Part shown: positions 1-64,000 of the stretch, one piece after another
Layout: each line of letters starts with the position of its first letter
Numbering within the stretch: the first letter of the stretch is position 1
DNA from: Mesostigma viride
Taxonomy: Eukaryota > Streptophyta > Mesostigmatophyceae > Mesostigmatales > Mesostigmataceae
DNA: 64,000 nt
Direction of reading: 5' to 3'
Assembly (NCBI GenBank): GCA_009746045.1
Contig: RPFO01000381.1
Span: forward strand, 2,501 to 66,500
Notes under the pieces: generated by a model
The model's input: the letters and a program-made list of their open reading frames with translations, nothing else
Database searches by the model: none
What the model was told of the DNA's origin: nothing
Translations under genes and position numbers: made by a program

Positions 1-421
1 GGAGAGGAGAGGGAGAGGGAGGGGGAGGGGGAGGGGAGGGGGAGGGAGAGGGAGAGGGAGAGGGAGAGGGAGAGGGAGAGGGAGAGGGAGAGGGAGAGGG
101 AGAGGGAGAGGGAGAGGAGAGGGAGAGGGAGAGGGAGAGGGAGAGGAGAGGGAGAGGGAGAGGGAGAGGGAGAGGGAGAGGGAGAGGGAGAGGGAGAGGG
201 AGAGGGAGAGGGAGAGGGAGAGGGAGAGGGAGAGGGAGAGGGAGAGGGAGAGGAGAGGGAGAGGGAGAGGGAGAGGGAGAGGGAGAGGGAGAGGGAGAGG
301 GAGAGGGAGAGGGAGAGGGAGAGGGAGAGGGAGAGGAGAGGGAGAGGGAGAGGGAGAGGGAGAGGGAGAGGGAGATCGAGGGAGAGGGAGAGGTCCGAGA
401 GGGAGAGAGAGAGAAAGAGAG

Positions 422-515
<94 letters not shown>

Positions 516-1010
516 GAGAGAGGGAGGAGAGGGAGGGAGGAGGGAGGAGGGAGGGAGGGAGAGGAGGGAGGAGGGAGGGAGGGAGGGAGGGAGGGAGGGA
601 GGGAGGAGGGAGGGAGGGAGGGAGGGAGGGAGGGAGGGAGGAGAGGGAGGGAGGGAGGGAGGGAGGGAGGGAGGGAGGGAGGGAGGAGGGAGGGAGGAGG
701 GAGGGAGGAGGGAGGGAGGGAGGGAGGAGGAGGAGGGAGGGAGGGAGGGAGGGAGGGAGGAGGGAGGAGGGAGGGAGGGAGGGAGGGAGGAGGGAGGGAG
801 GGAGGAGGGAGGGAGGGAGGGAGGGAGGGAGGGAGGGAGGGAGGGAGGGAGGGAGGAGGAGGGAGGGAGGGAGGGAGGGAGGGAGGGAGGGAGGAGGGAG
901 GGAGGGAGGAGGGAGGGAGGGAGGAGGGAGGGAGGGAGGGAGGGAGGGAGGGAGGGAGGGAGGAGGGAGGGAGGAGGGAGGGAGGGAGGGAGGGAGGGAG
1001 GGAGGGAGGG
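1..1010. repeat. Purine microsatellite block (GGGAGA, GA and GGGA repeats)
   Basis: One strand is almost entirely G and A for about 1 kb. Roughly 1-400 is (GGGAGA)n, 400-515 is (GA)n and 515-1010 is (GGGA)n with occasional GGA units. It runs off the left edge. No coding potential. Confidence 0.97.
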
Positions 1011-1053
1011 TTTAGCCACATCGTGTTTTGTTCTTGGATTGATGACGCACCGC

Positions 1054-1773
1054 ACGCAACGCTCGTGACCTGCACCCGCAGGCGAAAAAGAACAAACCAC
1101 AATGATAGCATGGTTGTGAGTGACAATTGACGACATCACGCTACAAGGAGCATGACGCAAAAGGGATTAAAAATCGGCATGAAAAACCTGGTGAAAAATA
1201 AGAGGGAGAGGGGGGGGAGAGGGAGAGGGAGAGAGAGTCGTCGTTCAGGAAGCCGTCATGACGCAAAATGGGATGAATACTCAACATGCCAGGTGAAAAA
1301 AAATTAGGAAAACCACGTACGTAAAATCCCGCAACTCACTCTTGTTGGAGCTGATGCTGCTGTCGTTGTTGTTGTTGTCAGGCCCGTTGTTCTTGATTTA
1401 ATGATGAGCATGCACGTGCTGCTCGTACGCAACGCTCGTGACCTGCACCCGCAGGCGAAAAAGAACGAACCACAATGATAGTATTGTTGTGAGTGACAAT
1501 TGACGACATCACGCTACAAGGAGCATGACGCAAAAGGGATTTAAAATCGGCATGAAAAACCTGGTGAAAAATAAGAGGGAGAGGGGGGGGAGAGGGAGAG
1601 GGAGAGAGAGTCGTCGTTCAGGAAGCCGTCATGACGCAAAATGGGATGAATACTCAACATGCCAGGTGAAAAAAAAAATAGGAAAACCACGTACGTAAAA
1701 TCCCGCAACTCACTCTTGTTGGAGCTGATGCTGCTGTCGTTGTTGTTGTTGTCAGGCCCGTTGTTCTTGATTT
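1054..1773. repeat. Direct tandem duplication, about 346 bp x 2
   Basis: A segment beginning ACGCAACGCTCGTGACCTGC at 1054 recurs at 1427 (offset 373). Both copies end near GTTGTTCTTGATTT (about 1399 and 1773). The copies are nearly identical, including an internal GGGAGA tract like the one at the left edge. A third, diverged start (CTGCACCCGCAGGCG) lies at about 1815-1835. Short open frames here are repeated across copies and look incidental. Confidence 0.85.
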
Positions 1774-2080
1774 CCAAAGAAGAAAGCCGTGAAGCTGCTC
1801 GTACGCATTATGGGGCTGCACCCGCAGGCGAAAAAGAACGTGGACCACAGTCGGTCACTGGACGTGCGGTGGCGGGCGTGGTGGGCGCATCCGGCGGTGC
1901 GCGCCTGCAAAACACCGCATCAATTACCTGGGCGGGCTGGGTGCGCACCTTCCAAAGTCCCTGGTGTGTGTCAGTGCAGCGTCGACATGGCATGCGTGGA
2001 GGATATGTGCGTACGTACGACGAATCATGTGAAACGACTGGTCCAACCTGAAAAATTTTGAATTTTTGCCGTGTCCAGTA
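1774..2080. other. Unassigned spacer
   Basis: GC-rich sequence with a partial third copy of the upstream duplication at its left end. The frames open through it resemble no family I recognise. It ends at the TA that flanks the fold-back element. Confidence 0.5.
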
Positions 2081-2559
2081 ACGGTCCTAGGTTGCACCCG
2101 CGGGACGTTCCGACAGCTGTACAGAAAAGATCACAAAGATACGCCGCGCAACGACGCCTGTGCCCGGCAAATCATTTGTGAGCCCGGAACTGCACAGTCA
2201 CTGCAAATGTCGAGTATTTATTGCTCCACCCCCACAAAAAAGCGTTCCGGACCTGTTCGAAGCGAAGAGCACTGACAGGGATCGGACCCGAGCCAGATTT
2301 GTGTGCGGACCATGATGGCTGGCCTCCCTCACTCCGCAACCTCACTCTGGACGCAGGTTCGATTCCTGGCAGTGCTATTCGCTTCGAACAGTTCCGGAAC
2401 GCTTTTTTGGGGGGGGTGGAGCAATAGATTTTCGACGTTTGTAGTGACTGTTCAGTTCCCGACTCACATTTGCCGGGCACTGGCGTCATTCCGCGGCGTA
2501 TCTTTCTGATCTATTCTGTACAGCTGCCGGAACGGCCCGCGGGTGCAACCTAGGACCGT
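2081..2559. mobile_element. Fold-back (long inverted repeat) element flanked by TA
   Basis: The two ends are long inverted copies of one another. The left begins ACGGTCCTAGGTTGCACCCG and the right ends with its complement. Similarity continues for about 200 bp per arm with scattered mismatches, leaving a short unpaired centre near 2290-2350. TA lies at 2079-2080 and 2560-2561, fitting a TA target. Each arm carries a tRNA T-arm/B-box-like motif at its inner end, GGTTCGATTCC at 2356-2366 and a diverged partner near 2280-2292. No transposase is encoded, so it is probably non-autonomous. Confidence 0.7.
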
Positions 2560-2561
2560 TA

Positions 2562-2597
2562 CAGTACCAACCCGCGGTAACGCAACTAGTTACGCAA
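2562..2597 (+). repeat. Left terminal inverted repeat of the 5 kb element
   Basis: Perfect 36 bp inverted match to 7561-7596. Counting one base of the flanking TA the match is 37 bp. Confidence 0.9.
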
Positions 2598-3268
2598 CTA
2601 ATCAAAAAAAATTAAATGACGTATTTATATGAAGGAAGTGTAGGGCTACCCAACGCCACCTTCCGTTGCGTAAAAGCTTATGTCTACAGAAAGATACGGG
2701 GTCAGGAAGAATCGCCATAGCCAGTTCCGCAAAAGGCACTCACCGATTTTGCGGTTCCGCAACGAGGGAGAAACGCAACAAACATGGGGTACCCTCGATG
2801 TAGGGGCCAATAATGAACTGACGCGTTGCGGTTAAAAAGGATGCGGCGGAAGTCAGAAGTCTGAAATTGATCGATCCTCAGTTATTACGTCTGGCTTCCT
2901 CGTATTTACGAAAGGTGCGTAAGGGCTGCCACCGGTACGTACAGTACGTAGTACCAGGTCCGCCATGGCATATCGACGTGTTAAAATTTGGCATACACGC
3001 CAAAATTAATTTTGCCCGACAGGCTCATGAAATATAATGTGTTCGCTTGGACTGTTTATATGTACTGAAAGCATAGCATCATTGACGATGGCTTGTGCGA
3101 AATCCTCACATTAATATGTAAAGTACTGATCGTGGATCGGACGTGCATAACGTGCATGTACCAAAAAATTTGTGGGCGCGGTGTACGTATTTTTCACACT
3201 TGATCATCGTGAACCGGCGTGTACCCTCGTCCGGCGCACGCATTACATACTACATACACGTGTACGTA

Positions 3269-3351
3269 CGACAGGACAACAGCTATCTATCAATGATGAT
3301 AGATAGCTGTTTGTCCTGTCGGTCATTGATAGATAGCTGTTGTCCTGTCGG
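3269..3351. repeat. Hairpin with a third repeated arm
   Basis: CGACAGGACAACAGCTATCT at 3269 pairs with its inverted copy ending at 3321. A third copy of the second arm follows at 3322-3351. Together they make a strong cruciform-capable tract. Confidence 0.8.
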
Positions 3352-3591
3352 AGATAGTACAACAATTACAATACATTATCACTTGATCTTAGCTTGCAAT
3401 TTATAAACATTAAATCATCATTTTTAAAAGGAACAAATATAATTGATCATCCACAAGTCCGCCTGGTCCGTATAGACCGGGCCTTATAAGTGGGTGCACG
3501 CACACGGGTGTACACTACGGGTGTACACAGGTGTACACGCCGGGTGTATTATGTAGTAGAAACAGCCCGGTACATGCTCTACTACCAGTCT

Positions 3592-3850
3592 GCCACACGC
3601 TAAGTGTCGTTGGTATGTAGCTAGTGGCGTGACCCACAACGTCGTTGTGGGTCACGCTCCACTTCGGTCTACTGCCACACGCCGTGTCGGCGCTTGGTAT
3701 CTACATCTATGTGGTGGCGTGACCCACAACGTCGTTGTGGGTCACGCTCCACTTCGGTCTATGTACTGCCATGCCACACGCTAAGTGTCGGCGCTTGGTA
3801 TGTAAGCTTACTGTATTTAGTCATTTTAGTGGCGTGATCCACAACGAAGC
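3592..3850. repeat. 90 bp tandem repeat with an internal near-palindrome
   Basis: Units starting GTGGCGTGACCCACAACG occur at 3624 and 3714, with a partial diverged copy near 3829. Each full unit carries a 27 bp near-perfect palindrome (GTGACCCACAACG and its complement) followed by CTCCACTTCGGTCTA and GGCGCTTGGTAT. Confidence 0.8.
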
Positions 3851-3940
3851 CGATACATGTGTACCCTCATCTGACACTTTAATATGTACTAATACCGTCT
3901 CTGACACATATGTAAGTACTAATAATGCCGTCTCCCAAGG

Positions 3941-4198
3941 TACGCAATCTACCGACTTGCGTGCTCAAGGGGCCGGTTTTCCCCCGGGTGCGCACTTCTC
4001 AGAATCGCACGACCACACCGCGCGCAACCTGGAGTGTGCGTTTGAAAGAAAACAATGCCATTTCCAAAGGTGTAGGTACGCAATCTATCGACTTTACTAG
4101 GGAGTGCGTAACTAGGGAGTGCGCAAGGGGCCGGTTTCCCCCCGGGTGCGCACTTCTCAGAATCGCACGACCACACCGTGCAACCTGAAGTGCGTGAA
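3941..4198. repeat. Direct duplication, about 130 bp
   Basis: TACGCAATCTA-CGACTT recurs at 3941 and 4077. Each copy is followed by AAGGGGCCGG and a shared block containing GGGTGCGCACTTCTCAGAAT. The second copy has a small internal duplication of AGGGAGTGCG. Confidence 0.75.
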
Positions 4199-5040
4199 TT
4201 GGCACCGTGCGCGTTTCGGAAATGCACGACTTAGCCATGGCGGCTTTGCACCCGTGCTTGCAATTTACTGTACGTTTGCGGACGAATTTCCCGGCCAAAC
4301 TCAGGAAATAGAGCTTATACGTCCCAAATATGATTCGGATCAATTTTTAGCTCGCGGGGATGCGATTTACCACGTGCCGTCAGTGTTCTTGCTGGGAAAA
4401 ACTGCGATCAGGCAGGTTCGACGGAATTGATTACTACAAGTGCTTTACGGCGCAACCCGGCGGGTGTCTAGGTTTATTTAATTACTTGTTATCATGCATC
4501 GTCGTTGAATATAGGCAGCGGCAGTAAAGATTTGACGATTTTGACCACTCTGTCACATCACAGCTTGTGTGCCGCAAAGTGCCGCTTTTGCGGGCACTGC
4601 CTGGGCCAAGGTAACGTTAGCCATGCAAGGTATGGCTGGTTTATCGTTCCCCCATGGTTTCCTGACGTTTGTAAATGAATTTAATCTTGTGAGGCGTTGT
4701 CACTTTTCAGCCTTGATGATCTTTCTCGACCGTTGCCTGGCCCTCTCTAAAGCCCTCTTTTTTTACCATGCAAATGCCACACCATGGTGTGGTAGTGCAT
4801 GTTTCTAACGCTAAATGCGTTGAATAACATTCATAGATGTTATTTATTCTTTTGCTACGTTCATATTGCGTGATTGTTTGGCCATGGGCTGCTTCAAGGG
4901 TGCTTTCAAGCTTATACGGGTGATAGAAAATCTTGGTGACAAACCATGGGCATAATGTGCCAGTCAGTATGCTGGCCATGTCATGTCAAAATTAACAGTT
5001 TAGCCAGGAGGAGGAGGATTATAAGATGCTGAGCTGGGCT
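4199..5040. other. Gene-free interior of the 5 kb element
   Basis: No convincing gene. Short open frames have no recognisable domain, and there is no tRNA or rRNA signature. Confidence 0.5.
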
Positions 5041-5250
5041 TACAACTGTTTAGGGTTTAGGGTTGTGATGGTTGGATGGTTGGGGGCTGCAGCTAGCGTG
5101 CATGGATAAATAGTGGTTGGATGGTGAGGATTTGCTGCCATGTGTGCATGGATGGTGGTGGGATGGTGGGGGGTTGCAGCCATGCATGCGTGGATGGTGG
5201 TGGGATGGTGGGGGGTGCAGCCATGCGTGCATGGATGGTGGTTGCAACTG
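5041..5250 (-). repeat. Minisatellite, about 40 bp unit (GGATGGTGGTGGGATGGTGG)
   Basis: Diverged tandem units carrying GGATGGTGG and GCAGCCATGC. They are inverted relative to the array at 5830-6440, with the TTGAA microsatellite between them. Confidence 0.85.
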
Positions 5251-5295
5251 CCCATTGTTCATGATCCATGAAATTTACGGCTAGACTATGCGAAG

Positions 5296-5735
5296 TTGAA
5301 TTGAATTATTTAAATTGAATAGAATTGAATTGAACTGAACTGACTTGAATTGAATTGAATTGAATTGAATTGAATTGAATTGAATTGAATTGAATTGAAT
5401 TGAATTGAATTGAATTGAATTGAATTGAATTGAATTGAATTGAATTGAATTGAATTGAATTGAATTGAATTGAATTGAATTGAATTGAATTGAATTGAAT
5501 TGAATTGAATTGAATTGAATTGAATTGAATTGAATTGAATTGAATTGAATTGAATTGAATTGAATTGAATTGAATTGAATTGAATTGAATTGAATTGAAT
5601 TGAATTGATTGAATTGAATTGTCAATTGAATTGTCAATTGAGTCGTCAATTGAATAGTCAATTGAGTTGTCAATTGAATTGTCAATTGAATTGTCAATTG
5701 AATTGTCAATTGAATTGTCAATTGTCAATTGTCAA
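5296..5735. repeat. TTGAA pentanucleotide microsatellite with a TTGAATTGTCAA tail
   Basis: Nearly pure (GAATT)n from about 5340 to 5610, then about ten TTGAATTGTCAA-type units to 5735. The long minus-strand open frame across it (repeating Phe-Asn-Ser-Ile-Gln) is a product of the repeat, not a gene. Confidence 0.97.
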
Positions 5736-5829
5736 TTGAACTAAATTTCGTCTCATTTAATCAGTAAGCTTACTTTAATCCATTAATTATAATCCATGAC
5801 TTAGAAGTATCAAGAAGTCCCTACATCCC

Positions 5830-6440
5830 CACCATCAAGGACTCCCTACACCCCCATCATCCAACTACCATCCACGCACGCATGGCTGCAACCCCCCACT
5901 ATCAAACCATCATCCACGCACACATGGCTGCAGCCCACCACCATCAAACAACCATTAATGCATGCATGGCAGCATCCCCCCACCATCCAACCACCATCCA
6001 CGCATGCATGGCTGCACCCCCCACCATCCAACCACCATCCACGCACACATGGCTGCAACCCCCCATCTTCCAACCACCATCCACGCACACATGGCTGCAA
6101 CCCCCCACCATCAAACCACCATCGGCACGCATGCATGGCAGCAAAACCTCACCATCCAACCACCATCCACGCATGCATGGCTGAACCCCCCACAATCCAA
6201 CCACCATCCACGCACAACACATGGCTGCAACCCCCCACCATCCAACCATCATCCACGCACACATGGCTGCAGCCCACCACCATCAAACAACCATTAGTGC
6301 ATGCATGGCAGCAATCCCTCGCCATCCAACCACCATCCACACACGCATTGCTGCAGCCCCCCACCATTCAAGCACCATCCACGCACATACGCCATCACCT
6401 CCTACAGTAATGTCCAACCACCATCCACAAAGCACGGGGC
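5830..6440 (+). repeat. Minisatellite, about 40-43 bp unit (CCAACCACCATCCACGCA)
   Basis: About 14 diverged units with the core ATGGCTGCA-CCCCCCACCAT-CCAACCACCATCCACGCA. It is the reverse-complement family of 5041-5250. Several frames are open on both strands only because the unit lacks stops. Confidence 0.9.
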
Positions 6441-7560
6441 TTATGGATTACAAGGCATTCAGCACGCCTGAATGCATGTAAGGCATGGACCACAAAATTT
6501 GCAGATGGCATGCTGAGAAAAGTAAAATCTGATTAAAATGTAGCAATGCCGTTAATAACAGCAATAACGCCTAGAAACTGACCAGTCTTTTGCACGCTTC
6601 TTGGAACAAGGACGCCGCCACCAGGCAGGTCAGGTCGGTTTCCTGACTACGCAATATAGACTCTCTAATACAAACTTTACAAAATAAATGAAGCACGTGC
6701 AGCAAAATCAATGTCTTCCTGGCCAGTTCTCGACAATCTTACAAGCACGCCACCGGAAACGTTAGTCAAAATAGCAAAAGCTGCGGGAAATTTGGCGAGG
6801 AAACAAAACGGCGAACAAAACGGTAAGAACATCCCGGAGATGACGCTAAAACCAAGCCATAACGGACTGTTCAAGCGCAAACAGATTGGTAGATGAGGTG
6901 CAGAAAAAGAGCCTTCCGCAGCAGGCCTGATTACCTGCCTGGCACGCGAGGAAAGCGAGTTAACCATGGCAGGCTGGAATGCGCTTCGCGCAGGCCTGCT
7001 TACTTTACCTCCGAAGGAAACCGGAAATGGCCACAAATCAAAGCTAATTCGCTTGATTCCTATTTCCTCACTTTAAACCCCTCCCTTCTGCGTCGTTCAA
7101 TACCAGGAATCTTGGCTATCACTCTGGCAAGAAGCCAATCTAATATATTCATCGCGGCCAGATTTGCGAATCAGACCCCCTCGCAACCGTGGGTTAAAGA
7201 AGGGCAGCGGTCTTTCATACCTAATGCATATTTCGTCAACAAAACATCTTTTGGAGTATCTTTCATACAGCATCGATCTCCATAACTTTTTTGCATTTCG
7301 GCCGACAAATTAGGCAAGTTTTCATGGAACGCGCACCGCCATGGCCACCTTCGCACGTATACACTACACAGCCAGGCCCCTTTTACGTTCTGTACTTCTG
7401 TAGGTACATTACGTGTTGGGCCGGTGGTCAGCTCGTAACAAGTCAGTCAGTCTGTCTCGTGCGGAACTTCAAGTACGAAATTCGCCACCACTTTGGGCCG
7501 TATCGGTCCTTGGTAGTTACGCAACAAACATTCGATCGGTCGCCGTGGAAAGTACCATTG
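6441..7560. other. Gene-free right interior of the 5 kb element
   Basis: Frames of 60 to 130 codons are open on the plus strand (6711-6896, 6893-7285) but match no family I recognise. A decayed transposase cannot be excluded. Confidence 0.4.
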
Positions 7561-7596
7561 TTGCGTAACTAGTTGCGTTACCGCGGGTTGGTACTG
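7561..7596 (-). repeat. Right terminal inverted repeat of the 5 kb element
   Basis: Perfect inverted copy of 2562-2597. It abuts the truncated RT frame of E1. Confidence 0.9.
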
Positions 7597-7597
7597 T

Positions 7598-10100
7598 ACT
7601 TGCAAGCCATGCCAGCATGCCCCTGATGGTAGCACACCTAGCCTGCGTGATGGGCTCCTGCAATGCATCTACAATCTGCTGTGGGTAGTCCTTACCACCC
7701 TCCATCCTGATGAACCACGAGCCCTTGGCTTGGAACAACGTAGCCTGCATGCCACAGAAGACCATAGGCTCATTCTCCACCATGTGCTGTATCTTACCCA
7801 GCTCAAACCGCTTCTGGATCTTAGCCAAGACAGCCTCAAACCAGTCTGGCGGACCTATGAGATGCAGGTCATCACCATGCAGTGAGGCAAAGACAGGAAG
7901 ACCATTGTAGGACCCTTGGAACAAACAGGGATCCACTGGAGACACTGAGAACCCACAAGTATTCTTCAAGAATTTCTCTAGGCTCTTTCTCCAGATAATG
8001 GGACTGGACCTGAGACCTTCCAACCCTTTCAGAATTCTCAGGTACCTGGCCTTTATCTCTGCTCTCCATACAGCAGGTACAGTCACAAAGAAAGGAGGGA
8101 TATCTCTCCAAGTCTGCCTAGCCTGATCTTGGTCACCCTTGAGAAAAGCCCTCTTGAAATCAATCAGCACAGAGCTATAGGGCACACCCTTAACCAGAAA
8201 AGACAGAAATATACACAGCAGAATCCTCCACGTGTCATGCAGCATCCCTGGAGTATAGAGCTCCTCATCTAACAACTGGCCAGTGCCATGATACTCGGTT
8301 ACAACTGGTCTGACATGTGGCACCTGGACACCATCAACCTCCTTGAGCTTGAGGACAAACATCAATCTGAGCAGCTGGTGAACTTCTGGCAGCTCATCCA
8401 CAGGTTCTGCACAGTTGGAAACTATCCACTCATGCCCAGAAGCAACAAAGCCAAGAGTCCATGCCTTAGCCATCTTGGGGCTTTGCATCATCTCGACTAG
8501 CTGGCGCCAGGGAATAGGACTGTGAGCAGCTATCTGGTACCTGTTTACCCCTAACTGCCTTGGATCAAAGGTGGTTGGGATTATCAACAAGTCCTCAGCT
8601 ATGGGCTCCTGACTCTGAGGACCCTCAGCTGGCTGACTCCTAACAGCCTTCACCGCCACTGCAAGACCCTGGGAATAGTGATATCTTTCAAGGGGGAGGC
8701 TGCCCCTGCCTTCTAGTGCCAACTCATCAGAGGTCAAAGTAACCCCTGGCATGCACAAGAAGTTCTGTCCCAGAATGGCAGGCCCCTTATAGCCCTCTAC
8801 CACACAGAACGTGGTGGGCACCCCTAAGATAGGCACACTCACTTCCCCAAGGATCTTCATGGACACCTTTCCTGAGAAATCAGACACAGCAAGGCAACTG
8901 GGATGGGACATCTGTAAGCCTACAGCATCCTCTTCCCTGATGACAGACACCTGTGAGTTGGTATCTACCTCCATTGTAGCCGCCCAGCACGACCCCCACC
9001 CCGTGAGCTTGGATACCTTGGGATCATGTTTGCTGCGCATGAGTGCTCGGATGACGTCCGCCATGAGAGGCCCCCGGGCCTTAGGTGGCTGCCCCGTCCC
9101 CTCTGGCCTTGTGACAGTTGCTTCAGCAGCCTCCTGCTCGTCATCTTCCAGTAGGGACAGACCATCATCCACCACAGGAGGACTGTTAGCTGCTGCTGCC
9201 TGGCTCTGGCCTGGCTCCTCAACCCAGCTGGGAGGGCCTGGCCCGTCTGCAGGCCAGATTGCATGTGGCCTTCTCTCCTTGACATGAGCCCAGGACAACC
9301 TGTACACGTGCCTTGGATCCTTTTCCAAAGCCACCAGGCAAGATCTGTTAGCTTCTTCCACACGAGTGACAACCCCATCCTGCCACTTCCCCCGCTTGCC
9401 TGGAATAGATGGTTCCTTCCACATCCTGACCTTCAGCCCCACCTGAGGCCTCAGCACATTCCAGTTCTTGTCCTTACGTCTCAGCTGGGCAAATAACCTA
9501 TCTGCCTTCCTAAGACTGGCCTGCACCACGTTCTCAGGTAACAAGCTATACTGCAGGGCCAGGGGAGAGACAGCCACACCATCAAAGTAATAGTTAACCC
9601 TGTGGTTCAGCTGCTCTTCTATCCCCTTACACCAGGCTGCCCTCTCTAAGGCAGATGCCACAAGTGGCACTGACTCTGCTGCTAGCACCACTGTCTTTAC
9701 TTCACGTATGGATCTCTCTACAGCCCCTTGCTGCCCATGACTCTCCCTGGGGACTACTACCAGCTTACAAGGCAGCTGGTCCTGATGCTTGAGCAAACAG
9801 TCAAACTGCAAGTCTGCCTGCACACTCTTGCACACCCCAAAGCCTGGGATCAGGGCCTTCATACCCAACAACAAGTGGTGCTCCTGCATACCAGGCAGAA
9901 CGTCTATCAGTCTATATCTGCTGAACCTGTCCACTGCCACCAATATATACAAGCCCCTGATATGCTGGATATCCATCTGGATGTCGCCACGCTCCCTAGC
10001 AGGCTCCCTAGCATGGGACTGAGGTGGGTGAACAGCATTCTCCTGGCAACCACAGTTCTCAGCAGCAGCCTGGCATGCCTCCCACAAAGGCTCCCCATTA
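7598..10100 (-). CDS. E1 pol, 3' part: integrase core, protease, RT (truncated)
   Basis: One open frame. It starts with the Cys-x-Cys end of the integrase zinc-binding region, then the integrase core: a first Asp in MDIQHI, a second in VQADLQF, and Glu in HGQQGAVERS. The protease follows (DTNSQVSV, Asp-Thr-Asn codons at 8957-8965, and ILGQNFL), then RT with DFKRAFLKGD, LKGLEGLRSSPIIW and HGDDLHLIG (HGDD at 7868-7879). RT is cut after the GMLAWLAS region by the TA element, so RNase H is lost. Protease after integrase is not the Copia order (protease-integrase-RT) nor the Gypsy order (protease-RT-integrase). The two RT aspartates are kept but Tyr-Val is replaced by His-Gly. Confidence 0.88.
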
Positions 10101-10880
10101 CAATTCGTTCAAGTGGCCCGCCGGAGCGGCTGTACAATTTTTCCCAGTGAGCGCGCTGCCAAGTGTACTTGTGGGCAAATTTTTAGGTGCCCCGTCACTT
10201 CGAGGTACTAAAAATTAGGCTACGGTACGAATTCAGCGAATTTCAGCGAATTTTCAGTCGAACCAAAGGAAGTGACGCCAACTACCAAAAAGTTTCCGTT
10301 ACGAATTTTCAGCCCAACACTCGCGCAAAATGAAGTGACGGCAACTACCAAAAAGTTTCCGTTACGAATTTTCACTCCCACACGTTTGCACAAGAGGAAG
10401 TGACGGCAACTACCAAACAGTTTCCGTTACGAATTTTCAGTCCCACACTTCGCGCAAATTTTAGTAGGGCTGCACGCAAGCTACCTTTCAAAATTTTGCG
10501 CTAGTATGGAACGCATTTCATTCGTCTGGAGGAACGCTGCCCGCCAACTACCCCCGTTCAGAATGTTCCGCCGAAATTTACTTGAGATTTGGAAATCTGA
10601 ACGTGCGCGCAAATTTTAGTAGGGCTGCACGCAAGCTACCTTTCAAAATTTTGCGCAAGTATGGAACGCAATTCATTCGTCCGGAGGAATGCTGCTCGTC
10701 AACTGCCCCCGTTCAGAAAGTTGCGCCGAACTTTACTTGAGATTTGGAAATCTGAACGTGCGGTTGGAGTTTCGCGGGGAAACCCAAGTTCCCTAGTAAT
10801 TCACCAATGACGCGCTTCGAACACTTGTCCGCTAAAACCTAAGCAGCCGCTCCGGCTGGCCACTTAAACGAAACTTGATG
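10101..10880. mobile_element. 780 bp TA-flanked non-autonomous element in E1 pol
   Basis: The ends are imperfect inverted repeats with the core AAGTGGCC-GCCGGAGCGGCTG, about 28 bp with two mismatches when extended by TTCGTT. TA flanks both sides (10099-10100 and 10881-10882). Removing it with one TA restores the E1 integrase frame between KLG and NGEPLWEAC, matching the alignment with E2. Inside are three ~65 bp units (GAAGTGACGGCAACTACCAA, about 10265-10450) and two ~155 bp units (AGTAGGGCTGCACGCAAGCT, about 10457-10770). No coding capacity. Confidence 0.8.
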
Positions 10881-10882
10881 TA

Positions 10883-11325
10883 CCTAGCTTCCAAGCAAAC
10901 ATTGCTGCCTGCCCAGAATGCCCAAACATATGATGCAGTCTATGGCCAGCCTCAGCATAGCTCAGCACTCTGTCAGTACTGACCTGGCGAGACGTCTGAA
11001 CCGTGTGTGGGGACACATGATCCACTCCTGAGGTTCCAGGGCCTTCCTGCAGGCCATCCTGACTCCCCAAGCCAGGTCCTGCTCCCTGGACCGCTCCAGG
11101 CCCTTCCAGCAAGGTCCTTTGGCCCTCCAGGCCAGCACCTGCTGGAGACCCACCACCTGCATGAGGCATAGGGAATTCAGCTGCAGCATTGTTATTGCAA
11201 TCCAGTGGAAGAACAACATCTTTACACCCTTGGTGCTGCACAAGGGGCACACCCCCATCCTTATGTACATCCAACACACCTTCCCCAAGGGGTGATTGAC
11301 TATTTACAGGGGATGATGTAGCTAG
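10883..11325 (-). CDS. E1 pol, 5' part: linker and integrase zinc-binding start
   Basis: This open frame follows the gag stop directly and in the same frame (TGA at 11326-11328, then CTAGCT). A Gly/Pro/Gln-rich linker of about 110 residues leads to HRLHHMFGHSG, the His pair of an HHCC integrase zinc finger; E2 has HNMFGHATS at this point. The frame then runs into the 780 bp insertion. No ATG lies near its start, which supports expression as a gag-pol readthrough product. Confidence 0.8.
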
Positions 11326-12681
11326 TCACTGCTGCCCCGACTGGCCCCCTGCCCCAGCAGGCTTGGCCTTCCTTTCAGGACACTCACGACGCCAGTGACC
11401 TTCCTTGCCACACACAAAGCATGCTCCACCCTTCTTCCCAGACCCAGCCCCACCCTTGCCAGGCTTTCCCTGGCCTCCCTGAGACTGTCCACCCTGCTTG
11501 CCCTGGTTGCCTTGAGCTTGGCCCTTGCCTTGCCCTTGGCCACCCTTACCCTGCTGACCACCAGCTTGCTGGCTCCCAACCCCTCCTTGGGAACCTGGAC
11601 CCTTGCCACCCTGAGCCCCCTGCCTCTGGCGCCTGAAGCGCTTACGCTTGTTGGGCCTTGCCCCATCACGGGCTGGGTACCCGGGGACATCACCTTGGCC
11701 CTGCACAGCGGAGGTGGCATTGCTGCCATGGGACTGGATAGCTTTGCAGGCAGGATCTGGCTTCCTTATGCTGAGGATTACAAGCTCCAGAGCACGCAAG
11801 GAGCCATCAGTCTGGTTAAGAAACATGCGGGCACTGTTCCTCCCATCCACACTCAAACCCATACGGTCCAGGAAATAGTCTGCCAAGGCCCTATCTGTGA
11901 CCAGGAAGCCATACTTGGCCCCCTTGTCCCTGATACGGTTGAGCCTAGCCCATTCCTCTGCCACAGGGCCCACTATCTCAAAGGTGTCATACTGATGTTT
12001 ATAGTAGTTGGTGAGGTTGAGAACCTTGTCAGAGAACTCCTCCCTCAACCCATCCAGGAACTGTGCCCAGGTTAGCTTATCCTTGACACCAGTCCTAGCC
12101 TTTTCCCTGACACGCTCTGACGAGTCCCTGTTGCATGTGGACGAGTGAAACACTTGCACTAGGTTGACAGTGGGGTCCACGGAGAGCACAACCAGCTCCA
12201 TGTCCTCTAGCCACTTGTCTAGGGCTTCCTGTGCTAGTGGTGAGTTAAGAGGCTTTTGTCCATTCATAAGCGTGACTGCACTCATGTGAGGTCTCGACCC
12301 TGGCAGCGCTTTCACCGGCTCCACCACAGTGGGTGTCACAGTAACAACGCCACTTGGGCCAGCAAGCACAGGGGAGAGCACATCCACGTGAGGCCTCTTA
12401 CCATTGCCGTCAGCGGAGGGGTCCCTCTTACGCTTCTCCACGGCAGGTTGCCCATTCGCCACCGTTATGGCATCAGATGCCCCTAGTGCCCGCGCCTTGC
12501 GCGCCTCTTCCACCGAGTCTTCGTGCCGTCTCTTGCTGCCTGGTCTCTTTCCCCCATCGCCCTCGCTGGCTGGGATCGCCTCCCCCACCATCTGCTCCTT
12601 GTCGTGCCGAGGCTCCTGGCTTGCTCCAGCCGGTGCCTCCATCTCGCCCTTGTCGCCGTCTCCCGGTTTGCCACGAGGCAT
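11326..12681 (-). CDS. gag: E1 gag with one CCHC zinc knuckle
   Basis: A 451-residue nucleocapsid-type protein. The N-terminal ~110 residues are charged and low-complexity. The middle ~200 residues form a helical capsid-like region. The C-terminal third is Gly/Gln/Lys-rich and ends in a CX2CX4HX4C knuckle, CFVCGKEGHWRREC, that should bind RNA. The stop is UGA in the context CAG-UGA-CUAG, and pol continues in the same frame. UGA-CUAG is the best-known eukaryotic readthrough context. The start is the ATG at 12681, 52 nt after ORF1 ends and in a different frame. Confidence 0.88.
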   Translation of the reverse strand: MPRGKPGDGDKGEMEAPAGASQEPRHDKEQMVGEAIPASEGDGGKRPGSKRRHEDSVEEARKARALGASDAITVANGQPAVEKRKRDPSADGNGKRPHVDVLSPVLAGPSGVVTVTPTVVEPVKALPGSRPHMSAVTLMNGQKPLNSPLAQEALDKWLEDMELVVLSVDPTVNLVQVFHSSTCNRDSSERVREKARTGVKDKLTWAQFLDGLREEFSDKVLNLTNYYKHQYDTFEIVGPVAEEWARLNRIRDKGAKYGFLVTDRALADYFLDRMGLSVDGRNSARMFLNQTDGSLRALELVILSIRKPDPACKAIQSHGSNATSAVQGQGDVPGYPARDGARPNKRKRFRRQRQGAQGGKGPGSQGGVGSQQAGGQQGKGGQGQGKGQAQGNQGKQGGQSQGGQGKPGKGGAGSGKKGGACFVCGKEGHWRRECPERKAKPAGAGGQSGQQ

Positions 12682-12733
12682 TATATACAGTGGGATGGCA
12701 AAACAAAACAGGCGATAGACAAGGAAAACAGGC

Positions 12734-13882
12734 TCAAGCGCTGGTGCTGCCGGAAGAAGCCGCTGGATGCTCTTCAGCTATGGCCTCCTCCTCACGCTCC
12801 TGCGCTGTGCGTGCCACCGGTGTCCCCACGCGTGGAACTGAGCGGACCTCCTCCGCGTTGTAAGGACCGAGCACACGGCTCACCGGCCTCCCGGCTGCTG
12901 TCTGCTCTACCGGCAGTCTAGGCGCACTGCCACGGCGATACCACTGAAGATTTCTGACCCACCGACTACCACCACCTCGCCGGTCGTTCCGCGAGCCCCG
13001 ACCAATCTCCCCAAAATCGTGTTCCGGCTCAAAGGGGATGTTTAACTCTGCCCTGCGCCTGGCCGAGTATCCCTCGTTTGTGCCGTCACCCTCGTCAATC
13101 TGTTGTGACGAGCGGGCTATGATTCCCGTTGGCCGGTCCACGAACTGATCGTGGAACTCCTCGTCGGAGACGTCTCGACCGGTGATGACTGTCACCGTCG
13201 GCCCAGTCGCCCCTGGCCTGCTCTGCAACCTCGGAGTGTCCAAGGTCGACCAAATCCCCGGCGGCCGCGTAGTGATCACCCAGTGATCGGCGTGACCACG
13301 CGCCTCTTGGATCAGAATGTTGACCAGGTGCTCACACGTTTGAGCCACCACCTCGGCCGAATCCCACGGGCTATCGGCCTCGCGCGTCTGCGCGTCCCGT
13401 ATGATATGTGACGCGTCGGTCCCCTCCCCCAGCGAGCTTGTCGCCACCCAGTGATTATACAATCTGGTTCCACCTAAACAGATGGCCACCAGTTGGCCCA
13501 GCGTTTCACGCGCTAAGTCCAGCGCCTGGATGGTTACGTGCCCGCCCTGGTACGCAACTTCTAAACTGTAGATCAACGAAGCAATTTCGTCGCGAATGGC
13601 GACGAGGCGCTCCGTGCAGACCCGTCCTGTTTCCCCTGGCGACGTCGTCGCCCTAATCCTCATCACCACAGGGTCGTTTGCCGACGGCCCTGCTGCGTTA
13701 CCGAACACAGCGACCCAACCTCCTTCCGCAAGGCCCCTTGCAACGTGGGCCGCTTGCACAAATGTAGAAGCGTTGGACGGGTGATTATAGGGGAAGAATG
13801 CGTCTTCGCGCGCCGGCAACTCTGGAGCTGCTTCGCGCCTGGGAGATGACTCAGGTAGAGTAACCCGAGCCTCGGCCGACAT
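12734..13882 (-). CDS. E1 ORF1, protein of unknown function upstream of gag
   Basis: A 382-residue ORF whose ATG lies 32 nt inside the element from the 5' LTR. The N-terminus is Pro/Glu-rich. The middle (about residues 80-170) is predicted helical, with many Leu, Ile and Val. The C-terminus is Arg/Glu-rich. No recognisable domain, zinc finger, signal peptide or membrane segment. E2 has an unrelated-looking ORF in the same place. Standard Copia elements have nothing here. It could be an accessory protein, or a captured host sequence. Confidence 0.7.
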   Translation of the reverse strand: MSAEARVTLPESSPRREAAPELPAREDAFFPYNHPSNASTFVQAAHVARGLAEGGWVAVFGNAAGPSANDPVVMRIRATTSPGETGRVCTERLVAIRDEIASLIYSLEVAYQGGHVTIQALDLARETLGQLVAICLGGTRLYNHWVATSSLGEGTDASHIIRDAQTREADSPWDSAEVVAQTCEHLVNILIQEARGHADHWVITTRPPGIWSTLDTPRLQSRPGATGPTVTVITGRDVSDEEFHDQFVDRPTGIIARSSQQIDEGDGTNEGYSARRRAELNIPFEPEHDFGEIGRGSRNDRRGGGSRWVRNLQWYRRGSAPRLPVEQTAAGRPVSRVLGPYNAEEVRSVPRVGTPVARTAQEREEEAIAEEHPAASSGSTSA

Positions 13883-13914
13883 GAAACCTTTGCAAACAGA
13901 AATGCAATAGTACG

Positions 13915-14212
13915 AGTTAGCGAGCAGCCAGAACTGTGAGTTCCTGGTCTCTCACGCCACACAACGGGATGAGCCAAAGTTGCAAGGCAGCAACCTTTTA
14001 ACCCGTGCACCAAGCCACGACCACGGTAAGCGGTTCCACGTCCAATGTGGGAGCCTCGGTTCGTGCTTGCCAAGATATATAGCTGGTCATCCCCCATGAC
14101 CAAGCTATATCCTTTGCGTTGTTCCTCGTTCCCATCGGCGTGACGAGGCACGTGCAGGCAGGCAAGCAAATCCTCAACGTCCACTGGCATCAGTGCAGAG
14201 CCAGGACGAACT
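13915..14212 (-). repeat. E1 5' LTR (298 bp), AGTT...AACT ends
   Basis: Bounded by AGTTAGCG and GACGAACT, the same terminal signature as E2-E4, and lying directly upstream of E1 ORF1. The partner LTR is missing, so the boundaries are inferred from the signature and position. No target duplication can be tested. Confidence 0.6.
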
Positions 14213-14388
14213 GGATTTGCCTAGACTCTGCAACCTAGGAAGTACAGGACCTGTCACAAGCCTGCAAGGTCTAGTATCCTTGCAGACCTGTGCCAGTTCC
14301 TGTAGTCCACCAGTCACAGGTTACTGCTCCTCTGGTCTACGTGGACCACAGTCACGTGATAGTCAGGCTAAGCCTGCGCAGGCACGGC
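14213..14388. other. Short spacer between E1 and E2
   Basis: 176 bp without a recognisable feature. It ends with ACGGC (14384-14388), the left target duplication of E2. Confidence 0.6.
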
Positions 14389-15004
14389 AGTTAACGTAAA
14401 GGATTTACGTTAGATGGATAGAGATTGTTACGCTCTTTCCAACGGCACCTTGAACGCCTCATTTGGTTAAGGAACGTAAAAGTTATGACGTTTCCTAGGC
14501 TGTGCCGACAGTACCCGGCGCGCCACTGTGGGCGCGTACGGACACAGGATGTACAAGTGTCACTTTGATAGTCCGCAGGACGTTGACAGGACTTGTACAG
14601 GACTTGATGGTCAATTGATAGGTAGGCGCACTGTAGCGCGCCAGGACCTATGAGACAGTTGATGCTGACTAGTGTACGGATAGGTCCACAGGACTAGCCG
14701 TATGGACAATTGATAGATCTGCGCGCCAAAGGCGTGCCAGAGTCTGTGTAATCAATTGATTGACAGTTCAGCTGTGACAGTGCAGCTGAATACTTGGACG
14801 CGTCCCTAGCAAGCTATATGAGTGACTTGGTCACACTGGGGCGCTAGCTCTTGCGTGCACGCTCTCTTGGCATAACGACCCTGTCGTCTGTGCTACGTGC
14901 AGTCTCGGACTTGACGTGACTTACGTCTGTGTTTGCTCATTATAATAAAGGCAACTTTCCTGCAAGAGCCATGGATTCCCTCGGTGGTAAACTCTCATTC
15001 AACT
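14389..15004 (+). repeat. E2 5' LTR (616 bp)
   Basis: Begins AGTTAACGTAAAGG and ends CATTCAACT. AATAAA at 14944-14949 is a likely poly(A) signal near the 3' end. The sequence after it (CGTATTACAATC) is not a standard initiator-Met primer binding site. Confidence 0.95.
14944..14949 (+). promoter_or_regulatory. AATAAA poly(A) signal in E2 LTR
   Basis: AATAAA 55 bp before the LTR end, repeated at the same place in the 3' LTR. Confidence 0.5.
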
Positions 15005-15031
15005 CGTATTACAATCTTCGTACCAAGAAAA

Positions 15032-15817
15032 ATGCCGGACTCGATGGAGTTCCGCATTCCGAGGGATTCTGAAATTTTGGGCAGTCCAGCGGACATCGCC
15101 GAATCTCCGGCTGGTCCTTCGACGACTCCTGTTCGTGAAGATCGTCCGGTTCTTAATCCGGCGTGGCAGCGTGTTGTTGACCAGGCGGTAGCGTCCAGTG
15201 CGGAGCTACGCGCTCAGCAGCAGGCACTGCTGCAAAACCTACGACTGCCGCCCCCGCCTCCGCAACCTTCGATTGTTTCGGGGTTTCGCGATTACCTTGA
15301 TTCCATTCGAGCTTTGCTCGCGGACTTCGAGGTCCATACCCGGGCGGGGTTGCAAGCGCCCAGCGCGGTTGCCGAGGTCTCTGAGGAGATCGACAACGCG
15401 GTTTCATCGCTTACAGGTTACCAGCGCAATCTCGCTAACTGGCTGTCGGTTCGTTCGGGCGTCATTCCGACGATTACGACCAACCTGTTTCAAGACCTTG
15501 CGATTCTGCAGTTGCTGTCGCGAGGCTTCCGGACGCGTGAGCGGCAATTGCTGCTCAATCTTGTCGCGTTCTTGTCTGCATTGCGAGAGTGGGCGCCGGA
15601 CGGGTGGGATTTTCTAACGATTCTTACCAACCCGCTCCGCATCGTCACCCGCCGCCGTCGTCGCCGCATTGATCCGGTGACGGGACGTCGGTTGGACCCC
15701 ATCGTCATCGAAACTCCGGTGACGATTGAGGTTGGGCAAGGCCAGGAGGCGCCTGCGCCTGTCGCCAACGATCCAATTTACGACTACGACTACTGCGATT
15801 TTCGTGGTCTCGACTGA
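15032..15817 (+). CDS. E2 ORF1, protein of unknown function upstream of gag
   Basis: A 262-residue ORF whose ATG lies 27 nt after the LTR. It has a Ser/Pro-rich N-terminus, a long Leu-rich helical middle (about residues 50-190), a basic cluster of five to six Arg followed by a DPVTGRRLDP segment, and an acidic Tyr/Asp-rich tail. No known domain. It resembles E1 ORF1 in position and general make-up (helical middle, Arg-rich part) but not obviously in sequence. The basic cluster could bind nucleic acid or act as a nuclear signal; that is inference. Confidence 0.7.
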   Translation: MPDSMEFRIPRDSEILGSPADIAESPAGPSTTPVREDRPVLNPAWQRVVDQAVASSAELRAQQQALLQNLRLPPPPPQPSIVSGFRDYLDSIRALLADFEVHTRAGLQAPSAVAEVSEEIDNAVSSLTGYQRNLANWLSVRSGVIPTITTNLFQDLAILQLLSRGFRTRERQLLLNLVAFLSALREWAPDGWDFLTILTNPLRIVTRRRRRRIDPVTGRRLDPIVIETPVTIEVGQGQEAPAPVANDPIYDYDYCDFRGLD

Positions 15818-15939
15818 ATTCGGCATGGTGGCGCGGTCGGCACCGGGGCAGGCGGCTTTTTGACAGATTGTACATATCTACCTGTCTTTTGTTTTCCAGC
15901 TGCTTAGCTCAGGGCCATACACAGCTAGTGTAGTTTACC

Positions 15940-17045
15940 ATGGCTGAGGGACGCCGTAGCAAGGGCCTAGCCAGTGGGAATAATAATGGGGGTGCTGGTA
16001 GCGGGACCGCTCACGTAGATGACGTGGGGGTTACCGGCGAGATTACCAATGTGCCTATTAATAATAATACACATGCTGTCTCTGGATATGATCTCACCAC
16101 ACAGGGTCTCCTTATTGTTAATCAGCTGCAACCTGTCACTTCAGACTCAAAGCCAAAGCAGGCAGAGGAGTTTGTGGAAGGACTAGAGGGGTTTCCAAGC
16201 TTGTACGGGGTACAAACTATTATCAGATCTGGATAGGCAGCCAGACTTTTGGCAAGTGCACAGATCAGATTAAAGACCTCACTAGAGAGTGCAAGAAGGC
16301 CAACAAGGCCTGGGCAGTCTACGTGGCAGAGCTGAGGGAGCTGCTAGAGGATCAACGGAAGAAAGTGGGGATCCATTGGCAGGATAAATACCAAGGGTGG
16401 GAGGTTAAGGGAGACCTTATCCAGAACTTCCTCAATTATTGTAAAATGGTTGAGGAGGGCAGGGCTCACGGCTTCAATGTCGCTGACAGCATAGCCCTGA
16501 CAAACTGGCTCAAGGTTTCTGGGCTGGACAAGGCAACACGTGGCTCTTTAAAGGTCATGTGTGCCCCACACTCTACCCTCAAGGCCTACAAGGTCATAAT
16601 CAAACAAGCACTCGAGGCAGAGGAGCTGTTTGAGGGTGGAATGCCAGCTGTGAAGGCTACCCACGCAGGTGGGCGTGCCCAGGGGGGCTCCAAGACGTCT
16701 GAGGCTGACAGAAGCCAAGGAGGACGTGGGGGCAACCACAACAAGCGGAAGGCCAACCATTCACCCGACCCTGACGGGCAATCACATGCCAAGTCGGTGT
16801 TCAGGAGGGTGGGTGGTAAGCCCAGGCAGGGTAACGCGCCTGACAACGGGGGAGGAGGCCAGGGCAAGTCAAAGATCCAGTGCTACCTGTGCAAGGGGTG
16901 GGGGCACATCAAGAAGGAGTGTCCCAGCTTCAAGAAGACCCAGGGCCAGGGCAGCAACAAGAAAAACAACAACAAGAACAACAACAAGTCCCAGGCAGGC
17001 CAGCCTTCAAAGGGCAGTCAGCAAGAAGACAACAAGGAGCAGTGA
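15940..17045 (+). CDS. gag: E2 gag with one CCHC zinc knuckle (one frameshift)
   Basis: ATG at 15940, 122 nt after ORF1. The frame breaks near 16208-16212 (TACGGGGTACAAAC) and continues one frame over to the UGA at 17043. One more G would join the two parts. The C-terminal basic, Asn/Lys-rich region holds a CX2CX4HX4C knuckle, CYLCKGWGHIKKEC. The stop context is CAG-UGA-CUG and the downstream frame is open in phase through to pol. Confidence 0.85.
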
Positions 17046-20000
17046 CTGTCTGAGGCAACCCCTACACACCTTAATTCACCCAAGGGGGAGGCCAGGTGCT
17101 CCAATGCAGATTTTATATCTGGGCAACAAGAGGGTGATCTCCAGGTTCATGGTGGCCCCAGGTCACCTGGAGAGGTACAGGTTCCTATGAAGACGTCCTT
17201 GACAGCTGGTGCAGCTGTAAGAATGTCTGACCCCATGCATCCTTGTGCTGGGCACGAGGGTGGACCTCTCATTTTGAGAGAAACCAATGTACAACCACAG
17301 AGGGGTGTGAAGGCCTCTGGTGGTATGCATGTGGTCCCTGCTGGCGGTCCAGGTGTTGGGCATGAGCAGGGTGACTCAGACTCTGAGTCAGAACAGGATG
17401 GAAGACAGCATGGTGATGCTGGACAACCTGACAGCACAGTCCTGACTGTGCCAGGGACTGCTTCCTCTGTGTACCAGGAGTTGGGTGCCCGAATCCACAA
17501 CATGTTTGGGCATGCCACTTCTCTGTCAAACAACTTTGCCTTCCGTATGGGCAGGGCACCCCTTCTTAAGGCGTGTCAGCAAGCTGCCTCACGGTGTAAG
17601 TGCCAGTTGTCCTCCAACAAGCCCAGGAAATCACATGCCAAAGCTATACCTCAGAGCATTGGTGATCTGCAGTGTGATATCCAACACATCAGGGGCATGC
17701 AACTGTTGGTGTGCGTGGACAGGTACACAAAATACAAGGTGCTGGAGCATTTACCTTCTATGAAGAACAGGTACTTGCTGGCTGCCCTGCAGAATGTAAG
17801 AGCCAAGTTTCCTACCACAAGGATCCAGGTGGACATGCAGTTTCAGCATCTCAAGGGTGATCCCACCCTTCCTGAGTTGCTGGTTACACCTAGGGAGGCT
17901 CATGGGCAGCAGGGTGCTATAGAGAGGGCAATCCAGGAGGTCAAGAAATTGATTATCTCTGAAGACTGGGTACCCTTATCTGCACCTGCACTTGTCAGGA
18001 GTGCATGGCTGAGGAACGTGGAGCAGCAGCTGAACAGCAGGGTTAACTTCTACTATGATGGAGTTGCTGTCAGCCCAATGGGTCTATATCATGGCCTGTG
18101 CCCACCACATGTGCTGGAGGGCTGGAAACATGCTGCACATGTCACCTTTGCCAAGCTGAGGGAGAAGGACCGGGGTTGGAAGATGCTGGAGCCACAAGTG
18201 GGTCAGAAGGTCCTAGCTTGGAAGGAACCTAGCCTTTATGGCAAACGTGGTAGCTGGAGTCCTGGGGTGGTTACCCAGGTTGATGAAGCTAGCCACGCAT
18301 GCTTGGTCAGCATGGAGGACGAACCAAAGCATGTGCACCGGCTGAGTTGGTCATATGTCAAGCCTAACCTGATGAATGAGGGCAGTCAGGCACAAGGCTC
18401 ACAGGACCTGCAGGATTTTCAGGTCCCAAGTGACATCACTGATGCAACGACCACATCTGTTGCAGGGGAATCTGTCAGCCCTGGCCAGGTTGCAGAGGTA
18501 CCTGTTGAACAGGCTGCAAGGTCAACAGCTGGGGAGTCAACTGTCAAGCCCAAGGCTCTAACCAAGCCCAGGGGGACAAGTTTGGCTGGATTAATTGGGG
18601 CTCTGCAAAGGGCCAAGAAGCAGCCCAAGGTAGCCAAGCTCAGGTGGCATGGCAATCTGGGGCTGGACACTGCCTTAGAGGTAGACACTAATTCTCAGGT
18701 TTCCATCATTGGGACCAGAGCTGCAGCAGGGTACAGCATGACTGAACCCAGCTATCAGTTTGTGTCTGACTTCAGTGGCGGGGTACACGTGAAGGTACTG
18801 GGTGAGGTATCCATTCCTATCCTTGGACAGGACACTGCTTTTTGTGTCTTGGAGGGCTATCAGGGACCTGCTCTTCTGGGGCAGAATTTCCTATGCCAGG
18901 ATGGGGTAGTGATCACGTCCTCTCTCCTGACTAAGGAAGGGGCTGGTCAGGTCCCACTGATTAATTTCAGGACCACTCACCTATCACGTGCAGTAACCAG
19001 GACGGTTAAGCGTGTGCAAGTGTGCCAGGGGCAGGAGCCCTTGGTTGATGACCTCATATTGCCAGCTGCTAGTCATCCAAGCAGTTTGGGCATTGGTCCT
19101 CACTCACTTGCTGGACACAGCCCTATAAACTACCAAGGCCTGGTGAAGCTCATGTCCTCTCCCATTATGTGTCCCCAGGTCACACTGGGTCTGATTAAAT
19201 CTGGGGAGGACTGGATCTCCAAGAAATGCGTGGAACCTGTCAATGACCTGCCTCCTGCACGACGTCTACTCAAGCTCAAGTTTGTCATCAAGATGAAGGA
19301 GGTGGACGGGGTCAAGGTACCACACGTCAGGCCAGTACTGAATGAGTTCAAGGGTACTGGTGAGTGCACCGCTGAGGAGTTGTATACCCCTGGCATGCTG
19401 CATGACACTTGGAGGCTGCTGCTGTGTGTATTTCTAGGCCTTCTCAACAAGGGCTTGGACTATGGCTCAGTGGTGGTAGACTTCAAGAGGGCATTTCTGG
19501 AGGGGGATGCAGATGTGGCACAGGAAAAGTGGGAGGGCAAGACGCCTTTCTATGTCAGGGTGCCTGCTGTATGGAAAAGGGACATTCACACTGAGTTCCT
19601 TAAAATCCTCAAGGGCCTGGAGGGCCTGAGGTCAAGTCCAATAATCTGGAGGGAGACTCTCAACCGTTTCCTGAAGGAGCATTGCAACTTGAAGGTTTCT
19701 CCTGTAGACCCCTGTCTGTTTCTGGGGCAATGGGAAGGCCTACCAGTGTATGCTTCGCTGCACGGGGATGACCTACATCTGATAGCTCCCACGTCGTGGC
19801 TTAAGGAGCTGATCTCCATCATTAAGTCCAAGTTTCCTCTGGGTAGGGAGCAATGGCAGGTGGAGAATGAGCCTCTCCTGTTTGTGGGCATGGAGGCCAC
19901 ACTGGTGAAGAAGGGGGGGAGTGGCGTATGCTGCTGGTGGGGGGCAACGATTATCAAGAGACCCTCATTAGCAAGCTTCCTCCAGTCATCACACAGGCAC

Positions 20001-20671
20001 TGTGTCCCATGGTGAGGGGCATGGTTGCTTGGGTGGCAGGCATTTCCAGGCCAGACCTTATGGTCATAGCCAGGTTGCCTGATGACATGCTGACAGAGCT
20101 AGGGTCTGCCAAGGTGGCTGATCAGGTCAGGGCTTCGTCTGGCATTCTGTTGTCTGCAGTGGATTTATCACAACCCATTTGCATGGAGCTGTATGTGGAT
20201 AGCTCAATGGACAGCAGGCAGGTCTCCAAGGTCAGGGGCAGGGCTGCAGGGCTCTTTGTGCTCAGACAGGAAGGCCTGGGGAGTTTGGTGAGCTGGTTCA
20301 GTCGCCTGCACAAACGGGTGGCTGTCAGTAGTGATGTGGCAGAATGCAGGGCTATTTGTGAAGGCATTCACACAAGCCTTTATCTGAAGGAGTTGCTTCA
20401 TCAGATGACTTCTAACACTCCTTGGCCACTTCAGGTTACCACTCTTCTAAAAACAGACTCCATGGGGATGGTGCAGTTTGTGCACAGGCAGATGGCCAGA
20501 AGTAGGGACTTGGATTATCTCCTTCTTAAGGAATTGTCCTCCTTGGCCAATATTGAGCATATCCCTGGGGTTGACAATCCTGCTGATGCTTTGACCAAGC
20601 TAGTGCAGAAGGCAGCAGTGCAATACAAGGTTCTTCAGTCTCTGATGGACCCATCTCAGCAAGCTGTCTAA
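17046..20671 (+). CDS. pol: E2 pol: integrase, protease, RT, RNase H (one frameshift)
   Basis: In phase with gag after the UGA. A ~150-residue linker leads to the HHCC zinc region (HNMFGHATS ... CKCQ). Integrase has Asp at 17676, Asp at 17832 and Glu at 17922 (HGQQGAIERA). Protease is DTNSQVSI (18684-18692) with LLGQNFL. RT has DFKRAFLEGD, LKGLEGLRSSPIIW and HGDD at 19761-19772. The frame breaks in the G7 run at 19913-19919; one more G would reconnect it. RNase H of Copia type follows, with DSSMDSRQ, AECRA, TDSMG and PADALTK. An ATG at 17187 lies in frame, so internal initiation is an alternative to readthrough. Confidence 0.92.
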
Positions 20672-21622
20672 GCTGGTGCCTGGTTATAGGGCATTGGAGA
20701 GCAGATTGTGTGGTAGTGTCAGCATTGTGACTGGCATAATACCTGTATTTTAGTCTGTACTAAGGCTCATGGACCATGGTACACTCACTCTGATTTTAAT
20801 CAGGATACAGCCAGGTTTTGGCTGGGGTTCATGCTGTTGACTACACAAGGTTGACAGGTCCATTACAGACCATGTATTCTATTTAAAAAGAAATGTATAT
20901 TTGTACATACCTCTCACAATGGTCTGGGAACCTTTATTCTGGGGTTTATAGGGCGGGGTTCGATTCCCTGGTATTATGTTTCTACAAGCTGGCCTGCTCA
21001 GGTGTTTTACCTGTTCAGACTTCCCTAGTTCCCCAGGGCAGGATTTAATTGTTGCCTATGTGTTTCATTTTGTCATTTGTTTGCTGTGGCAATTTATCAT
21101 CTGACAAGTAGACGGGCGCCATAAGACGGGCGCCAATACTAACCTGTTGAGAGTATGACGGGGAAACTATTGTAATACGTCTTACTTTGTCAAGTGGTAT
21201 TTCAATTGTCATGGATTTATTGTGCTTATATTAGATATGTACTGGGTTTTATGGGATTAGTATCTGGGATTAATGTAACTCACCGCCAGAAGGTCATTGT
21301 ACTGGAGGCTCTACCGAGGTGATGGGATTAATTCCTGGAGAAGACCTCATAGAATTAACCTGTATGTATTTAATTTTGTGTGTTTCTAATATCTGGTGGT
21401 ACTCTGTAATGCCACTTCCATAGGTTTTTATCCATTTCTCATGAAATGGTTTTCCCTGTGGCAGATCTGTTTCTTTTCCAGTTCCTTAAAAGAAAGGGCT
21501 GGGGGAATGGCATTGGCCATTAAAGACATCTGTTCAAGCTTCAAGCTGGAGTGAAGGACATTTCAAGCTACTTCAAGGGTCCCTGGCAGGGGATGTGATC
21601 CCTAAAGAAAAGAAGGGATTGG
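20672..21622 (+). other. E2 3' untranslated region with purine tract
   Basis: 950 bp without a gene. A T-arm/B-box-like motif, GGTTCGATTCCC, lies at about 20957-20968 inside a 5 bp stem, but no complete tRNA fold surrounds it. The end, AAAGAAAAGAAGGGATTGG before 21623, is a probable polypurine tract for plus-strand priming. Confidence 0.6.
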
Positions 21623-22238
21623 AGTTAACGTAAAGGATTTACGTTAGATGGATAGAGATTGTTACGCTCTTTCCAACGGCACCTTGAACGCCTCATTTGG
21701 TTAAGGAACGTAAAAGTTATGACGTTTCCTAGGCTGTGCCGACAGTACCCGGCGCGCCACTGTGGGCGCGTACGGACACAGGATGTACAAGTGTCACTTT
21801 GATAGTCCGCAGGACGTTGACAGGACTTGTACAGGACTTGATGGTCAATTGATAGGTAGGCGCACTGTAGCGCGCCAGGACCTATGAGACAATTGATGCT
21901 GACTAGTGTACGGATAGGTCCACAGGACTAGCCGTATGGACAATTGATAGATCTGCGCGCCAAAGGCGTGCCAGAGTCTGTGTAATCAATTGATTGACAG
22001 TTCAGCTGTGACAGTGCAGCTGAATACTTGGACGCGTCCCTAGCAAGCTATATGAGTGACTTGGTCACACTGGGGCGCTAGCTCTTGCTTGCACGCTCTC
22101 TTGGCATAACGACCCTGTCGTCTGTGCTACGTGCAGTCTCGGACTTGACGTGACTTACGTCTGTGTTTGCTCATTATAATAAAGGCAACTTTCCTGCAAG
22201 AGCCATGGATTCCCTCGGTGGTAAACTCTCATTCAACT
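21623..22238 (+). repeat. E2 3' LTR (616 bp)
   Basis: Same length as the 5' LTR. I noted differences in the ACAGTTGATG/ACAATTGATG and CTTGCGTGC/CTTGCTTGC stretches. Followed by the target duplication ACGGC. Confidence 0.95.
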
Positions 22239-22423
22239 ACGGCCTGCCACGTGTCCTGTCCACTATACCAGAGGACTGTACCTTAGTCGGCCACGGACGG
22301 CTAGGACTTCGGGACCTCATATCTTTCTCGTCCCTTGTCTGTTTCAGGCGGTCAGCACGGCGTTGGAAAGGTCTTTCCAAACTGCATCCACTTAGCATAT
22401 TGGTTGCCCAAAATGCTAACTGA
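22239..22423. other. Short spacer right of E2
   Basis: Flanking sequence that continues the 14213-14388 spacer across the E2 insertion. No gene seen. Confidence 0.5.
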
Positions 22424-23990
22424 TTCAGGCTCCCATAGTGTCATCATGGCTGGCCTACGTACATGGATGGCATTTATGTAATTAATGATGAGGAATCAGG
22501 CTCCCATGGGGTCATCATGGCCCGTCAACGTACATGGATGGCATTTATGTAATTAATGATGAGGATTCAGGCTCCCATGGTGTCATCATTGCCCGTGTAC
22601 GTACATGCATGGCATTTATGTAATTAATGATGAGGATTCAGGCTCCCATGGTGTCATCATGGCCCGTCTACGTACATGGATGTCAAGGAATAGTAAATGA
22701 TGAGGATTCAGGCTCCCATGGTGTCATCATGGCCCGTCTACGTACATGGATGGCGATTTTGTAATTAATGATGAGGATTTAGGCTCCTGGCATGGGGTCA
22801 TCATGGCCCGTCTACGTACATGGATGGCATTTATGTAATTAATGATGAGGATTCAGGCTCCCATGGTGTCATCATGGCTTGTCTACCTACATGGTTGGCA
22901 TTTATGTAACCTGAATCCTCTCATAAAAAAAATGATCAGGATTCAGGCTCCATTGGTGTCATCATGGCTGGCCTACGTACATGGATGTCAAGGAATAGTA
23001 AATGATGAGGATTCAGGCTCCCATGGTGTCATCATGGCTTGTCTACGTACATGGATGGCATGTATGTAATTAATGATGAGGATTCAGGCTCCATTGGTGT
23101 CATCATGGCTGGCCTACGTATGTACATGGATGTCAAAGAAAAAAAAAATGATGAGGATTCAGGCTCCCATGGTGTCATCATTGCCCGTGTATGTACATGG
23201 TTGGCATTTATGTAATTAATGATGAGGATTCAGGCTCCATTGGTGTCATCATGGCCCGTCTACGTACATGGATGGCATGTATGTAATTAATGATGAGGAT
23301 TCAGGCTCCATTGGTGTCATCATGGCTGGCCTACGTATGTACATGGATGTCAAAGAAAAAAAAATGATGAGGATTCAGGCTCCCATGGTGTCATCATGGC
23401 CCGTCTACGTACATGGATGTCAAGGAATAGTAAATGAGGAGGATTCAGGCTCCCATGTTGTCATCATGGCCTGTCTACGTACATGGATGGCATGTATGTA
23501 TTTAATGATGAGGATTCAGGCTCCCATGGTGTCATCATGGCTGGCCTACGTACATGGATGTCTCAGAAAAAAATGATGAGGATTCAGGCTCCCATGGTGT
23601 CATCATGGCTGGCCTACGTACATGGATGTCAAAGAAAAAAAAATGATCAGGATTCAGGCTCCCGTGGTGTCATTATGGCCCGTCTACGTGTTGTTGGCAT
23701 GTATGAAATTAATGATGAGGATTCAGGCTCCCATAGTGTCATCATGGCTGGCCTACGTACATGGTTGGCATTTATGTAATTAATGATGAGGATTCAGGCT
23801 CCCATGGTGTCATCATTGCCCGTGTATGTACATGGTTGGCATTTATGTAATTAATGATGAGGATTCAGGCTCCATTGGTGTCATCATGGCCCGTCTACGT
23901 ACATGGGTGGCATTTATGTATTTAATGATGAGGATTCAGGCTCCCTTTGGGTCATCATGGCTGGCCTACATACATGGAGTCATATTGATT
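22424..23990 (+). repeat. 71 bp satellite array (about 22 units)
   Basis: Tandem units with the core GATGAGGATTCAGGCTCCCA, then TGGTGTCATCATGGC, CTACGTACATGGATG and GCATTTATGTAATTAAT. The usual period is 71 bp. Some units end in a variant with CAAGGAATAGTAA or CAAAGAAAAAAAA. Open frames through the array are repeat-driven. Confidence 0.95.
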
Positions 23991-24239
23991 CATGGAACAA
24001 TGAGATACCATTCTTAATTGAAAATTGTTCTTGATACTTTCACATGCATGCCCGGAATCGTGAATTTGTGCGGGTTTCCATGATGACAATCCTCATTGAA
24101 TTCTTGAGCACACAATATTGAGCAATTTAGGGGCACTTCGGCAATGTTGACCATTTTCATTCATGATAAAATTAACATTTAATGCAATAAATACATATTC
24201 CACTCATTTTAATAAACCATGCAAAAACTTAACAAGCAC
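23991..24239. other. AT-rich spacer
   Basis: No gene or repeat recognised. Confidence 0.5.
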
Positions 24240-24435
24240 GCTCAAGCTAGGGGTGGGCTGGCATGCACGCGTGGGTGTGGGGGTGGGCTGGCATGCATGC
24301 GTGGGTGTGGGGGTGGGCTAGCCTGCATGCGTGGGTGTGGGGGGGGGCTGGCATGCATGCGTGGGTGTGTGTGGGGGGCTAGCATGCATGCGTGGGTGTG
24401 GGGGGGGCTGGCATGCATGCGTGGGTGTGTATGGG
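24240..24435 (+). repeat. About 30 bp minisatellite, left part (GGCATGCATGCGTGGGTGTG)
   Basis: About six units with alternating CTGGC/CTAGC. The array continues at 32919-33228 on the other side of E3. Its last five bases (ATGGG, 24431-24435) are the E3 target duplication. Confidence 0.9.
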
Positions 24436-24893
24436 AGTTAGATGAGATGCTTAGGCTGGCACACGGATTTCCGGCCTGCGCGCCGCGTATTGCCTACCGC
24501 GGCTGAGCGGGACACCTCAGTACTGTACGGCAGGGTGTACGGTACTGAGGTGTCATGTGGACCGATGTGCGGTTAGTGCCAGACTGTTCCTAGGTGCTAG
24601 CTCGACCCGCCAGGTCCGGTGTAGCCGGGCCTGACGGGCCGAGTCTTAGCTGGTTGCTAGTGACGTGGTCGCATGGCATTGCAGTGTACAGTTGTCCACT
24701 GGTCGTGTGCTGCAGGTAGCACCGCCATAGGCATATAGGCGTAGCACTGGGGAGTGCCGCAGCACCCGAGTTTGCCCAGACGTTCCATTCTGAGCCCTCA
24801 GCTTTCATTGCTCTCTCATTGTATTATTGTAATACAATCATCATTCGCTCTCAGCTTTCGCAGTTGTTCGTCGTCCCTAGTCTCCATCCAACT
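24436..24893 (+). repeat. E3 5' LTR (458 bp)
   Basis: Begins AGTTAGATGAGATGC and ends CTCCATCCAACT. The following TGGACTGAAAAG is not a standard initiator-Met primer site. Confidence 0.93.
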
Positions 24894-24933
24894 TGGACTG
24901 AAAAGTTCGATATTTTTTTCGCAAAAAAAAAAT

Positions 24934-25760
24934 ATGGCTTCCAACAACGGCAACAACGGCAACAACAACAAGGGGAAGGCGCCTGCCAGGCGCACCTCAC
25001 CCCGCCTTTCGCCGGAGGGCACGCCCTCCACCAACGATGCGAGGGTGACGCCCAACGTCACCTTCCGCACGGTGGTCGCTGACCAACCCAGGCGTCGGGG
25101 CCCGCAGGTGGGGCCCGGCGCCCGGGGGATGGCGAGCGGTCGGCCGTTTGCCACTGGCGGTTCGTCCGCCATGGCACCTGGGGGGCAGGTCCCCCGGGCA
25201 CGAATTCCCCCGTCGCAGGTGACGGGGGTCGTGAGCGGAGTGATTCCTCGAGGAGGATGGCGAGGTGCAGCCTGCGAGGCCTCGGCCTTCGCTTGAGCTT
25301 TCGTCGCAGACACCTGCGACGTCTGGCAACCTTTCCGTGGGCCGACAGATGGCCACCATGGACATTGACCGGTATGGGGAACATGTTCCGCCCCCGGTCG
25401 CGTTCGGGCGCCCACCCCATTTTCTCCCCCTTGGGGAGGACGACATCCCGGCGTTCATTTCGGTGAACGGCCGGATCTACTCAACGTTTTCAGTTGCTTC
25501 CAGATGAGGAGATACACGCGATAGAGGTTCATCGGGTGCAAACGCTGATCGAGGGGCGTCTTAGGATGCAGTCCCACTGGTTCAGGTGGCAGTTTGGCTG
25601 TACTGTTTCGCCAATCGGCCGAGGCACAACCCCGGCACTGTTGATCAGTGGGCGTCCAGGCAGCGCCAGAGAGAGGCGCTGCGCGTGGTCGCCAGACAGA
25701 GATCGCGCTGACTCCGTTGGGGCCGTGGCCCCAAGTCACGCCAGTTGGCTGGGGCCCGGA
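24934..25760 (+). pseudogene. E3 N-terminal gag/ORF1-like region (frame-broken)
   Basis: The ATG at 24934 lies 40 nt after the LTR and opens an Asn/Gly-rich, then Arg/Pro-rich protein. The frame shifts near 25250 and again near 25490. After the breaks it reads a segment with GEDDIPAFISVNGRIY and LLPDEEIHAIEVHRV that looks like real protein sequence. It may be the start of gag or a separate first ORF as in E1/E2; frame damage prevents a decision. Confidence 0.5.
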
Positions 25761-25826
25761 TAGGCGTGAGGCGGCTGCGATGCCGCCTGCGACGGGCGCG
25801 GGGCGGCAGACGCCCCCAACACGCCC

Positions 25827-27298
25827 ATGGGTGGTGAAGCCACCCAGGACCCTCTGGCAGGTCAGAGGGTCCAACCTCAGCCGCAGGCTCCCCCGCCCAG
25901 CGTGGGGGGCCAGGTGGCTGAGGAGGCCACCGGGGTCGCAGGGACCCCGGCGGCGACACAAGCGCCCGGGGTCGCAGGGACCCCGGCAGCGACGCCGGCG
26001 CCTCCGGCGCTGGCGGGGGATGCAGCCCCCATGGAGGGTGTCACGGGCACCTCCAGCGGCTCTGGGGGGCAGGCCCCCTCTAGCCGCAACAAGGACAAGT
26101 CCCTGGCAGGGCCGGAGGGGCCCAGGGTCCCACCGCAGCTGGGCAGCAACCAGCACTGCTGGAGGGCGACCTGCAAGGTCGCGACTTCATCACCCTGGGT
26201 GATGAGGCCGTGTGGCGTGCCATACAGACAGCCACAGCCTCCTTCCGTGGGCTGGCCGACAGGAGCCAGCAGATGCACGTCGCGGAGGCGGGCAGCCTGG
26301 TGTGTGCAATCATCACGCACATCCTGGGCCTGCCCAACCTCCAAGAGGGCACACGCAGGGTGTGCGACGACCTGCTGCCTGCCCTGCAGGCTCTCCTCTC
26401 AGGGAGGAGGGTGCAGGGCAGCAGGGTGCGTCTGGTGCGTGCTGGAGCTCCTGCACAACGCCATCCTGAGAGGGGCGGGTAGGTGGCTGCCTACCTGGCT
26501 GCATCATGATCTTACTAACCCTACTGACGATGAAGTGTCCCTCTCTCCCACCTTCCATGATTGGGAGGAGGCCCGCAGCAGGAGGCGGGAAGTGACACAC
26601 ACTCACACCCCCACCCAGCCCACCCCTATGTTGTCTAACCCTCCTACACAGCCCATGTTTGCCCATCCTGCTCAGCTCACTCAAGTAGCACTTCCCTCTC
26701 AGCAGGTCTCTCCTGTGAATGCTGCAGCAGCAACACCATCTTCTCCCTCTCCCCCTGCATCCCCCTCTAGGTTGCCCACTTACAATGAAAACCGTCCTGT
26801 GGATAGGATTAATGTCAGGGGGCTGCCTGAGGGGTATACTAGGGAGCAGGGGAATCATGCACTTCTCTCTCTGCAGCTGGCTAGGGAGGAACTGAATGTC
26901 AAGAATTGGTTTGGATCTCTCATGCAGGGGGATTTTACCATCAGTCCTCTTCTCAGATTCAGAATCTCATTCTTGTCTTCCAGCGTAGGTATCCCAAGTG
27001 GCAGGACACGCAGGCTAGGGCAGTTTGGGAGGCTTTCATGAAGGAGCTAACTGACCTCCTCTCCACCCCCTCATCTGTGGACATCTATGGGGCATTCAGG
27101 TGGGTAGAGGAATACAGGGTCACATCAGTGGACTATGTGGCTGAGACAAAGAAATATGAGCTAGCCATCAAAGCACGTCCTGATGTCCAGCAGCTAGATC
27201 ACAAGTTCTTGCTGCGTTCCTTCCTTGAGAAACTCAAACTTGACAAAAACACCTACGCTATGCTTGCACAGGAATGGCAAAGTACTGGGAGGACATGA
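25827..27298 (+). pseudogene. E3 gag, capsid region (frame-broken)
   Basis: A Pro/Ala/Gly-rich stretch with two direct repeats (GVAGTPAAT) leads to a helical region with WRAIQTATASFRGLADRSQQ in one frame, then a Pro-rich linker, then a helical block with RRYPKWQDTQARAVWEAF in another frame. Shifts lie near 26130, 26430 and 26960. It continues into the overlapping frame at 27274. Confidence 0.65.
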
Positions 27299-27588
27299 AG
27301 GAGGCATTGGATTATATCAAGCTGGCCTTGGCTCCCCTTAGCCAGGGGGCCATGGGCACCTCTGTAAAGAGGGTCAGGGGGGAAGAGAGGGAGGAGGAGG
27401 ATAGGGAGAGGGAAGACAGGAGCAAGAGACCTGTCACTATGGCAGAAGTCAAGTCCCTGCTGGGACAAATGTTTAAGGGCAAGGGCAAGGGCAAGGGCAA
27501 GGGCAAGGGCAGGGGCTGGGGCAAGGGCAAGGGTAAGGGGCAGTCTCCCTCCAAGGGGGGCAGCTCCAGCAACAACAACAACAACAGC

Positions 27589-27653
<65 letters not shown>

Positions 27654-28929
27654 GAAGCAGGACAAGGAGGACAAGTCTTCTCAGCGGTGCACCCGCTGTG
27701 GCATGAAGTACCACCTGCGGCCCACCTGCCGCAAGAACGTGGACGAGCTGGGGCATTTGGACGTCCTGTGCCACAAGTGCCACGGGCCGCCCCACGGTGA
27801 CCCCAAGGACTGCAAGCGGCCTCCTTACGGCAAGAAGTGTGAGTCTCCCTCTCATGCTGGCTTGAGTGTGCCTGCTTCACCTCTTTCATCTGCATGCCCC
27901 ACTGTCAGAGCAGTGAGCAGTTCTGGAAAGGTGCTACAGCTGGTTTCAGAAGATTATGTCTCTAAACCAACCTTCACATCTATGGTTCCCAAGGTGTGCA
28001 GAGTGTCCCCAGCAGAGGATGCTCAGATCAGTTTTCAGGAGCTTGCTTTGCAGTTGCATTTCCTTTATGGGCATGAAGTGAGTGCAGAGGTGGTGGCAGC
28101 AGCAATAGGGGGGGCAGCACTCAGACGTGCATGCCAGGTGGTCAGATCCCACTGCCAGCATTGTCAGTTCAATGCACCCAAACCCCCTAAGTGGCATGTA
28201 GCTACCCCACCTAAGAGCAAGGGCAGGGTGGTAGGAGATGTCTTTCATATCAAAGGACAATCTTACTTGGCACTTAAAGATGCATGGTCAAGGTACACAA
28301 CCATTGAACCATTACCTGGAATGGACAAGACACAGTTGCTCAGGGCTCTCTTGATTGCTCAGGCCAGGTACTACCCTGTGGAGGCATTGTTACTGGATCA
28401 GCAGTTCACGTGTCTTGCCAATGAACCAGGGTGTGAGGCTATTGATCTGGCTGGGCTAGAAGATCATGAGAGGCAAGGCATTATTGAAAGGGCCATCAGG
28501 TCCATTAAAACCCTTGTAGCCAAAGAAGATGGCAATCTGCTGGCTGACAGTGGGTCATATGCTGACAGAGCTCTGTGGTCCACCAGGTTGTGCCAAGTCC
28601 TCAACAGGAGGCCACTCATGAAAACCCCACAAGGGGTGGTCATTACACCAGATGGATTGCATGCAGGCATTTATCCACCTGAGGTACTAGCCCTCTACAA
28701 CGCACAGCGAGCACAGACAGCTAGCAGGTTAGCTGTCAAGGATGCAAAGCATCCACGTCCCACCTTCAGAGAAGGGGATCAGGTCCTATTCTACAAGGAG
28801 TCGGGACTAGGCAAGGTGGGTACCTGGCATGGGCCAGCCACCATCCTAAAGTTTAACACCACTGGCAGGACAGTGTTAGTTAAACACAATGACACGGGAA
28901 AATTCACAGGTGTTCACCTCACAGGATGA
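27274..28929 (+). CDS. E3 gag C-terminus fused to integrase
   Basis: One 551-residue frame. An acidic helix, then (Lys-Gly)n repeats, a poly-Asn run (about 26 Asn with one Ser, from AAC codons at about 27570-27654), and two knuckles, CTRCGMKYHLRPTC and CHKCHGPPHGDPKDC. After a linker come HHCC (LHFLYGHE ... CQHC) and the integrase core: GDVFHI, LLDQQF, and HERQGIIERA with Glu. A small IN C-terminal domain ends the frame. Where E1, E2 and E4 have UGA between gag and pol, this frame is open (AAG-TGT-GAG at the comparable place). A neighbouring overlapping ATGA at 28926-28929 starts the next frame. Confidence 0.85.
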
Positions 28930-29816
28930 AATTGTATTTTCCAACTGTGTCAGACGTGGCAGAGGAGGAAGAGCTGTTGGCCGACAGCCCTGTACAGTTG
29001 CCTGGCATCCCAGCGTTGCCCAGTGAGTGGTTGTTTGGAACACCCACTGGTGAGTGTGAGAGCCACACCCACTGTGACACCCAGGTCACCCTTGATGATT
29101 GCAGGCAGTCACTGCAGGATTGGCCCCCTGCAGCAGAGGGTCACATTGGCAAAACAGGTGATCAGCAACCTATCACCTCTACAAGTGTGAACATAGCTCA
29201 GCCACTAGCTGCACCTTCCAAACGCAGCCTAGCAGACGCTGTTCGCATTTTACAAGCAGCTCATAGAGCCAAAGCTCAAACTGCTGCAGGATCAGCTAAG
29301 GTGGGGAAGGTTGGGCAGAATGACAATAGCCCATTTATGGTTGCAGTGGACACACAAGCCCAGGTCAGCATTATCAGTGCCCTGGCTGTGCCCCATTTGC
29401 CTTTGGAACCTTCACCCTGGCACCATGTGGCTGATTTCTCAGGGCAGTCATCCCTCAAGGTATTAGGTCAGGTCATGTTGACTATACTCGGTATCCCCAC
29501 TCCTTTTCAGGTATTGGAAGGTTATAAAGGGAATGCTTTGTTGGGGGATCCTTTTCTCTGTTACCCTGGTGTCATATCCAGTGATAGACTATCCATCCAG
29601 GACATGGGTGGTGTTGATCTGAATCATTTCAAAATTTCTCTTGAAAAACTTCTTAACACCAACATTGCTTCTGTAAAATTTGCTACACCCAAGTATGCCC
29701 CAGGGCAAGAACCCTGTGTGGCAGACTGGTTCACAACCAAAAACTTCATCCCAACTCATTTGGATTGGGCAAGCATGATGTGGCTAAAATGTCTCCTCTT
29801 TCTTATGAACAGATAG
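28926..29816 (+). CDS. E3 protease region and start of RT
   Basis: The ATG overlaps the integrase stop (ATGA). An acidic linker leads to a retropepsin-like domain, DTQAQVSII at 29349, with LLGDPFL as the flap partner motif. The catalytic-loop Gly of DTG is Gln here. The frame ends at the start of RT with a shift. Either a real -1 junction or an indel separates it from integrase. Confidence 0.75.
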   Translation: MKLYFPTVSDVAEEEELLADSPVQLPGIPALPSEWLFGTPTGECESHTHCDTQVTLDDCRQSLQDWPPAAEGHIGKTGDQQPITSTSVNIAQPLAAPSKRSLADAVRILQAAHRAKAQTAAGSAKVGKVGQNDNSPFMVAVDTQAQVSIISALAVPHLPLEPSPWHHVADFSGQSSLKVLGQVMLTILGIPTPFQVLEGYKGNALLGDPFLCYPGVISSDRLSIQDMGGVDLNHFKISLEKLLNTNIASVKFATPKYAPGQEPCVADWFTTKNFIPTHLDWASMMWLKCLLFLMNR

Positions 29817-31390
29817 AGCAAGACTGTCGCACACACATAGGATTCCTAAAATGGGTGGAGGCCTTTAACAAGGCCAGGGAAGAATGGGTAGTGCCAGATC
29901 CTCTTAGTCCTTCTCATACTCCCCTGTCACACCTATTGACAAAAAGCCTGCAGGGTGCAAGCACTTGCGCCTGAAGTTTGTGTGTAAACATAAGCCAGCA
30001 GCAGATGGGTCAGTCATTTTCATGCTAGACCTTGTGTGACAGAGTTCAAGGGCACCACTGATCTGACAGAGGCAGAGTTGTACACGCCAGGCATTCAGCA
30101 AACATCCCTAAAAATCTTGCTGTCTGTCTTTGTGGGTCATCTCAATGATGGGGATGACTATGTATGTAAGGCTACAGACATTAAAAGGGCTTTCCTGAAA
30201 GGCTCACCTGAGATAGCACAACAAGTGTGGCATGGTCAGGTGTATGTAGTCTCCACTCCCAGAGTTTGGGCAAAACACATCCCTCAGCAGTACCTGAAAG
30301 CTAACATAGGTGTTGAAGGGCTGCAATCAGCTCCTCGCATTTTCAGGATGTCAGCTCAGGCTGTGTTTGAAAAGCTAGGGGCTAGATATGATGACATAGA
30401 CCCTTGCTTCTTTGTGGTCCCACACCCTCATGGCATTCTCACCTTTGTGTGGCATGGGGATGATCAGCTGATTGCTGGGCCAAGGCGTGCTGTGGATGAT
30501 TTTATTCAACAAGTGTCACAGCATTTTGAGATTGGCAAGCAAGTAGAGCTGGGCACCACTGCCATAAAATTTTGTGGCACAATGTTACAACTCCAGCAGC
30601 ATCAAAACCAGTGGGTGTGTGCACTCTACTCTCCCAATGATTACATGCACAGCTGCTTGGAGGTTTTGCAAACAAAAATCAAACCTGGAGCCTGTCCTAC
30701 CATTAGAGGCAAGCTGGGGTGGTTGTGCTCAACGTGTGCACCTCACCTGGCTGTGGTTAGCAGAGTTGATGATGATGTCTTGATGCAAGTAGGTCACAAA
30801 GCCATCACCAAAACTCTCCAGGAGGCCCTCCCCTTATCTTGCACTCCTTGGATCTCCACAAAACCATTCACATCCAAGCTATGATGGATAGTTCCATGGA
30901 GTCCAGGCAGATTACCAAGTTGCAGGCAAGGGAGTCAGGCTTGTATTTTGTGCAGAATGATGATGCACCCTTGTCTCTCATTTCATGGTACAGCCGGTTG
31001 CATAGACGCAAGGCTGTCAGCAGCAATGCTGCTGAGTGCAGGGCAGTGGTGTCAGCAGTGCTTCATGCCAGGTACTTGAATCATGTGCTGGTTTGGTTGC
31101 AGATGCAAGCAGGCAGCAATGCTGGGGTGGTGGCACACTTGCTCACTGACAGTCAGTCAGTCCTCAGTTTCCTTGCTAACCCCTATGCTGTCCACACTGA
31201 TCTTGACTGGGTGGTCCTGAAACAGGAGTCCACCTACTGGGAGTCCACCCGTCACGTGGAGGACAAACACAACGCTGCTGATGCACTCACTAAAGTGCCT
31301 CAGCAGGCAGCTGAACAATATCAGCTGTTGTACCACTTGATGAACCCCTATGGCAAGCAGGCAACCCTGCCCCATAGGGGGGACGCCTAG
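29765..31390 (+). pseudogene. E3 RT and RNase H (frame-broken)
   Basis: RT fragments are in three frames to about 30036, then open to 30884 with DIKRAFLKGS, GVEGLQSAPRIF and VWHGDDQLIAG (HGDD at 30453-30464). RNase H overlaps in another frame from 30839: DSSMESRQ, AECRA, TDSQS and ADALTK, ending at 31390. RNase H catalytic acids are all present. The breaks are single-base size. Confidence 0.82.
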
Positions 31391-32454
31391 CAGGGTCCTG
31401 TTCACCAGGGCCGCCTAGGTCACCCAGTACCCCTTGGGCAGGTCCAAGGGGTAGGTTGTGGCTTCCAGCAAGGGGGGTTGGTTGGAGTCTGTTTTCATAC
31501 ATCTGCGTGCCCTATGCCCAATAAAATCTGTTTTGATTTTTCAACACCATGGAATTTCGTTATGCACACCTTCATAGGTGGGCATGGGATGTATCTCACA
31601 CCTTTTTCCACTAGGGCGTATGCCTTGGTGGATTGGCCTTGAGCTCAGTGGCTCAGGTGCCCCCATTCAAGTGGAGGGTCAAAGCTCCCTTGACAGGTGG
31701 TTACCCAGGACCCCAGTTCACTGTGGATATCCTGGGCCACCTGGCCTTACTGTTCAGTGGCAGTAAAGGCATGGGTGCTGTCATGTTGTCTAGTACAACG
31801 TGCTCAGCACAGGTGCAGGATGAAATATTCCTGTCACCTGTCACCAGGACTTCAGTCACCCATGTGCAGGGCAGGGGTGGCTGGTCTCACACGTTGTGCA
31901 GGTGCAATGTGGCCAGGTCCAGGATGTCATAGTCCTGTCACCTGTCACTCGGACTTCAGCCCCCTCTGTGCAGGGCAGGGGTGGCTGGTCCTCACATGTT
32001 GTGCAGGTACAACATGGACAGTGCAGGGTGCAATAAACCTGTCCACTGTCACTCCTCAGGTTGCAGGTAACCTGAGCTCAGTTGACCCAGCCTGGCTGGG
32101 TATTTTTCTCTGAGTGGGCGATGATGATGGAACAACATGGAACCTCTTAAACGGTTACCTTGGCATTTTTTTACAATGGCTCTCTTGGCTGGTGATGCAC
32201 TCCCTGGATAGGCAGACAGGCATAGCTATCTCCCTTGTGAGCTCGCGAGGAGGAGGAACTCCCCGGGCATGTTGAGCTAAACGTGATGCCATCACAAGTA
32301 TTGCACGAGTTCTGGGGCCCATCTTTTTCAGTCCAGATGTTGCAGTATGGGTGTCAGTTGCTCAGCACCTCAGTCAGCTTGGAGTCAGTCTCCTAGCTGG
32401 GCAGGGTCAGGCTTGAAGTCGCTAGCCTTCAACCTGAAAGGAAAACATAATGGG
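31391..32454 (+). other. E3 3' untranslated region
   Basis: No gene. AATAAA occurs at about 31520. Two diverged ~110 bp repeats carry GTGCAGGGCAGGGGTGGCTGG (about 31865 and 31970). The end, GAAAGGAAAACATAATGGG, is a probable polypurine tract. Confidence 0.6.
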
Positions 32455-32913
32455 AGTTAGATGAGATGCTTAGGCTGACACACGGATTTCCGGCCTGCGC
32501 GCCGCGTATTGCCTACCGCGGCTGAGCGGGACACCTCAGTACAGTACGGCAGGGTGTACGGTACTGAGGTGTCATGTGGACCGATGTGCGGTTAGTGCCA
32601 GACTGTTCCTAGGTGCTAGCTCGACCCGCCAGGTCCGGTGTAGCCGGGCCTGACGGGCCGAGTCTTAGCTGGTTGCTAGTGACGTGGTCGCATGGCATTG
32701 CAGTGTACAGTTGTCCACTGGTCGTGTGCTGCAGGTAGCACCGCCATAGGCATATAGGCGTAGCACTGGGGAGTGCCGCAGCACCCGAGTTTGCCCAGAC
32801 GTTCCATTCTGAGCCCTCAGCTTTCATTGCTCTCTCATTGTATTATTGATAATACAATCATCATTCGCTTTCAGCTTCAGCAGTTGTTCGTCGTCCCTAG
32901 TCTCCATCCAACT
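32455..32913 (+). repeat. E3 3' LTR (459 bp)
   Basis: Near-identical to the 5' LTR, with small differences (for example GGCTGACAC/GGCTGGCAC and ATTGATAATAC/ATTGTAATAC). Followed by ATGGG. Confidence 0.93.
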
Positions 32914-32918
32914 ATGGG

Positions 32919-33228
32919 GGCTGGCATGCATGCGTGGGTGTGTGTGGGGGGCTAGCATGCATGCGTGGGTGTGGGGGGGGCTGTCATGCATGCGTGGGTG
33001 TGTGGGGGGGCTGGCATGCATGCGTGGGTGTGTGGGGGGCTAGCATGCATGCGTGGGTGTGGGGGTGGGCTAGCATGCATGCGTGGGTGTGAGTGTGGGC
33101 TAGCATGCATGCGTGGGTGTGGGGGGGGGCTAGCATGCATGCGTGGGTGTGGGGGGGGGCTAGCATGCATGCGTGGGTGTGGCCGGGGTGGGCTAGCATG
33201 CATGCGTGGGTGTGGGGGGGGGCTAGCA
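32919..33228 (+). repeat. About 30 bp minisatellite, right part
   Basis: About ten units of GCATGCATGCGTGGGTGTG-GGGGGGCTA, continuing the array at 24240-24435. Confidence 0.92.
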
Positions 33229-35039
33229 CGCCCCACCCCTCCATCGGCACAGCCAGCCTTGTGAGTCTACCCTTAACAACAAGGCTGGTAGGACGACACG
33301 CCTGAGCAGCATATGTCATGCCTATCTCAGGCTAATAATGTGTGATTTTGTGCCAACAACCAAGTTGTTCCACCCAACAACACATTATAAACCCTCTTCC
33401 AAAATGCCCAACAAGCCGGACACGTGGAGGACCACACACGCAGTATATAAAGAGAAAATAAGCTGACTTTTTATCCAGCCAACCTGTGGCTAGCTGCTCT
33501 GGTTACCATGACAAATGCTAACATTTACTCAGTGGGAAAGGTGAAGAGACCATTGGAACAGCCTACCTGACGCATGTGCCACCAAAGCATTGTGTCCCGC
33601 AAAATGCACACTGCCTCCTTTCTAACAAGCACGAGCCGCTCTCTTTAGGAGACAGGTGCCAGCTCGTCAGTGTCTGGGGAAAATGATATTGCCGCTGCTT
33701 AGGAAGACCGCGTGAATTTCCTCGAACACAACTGTCTATAAAGCAAAAGAAATTTCAGAGAAGCATGGAAATAAAAGCATTACACCTTCCCGACAGGTTG
33801 CGGGCCACGCGCTGCAGAAAGCCAGCCACGTCACAGACGAACTAGCTAAAAGACACCCAGGAATCCAGCGATGCAGCGCCAGGAACCGCAACTTTCTGGC
33901 TGCATCTGGCCGGAAAAAAGGCAAAAAGCTTACGCTCAACGAGCTAAGAAAGCAGGAAAACGCTAGCTTAAGACGTTTAACACAAGAACGTACCATAACG
34001 GGCATTTATTCGTGCCCAGGCGCACAAGAAAGTCCACCCTTTCATGGAGTGGTTGGGCAGTACGCATCGCGCAGGGCTAATGTTATCTTAAGTACCGCAA
34101 AATGACGGGAAAGGTAAAGATAGCAGCGGGAATTTTTACGGCTTTAGAAACATCATTAAACTAGCTTTCCTTACGACCATCAAAACTGGCAACAATCGAC
34201 AATCAACCCGGCAGGCATCCATTATACTTTATTCATCCCGACAGAAATTCAGGCCGGACCCCCCCTGCCGATGGCAAAGAAAAAAAGCCCGCGACATTAT
34301 AGATCGCAACCATCCCGCCATAAATTAGAATCAGTAACTAATTTTCTCCAACAATCGAGCATTTTTTCTGCTTTCCGCGTGCCAGATTTGTCACGTTTCG
34401 TCTAAACGCAGTCACCGCCATTAAATCAGCCGACATAGCTTTTGGGCCTCAATTTGCACCGAAATTTGGTCCGTACCGTCCAGCTCAGTCGGATTATGTA
34501 TGTGGATCGGCCGTGTTGGTTGCATACGCAGTTATATTAATTCTTGCATTCGCCCCGGACCTTCCACAGGACAGGTCAGGTTATAACAATAATTCTTGCA
34601 TTCGCCCCCGCCCTTTCCTATGGCCTGGTCAGGTTTGGGCGCGACGCCACTAGCGCGGCGCCCGCGACAGAGTGGCCAGGCTCGAGCACGTTTTCTGGAT
34701 CCCAAGCACCGGATTGGACACTGTCCGAGGACTGGACAGGAATTGGCTGACCAATCGGATGCTTGCTCGTCGTCTCCAAAAACATATATAAAGAGCCAAA
34801 TTGCGCGAACTAAGCAATGATCCTTTGAGCAGCGTTACTATGCCGAAATGTCAACCTAGGCCGGTCAAGTGACGCCGAGGTGTTCACCGGTAGTTCAGGT
34901 CAGCCACAGCGCGCCTTCGAATGTAGGCACGGTCGCATTTTTTTTTAGGAAATGTAGAATTGTTGTCGACCAGCTACCAACGCCCGACCGGACCCATAAA
35001 ACGGAAACATCAAGGCGATGTGATGGTGTAGGTGTGTCT
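33229..35039. other. Spacer without a recognised gene
   Basis: Contains a CCAGCCTTGT hairpin at about 33253-33290, TATATAAAGAG motifs at about 33453 and 34786 that could be TATA boxes, and a repeated TTCTTGCATTCGCCCC at about 34540 and 34592. One ATG-less frame is listed separately. Confidence 0.45.
33791..34105 (+). other. ATG-less open frame, 104 codons, unknown
   Basis: An uninterrupted plus-strand frame (also open somewhat upstream) ending in TGA at 34103. It is basic, with KKGKKLTLNELRKQENASLR, which could be helix-turn-helix-like. No ATG in frame nearby and no family recognised. It may be a transposon exon or chance. Confidence 0.2.
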
Positions 35040-35230
35040 CATATCTCATTAATACACAGAGCATCGTGAATATAATATATAATAATATTATATAATATAC
35101 TAGAATTAATATATAATTTTTTTATTTTATGTCAATTTTAATGTTATTTCATATAACATAATATAATATAATATTATATAACATAATATAATATAATATT
35201 ATATAAACTAGTATATAAAAAATTAAAATG
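35040..35230. repeat. AT-rich low-complexity tract
   Basis: Runs of ATATAATATTATATAA-type sequence over about 190 bp. Confidence 0.9.
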
Positions 35231-35438
35231 TAAAAGAAAAATATCTACCTTATTGCTGTTTAATGTTCCTTTCCAGTTCAGCATAAGTACACTCTTGAGT
35301 GTGTGCAATGTTTGGTTATACGCCATTGTCTTAAAATAGCTACCAATGTAAACCTCCGTCCTAACCACATTTGGATACAATAAAGACATTGATGCCTGAC
35401 ACAGCATTCATTGCTTGAAATACCATGCATATTTTGTG

Positions 35439-36065
35439 TCAATGTTCTGCAGACCACAGCTTCAAGTGGGCATACTTCGCTTTCCTCAATATAATGGCGA
35501 CATGGCATTTGGTGAAAGTGGTGAGTGCCATTAAGTTGCGCCGGCCGTCGTTATCCATGACGAACTGAATCGGTTTCGTGCAAATCAAGTTTTTTGTTTT
35601 GGTGTTCCAGTTGCGCCGGCCGGCGTTTCCAATGGTATCTTGCGCGCACTTGCAAAAGCTTGCACGCTTATCAAAATTTTGTGTTGGTAAACAATTTATC
35701 ACCTCTGGGATTTCCGCCTTCACTACCTGAGTTGCTTCTTTGTGGTTTTCAAATGCAACCGAGTTACGCCGGCCGTCGTTATCCACGACGAACTGAATCG
35801 GTTTCGTGCAAATCAAGTTTTTTGTTTTGGTGTTCCAGTTGCGCCGGCCGGCGTTTCCAATGGTATCTTGCGCGCACTTGCAAAAGCTTGCACGCTTATC
35901 AACATTTTGTGTTGGTAAACAATTTATCACCTCTGGGATTTCCGCCTTCACTACCTGAGTTGCTTCTTTGTGGTTTTCAAATGCAACCGAGTTACGCCGG
36001 CCGTCGTTATTCATGACAAACTGTAGGGGTTTTGTGCAAATCACTTTTGTATGGTTTACATGCAT
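35439..36065 (-). other. Open frame of 76-residue repeats through the 228 bp array
   Basis: 208 codons without a stop. Because 228 is divisible by three, the protein repeats exactly every 76 residues, with NDGRRN and NAGRRN once each per unit and FCKCAQ and ICTKPIQF between them. The plus strand is also open over 140 codons, so openness alone is weak evidence. The fourth, diverged unit carries stops in this frame. Confidence 0.25.
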
Positions 36066-36330
36066 CCAGTTGCGCCGGCCGGCGTTTCCAATGGTATCTT
36101 GCAGTTGCGCAATCAGGCCCGATTACCAAAATTGTGTTTGTACATCTTTTTTACACCTGAAGGATTTCTGCCTGCATATCCTGAGTTGCTTCTTAATGGT
36201 TTTTAATTGCGCCCGAGTTACGCCGGCCGTCGTTATTAATGACAAACTGTATGGGTTTCATAAAATCACTTTTGTATGGTTTACATGCATCCAGTTGCGC
36301 CGGCCGGCGTTATTAATGACGCTTGTCGTT
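35534..36330. repeat. 228 bp tandem repeat, about 3.5 units
   Basis: Units begin AGTT(G/A)CGCCGGCCGTCG at 35534, 35762, 35990 and 36216. Spacing is 228, 228 and 226 bp. Each unit also holds a half-period AGTTGCGCCGGCCGGCG. The first two junctions are nearly identical and the last unit is diverged. A single copy of the motif recurs at about 48957 in an intron of the transposase-like gene. Confidence 0.92.
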
Positions 36331-36396
36331 CTTGTTTGATGCCCATCGTTTTCGTCGTGTCTTTAATGGTGATTATTTATCATTACTCATCCTCAG

Positions 36397-37842
36397 GGCT
36401 TTCGGTGCCGCGGGATTAAGAGGCGAAAAAAATCAGCTGCCCTCTGACCAAAGTCTGCATGATGGCGCAATCGGGGCGGGGGGCCGTTTCCGACGGTTCG
36501 CGTCCCGGCCCTTGTCCAAGGACGACCGGGAGCCTGCACTTTGCGGTCCCTGGAGCGACAAGTACATCGAGAACAAGGGGTACAAAATTGCCAATGCCAT
36601 CTTTCCTATCATGGCGGAACACGTGAAAGCAAACAACCACAGGACGCCAGAGATGAGCGCGGAGGTTCTGTCTTGCGCAGCTTCAAGACTAAATGCCATG
36701 GTGGCGGAGAGCAACGGCATTAAGAAGAGGAAGAACTGTGACGACGGGCTTCCTGAAAGTTGGGCGGAATCTCTTCGGGATACCATCAAGAAGGCTTTTG
36801 GCGACTTGGGAACATCTGAGAAGGATCGTGGGCTTAGGTGGGCCTTGTGTGGACTTGTTACGAAGGCAATGGAGGGCGTCCCGGACAGGATTGTGGAGCG
36901 CGCGTTCGGGATTGACAGGCGCTTTGTCGCAACTGTTCGGGGTCACAGGGATGGAATGGAAGAAGGGGAGGACGACCTTTTGCTGAGTGCGCCAGAGAGG
37001 AGGAGGAGGAAAGACGAGCTTCCGACGGAAGTGATTGCCCTGATACAAGCGTGCTGGAGGGATGATAACTTGACACGGGCGTCTCCGAACATGAAGGATG
37101 TTCATTGTGAATGGACAAGAAGGGATTACAAACATACACTAGCGTTTTCGGAGGGGGCGCGCTACTATACTGTCTCCAAGTCGAAGATTTACGAAGTGTT
37201 CATTTCCCGCCATCCGGAGTTGAAGCCACCGCGACGGATGGACAGTAGGGAGGGGGGGGGGGGGAGGGAGAGGAGGGCGTGAGGGGGGGAAATCAGGTGA
37301 TTATGGAGACGGAGGATGGGATGTCAATGCCTCGCACGAATCAGAAGAGCACAGTTCATGTGGGATACACTACTTTTTGCAAGCATATGCCCGCATGCGT
37401 CAAGGGGCGGTGGAAAATGCGGAACTTGTGCGCATGCCAGCACCACACTACCATGCAGTCCATGGTTGGGGGGTTGGCCAAATTTCGTGCAACTTTTCAT
37501 GCCAGATGCGAGTGCGGACCTGAATGCCACGCGTGCGATCATGGTAGCCAGCTCGACGTGGGGTCCTCCGTGCCCACATGTTCCATTTTCAAAGCCACTC
37601 ACACGACAGAGTGGGTGAACAAGTTTACTTGTGAGGTGGAGGGGATGAGGGAGGGGGGAGGTTCGAGGTCGTCTGTGGGGTCGTCGCGGCCGCAGGTTCA
37701 GCCTTTTCAGGGCGAACTTGAGGATCTGCCCATGCATGGGAGGGTGCTGGACGACGAGGAAGGGGTGCCCGATCATGACCTGGGCGAGGAGTTGGGGGTT
37801 TGCTCGATCCGGCGTAAGGCTTGTGTGTTGGGCACTTGCCGG
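36397..37842 (+). pseudogene. DDE-transposase-like gene, exon part 1 (interrupted by E4)
   Basis: Begins after a likely splice acceptor (ATCCTCAG at 36389-36396). It reads an N-terminal region with SPNMKDVHCEWTRRDYK and KSKIYEVFISRHPELK, breaks at the G run near 37250, and continues with Cys/His-rich motifs (CVKGRWKMRNLCACQHH, CECGPECHAC). It stops at the target duplication GCCGG, where E4 is inserted. The frame resumes exactly at 47847. The layout (HTH-like start, Cys-rich middle, later AENY and HGKG motifs) matches a family of uncharacterised transposon proteins I know from animal genomes but cannot name with confidence. Confidence 0.6.
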
Positions 37843-38271
37843 AGTTGTGCTCCCGAGTGGCATCTATCCGCTGGCCGGTAGTCGCCGGCCTGGGCGCCTA
37901 GTCAGGTGGGCATCAAAGATTGGTGTCTAGATGCTAGTCGGTGCCTAAGCAAGGTACGGAAGCCAGTGCGCGCCGGGACGGTCAGAGAACCGTCGCCCTC
38001 GGTAGCACAGATCCGCTGAGTGCCGGTAGTCTCGGGTTAGAGGCTCGAGCATGCACTATCGGGTAGCCTACCGGTAGTCTCGGGTTAGAGGCTCGAGCAT
38101 GCCTTATCGGTTAGCGCCGCGCCGCTGAGCTCCTTGCGGCCTGGCCAGCTGCAAGGGTTCAATAGCAATCAGTGGCGGCTGCGGGCTCAGCCTCCCACAA
38201 TCGGTTCCCCAAACAACAAAAATCCCGTCTCCATCGCCGGCGTGCTAGCCAGCGGTGAAGGGCGTTCAACT
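37843..38271 (+). repeat. E4 5' LTR (429 bp)
   Basis: Begins AGTTGTGCTCCCGAG and ends GGGCGTTCAACT. It contains a direct repeat of GGTAGTCTCGGGTTAGAGGC (about 38022 and 38080). Confidence 0.95.
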
Positions 38272-38292
38272 TGTATTCACAACAGTCAACAT

Positions 38293-38730
38293 TGTCAGAA
38301 GTATCGACACACCTGCCTGAAACTAGTACTTATAGTTTAGTGCTAGCTCTCATGCTGGACTACATGAACGGGCATGTGCCGCATGTTTAAGTTCTGTTCC
38401 ATAAGTGACCCAGTCATTCTGTGACTGACCTTGAACTTTGGTTGTGAATGGTTGGCTTGAGATCACGTTATGATTGTAACTGCCACACAGTCAGAAAAGA
38501 ACCGGTTTGGTGTGGCCACGTTGTAGGTAGATCATAACTGCTACCCAGTAGCTGAGCCTGGAATTGTTTAAAAGGCGAAGCTACGCACCTTGTTTGCTCT
38601 CTTAGTACCTCACACCTCACACACTCCTGTGGTGGAACTAGCAGCCGGCCAGCTGCCGACTGAGACTTATTTTTATCTGAGTGAAATAAAGTAAAACTTT
38701 GTGGCAAACATTGTTTTCTCACTCCTAACA
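38293..38730 (+). repeat. Nested Copia 5' LTR (438 bp)
   Basis: TG...CA ends. TTTAAAAG (about 38567) is a possible TATA element and AATAAA at 38686-38691 a poly(A) signal. Confidence 0.95.
38567..38574 (+). promoter_or_regulatory. Possible TATA element in Copia LTR
   Basis: TTTAAAAG about 120 bp before the AATAAA signal; the same in both LTRs. Confidence 0.35.
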
Positions 38731-38745
38731 TGGTATCGGAGTGCG
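38731..38745 (+). promoter_or_regulatory. Primer binding site, initiator-Met tRNA type
   Basis: TGGTATCGGAGTGCG directly after the LTR. It closely follows the plant Copia consensus TGGTATCAGAGC. Confidence 0.75.
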
Positions 38746-41523
38746 GTTGCGTTCGTTCCGGGCGTCCGCGGCCACGGCGCCTGTGGAGCTTCGCTCCGAC
38801 CAAGACGCGGTTTTCACTGGCCAGGACTGGCGCGCCGTCTGCGCCGAGTATGGCGTGCGGCAAGAGTTCTCGTCCCCCTATACGCCGGAGCAGAACGGCG
38901 TGGCGGAGCGATTCTGGGGCGTCGCAGTTAGCATGACCAGGAGCATGCTGGCGCATGCTGGCCTCGGCAAGGAGTTCTGGGCTCTAGCCTTTGCATGCGC
39001 CATCTACATCATCAACAGGCTGCCCTGCCGCAGCAACCCGGAGCACGCAACGCCCTACTTCCTCATGTATGGGCGCCCTGCGGATTTATCCGGCATGCGT
39101 GTGTTTGGCTGCCCCTCCCACGTCTTGGTTGAGGGGGCAGCCCGTGAGAAGTTTGATTCTCGCGCTGAGGATGGCCTCTTCGTGGGATACAAGCTTGACT
39201 CCCCGGCCTACCTCGTATGGGTGCCCGACAAGGCGACGGGCGGCGGGCGTGTCATCGAGCGCAAGCACGTGCAGTTCGACGAGACGTGGCGCAACCGGGC
39301 CCCGCAGGCTGCGCAGTGGCTCCCGGCGGCCCCCTTTGCGGAGGCCGACCTCTTTCCCGCCGACATGCTGACTCCTGCCCCTTTGCAGTTACCCTCTGCC
39401 TCTGCCGAGGACTCTGGGGGGCCGGCAACGCCCTCCACTGCCTTGCCCGCAGGCCGTGAGGACAGCTATGTCAGCATCGGGGGGACTCCTGAGCGTTTCG
39501 TTCTCCCCCCGGCCGCCGCTGCGGCCATCCAGGCACTTGTGCGGAACGGCCATGCTCCGACGGCTCCGGCTCCTGCCTCGGCGCCGACATCTTACCTCAC
39601 CGTGTCAGATGCTCGACAGCATGCCCCTCTGTTGCGCGGACAGGCCTCTGGCCACTCGCGTTCTGCGGCGTCATATGAACACGCCGGGGCGGGGATGCCT
39701 CCGCCGCATTTGAGTACCTCGGTTGACCTGGAGAGCACGGCTGACAGCACCGGCTATTCTCCTCCGGCGTCCCCTGGTGCCTCTGCAGGTCTCCTCCCCG
39801 TGTGGGGTTCCCGTGGTGCTGCCTTGTGTGGCGACCTTTCTCATGGCAGTAACACCCCCGCTCCCCCTGGTTTCGGGGGCGATGATGTATTGGATGACGC
39901 ACTTTCTTCCTGGCCGGATCAACCTGTCACCAAGGCTGCACGGATCCACGCGCATCACTCACTTGTCGCTGACCTGTGCTTCGCTGCTGCTTTTCATAGC
40001 CAGCCTGCGTCCGTGCCCTCCTCTCCCGCTGCCGCCCTTGCCTTGCCGGAATGGCGCACGGCCATGGAGAGTGAGCTGGCCAGCCTCCAGGAGCACCAGG
40101 TTTACGAGCTTCTGCATATGCGTGATCTTCCGCGCGGTGCCAAGCTCCTACCCACCAAGTGGGTCTTCGCCCAGAAAGCTGATGGGCGGTGCAAGGCCCG
40201 GTTTGTGTGCAAGGGGTTTGCACAGCGCGAGGGCATTGATTTCGGTGAGACTTTTGCTCCCACCGTCCGTGCTGCCACCGTGCGCATGGGCTTGGCTCGT
40301 GCTGGCACTGCTGGCCACCCCATCCGGCAGCTGGATGTCCGCACCGCGTTCCTCTATGCTGAGTTGGAGGAGGACGTGTATGTCCTTCCCCCCAAGGGCT
40401 TTGAGGAGCGCGACCCTACTGGCCAAACGTACCTCTGGCGCCTCCGGCGGAGCCTCTATGGGCTCAAACAGGCGCCCCGGAACTGGCACCACACGCTCCG
40501 GGACTACCTCATCCATGAGACTGGCGCTGTCCAGAGCACCACGGACACGTGTCTGTTCCTGTATGTTGGTGGTTTTGCCTTCGTCCATGTCGACGATCTC
40601 CTGGTCTCCCACTCCTCGGCGGAGTGGCTATCGCAGTGGACCCAACGGGTGTCCCAGCGCTTCCAGATCACCGAGACGGATGCCCCCTCCCTCTTTCTGG
40701 GGGTCTCCCTGGTCCTCGACCCGCCGGCGCGCACAGTTTTTCTGCACCAAGGCCCGTACCTGGAGGCCCTCGCTGAGCGCTTTGGGGTCTCCCCACGGGC
40801 GGTGAAGACGCCCGTCGTCCCCAACACCCCCCGTGGTGAGGGGGGGCTTCTCAACGCGGACGACACTCGCGTCTACCAAGCGATCACCGGGGCACTCCTG
40901 TATGCGATGGGATGCACTCGGCCTGACCTGGCATTCGCAGTCAACCTGCTGACTCAGAATATGAAAAACCCTACTGTAAGCGACCTTGGGCTGGCACGCC
41001 GGGTGCTTCAGTACGCGGTACACACCAAGGACCTGGGTCTGTCCTACTCGGGGCAGGGGGGCTGGTGGCCTACTCGGATGCCGACTGGGCAAACGATCCT
41101 GTGGACCGCAAGTCAATCACTGGCAACGTGGTCATGTACCGCGGTGCTGCGGTGGAGTGGACCAGTCGCAAGCAGCCCACTCCAGCCCTGTCCACCTGTG
41201 AGGCCGAGTACATGGCCCTGTGCGGTGTCACGCAGCAGGTGGTCCCCCTTCTCACCATCACCAAGGAGTTGGGTGACCCGGCCTCAGGGCCAATTCAGGT
41301 GTTTTGCGACAACACTGGTGCTGTGGCTCTGTCACGAGACCCTGTTCACCCTCGGCGTACCAAGCACATCGACGTCAAGTACCACTACATTCGCGCGAAG
41401 GTCGCGGATGGCACCGTTCAGGTGTCTCACCTTCCTGGGGCAGCGATGATCGCCGACATGCTCACCAAGGCACTACCTGAGCCACGTTTTGTGGAGCTCA
41501 GACACAAGTTGTTGGGTATTTGA
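38741..41523 (+). pseudogene. pol: Nested Copia pol: integrase C-part, RT, RNase H
   Basis: The frame opens at the integrase second Asp (ELRSDQDAVF), then PYTPEQNGVAERFW with the catalytic Glu, the GKEFWALAFACAIYIINR region, and FGCPSHV. RT follows with KARFVCKGFAQREG, LDVRTAFLYAEL, SLYGLKQAPRNW and the normal FVHVDDLLVS active site. The frame breaks in a G6 run at about 41055; one G more would continue it into RNase H (AYSDADWAND, STCEAEYMAL, HIDVKYHYIR, DMLTKALP) ending at 41523. A canonical Copia, clearly distinct from E1-E4. An ATG of its own is doubtful. Confidence 0.93.
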
Positions 41524-41664
41524 GTTACTGGCAATTAGTGATGAGACAACATAAGGACACACTTGCTAGCCTGTGACACTGGTCCCATACTACAGTTCTT
41601 TTAGTGAACATTTGTTCTGGCTTGCTTGAGTTTGTTTTCCGGCCTGTGTGCCGAGTAAGGGGGG

Positions 41665-42106
41665 TGTCAGAAGTATCGACACACCTGCCTGAAACTAGTA
41701 CTTATAGTTTAGTGCTAGCTCTCATGCTGGACTACATGAACGGGCATGTGCCGCATGTTTAAGTTCTGTTCCATAAGTGACCCAGTCATTCTGTGACTGA
41801 CCTTGAACTTTGGTTGTGAATGGTTGGCTTGAGATCACGTTATGATTGTAACTGCCACACAGTCAGAAAAGAACCGGTTTGGTGTGGCCACGTTCATTGT
41901 AGGTAGATCATAACTGCTACCCAGTAGCTGAGCCTGGAATTGTTTAAAAGGCGAAGCTACGCACCTTGTTTGCTCTCTTAGTACCTCACACCTCACACAC
42001 TCCTGTGGTGGAACTAGCAGCCGGCCAGCTGCCGACTGAGACTTATTTTTATCTGAGTGAAATAAAGTAAAACTTTGTGGCAAACATTGTTTTCTCACTC
42101 CTAACA
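41665..42106 (+). repeat. Nested Copia 3' LTR (442 bp)
   Basis: Carries an additional CATT in CACGTTCATTGTAGG relative to the 5' LTR. Followed by the target duplication AACAT. Confidence 0.95.
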
Positions 42107-42136
42107 AACATTACCGTTGACCATTTTTCTGGGCTC

Positions 42137-43343
42137 ATGGCGCGTGGCGCGGAGCGAACGCAAGCTGCAACCCAGGACCAGGGAACGCAAGCATCAACTC
42201 CGGCGGATGGGAGTGGCGCAGCCACCGTGGCGACTGAGCCAGCTGGGGGCTCGGTCAGCACAGCTCCGGGGCAGCAGTCAGCACCAACTGCCCGGAAAGT
42301 TTTCAAGAAAGAAGAGCTGCCAAGTAAGCTGCCAGAAATTCTGACGCCGTCCGCCGTGGAGGAGTTTATTAACAGCCTGGGCGAGCTCCGGCAGGACTAC
42401 AACGAACTGTCCGACGCAGTTTTTCCTCACCAAGCTGCGCCGGTCAGAGGTATGCAACGAGTCTACGGGTAATGCGGACGTGCGCGGGGTCATTATCAAC
42501 GCCAGCAAAGAGGCGTGGACCTGGCCCGACACAGTGAAGGCCCTGCAAGAGGTGCTTGACACCTCAAGCTTTCCTGACGAGGAAAAGGAGGGGCAGGCGC
42601 TGGTGCGCAACCTGTCGCTTGACCCGAACTACCTCAGCTCGGACATGGCCAGATTCGCGGCCCAGGTCCGGAGCAAGGGTGTCTTGAAGCATATGAGTAG
42701 CGAATATTTACTCAGCGCAGTTCTGGATGCGCTGGGGCTGACGCCAGAGAGCCGTGCCAATGTCAAGGCCGGTCTCGGCATGAAAATTGCGCTAGCTTCT
42801 TCCGTGGTAGTGGGCACCCCGGACGACCAGAAACGGTTCAACGCAGCCATGGCGCACCTCCGAGAGATGTTCAAGGACCGGGGCGGCCCCAGGCGTAACA
42901 ACAAGCTGCCGACAGTTGCTCAGGTAAACCCTGTGCCTGCCTCGACCCCGCCAGCAGCTTCTCTGTCGGACTTGACCACTCTTGTTACCCAGCTGTCCAC
43001 GACGGTGGCCGACAACGTGGTGCGAATGTTGGGTGGCAAACGCCGAGCTCGCGGTGGTCGGCACAACCAGAACGCGTCCAGCAAACGCGGGCCGGGAGGC
43101 GGTCAGGGCAAGCAGCCTCGACAGGAGGGCGGCGCTGGCAGGCAGCAACAGCAGCAGGGTGGCGTCCCCAAGGAGAAGGTCGTCTGCGAGCGGTGCACCG
43201 GCGTGGGGCACACCGAGGCCAACTGCACGCTGCGGCTGGACCTCGGCAAGGCGACTCGAGTGTGCCGGCGCTGCTGGGCGGTTCGGCTTCCTGGACACGA
43301 CCCCAACACATGCCGCGCCCCACGGCCAGCCATGCCCAAGTGA
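42137..43343 (+). pseudogene. gag: E4 gag with two zinc knuckles (one frameshift)
   Basis: The ATG at 42137 opens an Ala/Thr/Gly-rich N-terminus, then FKKEELPSKLPEILTPS. The frame breaks at about 42470 and continues at 42480 with a helical capsid-like region (DPNYLSSDMARFAAQVRS), an Arg/Gly/Gln-rich segment and two knuckles, CERCTGVGHTEANC and CRRCWAVRLPGHDPNTC. The stop is AAG-UGA-CGU and the frame stays open in phase for 118 codons beyond it. Confidence 0.82.
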
Positions 43344-46300
43344 CGTCATAGAGGTGATGTGTGTCGCGGTGAGTCGGCTAGGCGTGAGGATGCTGTGCCT
43401 TGTAGTCCTAATGTTCCCACGTCCGTGGTTCAGAATGGAAGTGCAAGTGCTGCAGCTGATCAGGAGTGCGTGCCCAGCGTGGTCGCAATAGAGCCTGAAC
43501 ACGCCCTTCCGGAGCTCACCCCTTCAGGTGAGATAGTGCCGGCAGATGCCGAGGTAGCCCCTCACGTAGACGTGGAGTTGGGTCGCCGCCTCAGTAAGGC
43601 CTCACTAGAGCACATTGCCGACAGGAATGCACATGCAGAGAGCTTGGCGGGGCAGGTGCCTAGCATAGAAGGGGATGGCACCACCCCACGGCCATAGGAT
43701 TGCGGATGCTTGCTCACCAGATTCACCTTGCGGTGGGTCATGTGGCGGGGCAAACGCTAGACTGGGCGACTAGGCTTATGGGGGCGCCGGGTTGAAGGTC
43801 GCTCAGGCGGAGTTAGAGGAGTGCCACGCATGCGCAAGTGTCCGGAAGAAGCGTAGGCGCTGGCATGCTAAGACTCCTTCCCCGTACCGGGGGAGGTTAG
43901 TGGGGGATGTCATGCATTTGGAGGAGGGGGACTATTATTTGGTCTTGATGGATCGCTATACCAAGTTCCTAGCCATCGAGCCCCTGCCAAGCATGGTAGA
44001 GGAGTCCTTGTGGCGGGGCTGCGCATTGCCATGTCTCACTTCTTTCCCATTTCTGAGGTCATGTTGGACCAACAATTTGATTGCATTGTGGGGCGGGAGG
44101 GCTGTGAGATGGTGGTTATTGCTGGGCGGCAGGACCATGGCAACTTGGGGCTGATTGATAGGCACATCAGCAGCGTAAAGGGCATGGCAGCCAAGCAGCA
44201 GGCCAGCGGGTTAGGATTCAAGCCCGCGGGGCAGCCTTATGCACAACGCGCGCTGTGGTGCCGCTTGCTCATGGACAAGTACAACAGCCAGGTGCTTTTC
44301 AAGCTGCCCCAGGGACTAGGTCTTATTACCGCGCGGGGGGCTGCAGTCGGGCATTTACCCTCCGGACGTGGCAGACCATTGGGAGGCCACCTCGCTACCA
44401 CCGCTGAGGTTAGGCGGCAGTTAGACCGCACCCAGCCTGACTTGTCGCAGGAGTGGGAGCTGGGGGAGTTGGTCTTGTTTCACAAGGAGAATTCCTTTGG
44501 CAAGCGGGGCAGATGCAAGGGCCAGGCATGGTGGTGGATTTGGACTGGGTGCATAGGCGGGTGAAGGTGCACTGGGAGCATAGGGACTATCTCATCCCGT
44601 GGGATAAGGTGTATCGGTACAAGGCGTCCGATGCCCAGGTCCAGGCGGCCAAGGAGCACAGCCGCCAGCTCGGTTGGGAATGTGGATAGCCGGCCGGCCA
44701 AGCGGGCCCGGCTGGAACCTGTCCTACCCACCCCACTTGGGGTGGCTGTGCATGATGCGCTTGTTGCCCACCCCCCTGCAGGCGCCGCGCCGGAGCAAGT
44801 CCCCGGGGTCGACGCGGGGGCGCTACCTCAGCCCCTCCCCGCGACCCCAGCAGCGCCCACCGTGGCGGCGCCGGACACATCGTCAGGCGCGGGCGTGGGC
44901 TCCCAGCTGGCCCACGTCCTCCGACAGCTGCTCAAGGCGGACAAGCTCAAGGCGGCGGCAGCGGGGGGTGCGGCACAAGTCAGCCGCGTCATGCCAGATA
45001 AGTGCCCCACGGTTGTGACTGAAGCTCATGATGTTCCCTCTAGGCATATTGCGGCCATAGATACCATGGCAGGCGTGTCTGTCACGAGCCCGGCGGCGGC
45101 CGAGGCCTATTACTATTCCCCTTTGCTGCCCAGTAGTGGAAGGAAGTTGCGGGGTTTGACGGGCAGCGGGCCTATAAGGTGGCTGGGCAGGTGCTCATGC
45201 CCATCCTAGGGGTAGATGTCCCTGTGCAAGTGCTAGAGGGTTACAAGGGGATCACCCTCATAGGTAACCCTTTTGTTTCCCTCCCCGGGTTTTCTGTGTC
45301 AGCCGGCTTGGTGACCCTCGAGGGGGTGGGGAGCATAGGCTTGTACCAATATCACGTAGCGCTTGCAGCCCTCACGGGCCGGGGTCCCCCGAGGCTATTA
45401 ATCACCCTGAGGATTATGCCACTGCAGTAGGGCCATTCGCGGGGCGGAATATACGGCAGAGCCGCTGGTAGCCGATGTCACGCAGCCGCAGAAGTGTCAC
45501 CCCAGCAGTCTTGGCATTTTCCCTGGAGCATCGCACTAAATCTCCTGTTAGTTATCCGCAGTTTAAGAGGACTGCCGTGACCCTGTCAAGTTCCATAAGT
45601 GGCGCGCGGCTTTCTTGCGCGCGCAGCTGGAGTGGGCGATGTATGGGTGTATGGGGAGTTGATGGAGGTGCCGCAAGGGGCGGTAAAGCTGAACTTGAAG
45701 TTTGTGCTCAAGTATAACAGGTCCTCCCCACTGACCCTGTCACAATTTCATGTACGGCCCTGTGTCACGGAGTTTAGGGGCTCGTCTGAGTTGTCGGAGG
45801 AGGAATTGTTTCCGCCCGGGCTGTCGCAGACCACTAGCCGGGTGTTAACATCGGTGTTCTTGGGGCTGTTGGATCGGGGGTTGGACTATGCCATGGCCTG
45901 CTCAGATTTTCAGCGGGCCTTTCTCCATAGCGACCGGCAGTGGCCGAGGAAGTGTGGCGTGGCACGGTGTATGTGGTCAAGGTCCCTTTGGTGTGGCAGG
46001 GGAGCTGCGGTGTGTGTACTTGCGGCTTCTCCTTGGTGTGGAGGGCCTGCAGTCTAGCCCCATCATCTTTCGCAAGACGGCTGAAGCATCTTTGCTAGCA
46101 TGGGGGCGGTGTTTTCCCGCATCGATAGCAACCTCTTTCACATCCACACACCCAACCCACAGAGCCCGCTTTCATGCAATGGCATGGGGATGACTGGCGG
46201 CTTCTTGGACCGCGGGCGTGGGTCCGGCAGTTCATAACCGCTGTGGCCAAGCTTTTGCCCACTAGCCGCACGTTGTGGCTGGACCCCGACACCCCCGTCC

Positions 46301-47083
46301 CTTTCTGTGGCCTAACCTACACTTTGCACCGCACACCGGTTGGCTGGTGCATTGACATGGCGGCCAAGCAGGAATACGCCGACAAGCTCGCGCAATCGCT
46401 GCCTGAGCGGCTGGATGCGTCCGCGGGACCGCACTTGCGCGGCCAGCTGGGGTGGCTCGCGGGCACGGTGCGACCCGACCTGTCCATCTACGCGCGTGCG
46501 CGCGACGCCGTGCTTGCGGGCATGGGACGCAGCATCTTCGGACGCAAGTCTTGGCGTCACCGGGCCTGCGCGTGTGGGGGTTGATATCACCCGCCCGGTG
46601 GCAATGACCATTTACTCTGACGCGAACCTGGAGTCGCGTACCATCACGCAGCTGGCGCGCGCGGGAGGCGGCCATCTTTTTTCTTGATAGCCCCACTGGG
46701 CAGCCCACTATTGTCGACTGGTATAGCCGCATCCATCAGCGGGTAGTGGTAGACAGCAATCGCGCGGAGTGTCGCGCGTTCATTTCCGCTGTCGACCAAG
46801 CGTGTTATGTGCAGCATCTTTTGCAATGGATTGCGGATAAGGCCCGCGTGGCGCTGTCGCTGCGCATCGGCTGTGCACAGATAGCAAGTCAATAATTGAG
46901 TTTCTGAATAACCCGCTCGCCTCCACCACCAAACTAGATTACCTTGTGTTGGCCGAGTCCGCCACGGTGTTGGATGAGCGGCGGTGGATCCCCGAGAGCG
47001 AGAATATTGCCGATGCCTTGACCAAGCCAGCGATGCTGTCGGGGCCTCAGTACAAGCTGCTGCGGCAGCTCATGATGACATGA
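43344..47083 (+). pseudogene. pol: E4 pol: integrase, protease, RT, RNase H (many frame breaks)
   Basis: Domains remain readable in order across shifted frames. Integrase: ECHACASVRKK, GDVMHLEEGDYYLVLMDRY, MLDQQFDC, then HGNLGLIDRHISS with Asp where the others have Glu. Protease: AIDTMAGVSV at about 45057, and LIGNPFV. RT: CSDFQRAFLHSD, GVEGLQSSPIIF, WHGDDWRLLG (HGDD at 46183-46194). RNase H: SDANLESRTI, RAECRAF, TDSKSI, ADALTKP, stop at 47081. At least eight frame changes. The damage contrasts with the identical LTRs. Confidence 0.85.
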
Positions 47084-47417
47084 GTTTTTTTTACCGTGTG
47101 ACCTGTCGTCTTTTTGCATGGGAATGGGCGCTTCTTTCATCTGTGAATACATTTCCCTAGACCTGACAGGCGGCCAGTGTGCCTAATAATGATGCATGTG
47201 TGCAGTTGCACCCAAGTAGAAAAGGAGGCCGGGAGCAAAGCCCGGGTGTTTTTGGCGTGCTCAGATCCAGCGTAGGGCACCCTCCTTGGGGTTTAGGATT
47301 TGGGGACGGTCAGTGTGCCGTTACGTGTTTCTCTACTTGAACGTACGTAGGGTCAGTGCTACCCTATTGCCCTCGCTTTAAATAATTTATGATAATTATT
47401 TAAAAAGAAAGTATGGG
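47084..47417 (+). other. E4 3' untranslated region
   Basis: No gene. It ends AAAAAGAAAGTATGGG, a purine-rich tract directly before the 3' LTR. Confidence 0.6.
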
Positions 47418-47846
47418 AGTTGTGCTCCCGAGTGGCATCTATCCGCTGGCCGGTAGTCGCCGGCCTGGGCGCCTAGTCAGGTGGGCATCAAAGATTGGTG
47501 TCTAGATGCTAGTCGGTGCCTAAGCAAGGTACGGAAGCCAGTGCGCGCCGGGACGGTCAGAGAACCGTCGCCCTCGGTAGCACAGATCCGCTGAGTGCCG
47601 GTAGTCTCGGGTTAGAGGCTCGAGCATGCACTATCGGGTAGCCTACCGGTAGTCTCGGGTTAGAGGCTCGAGCATGCCTTATCGGTTAGCGCCGCGCCGC
47701 TGAGCTCCTTGCGGCCTGGCCAGCTGCAAGGGTTCAATAGCAATCAGTGGCGGCTGCGGGCTCAGCCTCCCACAATCGGTTCCCCAAACAACAAAAATCC
47801 CGTCTCCATCGCCGGCGTGCTAGCCAGCGGTGAAGGGCGTTCAACT
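47418..47846 (+). repeat. E4 3' LTR (429 bp)
   Basis: Same length and apparently the same sequence as the 5' LTR. Followed by GCCGG. Confidence 0.95.
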
Positions 47847-47974
47847 GCCGGGCTCCCAAGTGTGGAATTCGGAACTTCATGTTATGCGAACGGGAGGAGG
47901 CTTCCAACCACCTGATTTCATGGACCAGATACGAGATGCAGGATGTGCCGCCGGGTGCGGTTCTTGGGCCAGAG
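47847..47974 (+). pseudogene. DDE-transposase-like gene, exon part 1 continued
   Basis: Resumes the frame interrupted at 37842, giving a Cys/Glu-containing stretch (APKCGIRNFMLCEREEAS). It ends at the donor GAG|GTAATT. The exact fit across the target duplication shows the insertion hit an exon. Confidence 0.65.
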
Positions 47975-48103
47975 GTAATTTTTAGTGGAGTGGTTGCGCC
48001 CCAAGGCGTTTCTTTTGCAATGTTTCCTGAGGTTCTGGGCCAGAGGTAATTTTTAGTGGAGTGGTTGCGCCCCAAGGCGTTTCTTTTCAATTTTTCCTGA
48101 GGT
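47961..48103 (+). repeat. 72 bp tandem duplication spanning the 5' splice site
   Basis: TTCTTGGGCCAGAGGTAATT and the following ~50 bp occur twice (47961 and about 48033), with small differences. The intron therefore has two equivalent donor sites. The acceptor is TCTTCCTACAG at 48125. Confidence 0.85.
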
Positions 48104-48125
48104 CCTGTCTTTTTTCTTCCTACAG

Positions 48126-48924
48126 GTCATTGGTGGGTCGAAGTTGATGTCTTTTCTGTATGTGCACATTGCGCATATGCAGGACGACTGTGACGAGATC
48201 GCAAAGGCTGGTGGGCAGCGATTGAACGCAAGTCGACGTCAAGTCCACACCAACGGAGCTAAAGGAGGCGATTGTGGACAAGTGGCCGGACTTCATCCAG
48301 CATTGCTTCAACGCGTGGTGGCAAGCGGACGCCTCCAAGGAATGCCTCTCAAGGATGCGGGTGGGGACCTTGTATGCCACACAGATTACGCCGAGAACTA
48401 CCAGTCTTACACCTATCACAATCTCAAGCACAGTATTGGCATCCAGTCACATTCGTCCTTATGCCCTGGATCGTGCGCTACTTGGATCCAGCGTCGGGAA
48501 AGGTCGTGAGAAGGGAGTTTCACTTCATCGGACAGGGCGGAATGAAAAGGGACGGGCGGGCCCTCCGTTTTGCTATCCTCAAAATCCTGGCGACACTACG
48601 GTCAGAAGGGTAGAGGTGAAGCGCTTCATTGGGTGGTCGGACAATTGCTCCATGCAGTTCAAGTCAAGGAATGTGATCGCGGAAGTGGCCCGGCTGCTGA
48701 CGGAGGATCCGCACCTGGAGTCATTTGAGTGGAATTACTTTGGGGAGCAGCACGGAAAGGGGGAGGTGGATGGAGCTGGTGGGACGTGAAGTGCATGTTG
48801 AGGAGGTGGCACATCAGGGAAGAGAACCAGGACAACAGACGGCCGCCCAGTTGGTGGAGAATCTGGCGCGGGGGCGGTGGGCGGGACCACAACGACCAGG
48901 CGTAACTTCTTCGAGTTCCCCGAG
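48126..48924 (+). pseudogene. DDE-transposase-like gene, exon 2 (catalytic region)
   Basis: Readable motifs in shifted frames: HIAHMQDDCDEIAK, VCHTDYAENYQSYTYHN (first acidic residue), GWSDNCSMQFKSRNV (second), and NYFGEQHGKGEVDGAGG (third region). The order D-AENY, D-xCSxQ, HGKG-x-x-D is that of a transposase family I recall from animal genomes, with a DDE/D-like triad. About four one-base shifts. The donor is CGAG|GTAATT at 48924. Confidence 0.6.
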
Positions 48925-49087
48925 GTAATTAAGTGTACAGTCCTCGTTCAGGGAATAGTTACGCCGGCCGTCGTTTCTAGGGCGTTCTTGGAGTCCTGGC
49001 GATCAGGAGTGCTTAATAAAACACAACTAGCTCGATGGTCTCGTAACTTCAACTTTCCCTTGTGCAAATCTTGTCTTCGACGCGCAG
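48925..49087 (+). other. Intron with one copy of the CGCCGGCCGTCG motif
   Basis: GTAATTAAG ... CGACGCGCAG. It contains AGTTACGCCGGCCGTCGTTT at about 48957, matching the unit start of the 228 bp array at 35534-36330. Confidence 0.55.
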
Positions 49088-49807
49088 GTGCTTCCTTACA
49101 GCCCAGGGCGCGGCGAAATCAAAGGAGTGAAGAAGGCGCACTGGTGGCGCATGGACAAGTCGAATGTGACGCGCCAGTATTCCTGCTATTGTGGCGGTGC
49201 GTGCGCCGAGGAAAGGTGGTGGGATTGTCGAAAGGAGTGGACCGACATGGACGGCTGGAATGTGGGAGGTGCTCGGATGAAGCTCCACAAACTGGGGGAG
49301 CCAGTGCAAAGGAACCCAAACGGACAAGGGGGGCACGCAGGGACGCGACTGAACAGACTACAGGCAGAGAGGACGATGATGGGAAGGAGACTGAAGCTGC
49401 GAGACATTTTTGCCGTCGAGTCCTACTCTGGTGATGAGTCCCATGATCCAGATCATCCATATTGGCTAGCGGAAGTCTTGCAGGAGCCTTATCAGGTGGC
49501 CGCTACTTTCGTGAGGCGAGTGGCCGACAGAAACGGCAAGGTCGATAGGGAGTTGTTCCGTAAGGGACAATGGGTGGTGGGGGTGCGCTACTGGGACAGA
49601 TTTCCGGGTATGGCGACGATGTTCAAAATGGACGCCGATGCCCAAGCTGAACAGCCAAACTTGGTCAATTGTTACCTGTGCATGGACGCGGGGTTCGAAC
49701 ACACCATTGTTGTCAACCCAGCTAACAATCGCCAGGCCATCTTGACCATTCCGACAGACGTCGAGAAACGGCTCACGAACTTGGCCAAGAAGAGACCTGT
49801 TCAGTAG
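49088..49807 (+). pseudogene. DDE-transposase-like gene, exon 3 (C-terminal domain)
   Basis: An intact 240-codon frame: GVKKAHWWRMDKSNVTRQYSC, then CYCGGAC and a Trp-rich stretch, a charged linker, and a C-terminal region with PYWLAEVLQEPYQVAATFV and GQWVVGVRYWDR, possibly an SH3- or BAH-like fold. It ends in TAG at 49805. The SCYC-type cluster following an H-rich strand is as expected for the family C-terminus. Confidence 0.6.
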
Positions 49808-50403
49808 GCCAGCTCGCCCGGGCTTGGTTGGACGAGGTGGACAGCCTTGAGAGCACGTGCTTCGTTGTGAGCACTTGCCTTTCAGCCGTGATTTGCAAAC
49901 GAGTTCCTTGTCCTGAATTGTAAAGCTCGATTCATGCTCTTTTAAGGAAGTGTATAATATTATCCAGATCATGTATATATTTAGATCTAGACCTGAGTTC
50001 AAATAACATTTCTTAGAGGGCTGAGATGCGCGAGGTCCAGCATACATGTATATATCCATGGAGACATGTTACAAACTCAAATGTTTCATTACAAGTACGT
50101 ACCACTAGCTCGTCGACGGGGGTATCCCATGTAATGTATGATTTATGAATTAATTAATCGCTTAATTGTACAATTTAAATGGATCATGAACTTGTCAAGT
50201 GGCCTAATTTGGTTTATTTGGTTCATCATTTATTGATGAACATCATTCTTAATTGAATCTCGAGCAATAGCAATCGTGAAGCAGATCCTAATCATGTGAT
50301 TCGCATAATGAGAAAAGGCAACAAGTGCTACTTTGAGGAATGCGGGGTTGGTCAGGTTATTATAGAGCTAGAGCTACAAACGGCACATATATTGCAAACT
50401 TTG
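49808..50403. other. Spacer
   Basis: AT-rich after about 49930, no gene. The minus-strand open frame over 49466-50059 is mostly a shadow of exon 3. CTTTG (50399-50403) is the left target duplication of the next element. Confidence 0.5.
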
Positions 50404-51776
50404 TGTCAGCCGTAGTGGGCCAAGGCAGTCCCGGCACTAGTTTTTTTTTTCTGGCTGTCAGTTAGCCGAATTAGTGGGATGACAATAATGGACTTTATCC
50501 AGGCTATTTAATTCGTGCTACGAATTTTTAGTGCTGCGTTTCTGATGCCCAAGATACTGTGAGGGCTTAGTATCTGAGAGCCCGACGGAATATTTTTATT
50601 CCGATATGTTCGACGGAATCTTTTTCGTCTGCTTGTCTGTCTATGCGACTTTTGGACTTGTGCGTTTTTCCTTACCTTGAATTATGTTCTGTGCCGTTTG
50701 TGTCTCAGACTACTAGCCGTTGTGATGCCAAAAGGAATTCGCGCTTCGCGCACGACTTGGACGTTCCGGCGCTGCCTAGGAGGCACTGTGGCTTTGTCCC
50801 AGTACGCCCACGTTGCGTCACTTGTAGCTTGTCATGATAGCGCCGCGCCATTTATTTGTTGGGCGCCGACACTTGTGTCTCAATGCCTGTATGTGCAAGC
50901 ACATGTGGACTTGTCTTATGGAATTCTATGCTAGTGCCATAAGTTTGTATGGCGCATGAGAATGATGTCATGCACCGAGCAAGATCAGAGCCCATGTATG
51001 GGTGGTCAGATGTGGACTCTATGGTGACCACAGTTAGTGCCATAAACTGGTAGGAATCTTGTGGTCAATGGGTAGAGCTTTATGTCACATAAGCGCCGCC
51101 ACACCTAGATCGTCAGATCTTGATCTAACGGTTAAAGTTGCCACTACAATACGCTTCCGCGGACACCTTTTTCAGCGGGGAAAGTGCCCCCGGGCTTCCG
51201 GGGCAAATTCAGCAAGCGCTGCGGAACTTAGATACTAAAAATTCGTTTTTGGTTCGTACCGTACAGCCAATCATTTTGCGCCCGGATCAAATTGTGATCT
51301 GGGCACTGAACACGAAAATTTCAGCGGAACGTACGAAACACCAACGCAACTACAGAAAATTTTCAGTGACGAAACTGTAGTACCGTGTACCAAGCAAAAT
51401 GTAGTAGGACTTCGCTAAATTCACGTTCGGAATTTTTCACCGCAAGATTCCCCCGCAAGATTCCCCCGCACGATTCCCCCCGCTAGGTTCAGGCTCCAGT
51501 CGATGCTCGCCAAATGGCGCAAAAAAAGAAACATATGTTAAAATCAACGGTGCGAATCCTCGTTACCGCTCGGGTAACATTCTCACTCATTTCGCGTCTC
51601 CTACGAACCGTATTGTAGTGGCAGGCGCTTGCATGCTGAATGAAGTGAAAAGTGTTGTCCATACACTTTCTCTCTCTCTCTTCTTGTCCTTTGACTTGGC
51701 TATGGAATATTGATAATGAAAATGTAATCAAGCAATATTGATCGGAACTTTCCTCCGACTACCTGTATTTGTAACA
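50404..51776 (+). repeat. LTR A (1373 bp, including a 479 bp insertion)
   Basis: Equals LTR B plus the insertion at 51142-51620 and a one-base T-run difference. Confidence 0.93.
51142..51620. mobile_element. 479 bp insertion with CACTACAATACG inverted ends
   Basis: 12 bp perfect terminal inverted repeats. GC flanks both sides (51140-51141 and 51621-51622). LTR B is the empty site (AAGTTGCAGGCGC, about 53902). The target duplication is therefore 2 bp GC, or none if the repeat is read as CCACTACAATACG. No coding capacity. Confidence 0.85.
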
Positions 51777-53169
51777 TGGTATCGACAAGGATCGTGAGGA
51801 ATCTTTGGGCTCGAAGTCATGCTTTGGCTCGAGCATATTCCCTTCTTTTTCGCGAGCTCACGGCTCGGAGTATAAGCGCCTGATTTCTCGAGATGGACGT
51901 AACTTTCTTGTTTGACGTCCGTTTGGGGCGTTCTTGGGTTCGTTGAAACCAGTTTTTTATGGCGATTTCAACGACGTCAAGCTTGTGGAGAATGGAGCTT
52001 TTTCCTGTCCGTTCTTGTTGTAAACGTCTCTCTCACGGAGCGGGTTTGCTGGCGCAGATTGGTTTGCGCGTTTTGCTGTGGTCGTCGCGTTTCTACACGA
52101 AATCTGGCGTTCAAGGCGTCGTTGGAAAGCCCAAGATTTGACGGTTCTTATGAGCTATCACACTTTGCTGGTTTTTGAGTATTGTTGAAAATCTGCTCGA
52201 TCGCAGTCGAGGGGGTCTGTACAGCCGCGATGCGGCGTGTTCTTCAATTTGCTGAGTCTTTGAAGGTTGGGGCACTCGAGACTTTTTTGTGGCGAGATCC
52301 TGTTTTGCCAGTCTAGCTACCTGGCTAAATAGGGGATCACTTATGGGTGCTGGCCCTGTGTTGTTCAAGGGCAAATGTGCAGACTTGATATGATTTACCT
52401 TTTTGGAACTGTAAAGCGGTGGTCAGCAAAGGGGGACGCCCTGATTACGACCAGCTTTGTTTTGTATTCGTGAACGGGGCGAGCCTTTCAATTGGCAAAG
52501 GGCGCCTTCATTGATGGCTTGGAGAAAGGGCTGATTTATATTTCGCGAAGACTTGGGGGCCCTGCAAGCAAATATGTTTTTGAGGCACGAGGCGCTAGCT
52601 CTACGTTTGTGTAGGGAGCGAGACCTATCGTGCAAGGAGGCCCGTCGGGGGATTCACTGGCGTTGGGTGGATCCTGCTTGTTCTTTTTGTGAGCAAGGGG
52701 CGCTATTTGTCACTATTTGTACCTGTTTGAAGCTGACTCGGGGTGTCAGTGTTTAAAGCTAATCAAACGTATTAGTGATTTTTAAAGCTGGTCTTGTGTA
52801 CCAGTACTTCCTTGCCCCTGTATTCTTTAAGGGGGGGTAGGTGGTTGATGGCCATGTCTTTCTGTGACTATCAGGAGCAAGGGGGGAGGGGTGCGTGTTT
52901 CCAGGCTCTTTCCTAGCTAGCCACCCTCATGCCCGACGGTTGTCTTTCCTGTGGTTCAGCACCCAAGCCCAAGGGGGGTGATGACGGGAAGGCTCACGCC
53001 ACACGAGAGGAGACGTTATTGCTCCTCTACCTGGTTTTTGTGTTCTACACTGTGGGAAATGTTAGTGGCGACTAGCCCTATTGTCCTTGTGTGTGGTGCG
53101 TTGCTCCAGGGTCACCTGGCCACCATGTTTGTGTGAGACATTGTTTCCAGCTTGTCCCACTAAGGGGGG
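51777..53169 (+). other. Interior of the non-coding LTR element
   Basis: Primer site TGGTATCGACAAGG at 51777. No frame over 90 codons looks real and there are no gag or pol motifs. It ends in CACTAAGGGGGG. Confidence 0.7.
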
Positions 53170-54060
53170 TGTCAGCCGTAGTGGGCCAAGGCAGTCCCGG
53201 CACTAGTTTTTTTTTCTGGCTGTCAGTTAGCCGAATTAGTGGGATGACAATAATGGACTTTATCCAGGCTATTTAATTCGTGCTACGAATTTTTAGTGCT
53301 GCGTTTCTGATGCCCAAGATACTGTGAGGGCTTAGTATCTGAGAGCCCGACGGAATATTTTTATTCCGATATGTTCGACGGAATCTTTTTCGTCTGCTTG
53401 TCTGTCTATGCGACTTTTGGACTTGTGCGTTTTTCCTTACCTTGAATTATGTTCTGTGCCGTTTGTGTCTCAGACTACTAGCCGTTGTGATGCCAAAAGG
53501 AATTCGCGCTTCGCGCACGACTTGGACGTTCCGGCGCTGCCTAGGAGGCACTGTGGCTTTGTCCCAGTACGCCCACGTTGCGTCACTTGTAGCTTGTCAT
53601 GATAGCGCCGCGCCATTTATTTGTTGGGCGCCGACACTTGTGTCTCAATGCCTGTATGTGCAAGCACATGTGGACTTGTCTTATGGAATTCTATGCTAGT
53701 GCCATAAGTTTGTATGGCGCATGAGAATGATGTCATGCACCGAGCAAGATCAGAGCCCATGTATGGGTGGTCAGATGTGGACTCTATGGTGACCACAGTT
53801 AGTGCCATAAACTGGTAGGAATCTTGTGGTCAATGGGTAGAGCTTTATGTCACATAAGCGCCGCCACACCTAGATCGTCAGATCTTGATCTAACGGTTAA
53901 AGTTGCAGGCGCTTGCATGCTGAATGAAGTGAAAAGTGTTGTCCATACACTTTCTCTCTCTCTCTTCTTGTCCTTTGACTTGGCTATGGAATATTGATAA
54001 TGAAAATGTAATCAAGCAATATTGATCGGAACTTTCCTCCGACTACCTGTATTTGTAACA
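53170..54060 (+). repeat. LTR B (891 bp)
   Basis: Uninterrupted copy, starting TGTCAGCC and ending TTGTAACA, followed by CTTTG. Confidence 0.95.
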
Positions 54061-54065
54061 CTTTG

Positions 54066-54306
54066 CGCTCCAGGCATGGAATTTCAAAAGTACCAAAATT
54101 GGAGCAGTAGATGTTGGGGACGCCCATATCCTCGGCGTCCGCTACCAAGGACGCCGCACCCGGGCCGAGCTTTCAGTACTGCGAGCTCCCTCTTGTCACC
54201 CATACCATCCGACACCGCCGCTGGCCTCTTTGCCGGCCATCTTGCCCGCACAGACCAGGTGAATACCGATGTGGGCGGCCCTGCCGGGGGGCTTAAGAGG
54301 GGCCAA
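54066..54306 (+). pseudogene. LINE ORF2 C-terminal tail, part 1 (interrupted)
   Basis: Shifted frames read THTIRHRRW and then GHLARTDQVNTDVGGPAG, the type of sequence that follows the RT in L1-like ORF2. It ends at GGCCAA, where the palindrome is inserted, and the frame resumes at 55177. A paralogous fragment at 56025-56165 confirms the reading (GHLARTSQVDTDLG ... GQPGRH). Confidence 0.5.
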
Positions 54307-55176
54307 AGTTAGGTTAAATAGTGCCGGAACCTTTTGCCGCCTGAGGCAAATCGGTCCGTAACACTATTTTGCCCGGAATAACCACTTCCGAGCACCCAAG
54401 TTAATTCGGCCGAATTAACTTGGGTGCTCGGAAGTGGTTATTCCGGGCAAAATAGTGTTACGGACCGATTTGCCTCAGGCGGCAAAAGGTTCCGGCACTA
54501 TTTAACCTAACTAAAACCTGGCCTCGTGGAGGGTGGGTTGAATATGAGACATCCGCCTGGGCCACTGAGCACGCACCACTAAATGCGCCGGAGCTGTCCG
54601 GATTCGAACCCCTGACCTCCAAGGTGCACAGGTTTTAGTTAGGTTAAATAGTGCCGGAACCTTTTGCCGCCTGAGGCAAATCGGTCCGTAACACTATTTT
54701 GCCCGGAATAACCACTTCCGAGCACCCAAGTTAATTCGGCCGAATTAACTTGGGTGCTCGGAAGTGGTTATTCCGGGCAAAATAGTGTTACGGACCGATT
54801 TGCCTCAGGCGGCAAAAGGTTCCGGCACTATTTAACCTAACTAAAACCTGTGCACCTTGGAGGTCAGGGGTTCGAATCCGGACAGCTCCGGCGCATTTAG
54901 TGGTGCGTGCTCAGTGGCCCAGGCGGATCGATGTCTCATATTCAACCCACCCTCCACGAGGCCAGGTTTTAGTTAGGTTAAATAGTGCCGGAACCTTTTG
55001 CCGCCTGAGGCAAATCGGTCCGTAACACTATTTTGCCCGGAATAACCACTTCCGAGCACCCAAGTTAATTCGGCCGAATTAACTTGGGTGCTCGGAAGTG
55101 GTTATTCCGGGCAAAATAGTGTTACAGACCGATTTGCCTCAGGCGGCAAAAGGTTCCGGCACTATTTAACCTAACT
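54307..55176. mobile_element. 870 bp compound palindrome (P-S-P-S'-P) with GCCAA duplication
   Basis: Three copies of a 206 bp perfect or near-perfect palindrome (54307-54512, 54637-54842, 54971-55176), each starting AGTTAGGTTAAATAG and ending with its complement, separated by S (54513-54636) and its inverted copy S' (54843-54970). The whole is itself palindromic about 54740. GCCAA lies at 54302-54306 and 55177-55181. The empty site is seen in the paralogue at about 56090 (GGCCAACCAGG). S contains GGTTCGAATCC and GTGGCCCAGGCGG, B- and A-box-like. S' has a 4 bp insertion relative to S, and the last P has one substitution. Confidence 0.93.
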
Positions 55177-55559
55177 GCCAACCAGGTAGACACCTCCTCC
55201 TATATGGCAGCAGGGTCCACTCAGTCCCATCGCAACCCACTGGCAAACTTGCGCGCGCCGGGCACCGGCGCGGCGCGACCCGGACCTATGTGACACAACT
55301 GCTTGAAGATGCAGGGCTTCTGGGACTATCCGTACTCCGCGCCCGCATGATTGACAAGAAGAAACGGGCTGCCATCTGCGATAAGCACCTTCCCGAGGGG
55401 TATGCTCCTGTTTTCTCCCCACGGGCCCCGCGGCCCGTTGCTAGCCAGGGTAGAAGTCCGCAGGTGGAGGTTATTGGTCCTGAGGATAGCCGCTACACTA
55501 CCGCCTCGTCTGCCATTACAGTAGAGGACAGCTCGGATGAGGATTACATCCCCATCTAG
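55177..55559 (+). pseudogene. LINE ORF2 C-terminal tail, part 2
   Basis: Continues the frame from 54306 through an Arg/Gly-rich stretch (ARAGHRRGATRTYV) to TQLLEDAGLLGLSVLRARM and IDKKKRAAICDKHLPEGY, then an acidic end at TAG 55557. A basic stretch followed by a TYVxQLLEDxG motif is typical of the extreme C-terminus of L1-like ORF2. The upstream endonuclease and RT are not present. Confidence 0.5.
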
Positions 55560-55800
55560 TGCTTAACGGTTAATTTGGGGATGATGCAGACGATATTTGT
55601 TTAAACTTTTGTGTAATTATTTTTCTAATGAGATTAGCATAGTACTCCGTGGCATGCCTTTGCGCATGACACGCAAGTACTTACTTACTTACTTCCACCT
55701 GCTTAATGAGATTAGCATAGTACTCCGTGGCATGCCTTTGAGCATGACACGCAAGTACTTACTTACTTAATTACTTCCACCTCAGTGCGGACTTAATGTA
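55560..55800 (+). repeat. LINE 3' region: about 83 bp tandem duplication with ACTT tails
   Basis: AATGAGATTAGCATAGTACT ... GACACGCAAGTACTTACTTA occurs twice (about 55627 and 55707), each ending in (ACTT)n and CCACCT. Short tandem tails of this kind are common at LINE 3' ends. Confidence 0.75.
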
Positions 55801-55819
55801 CCCTGCATTCTATATAGCA

Positions 55820-55900
55820 ATGGGCGCCGCGGGGCCCGTGGCCGGGGAGAAAACAGGAGCATGAGCTTCGCTCAGACCGTGGCCCCTCAGCCCGAATGTG
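55820..55900 (-). pseudogene. LINE ORF2 tail fragment, opposite strand
   Basis: Minus-strand sequence reading HAPVFSPATGPAAP matches the end of the plus-strand tail (APVFSPRAPRP at about 55405-55440). At nucleotide level GGAGAAAACAGGAGCAT is shared in inverse orientation. It may be the 3' end of the minus-strand LINE whose ORF1 lies at 56625-57741. Confidence 0.5.
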
Positions 55901-56024
55901 CTTATCATGCTTCGACAGGTCCTGAACGTAGGGTTTTCCACGCATATAGGTCTTTAGAGTCTTTGTATCAGGGTATGCCTCGCATTAATTTCGGACGAGA
56001 TTAGGCAGCGTATAGGATAGCATT

Positions 56025-56168
56025 CGTAGGACATCTTGCTCGCACCAGTCAGGTAGACACCGACCTCGGTCAGGCCGGCCCCCAGCGGCTTGGCCAACCA
56101 GGGCGGCATATCCTGACCTGGCCTGGCCCCAAGGACATTCCTATAGAAAGATGGCTAAACCTGCCATG
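56025..56168 (+). pseudogene. LINE ORF2 tail fragment, second plus-strand copy
   Basis: Reads GHLARTSQVDTDLGQAGPQR and then GQPGRHILTW before a stop at about 56166. Parallel to 54220-55200 but without the palindrome, so it supplies the empty target site. Confidence 0.55.
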
Positions 56169-56622
56169 AACTACACAGCAATTAATTAATTAAACACGTG
56201 CTCCCGTTGGGGAGGACTTCACGGAGCACCGAAGTGCTTAATTTTAATCCCTGTGTGTGCACTACAGGAGAAAGGGCAGAGACCCCTACTTCTCCTTCAT
56301 GCCAAAGGCATGCCACAGCTGCATTCGGGCGCGCTAGCTAAACGGACACGCTAACGATCCGGCAAACTGTGGGTGCAACAAAACCCATGTAAGCGTGGCA
56401 TAACAAGTAGCGTGGGCAAGTAATCTGAACATAGCCAGGGCATATATAGCATGGCTGTACTAGGACTAGGCTAAGGCTATGGCTGGTTGTGTATCATGCG
56501 TTGGCGGCACGTGACTAGTAGGTACAGTGTTGGCACAGCTAGGCAAACATTCTAAGCATGGCTGCCTTAGCGGCAGTGACTCCAATGGTTACAAGCTAGT
56601 ATTAGGGCTATTCAGTGCTATT
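56169..56622. other. Spacer
   Basis: No gene recognised. Includes a small hairpin (GGAGAAAGGGCAGAGACCCC ... CTTCTCC, about 56269). Confidence 0.45.
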
Positions 56623-57960
56623 CTAGCCCGCTGGGGGCGTCACATCTTGTGGTTGATCATCAGGTCCCCGCCCCTCCAGTACACCTTGGGCTTCTGGGGC
56701 CCCCAGCCTCGGTCCTGCTAATGGCGGAGGTATTCCGGCCACAGGTCGCGTCGCTGCTGTTGCTGAGCGGCCGGGGTTCAGGTCGTCATCCAGCGTCCAG
56801 GTGAGGTCGTGCAACCTCTTGCGACGAGAGAGGAACCGCTGCTTATCCTCAGGGGAGGGGAAGGTGAGCAGGACTGGTGGGGGAGCCGCCTTGTCCCGTG
56901 AGTGGGGAAGGCGGTGGCACCCACGCAGTTCTACCTCACCTACCAGGCCCATGAGGGTACGAAGCTCAGTGGTTCTTGAGCTCGTCAGCAAGCGGAGGTT
57001 GACGTCTCACCTGGCTTCTGGGGGAAGCGACGTAGCACCACTCGGCACTCGCGGCGAGCGCGGTCGGTGACCTCCCGTTGCTGGGCCTCAGTGGCGGTGG
57101 TCCTCCAGCTCCTCAGTGGAGCTTCGTGGCGATATGGCGTCGGTGGTGGAGGCGGTCGCTGACCGCAGCAGATCCGCGTAGGAGAGCGGCGGGAGGTCAC
57201 CAGCATCCTGCCGGGGTGGCTGGGATGCAATGGTGGCCGTCTGCTCCGCTATCTTGGGGACCTGTGTGGCCAGGGCCTCGGTGTGGGCGGTGATGGCCTC
57301 AAGCTTCTTCATGAGCACGCCGCACTTGCCCTCCACCTGGTTAAGGCGAGAGACAAGTGCAGCATGCGTTTCCGAAGCTTGCGCCGCGGTGTGCAGCGTC
57401 GTGAACTGGGGCTGGAGCTTGTGGACGACCTTGGTTTCCACATTGGAGACCCGGGCCTCCACCGTGTTGAGCGTCATGTTCAGCGATGTCAGCTTCTCGG
57501 CCAGCGGCCAGGTCACGTGCTCCTCCAGCACTGCGCGGATGTCATGTCCTTGCAGAGGGAGGGAGCCGATGGGGCTGCCGGCTGTGCGGGGGCTGGGGTG
57601 CGGAGCGCTCGGCCGATGTCGCCGAGGCTGAGCTGGTAGTGCATGGCTGGTCAAGATAAACAGGCGTTGGCTTGGTTCGTCAAAGGTGTAGAGCCAGGAC
57701 GTGTCGTGGTAGTCGATAGTCGCCCCCCCCTTCTGGGGCACGAAGAGCTTCCGTTCCTGTGCGAGGAACTGGAGGACCTCGACGACTTCCTGCGGCGACA
57801 GCCCCTGTCACTTGAGGAGGGAGAACGCTCTCTCGCCGGGCAAGTAGTGGCTCCATTTGTGGCGGTCGTGGCATGGTTTCTTGGGCTCAGGCGAGGCGCT
57901 TGGCGATGGGTCTGCTGGTGATGGGTTGGCGAGCCCAGGCGGCTAGGCAAGAACGATGGC
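56623..57960 (-). pseudogene. L1-like LINE ORF1 (RNA-binding protein), frame-broken
   Basis: Starts near 57950 with low-complexity Ser/Arg/Pro sequence. From 57741 a clean frame has a long coiled-coil with heptads (LTSLNMTLNTVEARVSNVE, LVSRLNQVEGKCGVLMKKLE), then PPLSYADLL. After two shifts it reads RRECRVVLRRFPQ, LMGLVGEVELRGCHRLPHS and PPVLLTFPSPEDKQRFLSRR. Coiled coil, then an RRM-like fold with a 'CHRLP ... V.LTF.S.EDKQ' pattern, then a short basic C-terminal domain is the layout of L1 ORF1p, which coats LINE RNA. ORF2 does not follow, so the copy is deleted. Confidence 0.65.
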
Positions 57961-59200
57961 GAGAGGGTTGGGCTGGGAGCCGGTAAGCTCCTTTTTCAAA
58001 CCCCGTTTTGCTTTTGGGGTCGTCATAGCTGCTTGTCACGTGATAACTTAAGCAATACTGCGTTTCAGCCGTAACCGATTATACTGGCGTGTACGTCTGA
58101 ATAAAGCGCATCGAATGCAAGTGGTCTGACCGAATTTGGGGCTCAGAAGCAAAAGATCTGAGCTCCGCCGTCAGCCATACCGCCGTCAGCCATTCTGCTG
58201 AGAAGCCATGCCCTAGCCATTGTTTAGCCATCATGACCTTCCATCCTATACACAGCAGTTGCTGGCCGACCTAGTGGTCCCAGCTAAGTTTGAACACCGC
58301 ATTTCCTCCGTCTCTCTTACTTGGACTGCTATGCAGAACAAGAAGAGGTGGAAGTCGATTGGACATCATGTCCGGCAAGGCTCACACGCCAGCCCCTGCA
58401 TGTGGGCAATTAAGCCCCCCCCCCCCCCCCCAGGAGGAAGGGGCGCTTTGCTGAGTAGAGTAGTTAGGATTTTCTAGATTAGCTTAGTTCGGTTTCGCGG
58501 CTTCTCCCACCTGGCCACCTCCATCCATCCAGCAAGGGAATACGTGCTACATGATCTCCCAACGGAACTTCATGTTATACATAATTTAATTTATAATTTT
58601 AATGCCCCTTCTCAGGGATATGTGCTACATGTACTCCCAACGGAGATATATTTCAAATTAATTTTTAATTCAATATTTTAATTTAAGTCCATGCAATAGA
58701 GGCACATGAATAATCGATCAATCTTGATTGATTACAGTGCTCACCATTGGGACAAGAGGCAATATCAATAATACAGATTTCAAGGCAGGTTACAAAGAGG
58801 GCATGTGCCCTTGTGTCAGGATCACAAACGCCCATTTCCACAGAAAAGAGTTTTGGAAGTTCACCAAAGAGCATGCAGAATGGCGGGTAAACGGCATACA
58901 CATACATGGCCGACAGGCAAAGAAATTATTACAAGGCCAAACATCGTAATGCTAACTGCCCATGTTACATGTCATACCCCATATTGTTCATCTTACTCAA
59001 TTACCAATATACATAACGCATCCCAAGCTTTCATAACCACAGATGCCCAACGCACATGTGATGGCGAGCCCCACACAGATTCAGGTTCATGCATCCCAGA
59101 TCGACAAACCAAGCGCACTTTGAGCCTGCTCTCAATGCAAAAGCATCGCTCAAAGTATACGACTGAGCTTGACACGTCCCACCCGGAATAAAAGATCCAG
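57961..59200. other. Spacer without a recognised gene
   Basis: A C14 homopolymer lies at about 58413-58430. AT-rich stretches at 58560-58690 contain two similar blocks (CCCAACGGA ... TTTTAATGCC/TTTTAATTTAAG). Frames of 70-130 codons here have no recognisable domain. Confidence 0.4.
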
Positions 59201-59365
59201 GCCACAGTGCCGGCCCCAGAAGCCATATGACGGCCCAGAGGCAGGACTGCCGGCCCCGGCACACAAGATCCTTGGCCCCTCCCAGGATTACAGTCCCAGG
59301 GTTGGACATGGGCGCCCGGCTCGTGCAACCCCTGCCTGCCCTGAGGCCAGCAGGGCAGGTTGCCC

Positions 59366-59631
59366 TCAGGGCGAGAACACCAGGTCCTGTATCCAGGGCG
59401 CGACGGGCGGCATCTTTAGCTCCGGTATATCGTCCGAGTAGAGCAAGAACTGCTCGTCGTCATCCACAAAGCGGGGCGACGCCATTGAATTCTCCGTGGT
59501 CTCACTGATGTTCCGTGACCCTGTGACCGCGGAGGCCTGCGCCTCGGCCGCCTGAGCCACCAGCTGGTACCGGGCGATGGCTTCTGCCAGCTCCGCCAGC
59601 TTCAATGGCTTGGCCAGGAAGTCGTCCATGC
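59366..59631 (-). CDS. Receiver-domain gene, last exon
   Basis: Begins after the acceptor GGTTGCAG and supplies the end of the receiver: GMDDFLAKPLKLAELAEAI, where the Lys of AKPLK is the conserved receiver lysine. A further ~60 residues of Ser/Glu-rich tail end at TGA (59366-59368). The exon starts with the second and third bases of a Gly codon split from the previous exon. Confidence 0.85.
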
Positions 59632-62111
59632 CTGCAACCGCATATCAACCACAAGGACGTGCCCAAATTAATCAGCTAAATCACGCAATGTCAACAAGAC
59701 AACCAGCGCAGGCCAGAAATCTGGAGAATCCGGACCATAAGCCATGTGTCCGCAGGGGGGGGGGGGGGGCGCCATGACGCCACAGGCCGGGTGTCAGATA
59801 GTAGTGGCGAGGAAATCGTCAGTGCATGCGCTCGCACGGTGGGACTAGGCTTCGTGAGGACAACCCCTTATCTGGGGTCCATTACAGTGACCAAGACCAT
59901 TACATGCGAGGGCAACCCTTCTCATCACGAGTCGTTGTGCCCAGCTCTCGTACATGCCCATGTGGGGAAGCTTGTTGCGCTGTTTGTGGTGGCAGAATTT
60001 CATGGCGCGGCGCAAGGCATGTTTAACGCGCGTCCTAGCATAGGTTTAGCCTAGGTATAAGCTAACACAGGTATAAGCTAGCACTGGCATAAGCTAGCAC
60101 AGGTGGAAGCTAGCACAGGTAGAAGCTAGCACAGGTATAAGCTAGCACAGGTATAAGCTAGCACAGGTATAAGCTAACACAGGTATCGGCTAGCACTTAC
60201 ATGCCTGTCCACCCACCAGTGTGAGTTCGTACGGCTAGTACGGCAATACGCCAAAACTCATCGTCTTGCCATATTGCGTATTATACGCGTATTACACGCC
60301 AAAAGCTCAAAAAGGGCATTTTCGAGCCGGTATTCATGCGGGCAAGTCTCTCGCCATATTCTAAGGTGTTTATCCCATGGGTGTGCCTCTTAAACACACT
60401 AACTAATGCGTCAATCTTGACGTGGCGTAAGTGCAATGCACGGCACCTTCGAAGCTCACTGGGTTGTCTCAGTGTACACCCCCAGCATTGTTAGTTTTAA
60501 TTCAGTTCAGCGGAAAGGCCCTTCCGAATTAGACAATAGCGTTTATTGGTCGGAAGCACTAATGGGCCAGTCCAATTAATTAATTAGTAGTTTGTTTGTT
60601 TGGTTAACGAACAACCGTTGACCTGGCAATTTAATTTAATTTTTTTTTTGTTTGTTTGGTATAACCCAGCCGGCTGCACTGCTGTTACCGCCAGTAAAAG
60701 CGCGCTTGTCAGCCAAAGATTAAATATTTCTTTTTTTTTTTTTTACCGCGAAATAAGCGCTTTTGGCAGTCCAAAGAAGATTTATTTACACTTTCTTAGT
60801 TTCTTTGGTAGCTAGAAAAACGACGGGGGAGTACAATCGGGAATTAATTATTTACAAATCTTTTGTTTTATTTATCGTTTGCAGGTGGTCGACGCCCAGC
60901 CTCATAATTATTTAGTAAAACTAACCATGCGGGCGGTGTATGAAGTGTAATACTCATCCATCCAATGCATGCTATATATATAGATTGCTGATTGAACTAA
61001 TTCCTTATGACAACCATGAATGCATTGATAGGCTTAATAGGTTTACGATTACTTTAAAATCGACCCCAAAAGTTGATACAGTATACAATAAACACGTGAA
61101 CAGGATAGCACATACCAGATCAAAACCGCAGATTAATTACGTATACCTTCCTTGCTGGAGTTAGCCGCATGCCCACCGCATGGCAGAGCTGCGAGCCGCT
61201 TTCCTGGCCGTCCTCGCTAACTAATCATGTCAGCAATCATTTGACACATCTATCCACGTACAAATCTATGGACATATTTCCCGCCTAGCAACCGTTAGCG
61301 CATGCACGGCGACCGACCTGGTCGCTGGTCAAACGATGTTGCTGCACCGAGCAGAAGGTCGAGACATCTCTGCGCATACCCAGACGTTGCCTGGCCAAGG
61401 AGACAAGCTTTGTAAGACCTATGGATCATGCCTGCAAAATTGCAGTTCAAAATGTCAAGCCATGCTCTCATACCAGTCAGTTTTCTGCATCTCCATGGCC
61501 GCGGACGTCAATTATTGTTTTTATGCAAGTCGGTCTCGTTTTGCCATGGTTTACCCACGTCGTGAACTGGCACAGATGACAAGCGGGACCAACCGCAGGC
61601 CCGTACTCCCTGAGTACGGTTTCCGGTAGGCAGCGTACCTGCGTAGGTGAGCTACGCCAAAACTAGGCCTGGCGCCTAATTCCGGAGGTGTGTGCCATAT
61701 AATACGCGAAAAATACGTATTATGCGGCGCATGCGCGTTGAAAACTCGATACGGCGTATTTCTAGCACGTTAGTACGCCCCCCCCTCTACCCCCCACCCC
61801 ACCCCGTATTGTATAAAACGGAGTATTTACCGTATTATAAGGCGCACGAACTCACACTGCCACCCACAGGCCTTGCACCTACCGTCCTGTCCACCCACAG
61901 GCCTTGCAACTAGCCAACATCACCAACGCACCTCTTACCCCTATCAGAGGACATCAAACCATCATCGCGCCAGTGTTGACCCTTCTCAATCATACATGTT
62001 AAGCTTCATCTACACATAGACGATATCTACACTTCAAGGTTTCCCTGAGAGACCTGCGCGGCCTCCACGGCAAGAGAGAGGGGTGGACCCTACACGTGCC
62101 CCATCACTCAC
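59632..62111 (-). other. 2.48 kb intron of the receiver gene
   Basis: Donor GCGG|GTGAGT (62112/62111) and acceptor TTGCAG|GC. It contains a G14 run (about 59756), a 16 bp tandem repeat (AGGTATAAGCTAGCAC, about 60055-60200), T runs at about 60640 and 60730, and CATCTACC-type spacer sequence. No nested gene seen. Confidence 0.7.
60055..60200. repeat. 16 bp tandem repeat (AGGTATAAGCTAGCAC), about 9 units
   Basis: Nearly perfect units containing the palindrome GCTAGC. It lies inside the last intron of the receiver gene. Confidence 0.9.
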
Positions 62112-62265
62112 CCGCATTGAGGAAGTCGCATCGCTGGAACGTGACGACATCCGCGGTCAGCGCCACGATCCACGCCCTGTGCTTCGCGCCCACGCACTCC
62201 TGCATCGCCTCCATTGCCCGGATCTTGGCAGTGGCCTCCATGCCGCCCATGCGCGGCATTTGAAG
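62112..62265 (-). CDS. Receiver-domain gene, third visible exon
   Basis: 154 bp, starting after CACAG with CTTCAAATGCCG. It joins the phospho-acceptor Asp of the previous exon to give LMD-LQMPRMGG. It includes WIVALTADV with the conserved Thr, and ends in FLNAG split before the last two bases of Gly. Confidence 0.88.
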
Positions 62266-62638
62266 CTGTGGCGGTGGGGGGGGAGGGAGATGGGGGGGGG
62301 GGGGGGCGGAGACAGCCCATGTGCGTGCCAGCAGATGATGTGACATGGATAACTATTGCACTAGCACATTGTCCGACTATTTGTGACCTATCCAGGAGCC
62401 AACCAGCGCATGCATGTAGATGTGTGTGAATACGGAAGATGCAGACCTTGGCAGCTCGAGCCTGCATGTATCTTTTCCGCGTTTGTTGATTCATTCGGGA
62501 TGACGGGGATGATCGTGAATCGGACATGTGTAGCCTTGTACGTTAAAATAATGGCTGCTTCATCTTCAGAGTGAGACCAAAACGTACAACAGTTTGATCT
62601 ATCTAATTATTCCTACATGCAAACTTTCCACGTTGCCG

Positions 62639-62680
<42 letters not shown>

Positions 62681-62893
62681 ACGCTGCGGCAACATCGGAG
62701 TAGATAAGCACCTGCAGTCAACAATCAGGGTGCAAGCTAAGATACCCCAAGTAGGACTAGTGCTGATAGGGTATGAATAGGTTCCTAGGACGTGAGTTTG
62801 TGCTGAGGCCTAGGACGTTTACTACGATGTTAATTCATGCTTGTCCCCATGAGAAGGATACACCAAACGCAGGATGCATGATATGTTGCTTAC
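62266..62893 (-). other. Intron with a (GT)n microsatellite
   Basis: Donor GAC|GTAAGC, acceptor CCACAG. The (GT)n tract lies at 62641-62679, with G runs at about 62278-62306. Confidence 0.75.
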
Positions 62894-63016
62894 GTCCATG
62901 AGAATGAAGTGGAAGGGCTCGCGGTCCACAGCCTCCACCCCCTCCACGCCGTCGGACGCGACCGTGCAGGACAGGCCCATCTTGCGCAGCAGCATCTCCG
63001 CCACCTGCTGGTTGAC
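62894..63016 (-). CDS. Receiver-domain gene, second visible exon
   Basis: 123 bp, exactly 41 codons in phase 0. VNQQVAEMLLRKMG is helix 1 of a receiver, followed by ASDGVEGVEAV and the strand FHFILMD, whose final Asp is the phosphorylation site. Confidence 0.92.
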
Positions 63017-63732
63017 CTGTCGGACACAGCCGTACGGGTACGGGGGACAGAGCCAGCATTCCGCACGAGGCACACGAAGGGGTCATTTTAAATGGGTCAG
63101 CACCCACGCATGCCCCAACCCAACTGTGGTAGGAGGCTGCACGCACAGGGGGGCGGGGGCAGGAGCATGGCGCAGACGTCACAAACAGGGATTGAAGAGG
63201 GTAAGCCCGCACGAATGTGCCCGCACACTCCTATGGAGGCAGTGTCATGATTCTCTGCATGACGATGAGTGCCATGATTCCTTGTGGTGCCACGCTTGTT
63301 TGCGGGACCGTGAAATGCACTCGAGAGCGCGCTGAGAGAGGGACGCAAAAGCAGCGCGAAACATATCCCAGGAAGACAACACATGTGCACTTTGCGTGCT
63401 TTCTCATGTGCTATTCCGTTGGCTTTTCACCTGATGGGATGTGCTTTTCCCTGCTTTTCATGACAAAACAGTGGTATATATGCAGTGTTTGCTGCGTTGG
63501 TTAACTTTCTTTACTTACTGGGGTTCTTCCTTTTCGCAATGGCTAACTCTCCATACTTACGAGGGTCCTTCCTGTTTCGCAGTACCTTTGTGTAGCCACC
63601 CTCATCCCCCGCTACTGTTTAGGGTCTAAACCCCGCTCCTAATATTTACAAGAAATATGCATTAGAGATACAGAACGACTACAATCAATTCAACAAACGC
63701 AGGCAACGCTGCCCCTCCGATTGGTTGCTTAC
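63017..63732 (-). other. Intron of the receiver gene
   Basis: Donor CGG|GTAAGC, acceptor TCCGACAG. No gene or strong repeat inside. Confidence 0.7.
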
Positions 63733-64000
63733 CCGGTTGTCCTCCACCACCAGGATGCGCATCTCCTGCTGCTCCCTGCTGCTGGAATTCGAGGACGTTG
63801 TGGACATCATGCGCGACGAGGAAGGGGGGACCGGCTGCTTGCTTATGACTGGCGGGACCGGCGGCGCCATGAAGCTTGCCGCACAGATGTTCCCCAGACT
63901 TCGCTCTGCCCCTTTGGCTAGATGCAGCCCGATCTTGAGCCCGCCGGCACCCAGCCCGCGGCCCTCCATCACGTCTTCAAAGCCCCTAGGCGTACCCTCG
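63733..64000 (-). CDS. Two-component receiver gene, probable hybrid histidine kinase (partial)
   Basis: Open to the window edge, so the 5' part of the gene is outside. A Gly-rich then Ser/Pro-rich linker leads to MRILVVEDNR, strand 1 with the acidic pair (Glu-Asp) that binds Mg2+. Joined with the three following exons it makes one complete receiver: acidic pair, phospho-Asp, Thr and Lys all present, no residue missing. All splice sites are GT-AG and the phases agree. The 'VEDN..NQ..A..LL...G' and 'MD.QMP.M.G' style is that of receivers at the C-terminus of hybrid sensor kinases. No kinase or output domain is seen here, so a stand-alone response regulator is possible. Phosphotransfer to the Asp would be its role. 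Confidence 0.85.

Follow-up and report, generated by a model that had tools for sequence, protein, structure and literature searches.

In the sections of Llorens et al. cited here (PMC2774666), five states of integrase gene arrangement are listed. Ty1/Copia elements (Pseudoviridae) carry the pol order protease (PR), integrase (IN), reverse transcriptase (RT) and RNase H, and according to the same sections every known member has its IN downstream of PR. In Ty3/Gypsy elements IN follows RNase H or, in the Gmr1-like elements, an exception in which IN precedes RT, lies downstream of PR (PMC2774666). The order in BEL/Pao elements is PR-RT-RNase H-IN. For Petunia vein clearing virus, a plant pararetrovirus (caulimovirus), these sections describe IN as upstream of the other genes, gag included, and hence before PR too (PMC2774666), so that IN ahead of PR is not wholly unprecedented.

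The window analyzed here, a stretch of 64,000 nucleotides from the early-branching green alga Mesostigma viride, contains four elements (E1 to E4) of a family of recently active, Copia-related LTR retrotransposons. With Ty1/Copia the family shares homologous RT, RNase H and IN, the position of IN before RT, 5-bp target site duplications (TSDs) and a CCHC gag, but its PR, which in Ty1/Copia precedes IN, lies between IN and RT. IN precedes RT as in the Gmr1-like Gypsy elements, yet the order here is IN-PR-RT-RNase H with RT and RNase H of Copia type. IN precedes PR as well as RT, unlike in Ty3/Gypsy, stands before RT in all of E1 to E4, unlike in BEL/Pao, and follows gag, unlike in Petunia vein clearing virus. 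The features are listed by element, with E2 as the reference copy.

14384-14388, and again after the 3' LTR: E2 TSD ACGGC; ends and TSD read
14389..15004 (+): E2 5' LTR, AGTT...AACT, 616 bp; 99.7% to the 3' LTR by self-blastn
16122..17045 (+): E2 ORF for the C-terminal part of gag, one CCHC knuckle (zf-CCHC E 0.0041, under the curated cutoff), ending in TGA (17043-17045), after which pol goes on in the same frame
17472..18365 (+): E2 integrase with zinc finger, DDE core (D 17676, E 17922-17924) and SH3-like C-terminal domain
18660..18977 (+): E2 protease-like domain, DTN (18684-18692), LLGQNFL (18873)
19200..19919 (+): E2 reverse transcriptase, HGDD 19761; RVT_2 4.8e-6, under cutoff
19922..20650 (+): E2 connection and RNase H, by tblastn; first catalytic Asp 20198
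21623..22238 (+): E2 3' LTR, followed by TSD ACGGC

11329..12777 (-): E1 gag ORF with CCHC (zf-CCHC 2.3e-6, over cutoff), then in-frame TGA (11326-11328)
9284..10108 (-): E1 integrase core and C-terminal domain, by tblastn; zinc-finger part upstream of a tandem-repeat stretch, 10265-10762
8672..9004 (-): E1 protease-like domain, DTN (motif VDTNSQVS at 8968), ILGQNFL; PF13975 E 0.047, under cutoff
7598..8440 (-): E1 reverse transcriptase, HGDD; ORF RVT_2 2e-4, under cutoff

24436..24893 (+): E3 5' LTR, AGTT...AACT, TSD ATGGG; 98.7% to the 3' LTR
27244..28929 (+): E3 gag end fused in frame to IN, two zinc knuckles by motif; rve 0.011, under cutoff
28033-28926 (+): E3 integrase, tblastn match 28042-28893
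29319..29639 (+): E3 protease-like domain, DTQ, LLGDPFL (motifs span 29346-29558); PF13975 E 0.14, under cutoff
29994..30884 (+): E3 reverse transcriptase, match 30009-30872, WHGDD 30450; RVT_2 2.4e-7, 31.1 bits vs cutoff 31.6
30827..31345 (+): E3 RNase H, by tblastn
32455..32913 (+): E3 3' LTR, self-blastn pair, ends read

37843..38271 (+): E4 5' LTR, AGTT...AACT, TSD GCCGG; 100% to the 3' LTR
38293..42106 (+): Copia element N nested inside E4, TG...CA ends, TSD AACAT, IN then RT
42345..43343 (+): E4 gag end, zinc knuckles by motif (no Pfam match to zf-CCHC), TGA end (43341-43343)
43747..44635 (+): E4 integrase, by tblastn; several frames
45057..45411 (+): E4 protease-like domain, DTM (IDT at 45057), LIGNPFV at 45257; frame change inside
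about 45599..46581 (+): E4 reverse transcriptase, WHGDD 46180; several frames
46577..47074 (+): E4 RNase H, by tblastn; broken frames
47418..47846 (+): E4 3' LTR, self-blastn pair, ends read

A sequence-only reading of the window had all four elements run from gag through IN, PR and RT to RNase H. Coordinates, tblastn matches and motifs bear this order out for E2, E3 and E4; E1 is cut off before RNase H, its matches ending at 7598 (P0011), 7592 (P0014) and 7535 (P0012), and no LTR pair for it was found in the window. The E2 landmarks lie where that reading had placed them: the IN triad at 17676-17924 (D211/D263/E293 of the pol ORF), the protease Asp codon at 18684 and HGDD at 19761, while the RNase H proposed from 20193 is in line with a first catalytic Asp (residue 110 of P0003) at 20198. 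The RNase H frame of E2 differs from that of RT, and the junction is a run of seven G (19913-19919) that is identical in 8/8 E2 copies. E3 and E4 are interrupted by frame changes.

The repeat-rich window, with degeneration in E1, E3 and E4 and a nested element within E4, might raise the suspicion that decay, nesting or misassembly has produced the order. This is refuted, and its probability is negligible: the same order is found uninterrupted in P0011 and P0012 and in ten full-length P0012 copies on ten different contigs, and IN-PR-RT recurs in all 46 scored identical E2 copies, RNase H lying outside that query. P0014 reads PR-RT-RNase H. The PR segment is 34-60% identical among five members and the preceding linker only 6-29%; because of this conservation and the recurrence in P0011 and P0012, chance rearrangement is excluded, as had been proposed. 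The elements have multiplied recently. Relatives were found only in Mesostigma and in one ENA protein, a lower bound with about 8000 candidates scored per protein search, and the family alignment scanned against viral contigs and genome contigs gave no relative. No paper describing an IN-PR-RT-RNase H order was found in the open-access literature searched, which fits the earlier suggestion of an undescribed or little-known lineage. In a public Mesostigma gene set, at least three of these elements are entered as gene models. Searches for tRNA and Rfam matches in the window gave none.

The LTRs of E2, E3 and E4 end in AGTT...AACT, whereas the usual Copia ends, although not strictly defining, are TG...CA, as in N in the same window. 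A 5-bp TSD accompanies all three window elements with paired LTRs, and both the unusual ends and the 5-bp TSD were read in nine of ten further copies. After the 5' LTR, E3 and N have a TGG-type primer site that E2 and E4 lack. Gag and pol are separated by an in-frame UGA in E1, E2 (and 8/8 E2 copies) and E4; E3 has no stop at this junction. Since the frames overlap there in the P0012 clade, UGA readthrough was rejected as a general mechanism. Tca2 of Candida albicans is an ordinary Copia-group element. According to a passage of PMC2194720, a UGA codon separates its gag and pol as well.

As controls, a Copia RT pattern yielded 31 stretches in genome contigs, which are probably eukaryotic contaminants of MAGs; the one match in viral contigs (L001) is a chance match. 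Comparison with N by phmmer revealed Copia-type ORFs in 21 of 32 loci, and the other 11 were set aside. The control alignment comprised 14 ORFs, of which 12 gave PR, 14 IN, 14 RT and 11 RNase H; in a motif scan of 12 control ORFs, only 6 had all four landmarks in canonical order. N itself lies outside the E1-E4 lineage and serves as a contrast. It matches RVT_2 (2.4e-42) and SH3_retrovirus and has neither gag nor protease, because its ORF begins in IN; as a query against viral contigs it returned nothing.

Kinship of the family RT and RNase H with Copia, which the sequence-only reading had recognized, is evident from hhalign comparison of the family profiles with the controls (99.4% and 97.8%). 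RVT_2 is matched by 6 of 11 members, each time under the curated cutoff, and RVT_1 is not among the families matched by the 11 members at E 10, a search in which HMMER filters drop most weak matches. Neither RT (A9) nor RNase H (A10) had a meaningful match in PDB profile searches. In a midpoint-rooted tree against 18 Copia-type ORFs and N (L005, L024 and L025 omitted; references without Gypsy, BEL or named Copia elements), the family RTs form one clade apart from the 19 Copia-type RTs, and the branch between the two groups is very long, with 1.86 and 2.51 changes per site to either side of the midpoint root. Together with an RT motif that reads HxDD and not Y/FxDD, unusual LTR ends and a DDE spacing of 29-31 (counted by eye; about 35 is usual), this branch could mark a superfamily-level lineage outside Ty1/Copia, with Copia as its sister group. 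We consider such a rank rather unlikely in view of the 99.4% and 97.8% profile matches, IN before RT, the 5-bp TSDs and a tree that contains no outgroup.

The protease-like domain is of the ILG type, has a D-T-x triplet lacking glycine and is no recognizable Copia protease. The third triplet residue is N, Q, M or L (DTN, DTQ, DTM, DTL) in every copy read, and among copies retrieved by two queries, 36 of the 36 readable of 38 loci lack G and keep D and T. The second motif is LLGQNFL, ILGQNFL or LLGDPFL, and LIGNPFV in E4. As for the integrase, the fold of the domain is shown: it is that of a retropepsin, with Ddi1 as the nearest solved structure by fold and ASPRV1 by profile, and the region first called a protease also has weak sequence matches to aspartic-protease models. 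No Pfam model exceeded its curated cutoff with the family PRs, the E2 and P0012 segments giving no Pfam match whatsoever; phmmer with the E2 PR listed 15 HIV-protease rows (best E 0.0019), yet also 10 NFAT rows. Ddi1 and ASPRV1 (clan AA) are cellular proteins that read DSG, ASPRV1 in the alignment with the family PR, whereas the family PR reads D-T-N/Q/M/L inside a retrotransposon pol.

A single domain of this class was found per element. The E3 protease ORF as tblastn query matched one place in each, and a D-[TS]-[GA] scan of the whole window gave no second protease before IN, its sole sense-strand match inside an element (28540) falling within the E3 integrase. The canonical Copia protease profile had no match (0.1%) in the gag-IN interval of E2 and P0011. 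Ty1/Copia PRs are of the Pol_BBD/LLS type with D-[ST]-G, unlike the ILG type with D-T-x seen here, and PF22936 (Copia-type protease) matched 4/4 controls given and 0/6 family PRs. Between the PR profiles of the family and of Copia the match is only 0.4%, against 87-99% for IN, RT and RNase H, although the 0.4% would also arise from a moved Copia PR that diverged past recognition. A native PR shifted from before to after IN, with no replacement by another retropepsin, would account for the shared functional class and the single copy per element. This history is nevertheless improbable, given the disparity between the PR and the other profiles and the lack in the family of two features found in most aligned control PRs, a Trp that closely precedes the catalytic triplet and a motif of LLS type, instead of which LLG/ILG-x-x-F-L is read. 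The cited sections of Llorens et al. (PMC2774666) likewise assign LLS to Ty1/Copia PRs and ILG predominantly to the others.

Loss of the near-invariant glycine could signal an inactive PR domain, and a passage of PMC2642776 names DT/SG as canonical for clan AA. The replacement of this glycine in every copy read would suit a catalytically dead retropepsin fold that persists as a structural or dimerization module, with maturation by a host protease or absent. Asp and Thr, needless in a dead enzyme, are however invariant in the alignments containing PR. The searches gave no further protease, and the multiplication of the elements is recent. The glycine can also be missing elsewhere, as one of the 12 Copia-type control PRs, the putative protease L003, reads D-S-A. 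A pseudoprotease thus appears unlikely, and the family PR is predicted to be proteolytically active.

It is probable that E1 to E4 represent a Copia-derived lineage with the order IN-PR-RT-RNase H, in which the native PR was not found and the ILG-type D-T-x retropepsin most likely does its job. More tentatively, as a serious candidate that we do not favour outright, the lineage may have had its own PR replaced by an unrelated-looking retropepsin between IN and RT, working with Asn, Gln, Met or Leu for glycine, with IN joining AGTT...AACT ends; PR would then have been acquired rather than have diverged beyond recognition. Gag would be produced first, and Pol would be reached, presumably by recoding at the gag-pol junction, via the in-frame UGA in E1, E2 and E4 and, in the P0012 clade, via the overlap with the gag frame. 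PR may dimerize in the particle and release IN, PR itself and RT-RNase H, and IN would join the cDNA ends across a 5-bp staggered cut.

Some of these elements, which fall under Pfam cutoffs, are already gene models in a public Mesostigma set and are therefore relevant to annotation. Classification of LTR retrotransposons uses pol domain order, which is reported as uniform within Copia; the family is a well-supported exception. If the PR swap is true, a new integrase gene arrangement would stand beside the five listed states, together with a new variant of the retropepsin catalytic site. The apparent swap suggests that reassembly of pol into a mosaic of modules need not stop an element from multiplying, and the family offers a natural test of retropepsin function without the triplet glycine and of how integrase handles ends other than TG...CA.

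The four LTR retrotransposon copies E1-E4 had all been read as gag-integrase-protease-RT-RNase H. In tblastn searches two related proteins, P0011 and P0012, align colinearly with E2, E3 and E4 from integrase through protease and RT to RNase H, across frame breaks, and the shared order held for these three; in E1 the match ends before RNase H. In E2 the integrase triad (17676-17924), the protease aspartate (18684), HGDD (19761) and RNase H (from 20193) all lie where the sequence-only reading had placed them. P0011 (1214 aa, ENA) and P0012 (1157 aa, label jgi/Mesvir1, taken to mean Mesostigma viride) each read integrase-protease-RT-RNase H in a single unbroken frame. Two further relatives cover protease-RT-RNase H (P0014) and integrase (P0013, 75% identical to E1 across 360 residues). 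The family formed by E1-E4 and these relatives is well supported as a real lineage with its own pol arrangement; the mechanism of its elements we infer in part. E2, E3 and E4 were delimited by comparison of the window with itself, which detected no LTR pair for E1:

~7520-13951, minus strand: E1, truncated copy
14389-22238: E2, paired LTRs, 99.7% identical
24436-32913: E3, paired LTRs, 98.7% identical
37843-47846: E4, paired LTRs, 100% identical
38293-42106: N, Copia element nested in E4, with its own LTRs

The LTR termini AGTT...AACT are common to E2, E3 and E4, each bordered by a perfect 5-bp duplication (ACGGC, ATGGG and GCCGG, respectively), whereas N has ordinary TG...CA ends and the duplication AACAT. 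The LTRs of N are near-identical, its primer site TGGTATCGGAG is present and its ORF begins in integrase, gag and protease being missing. An extra ORF lies 5' of gag in E1 (12737-13951, minus strand; 405 aa, no Pfam match at E 0.1) and in E2 (14915-15817, plus strand); we know of no such ORF in textbook Copia. Elsewhere in the window, a direct repeat pair at 50403-53906 (739/738 bp, 99.9% identical, 2 kb apart) encloses no ORF of 150 aa and shows no 5-bp target duplication at the two boundaries tested; it is possibly a non-autonomous LTR element. A nested palindrome cluster occupies 54307-55176 (arms 103-247 nt, spacing 0-376 nt, 99-100% complementary).

The proposal of an undescribed or little-known lineage agrees with the open-access literature searched. 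Integrase directly before protease inside pol is absent from the five states of integrase position listed in the available portion of Llorens et al. (2009; PMC2774666), where integrase is reported to lie downstream of protease in all known Ty1/Copia elements, and phrase searching of the open-access literature for the pol order gave no match. The same portion describes the caulimovirus PVCV, whose integrase is upstream of gag and which therefore offers some precedent for integrase before protease. Two M. viride genome papers (PMC6947507, PMC7027972), screened for repeat terms only, count LTR elements or name methods, and their main text contains neither 'Copia' nor 'integrase'.

In an RT tree, seven family sequences (E4 as one frame-pure piece) are separated by a 100/100 branch from 19 others, namely 18 Copia-type controls and N; none of these is a Gypsy, BEL or named Copia reference, and the family may lie inside Copia or beside it. 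The RT catalytic box of E1-E4, P0011, P0012 and P0014 is HGDD, HADD or HVDD, compared with the usual Y/FxDD, and the D-to-E distance of the integrase, wherever it was counted, is 29-31 residues.

Fourteen Copia-type ORFs from contaminant contigs served as controls. Pol ORFs of this kind (L002-L032) occur on contigs of MAGs that carry bacterial labels, an uncultured Trichormus MAG accounting for several, and apparently represent eukaryotic contamination. A motif scan of 12 controls found D-[ST]-G in 10 and, in six, all four landmarks (CCHC first, then D-[ST]-G, integrase and YxDD). Family and control profiles compared by domain gave 86.9% for integrase, 99.4% for RT and 97.8% for RNase H, bearing out the Copia-like character earlier ascribed to the latter two. 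The protease profiles did not match (0.4%), nor did the gag-integrase interval of E2 and P0011 match the Copia protease profile (0.1%). Pfam PF22936 was found in all four control proteases submitted (from the 12) and in none of six family proteases. The second protease motif is LLG/ILG in the family and mostly LLS-type in the controls, a distinction between protease types made in the available text of PMC2774666. The simplest reading of these comparisons would be that an ILG-type protease replaced the Copia protease, at a new position; alternatively, the Copia protease may have been displaced and then diverged extremely.

The catalytic Asp and Thr of the family protease are invariant and the triplet glycine is absent: DTN in E1, E2 and P0011, DTQ in E3, P0012 and P0014, and DTM in E4. 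A survey of 38 genomic loci, retrieved with two queries and therefore sampling two clades, was readable at 36 (DTQ 27, DTN 8, DTL 1, DTG 0), the motif of L072 and L085 having escaped the pattern. One of the 12 control proteases (L003) aligns D-S-A at the triplet, also missing the glycine, which counts against uniqueness of this loss in the family.

The gag frame of E1, E2 and E4 stops at a TGA soon after the zinc knuckles (TGA CTA, TGA CTG and TGA CGT, respectively) and pol resumes in the same frame; E3 is a gag-integrase fusion with no stop. L061, a P0012-clade locus, has its gag and pol in different, overlapping frames, and the shorter copy L075 reads otherwise. RT and RNase H occupy separate frames joining at a G7 run (19913-19919) in E2 and in 8/8 recent copies, unlike P0011 and P0012, where both share one frame. 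Possible explanations of this frame switch are recoding, misassembly and complementation by other copies.

Further family copies were found in the same genome (439.9 Mb, 2243 contigs searched). Full-length P0012 matched 10 places at 100% as printed, six of them tied for top score, and all 46 scored candidates for the E2 pol ORF, the window's own counted, were open and 100% identical. At eight of these loci the DNA that aligns with E2 was 99.56-100% identical to it (the alignment covers 5037 of 5967 bases for L033). AGTT...AACT ends and matching 5-bp target duplications occur in nine of 10 further copies, the exception (L055/L056) missing the expected 5' end. Such near-identical copies with intact ends and matching duplications indicate that the family has moved recently.
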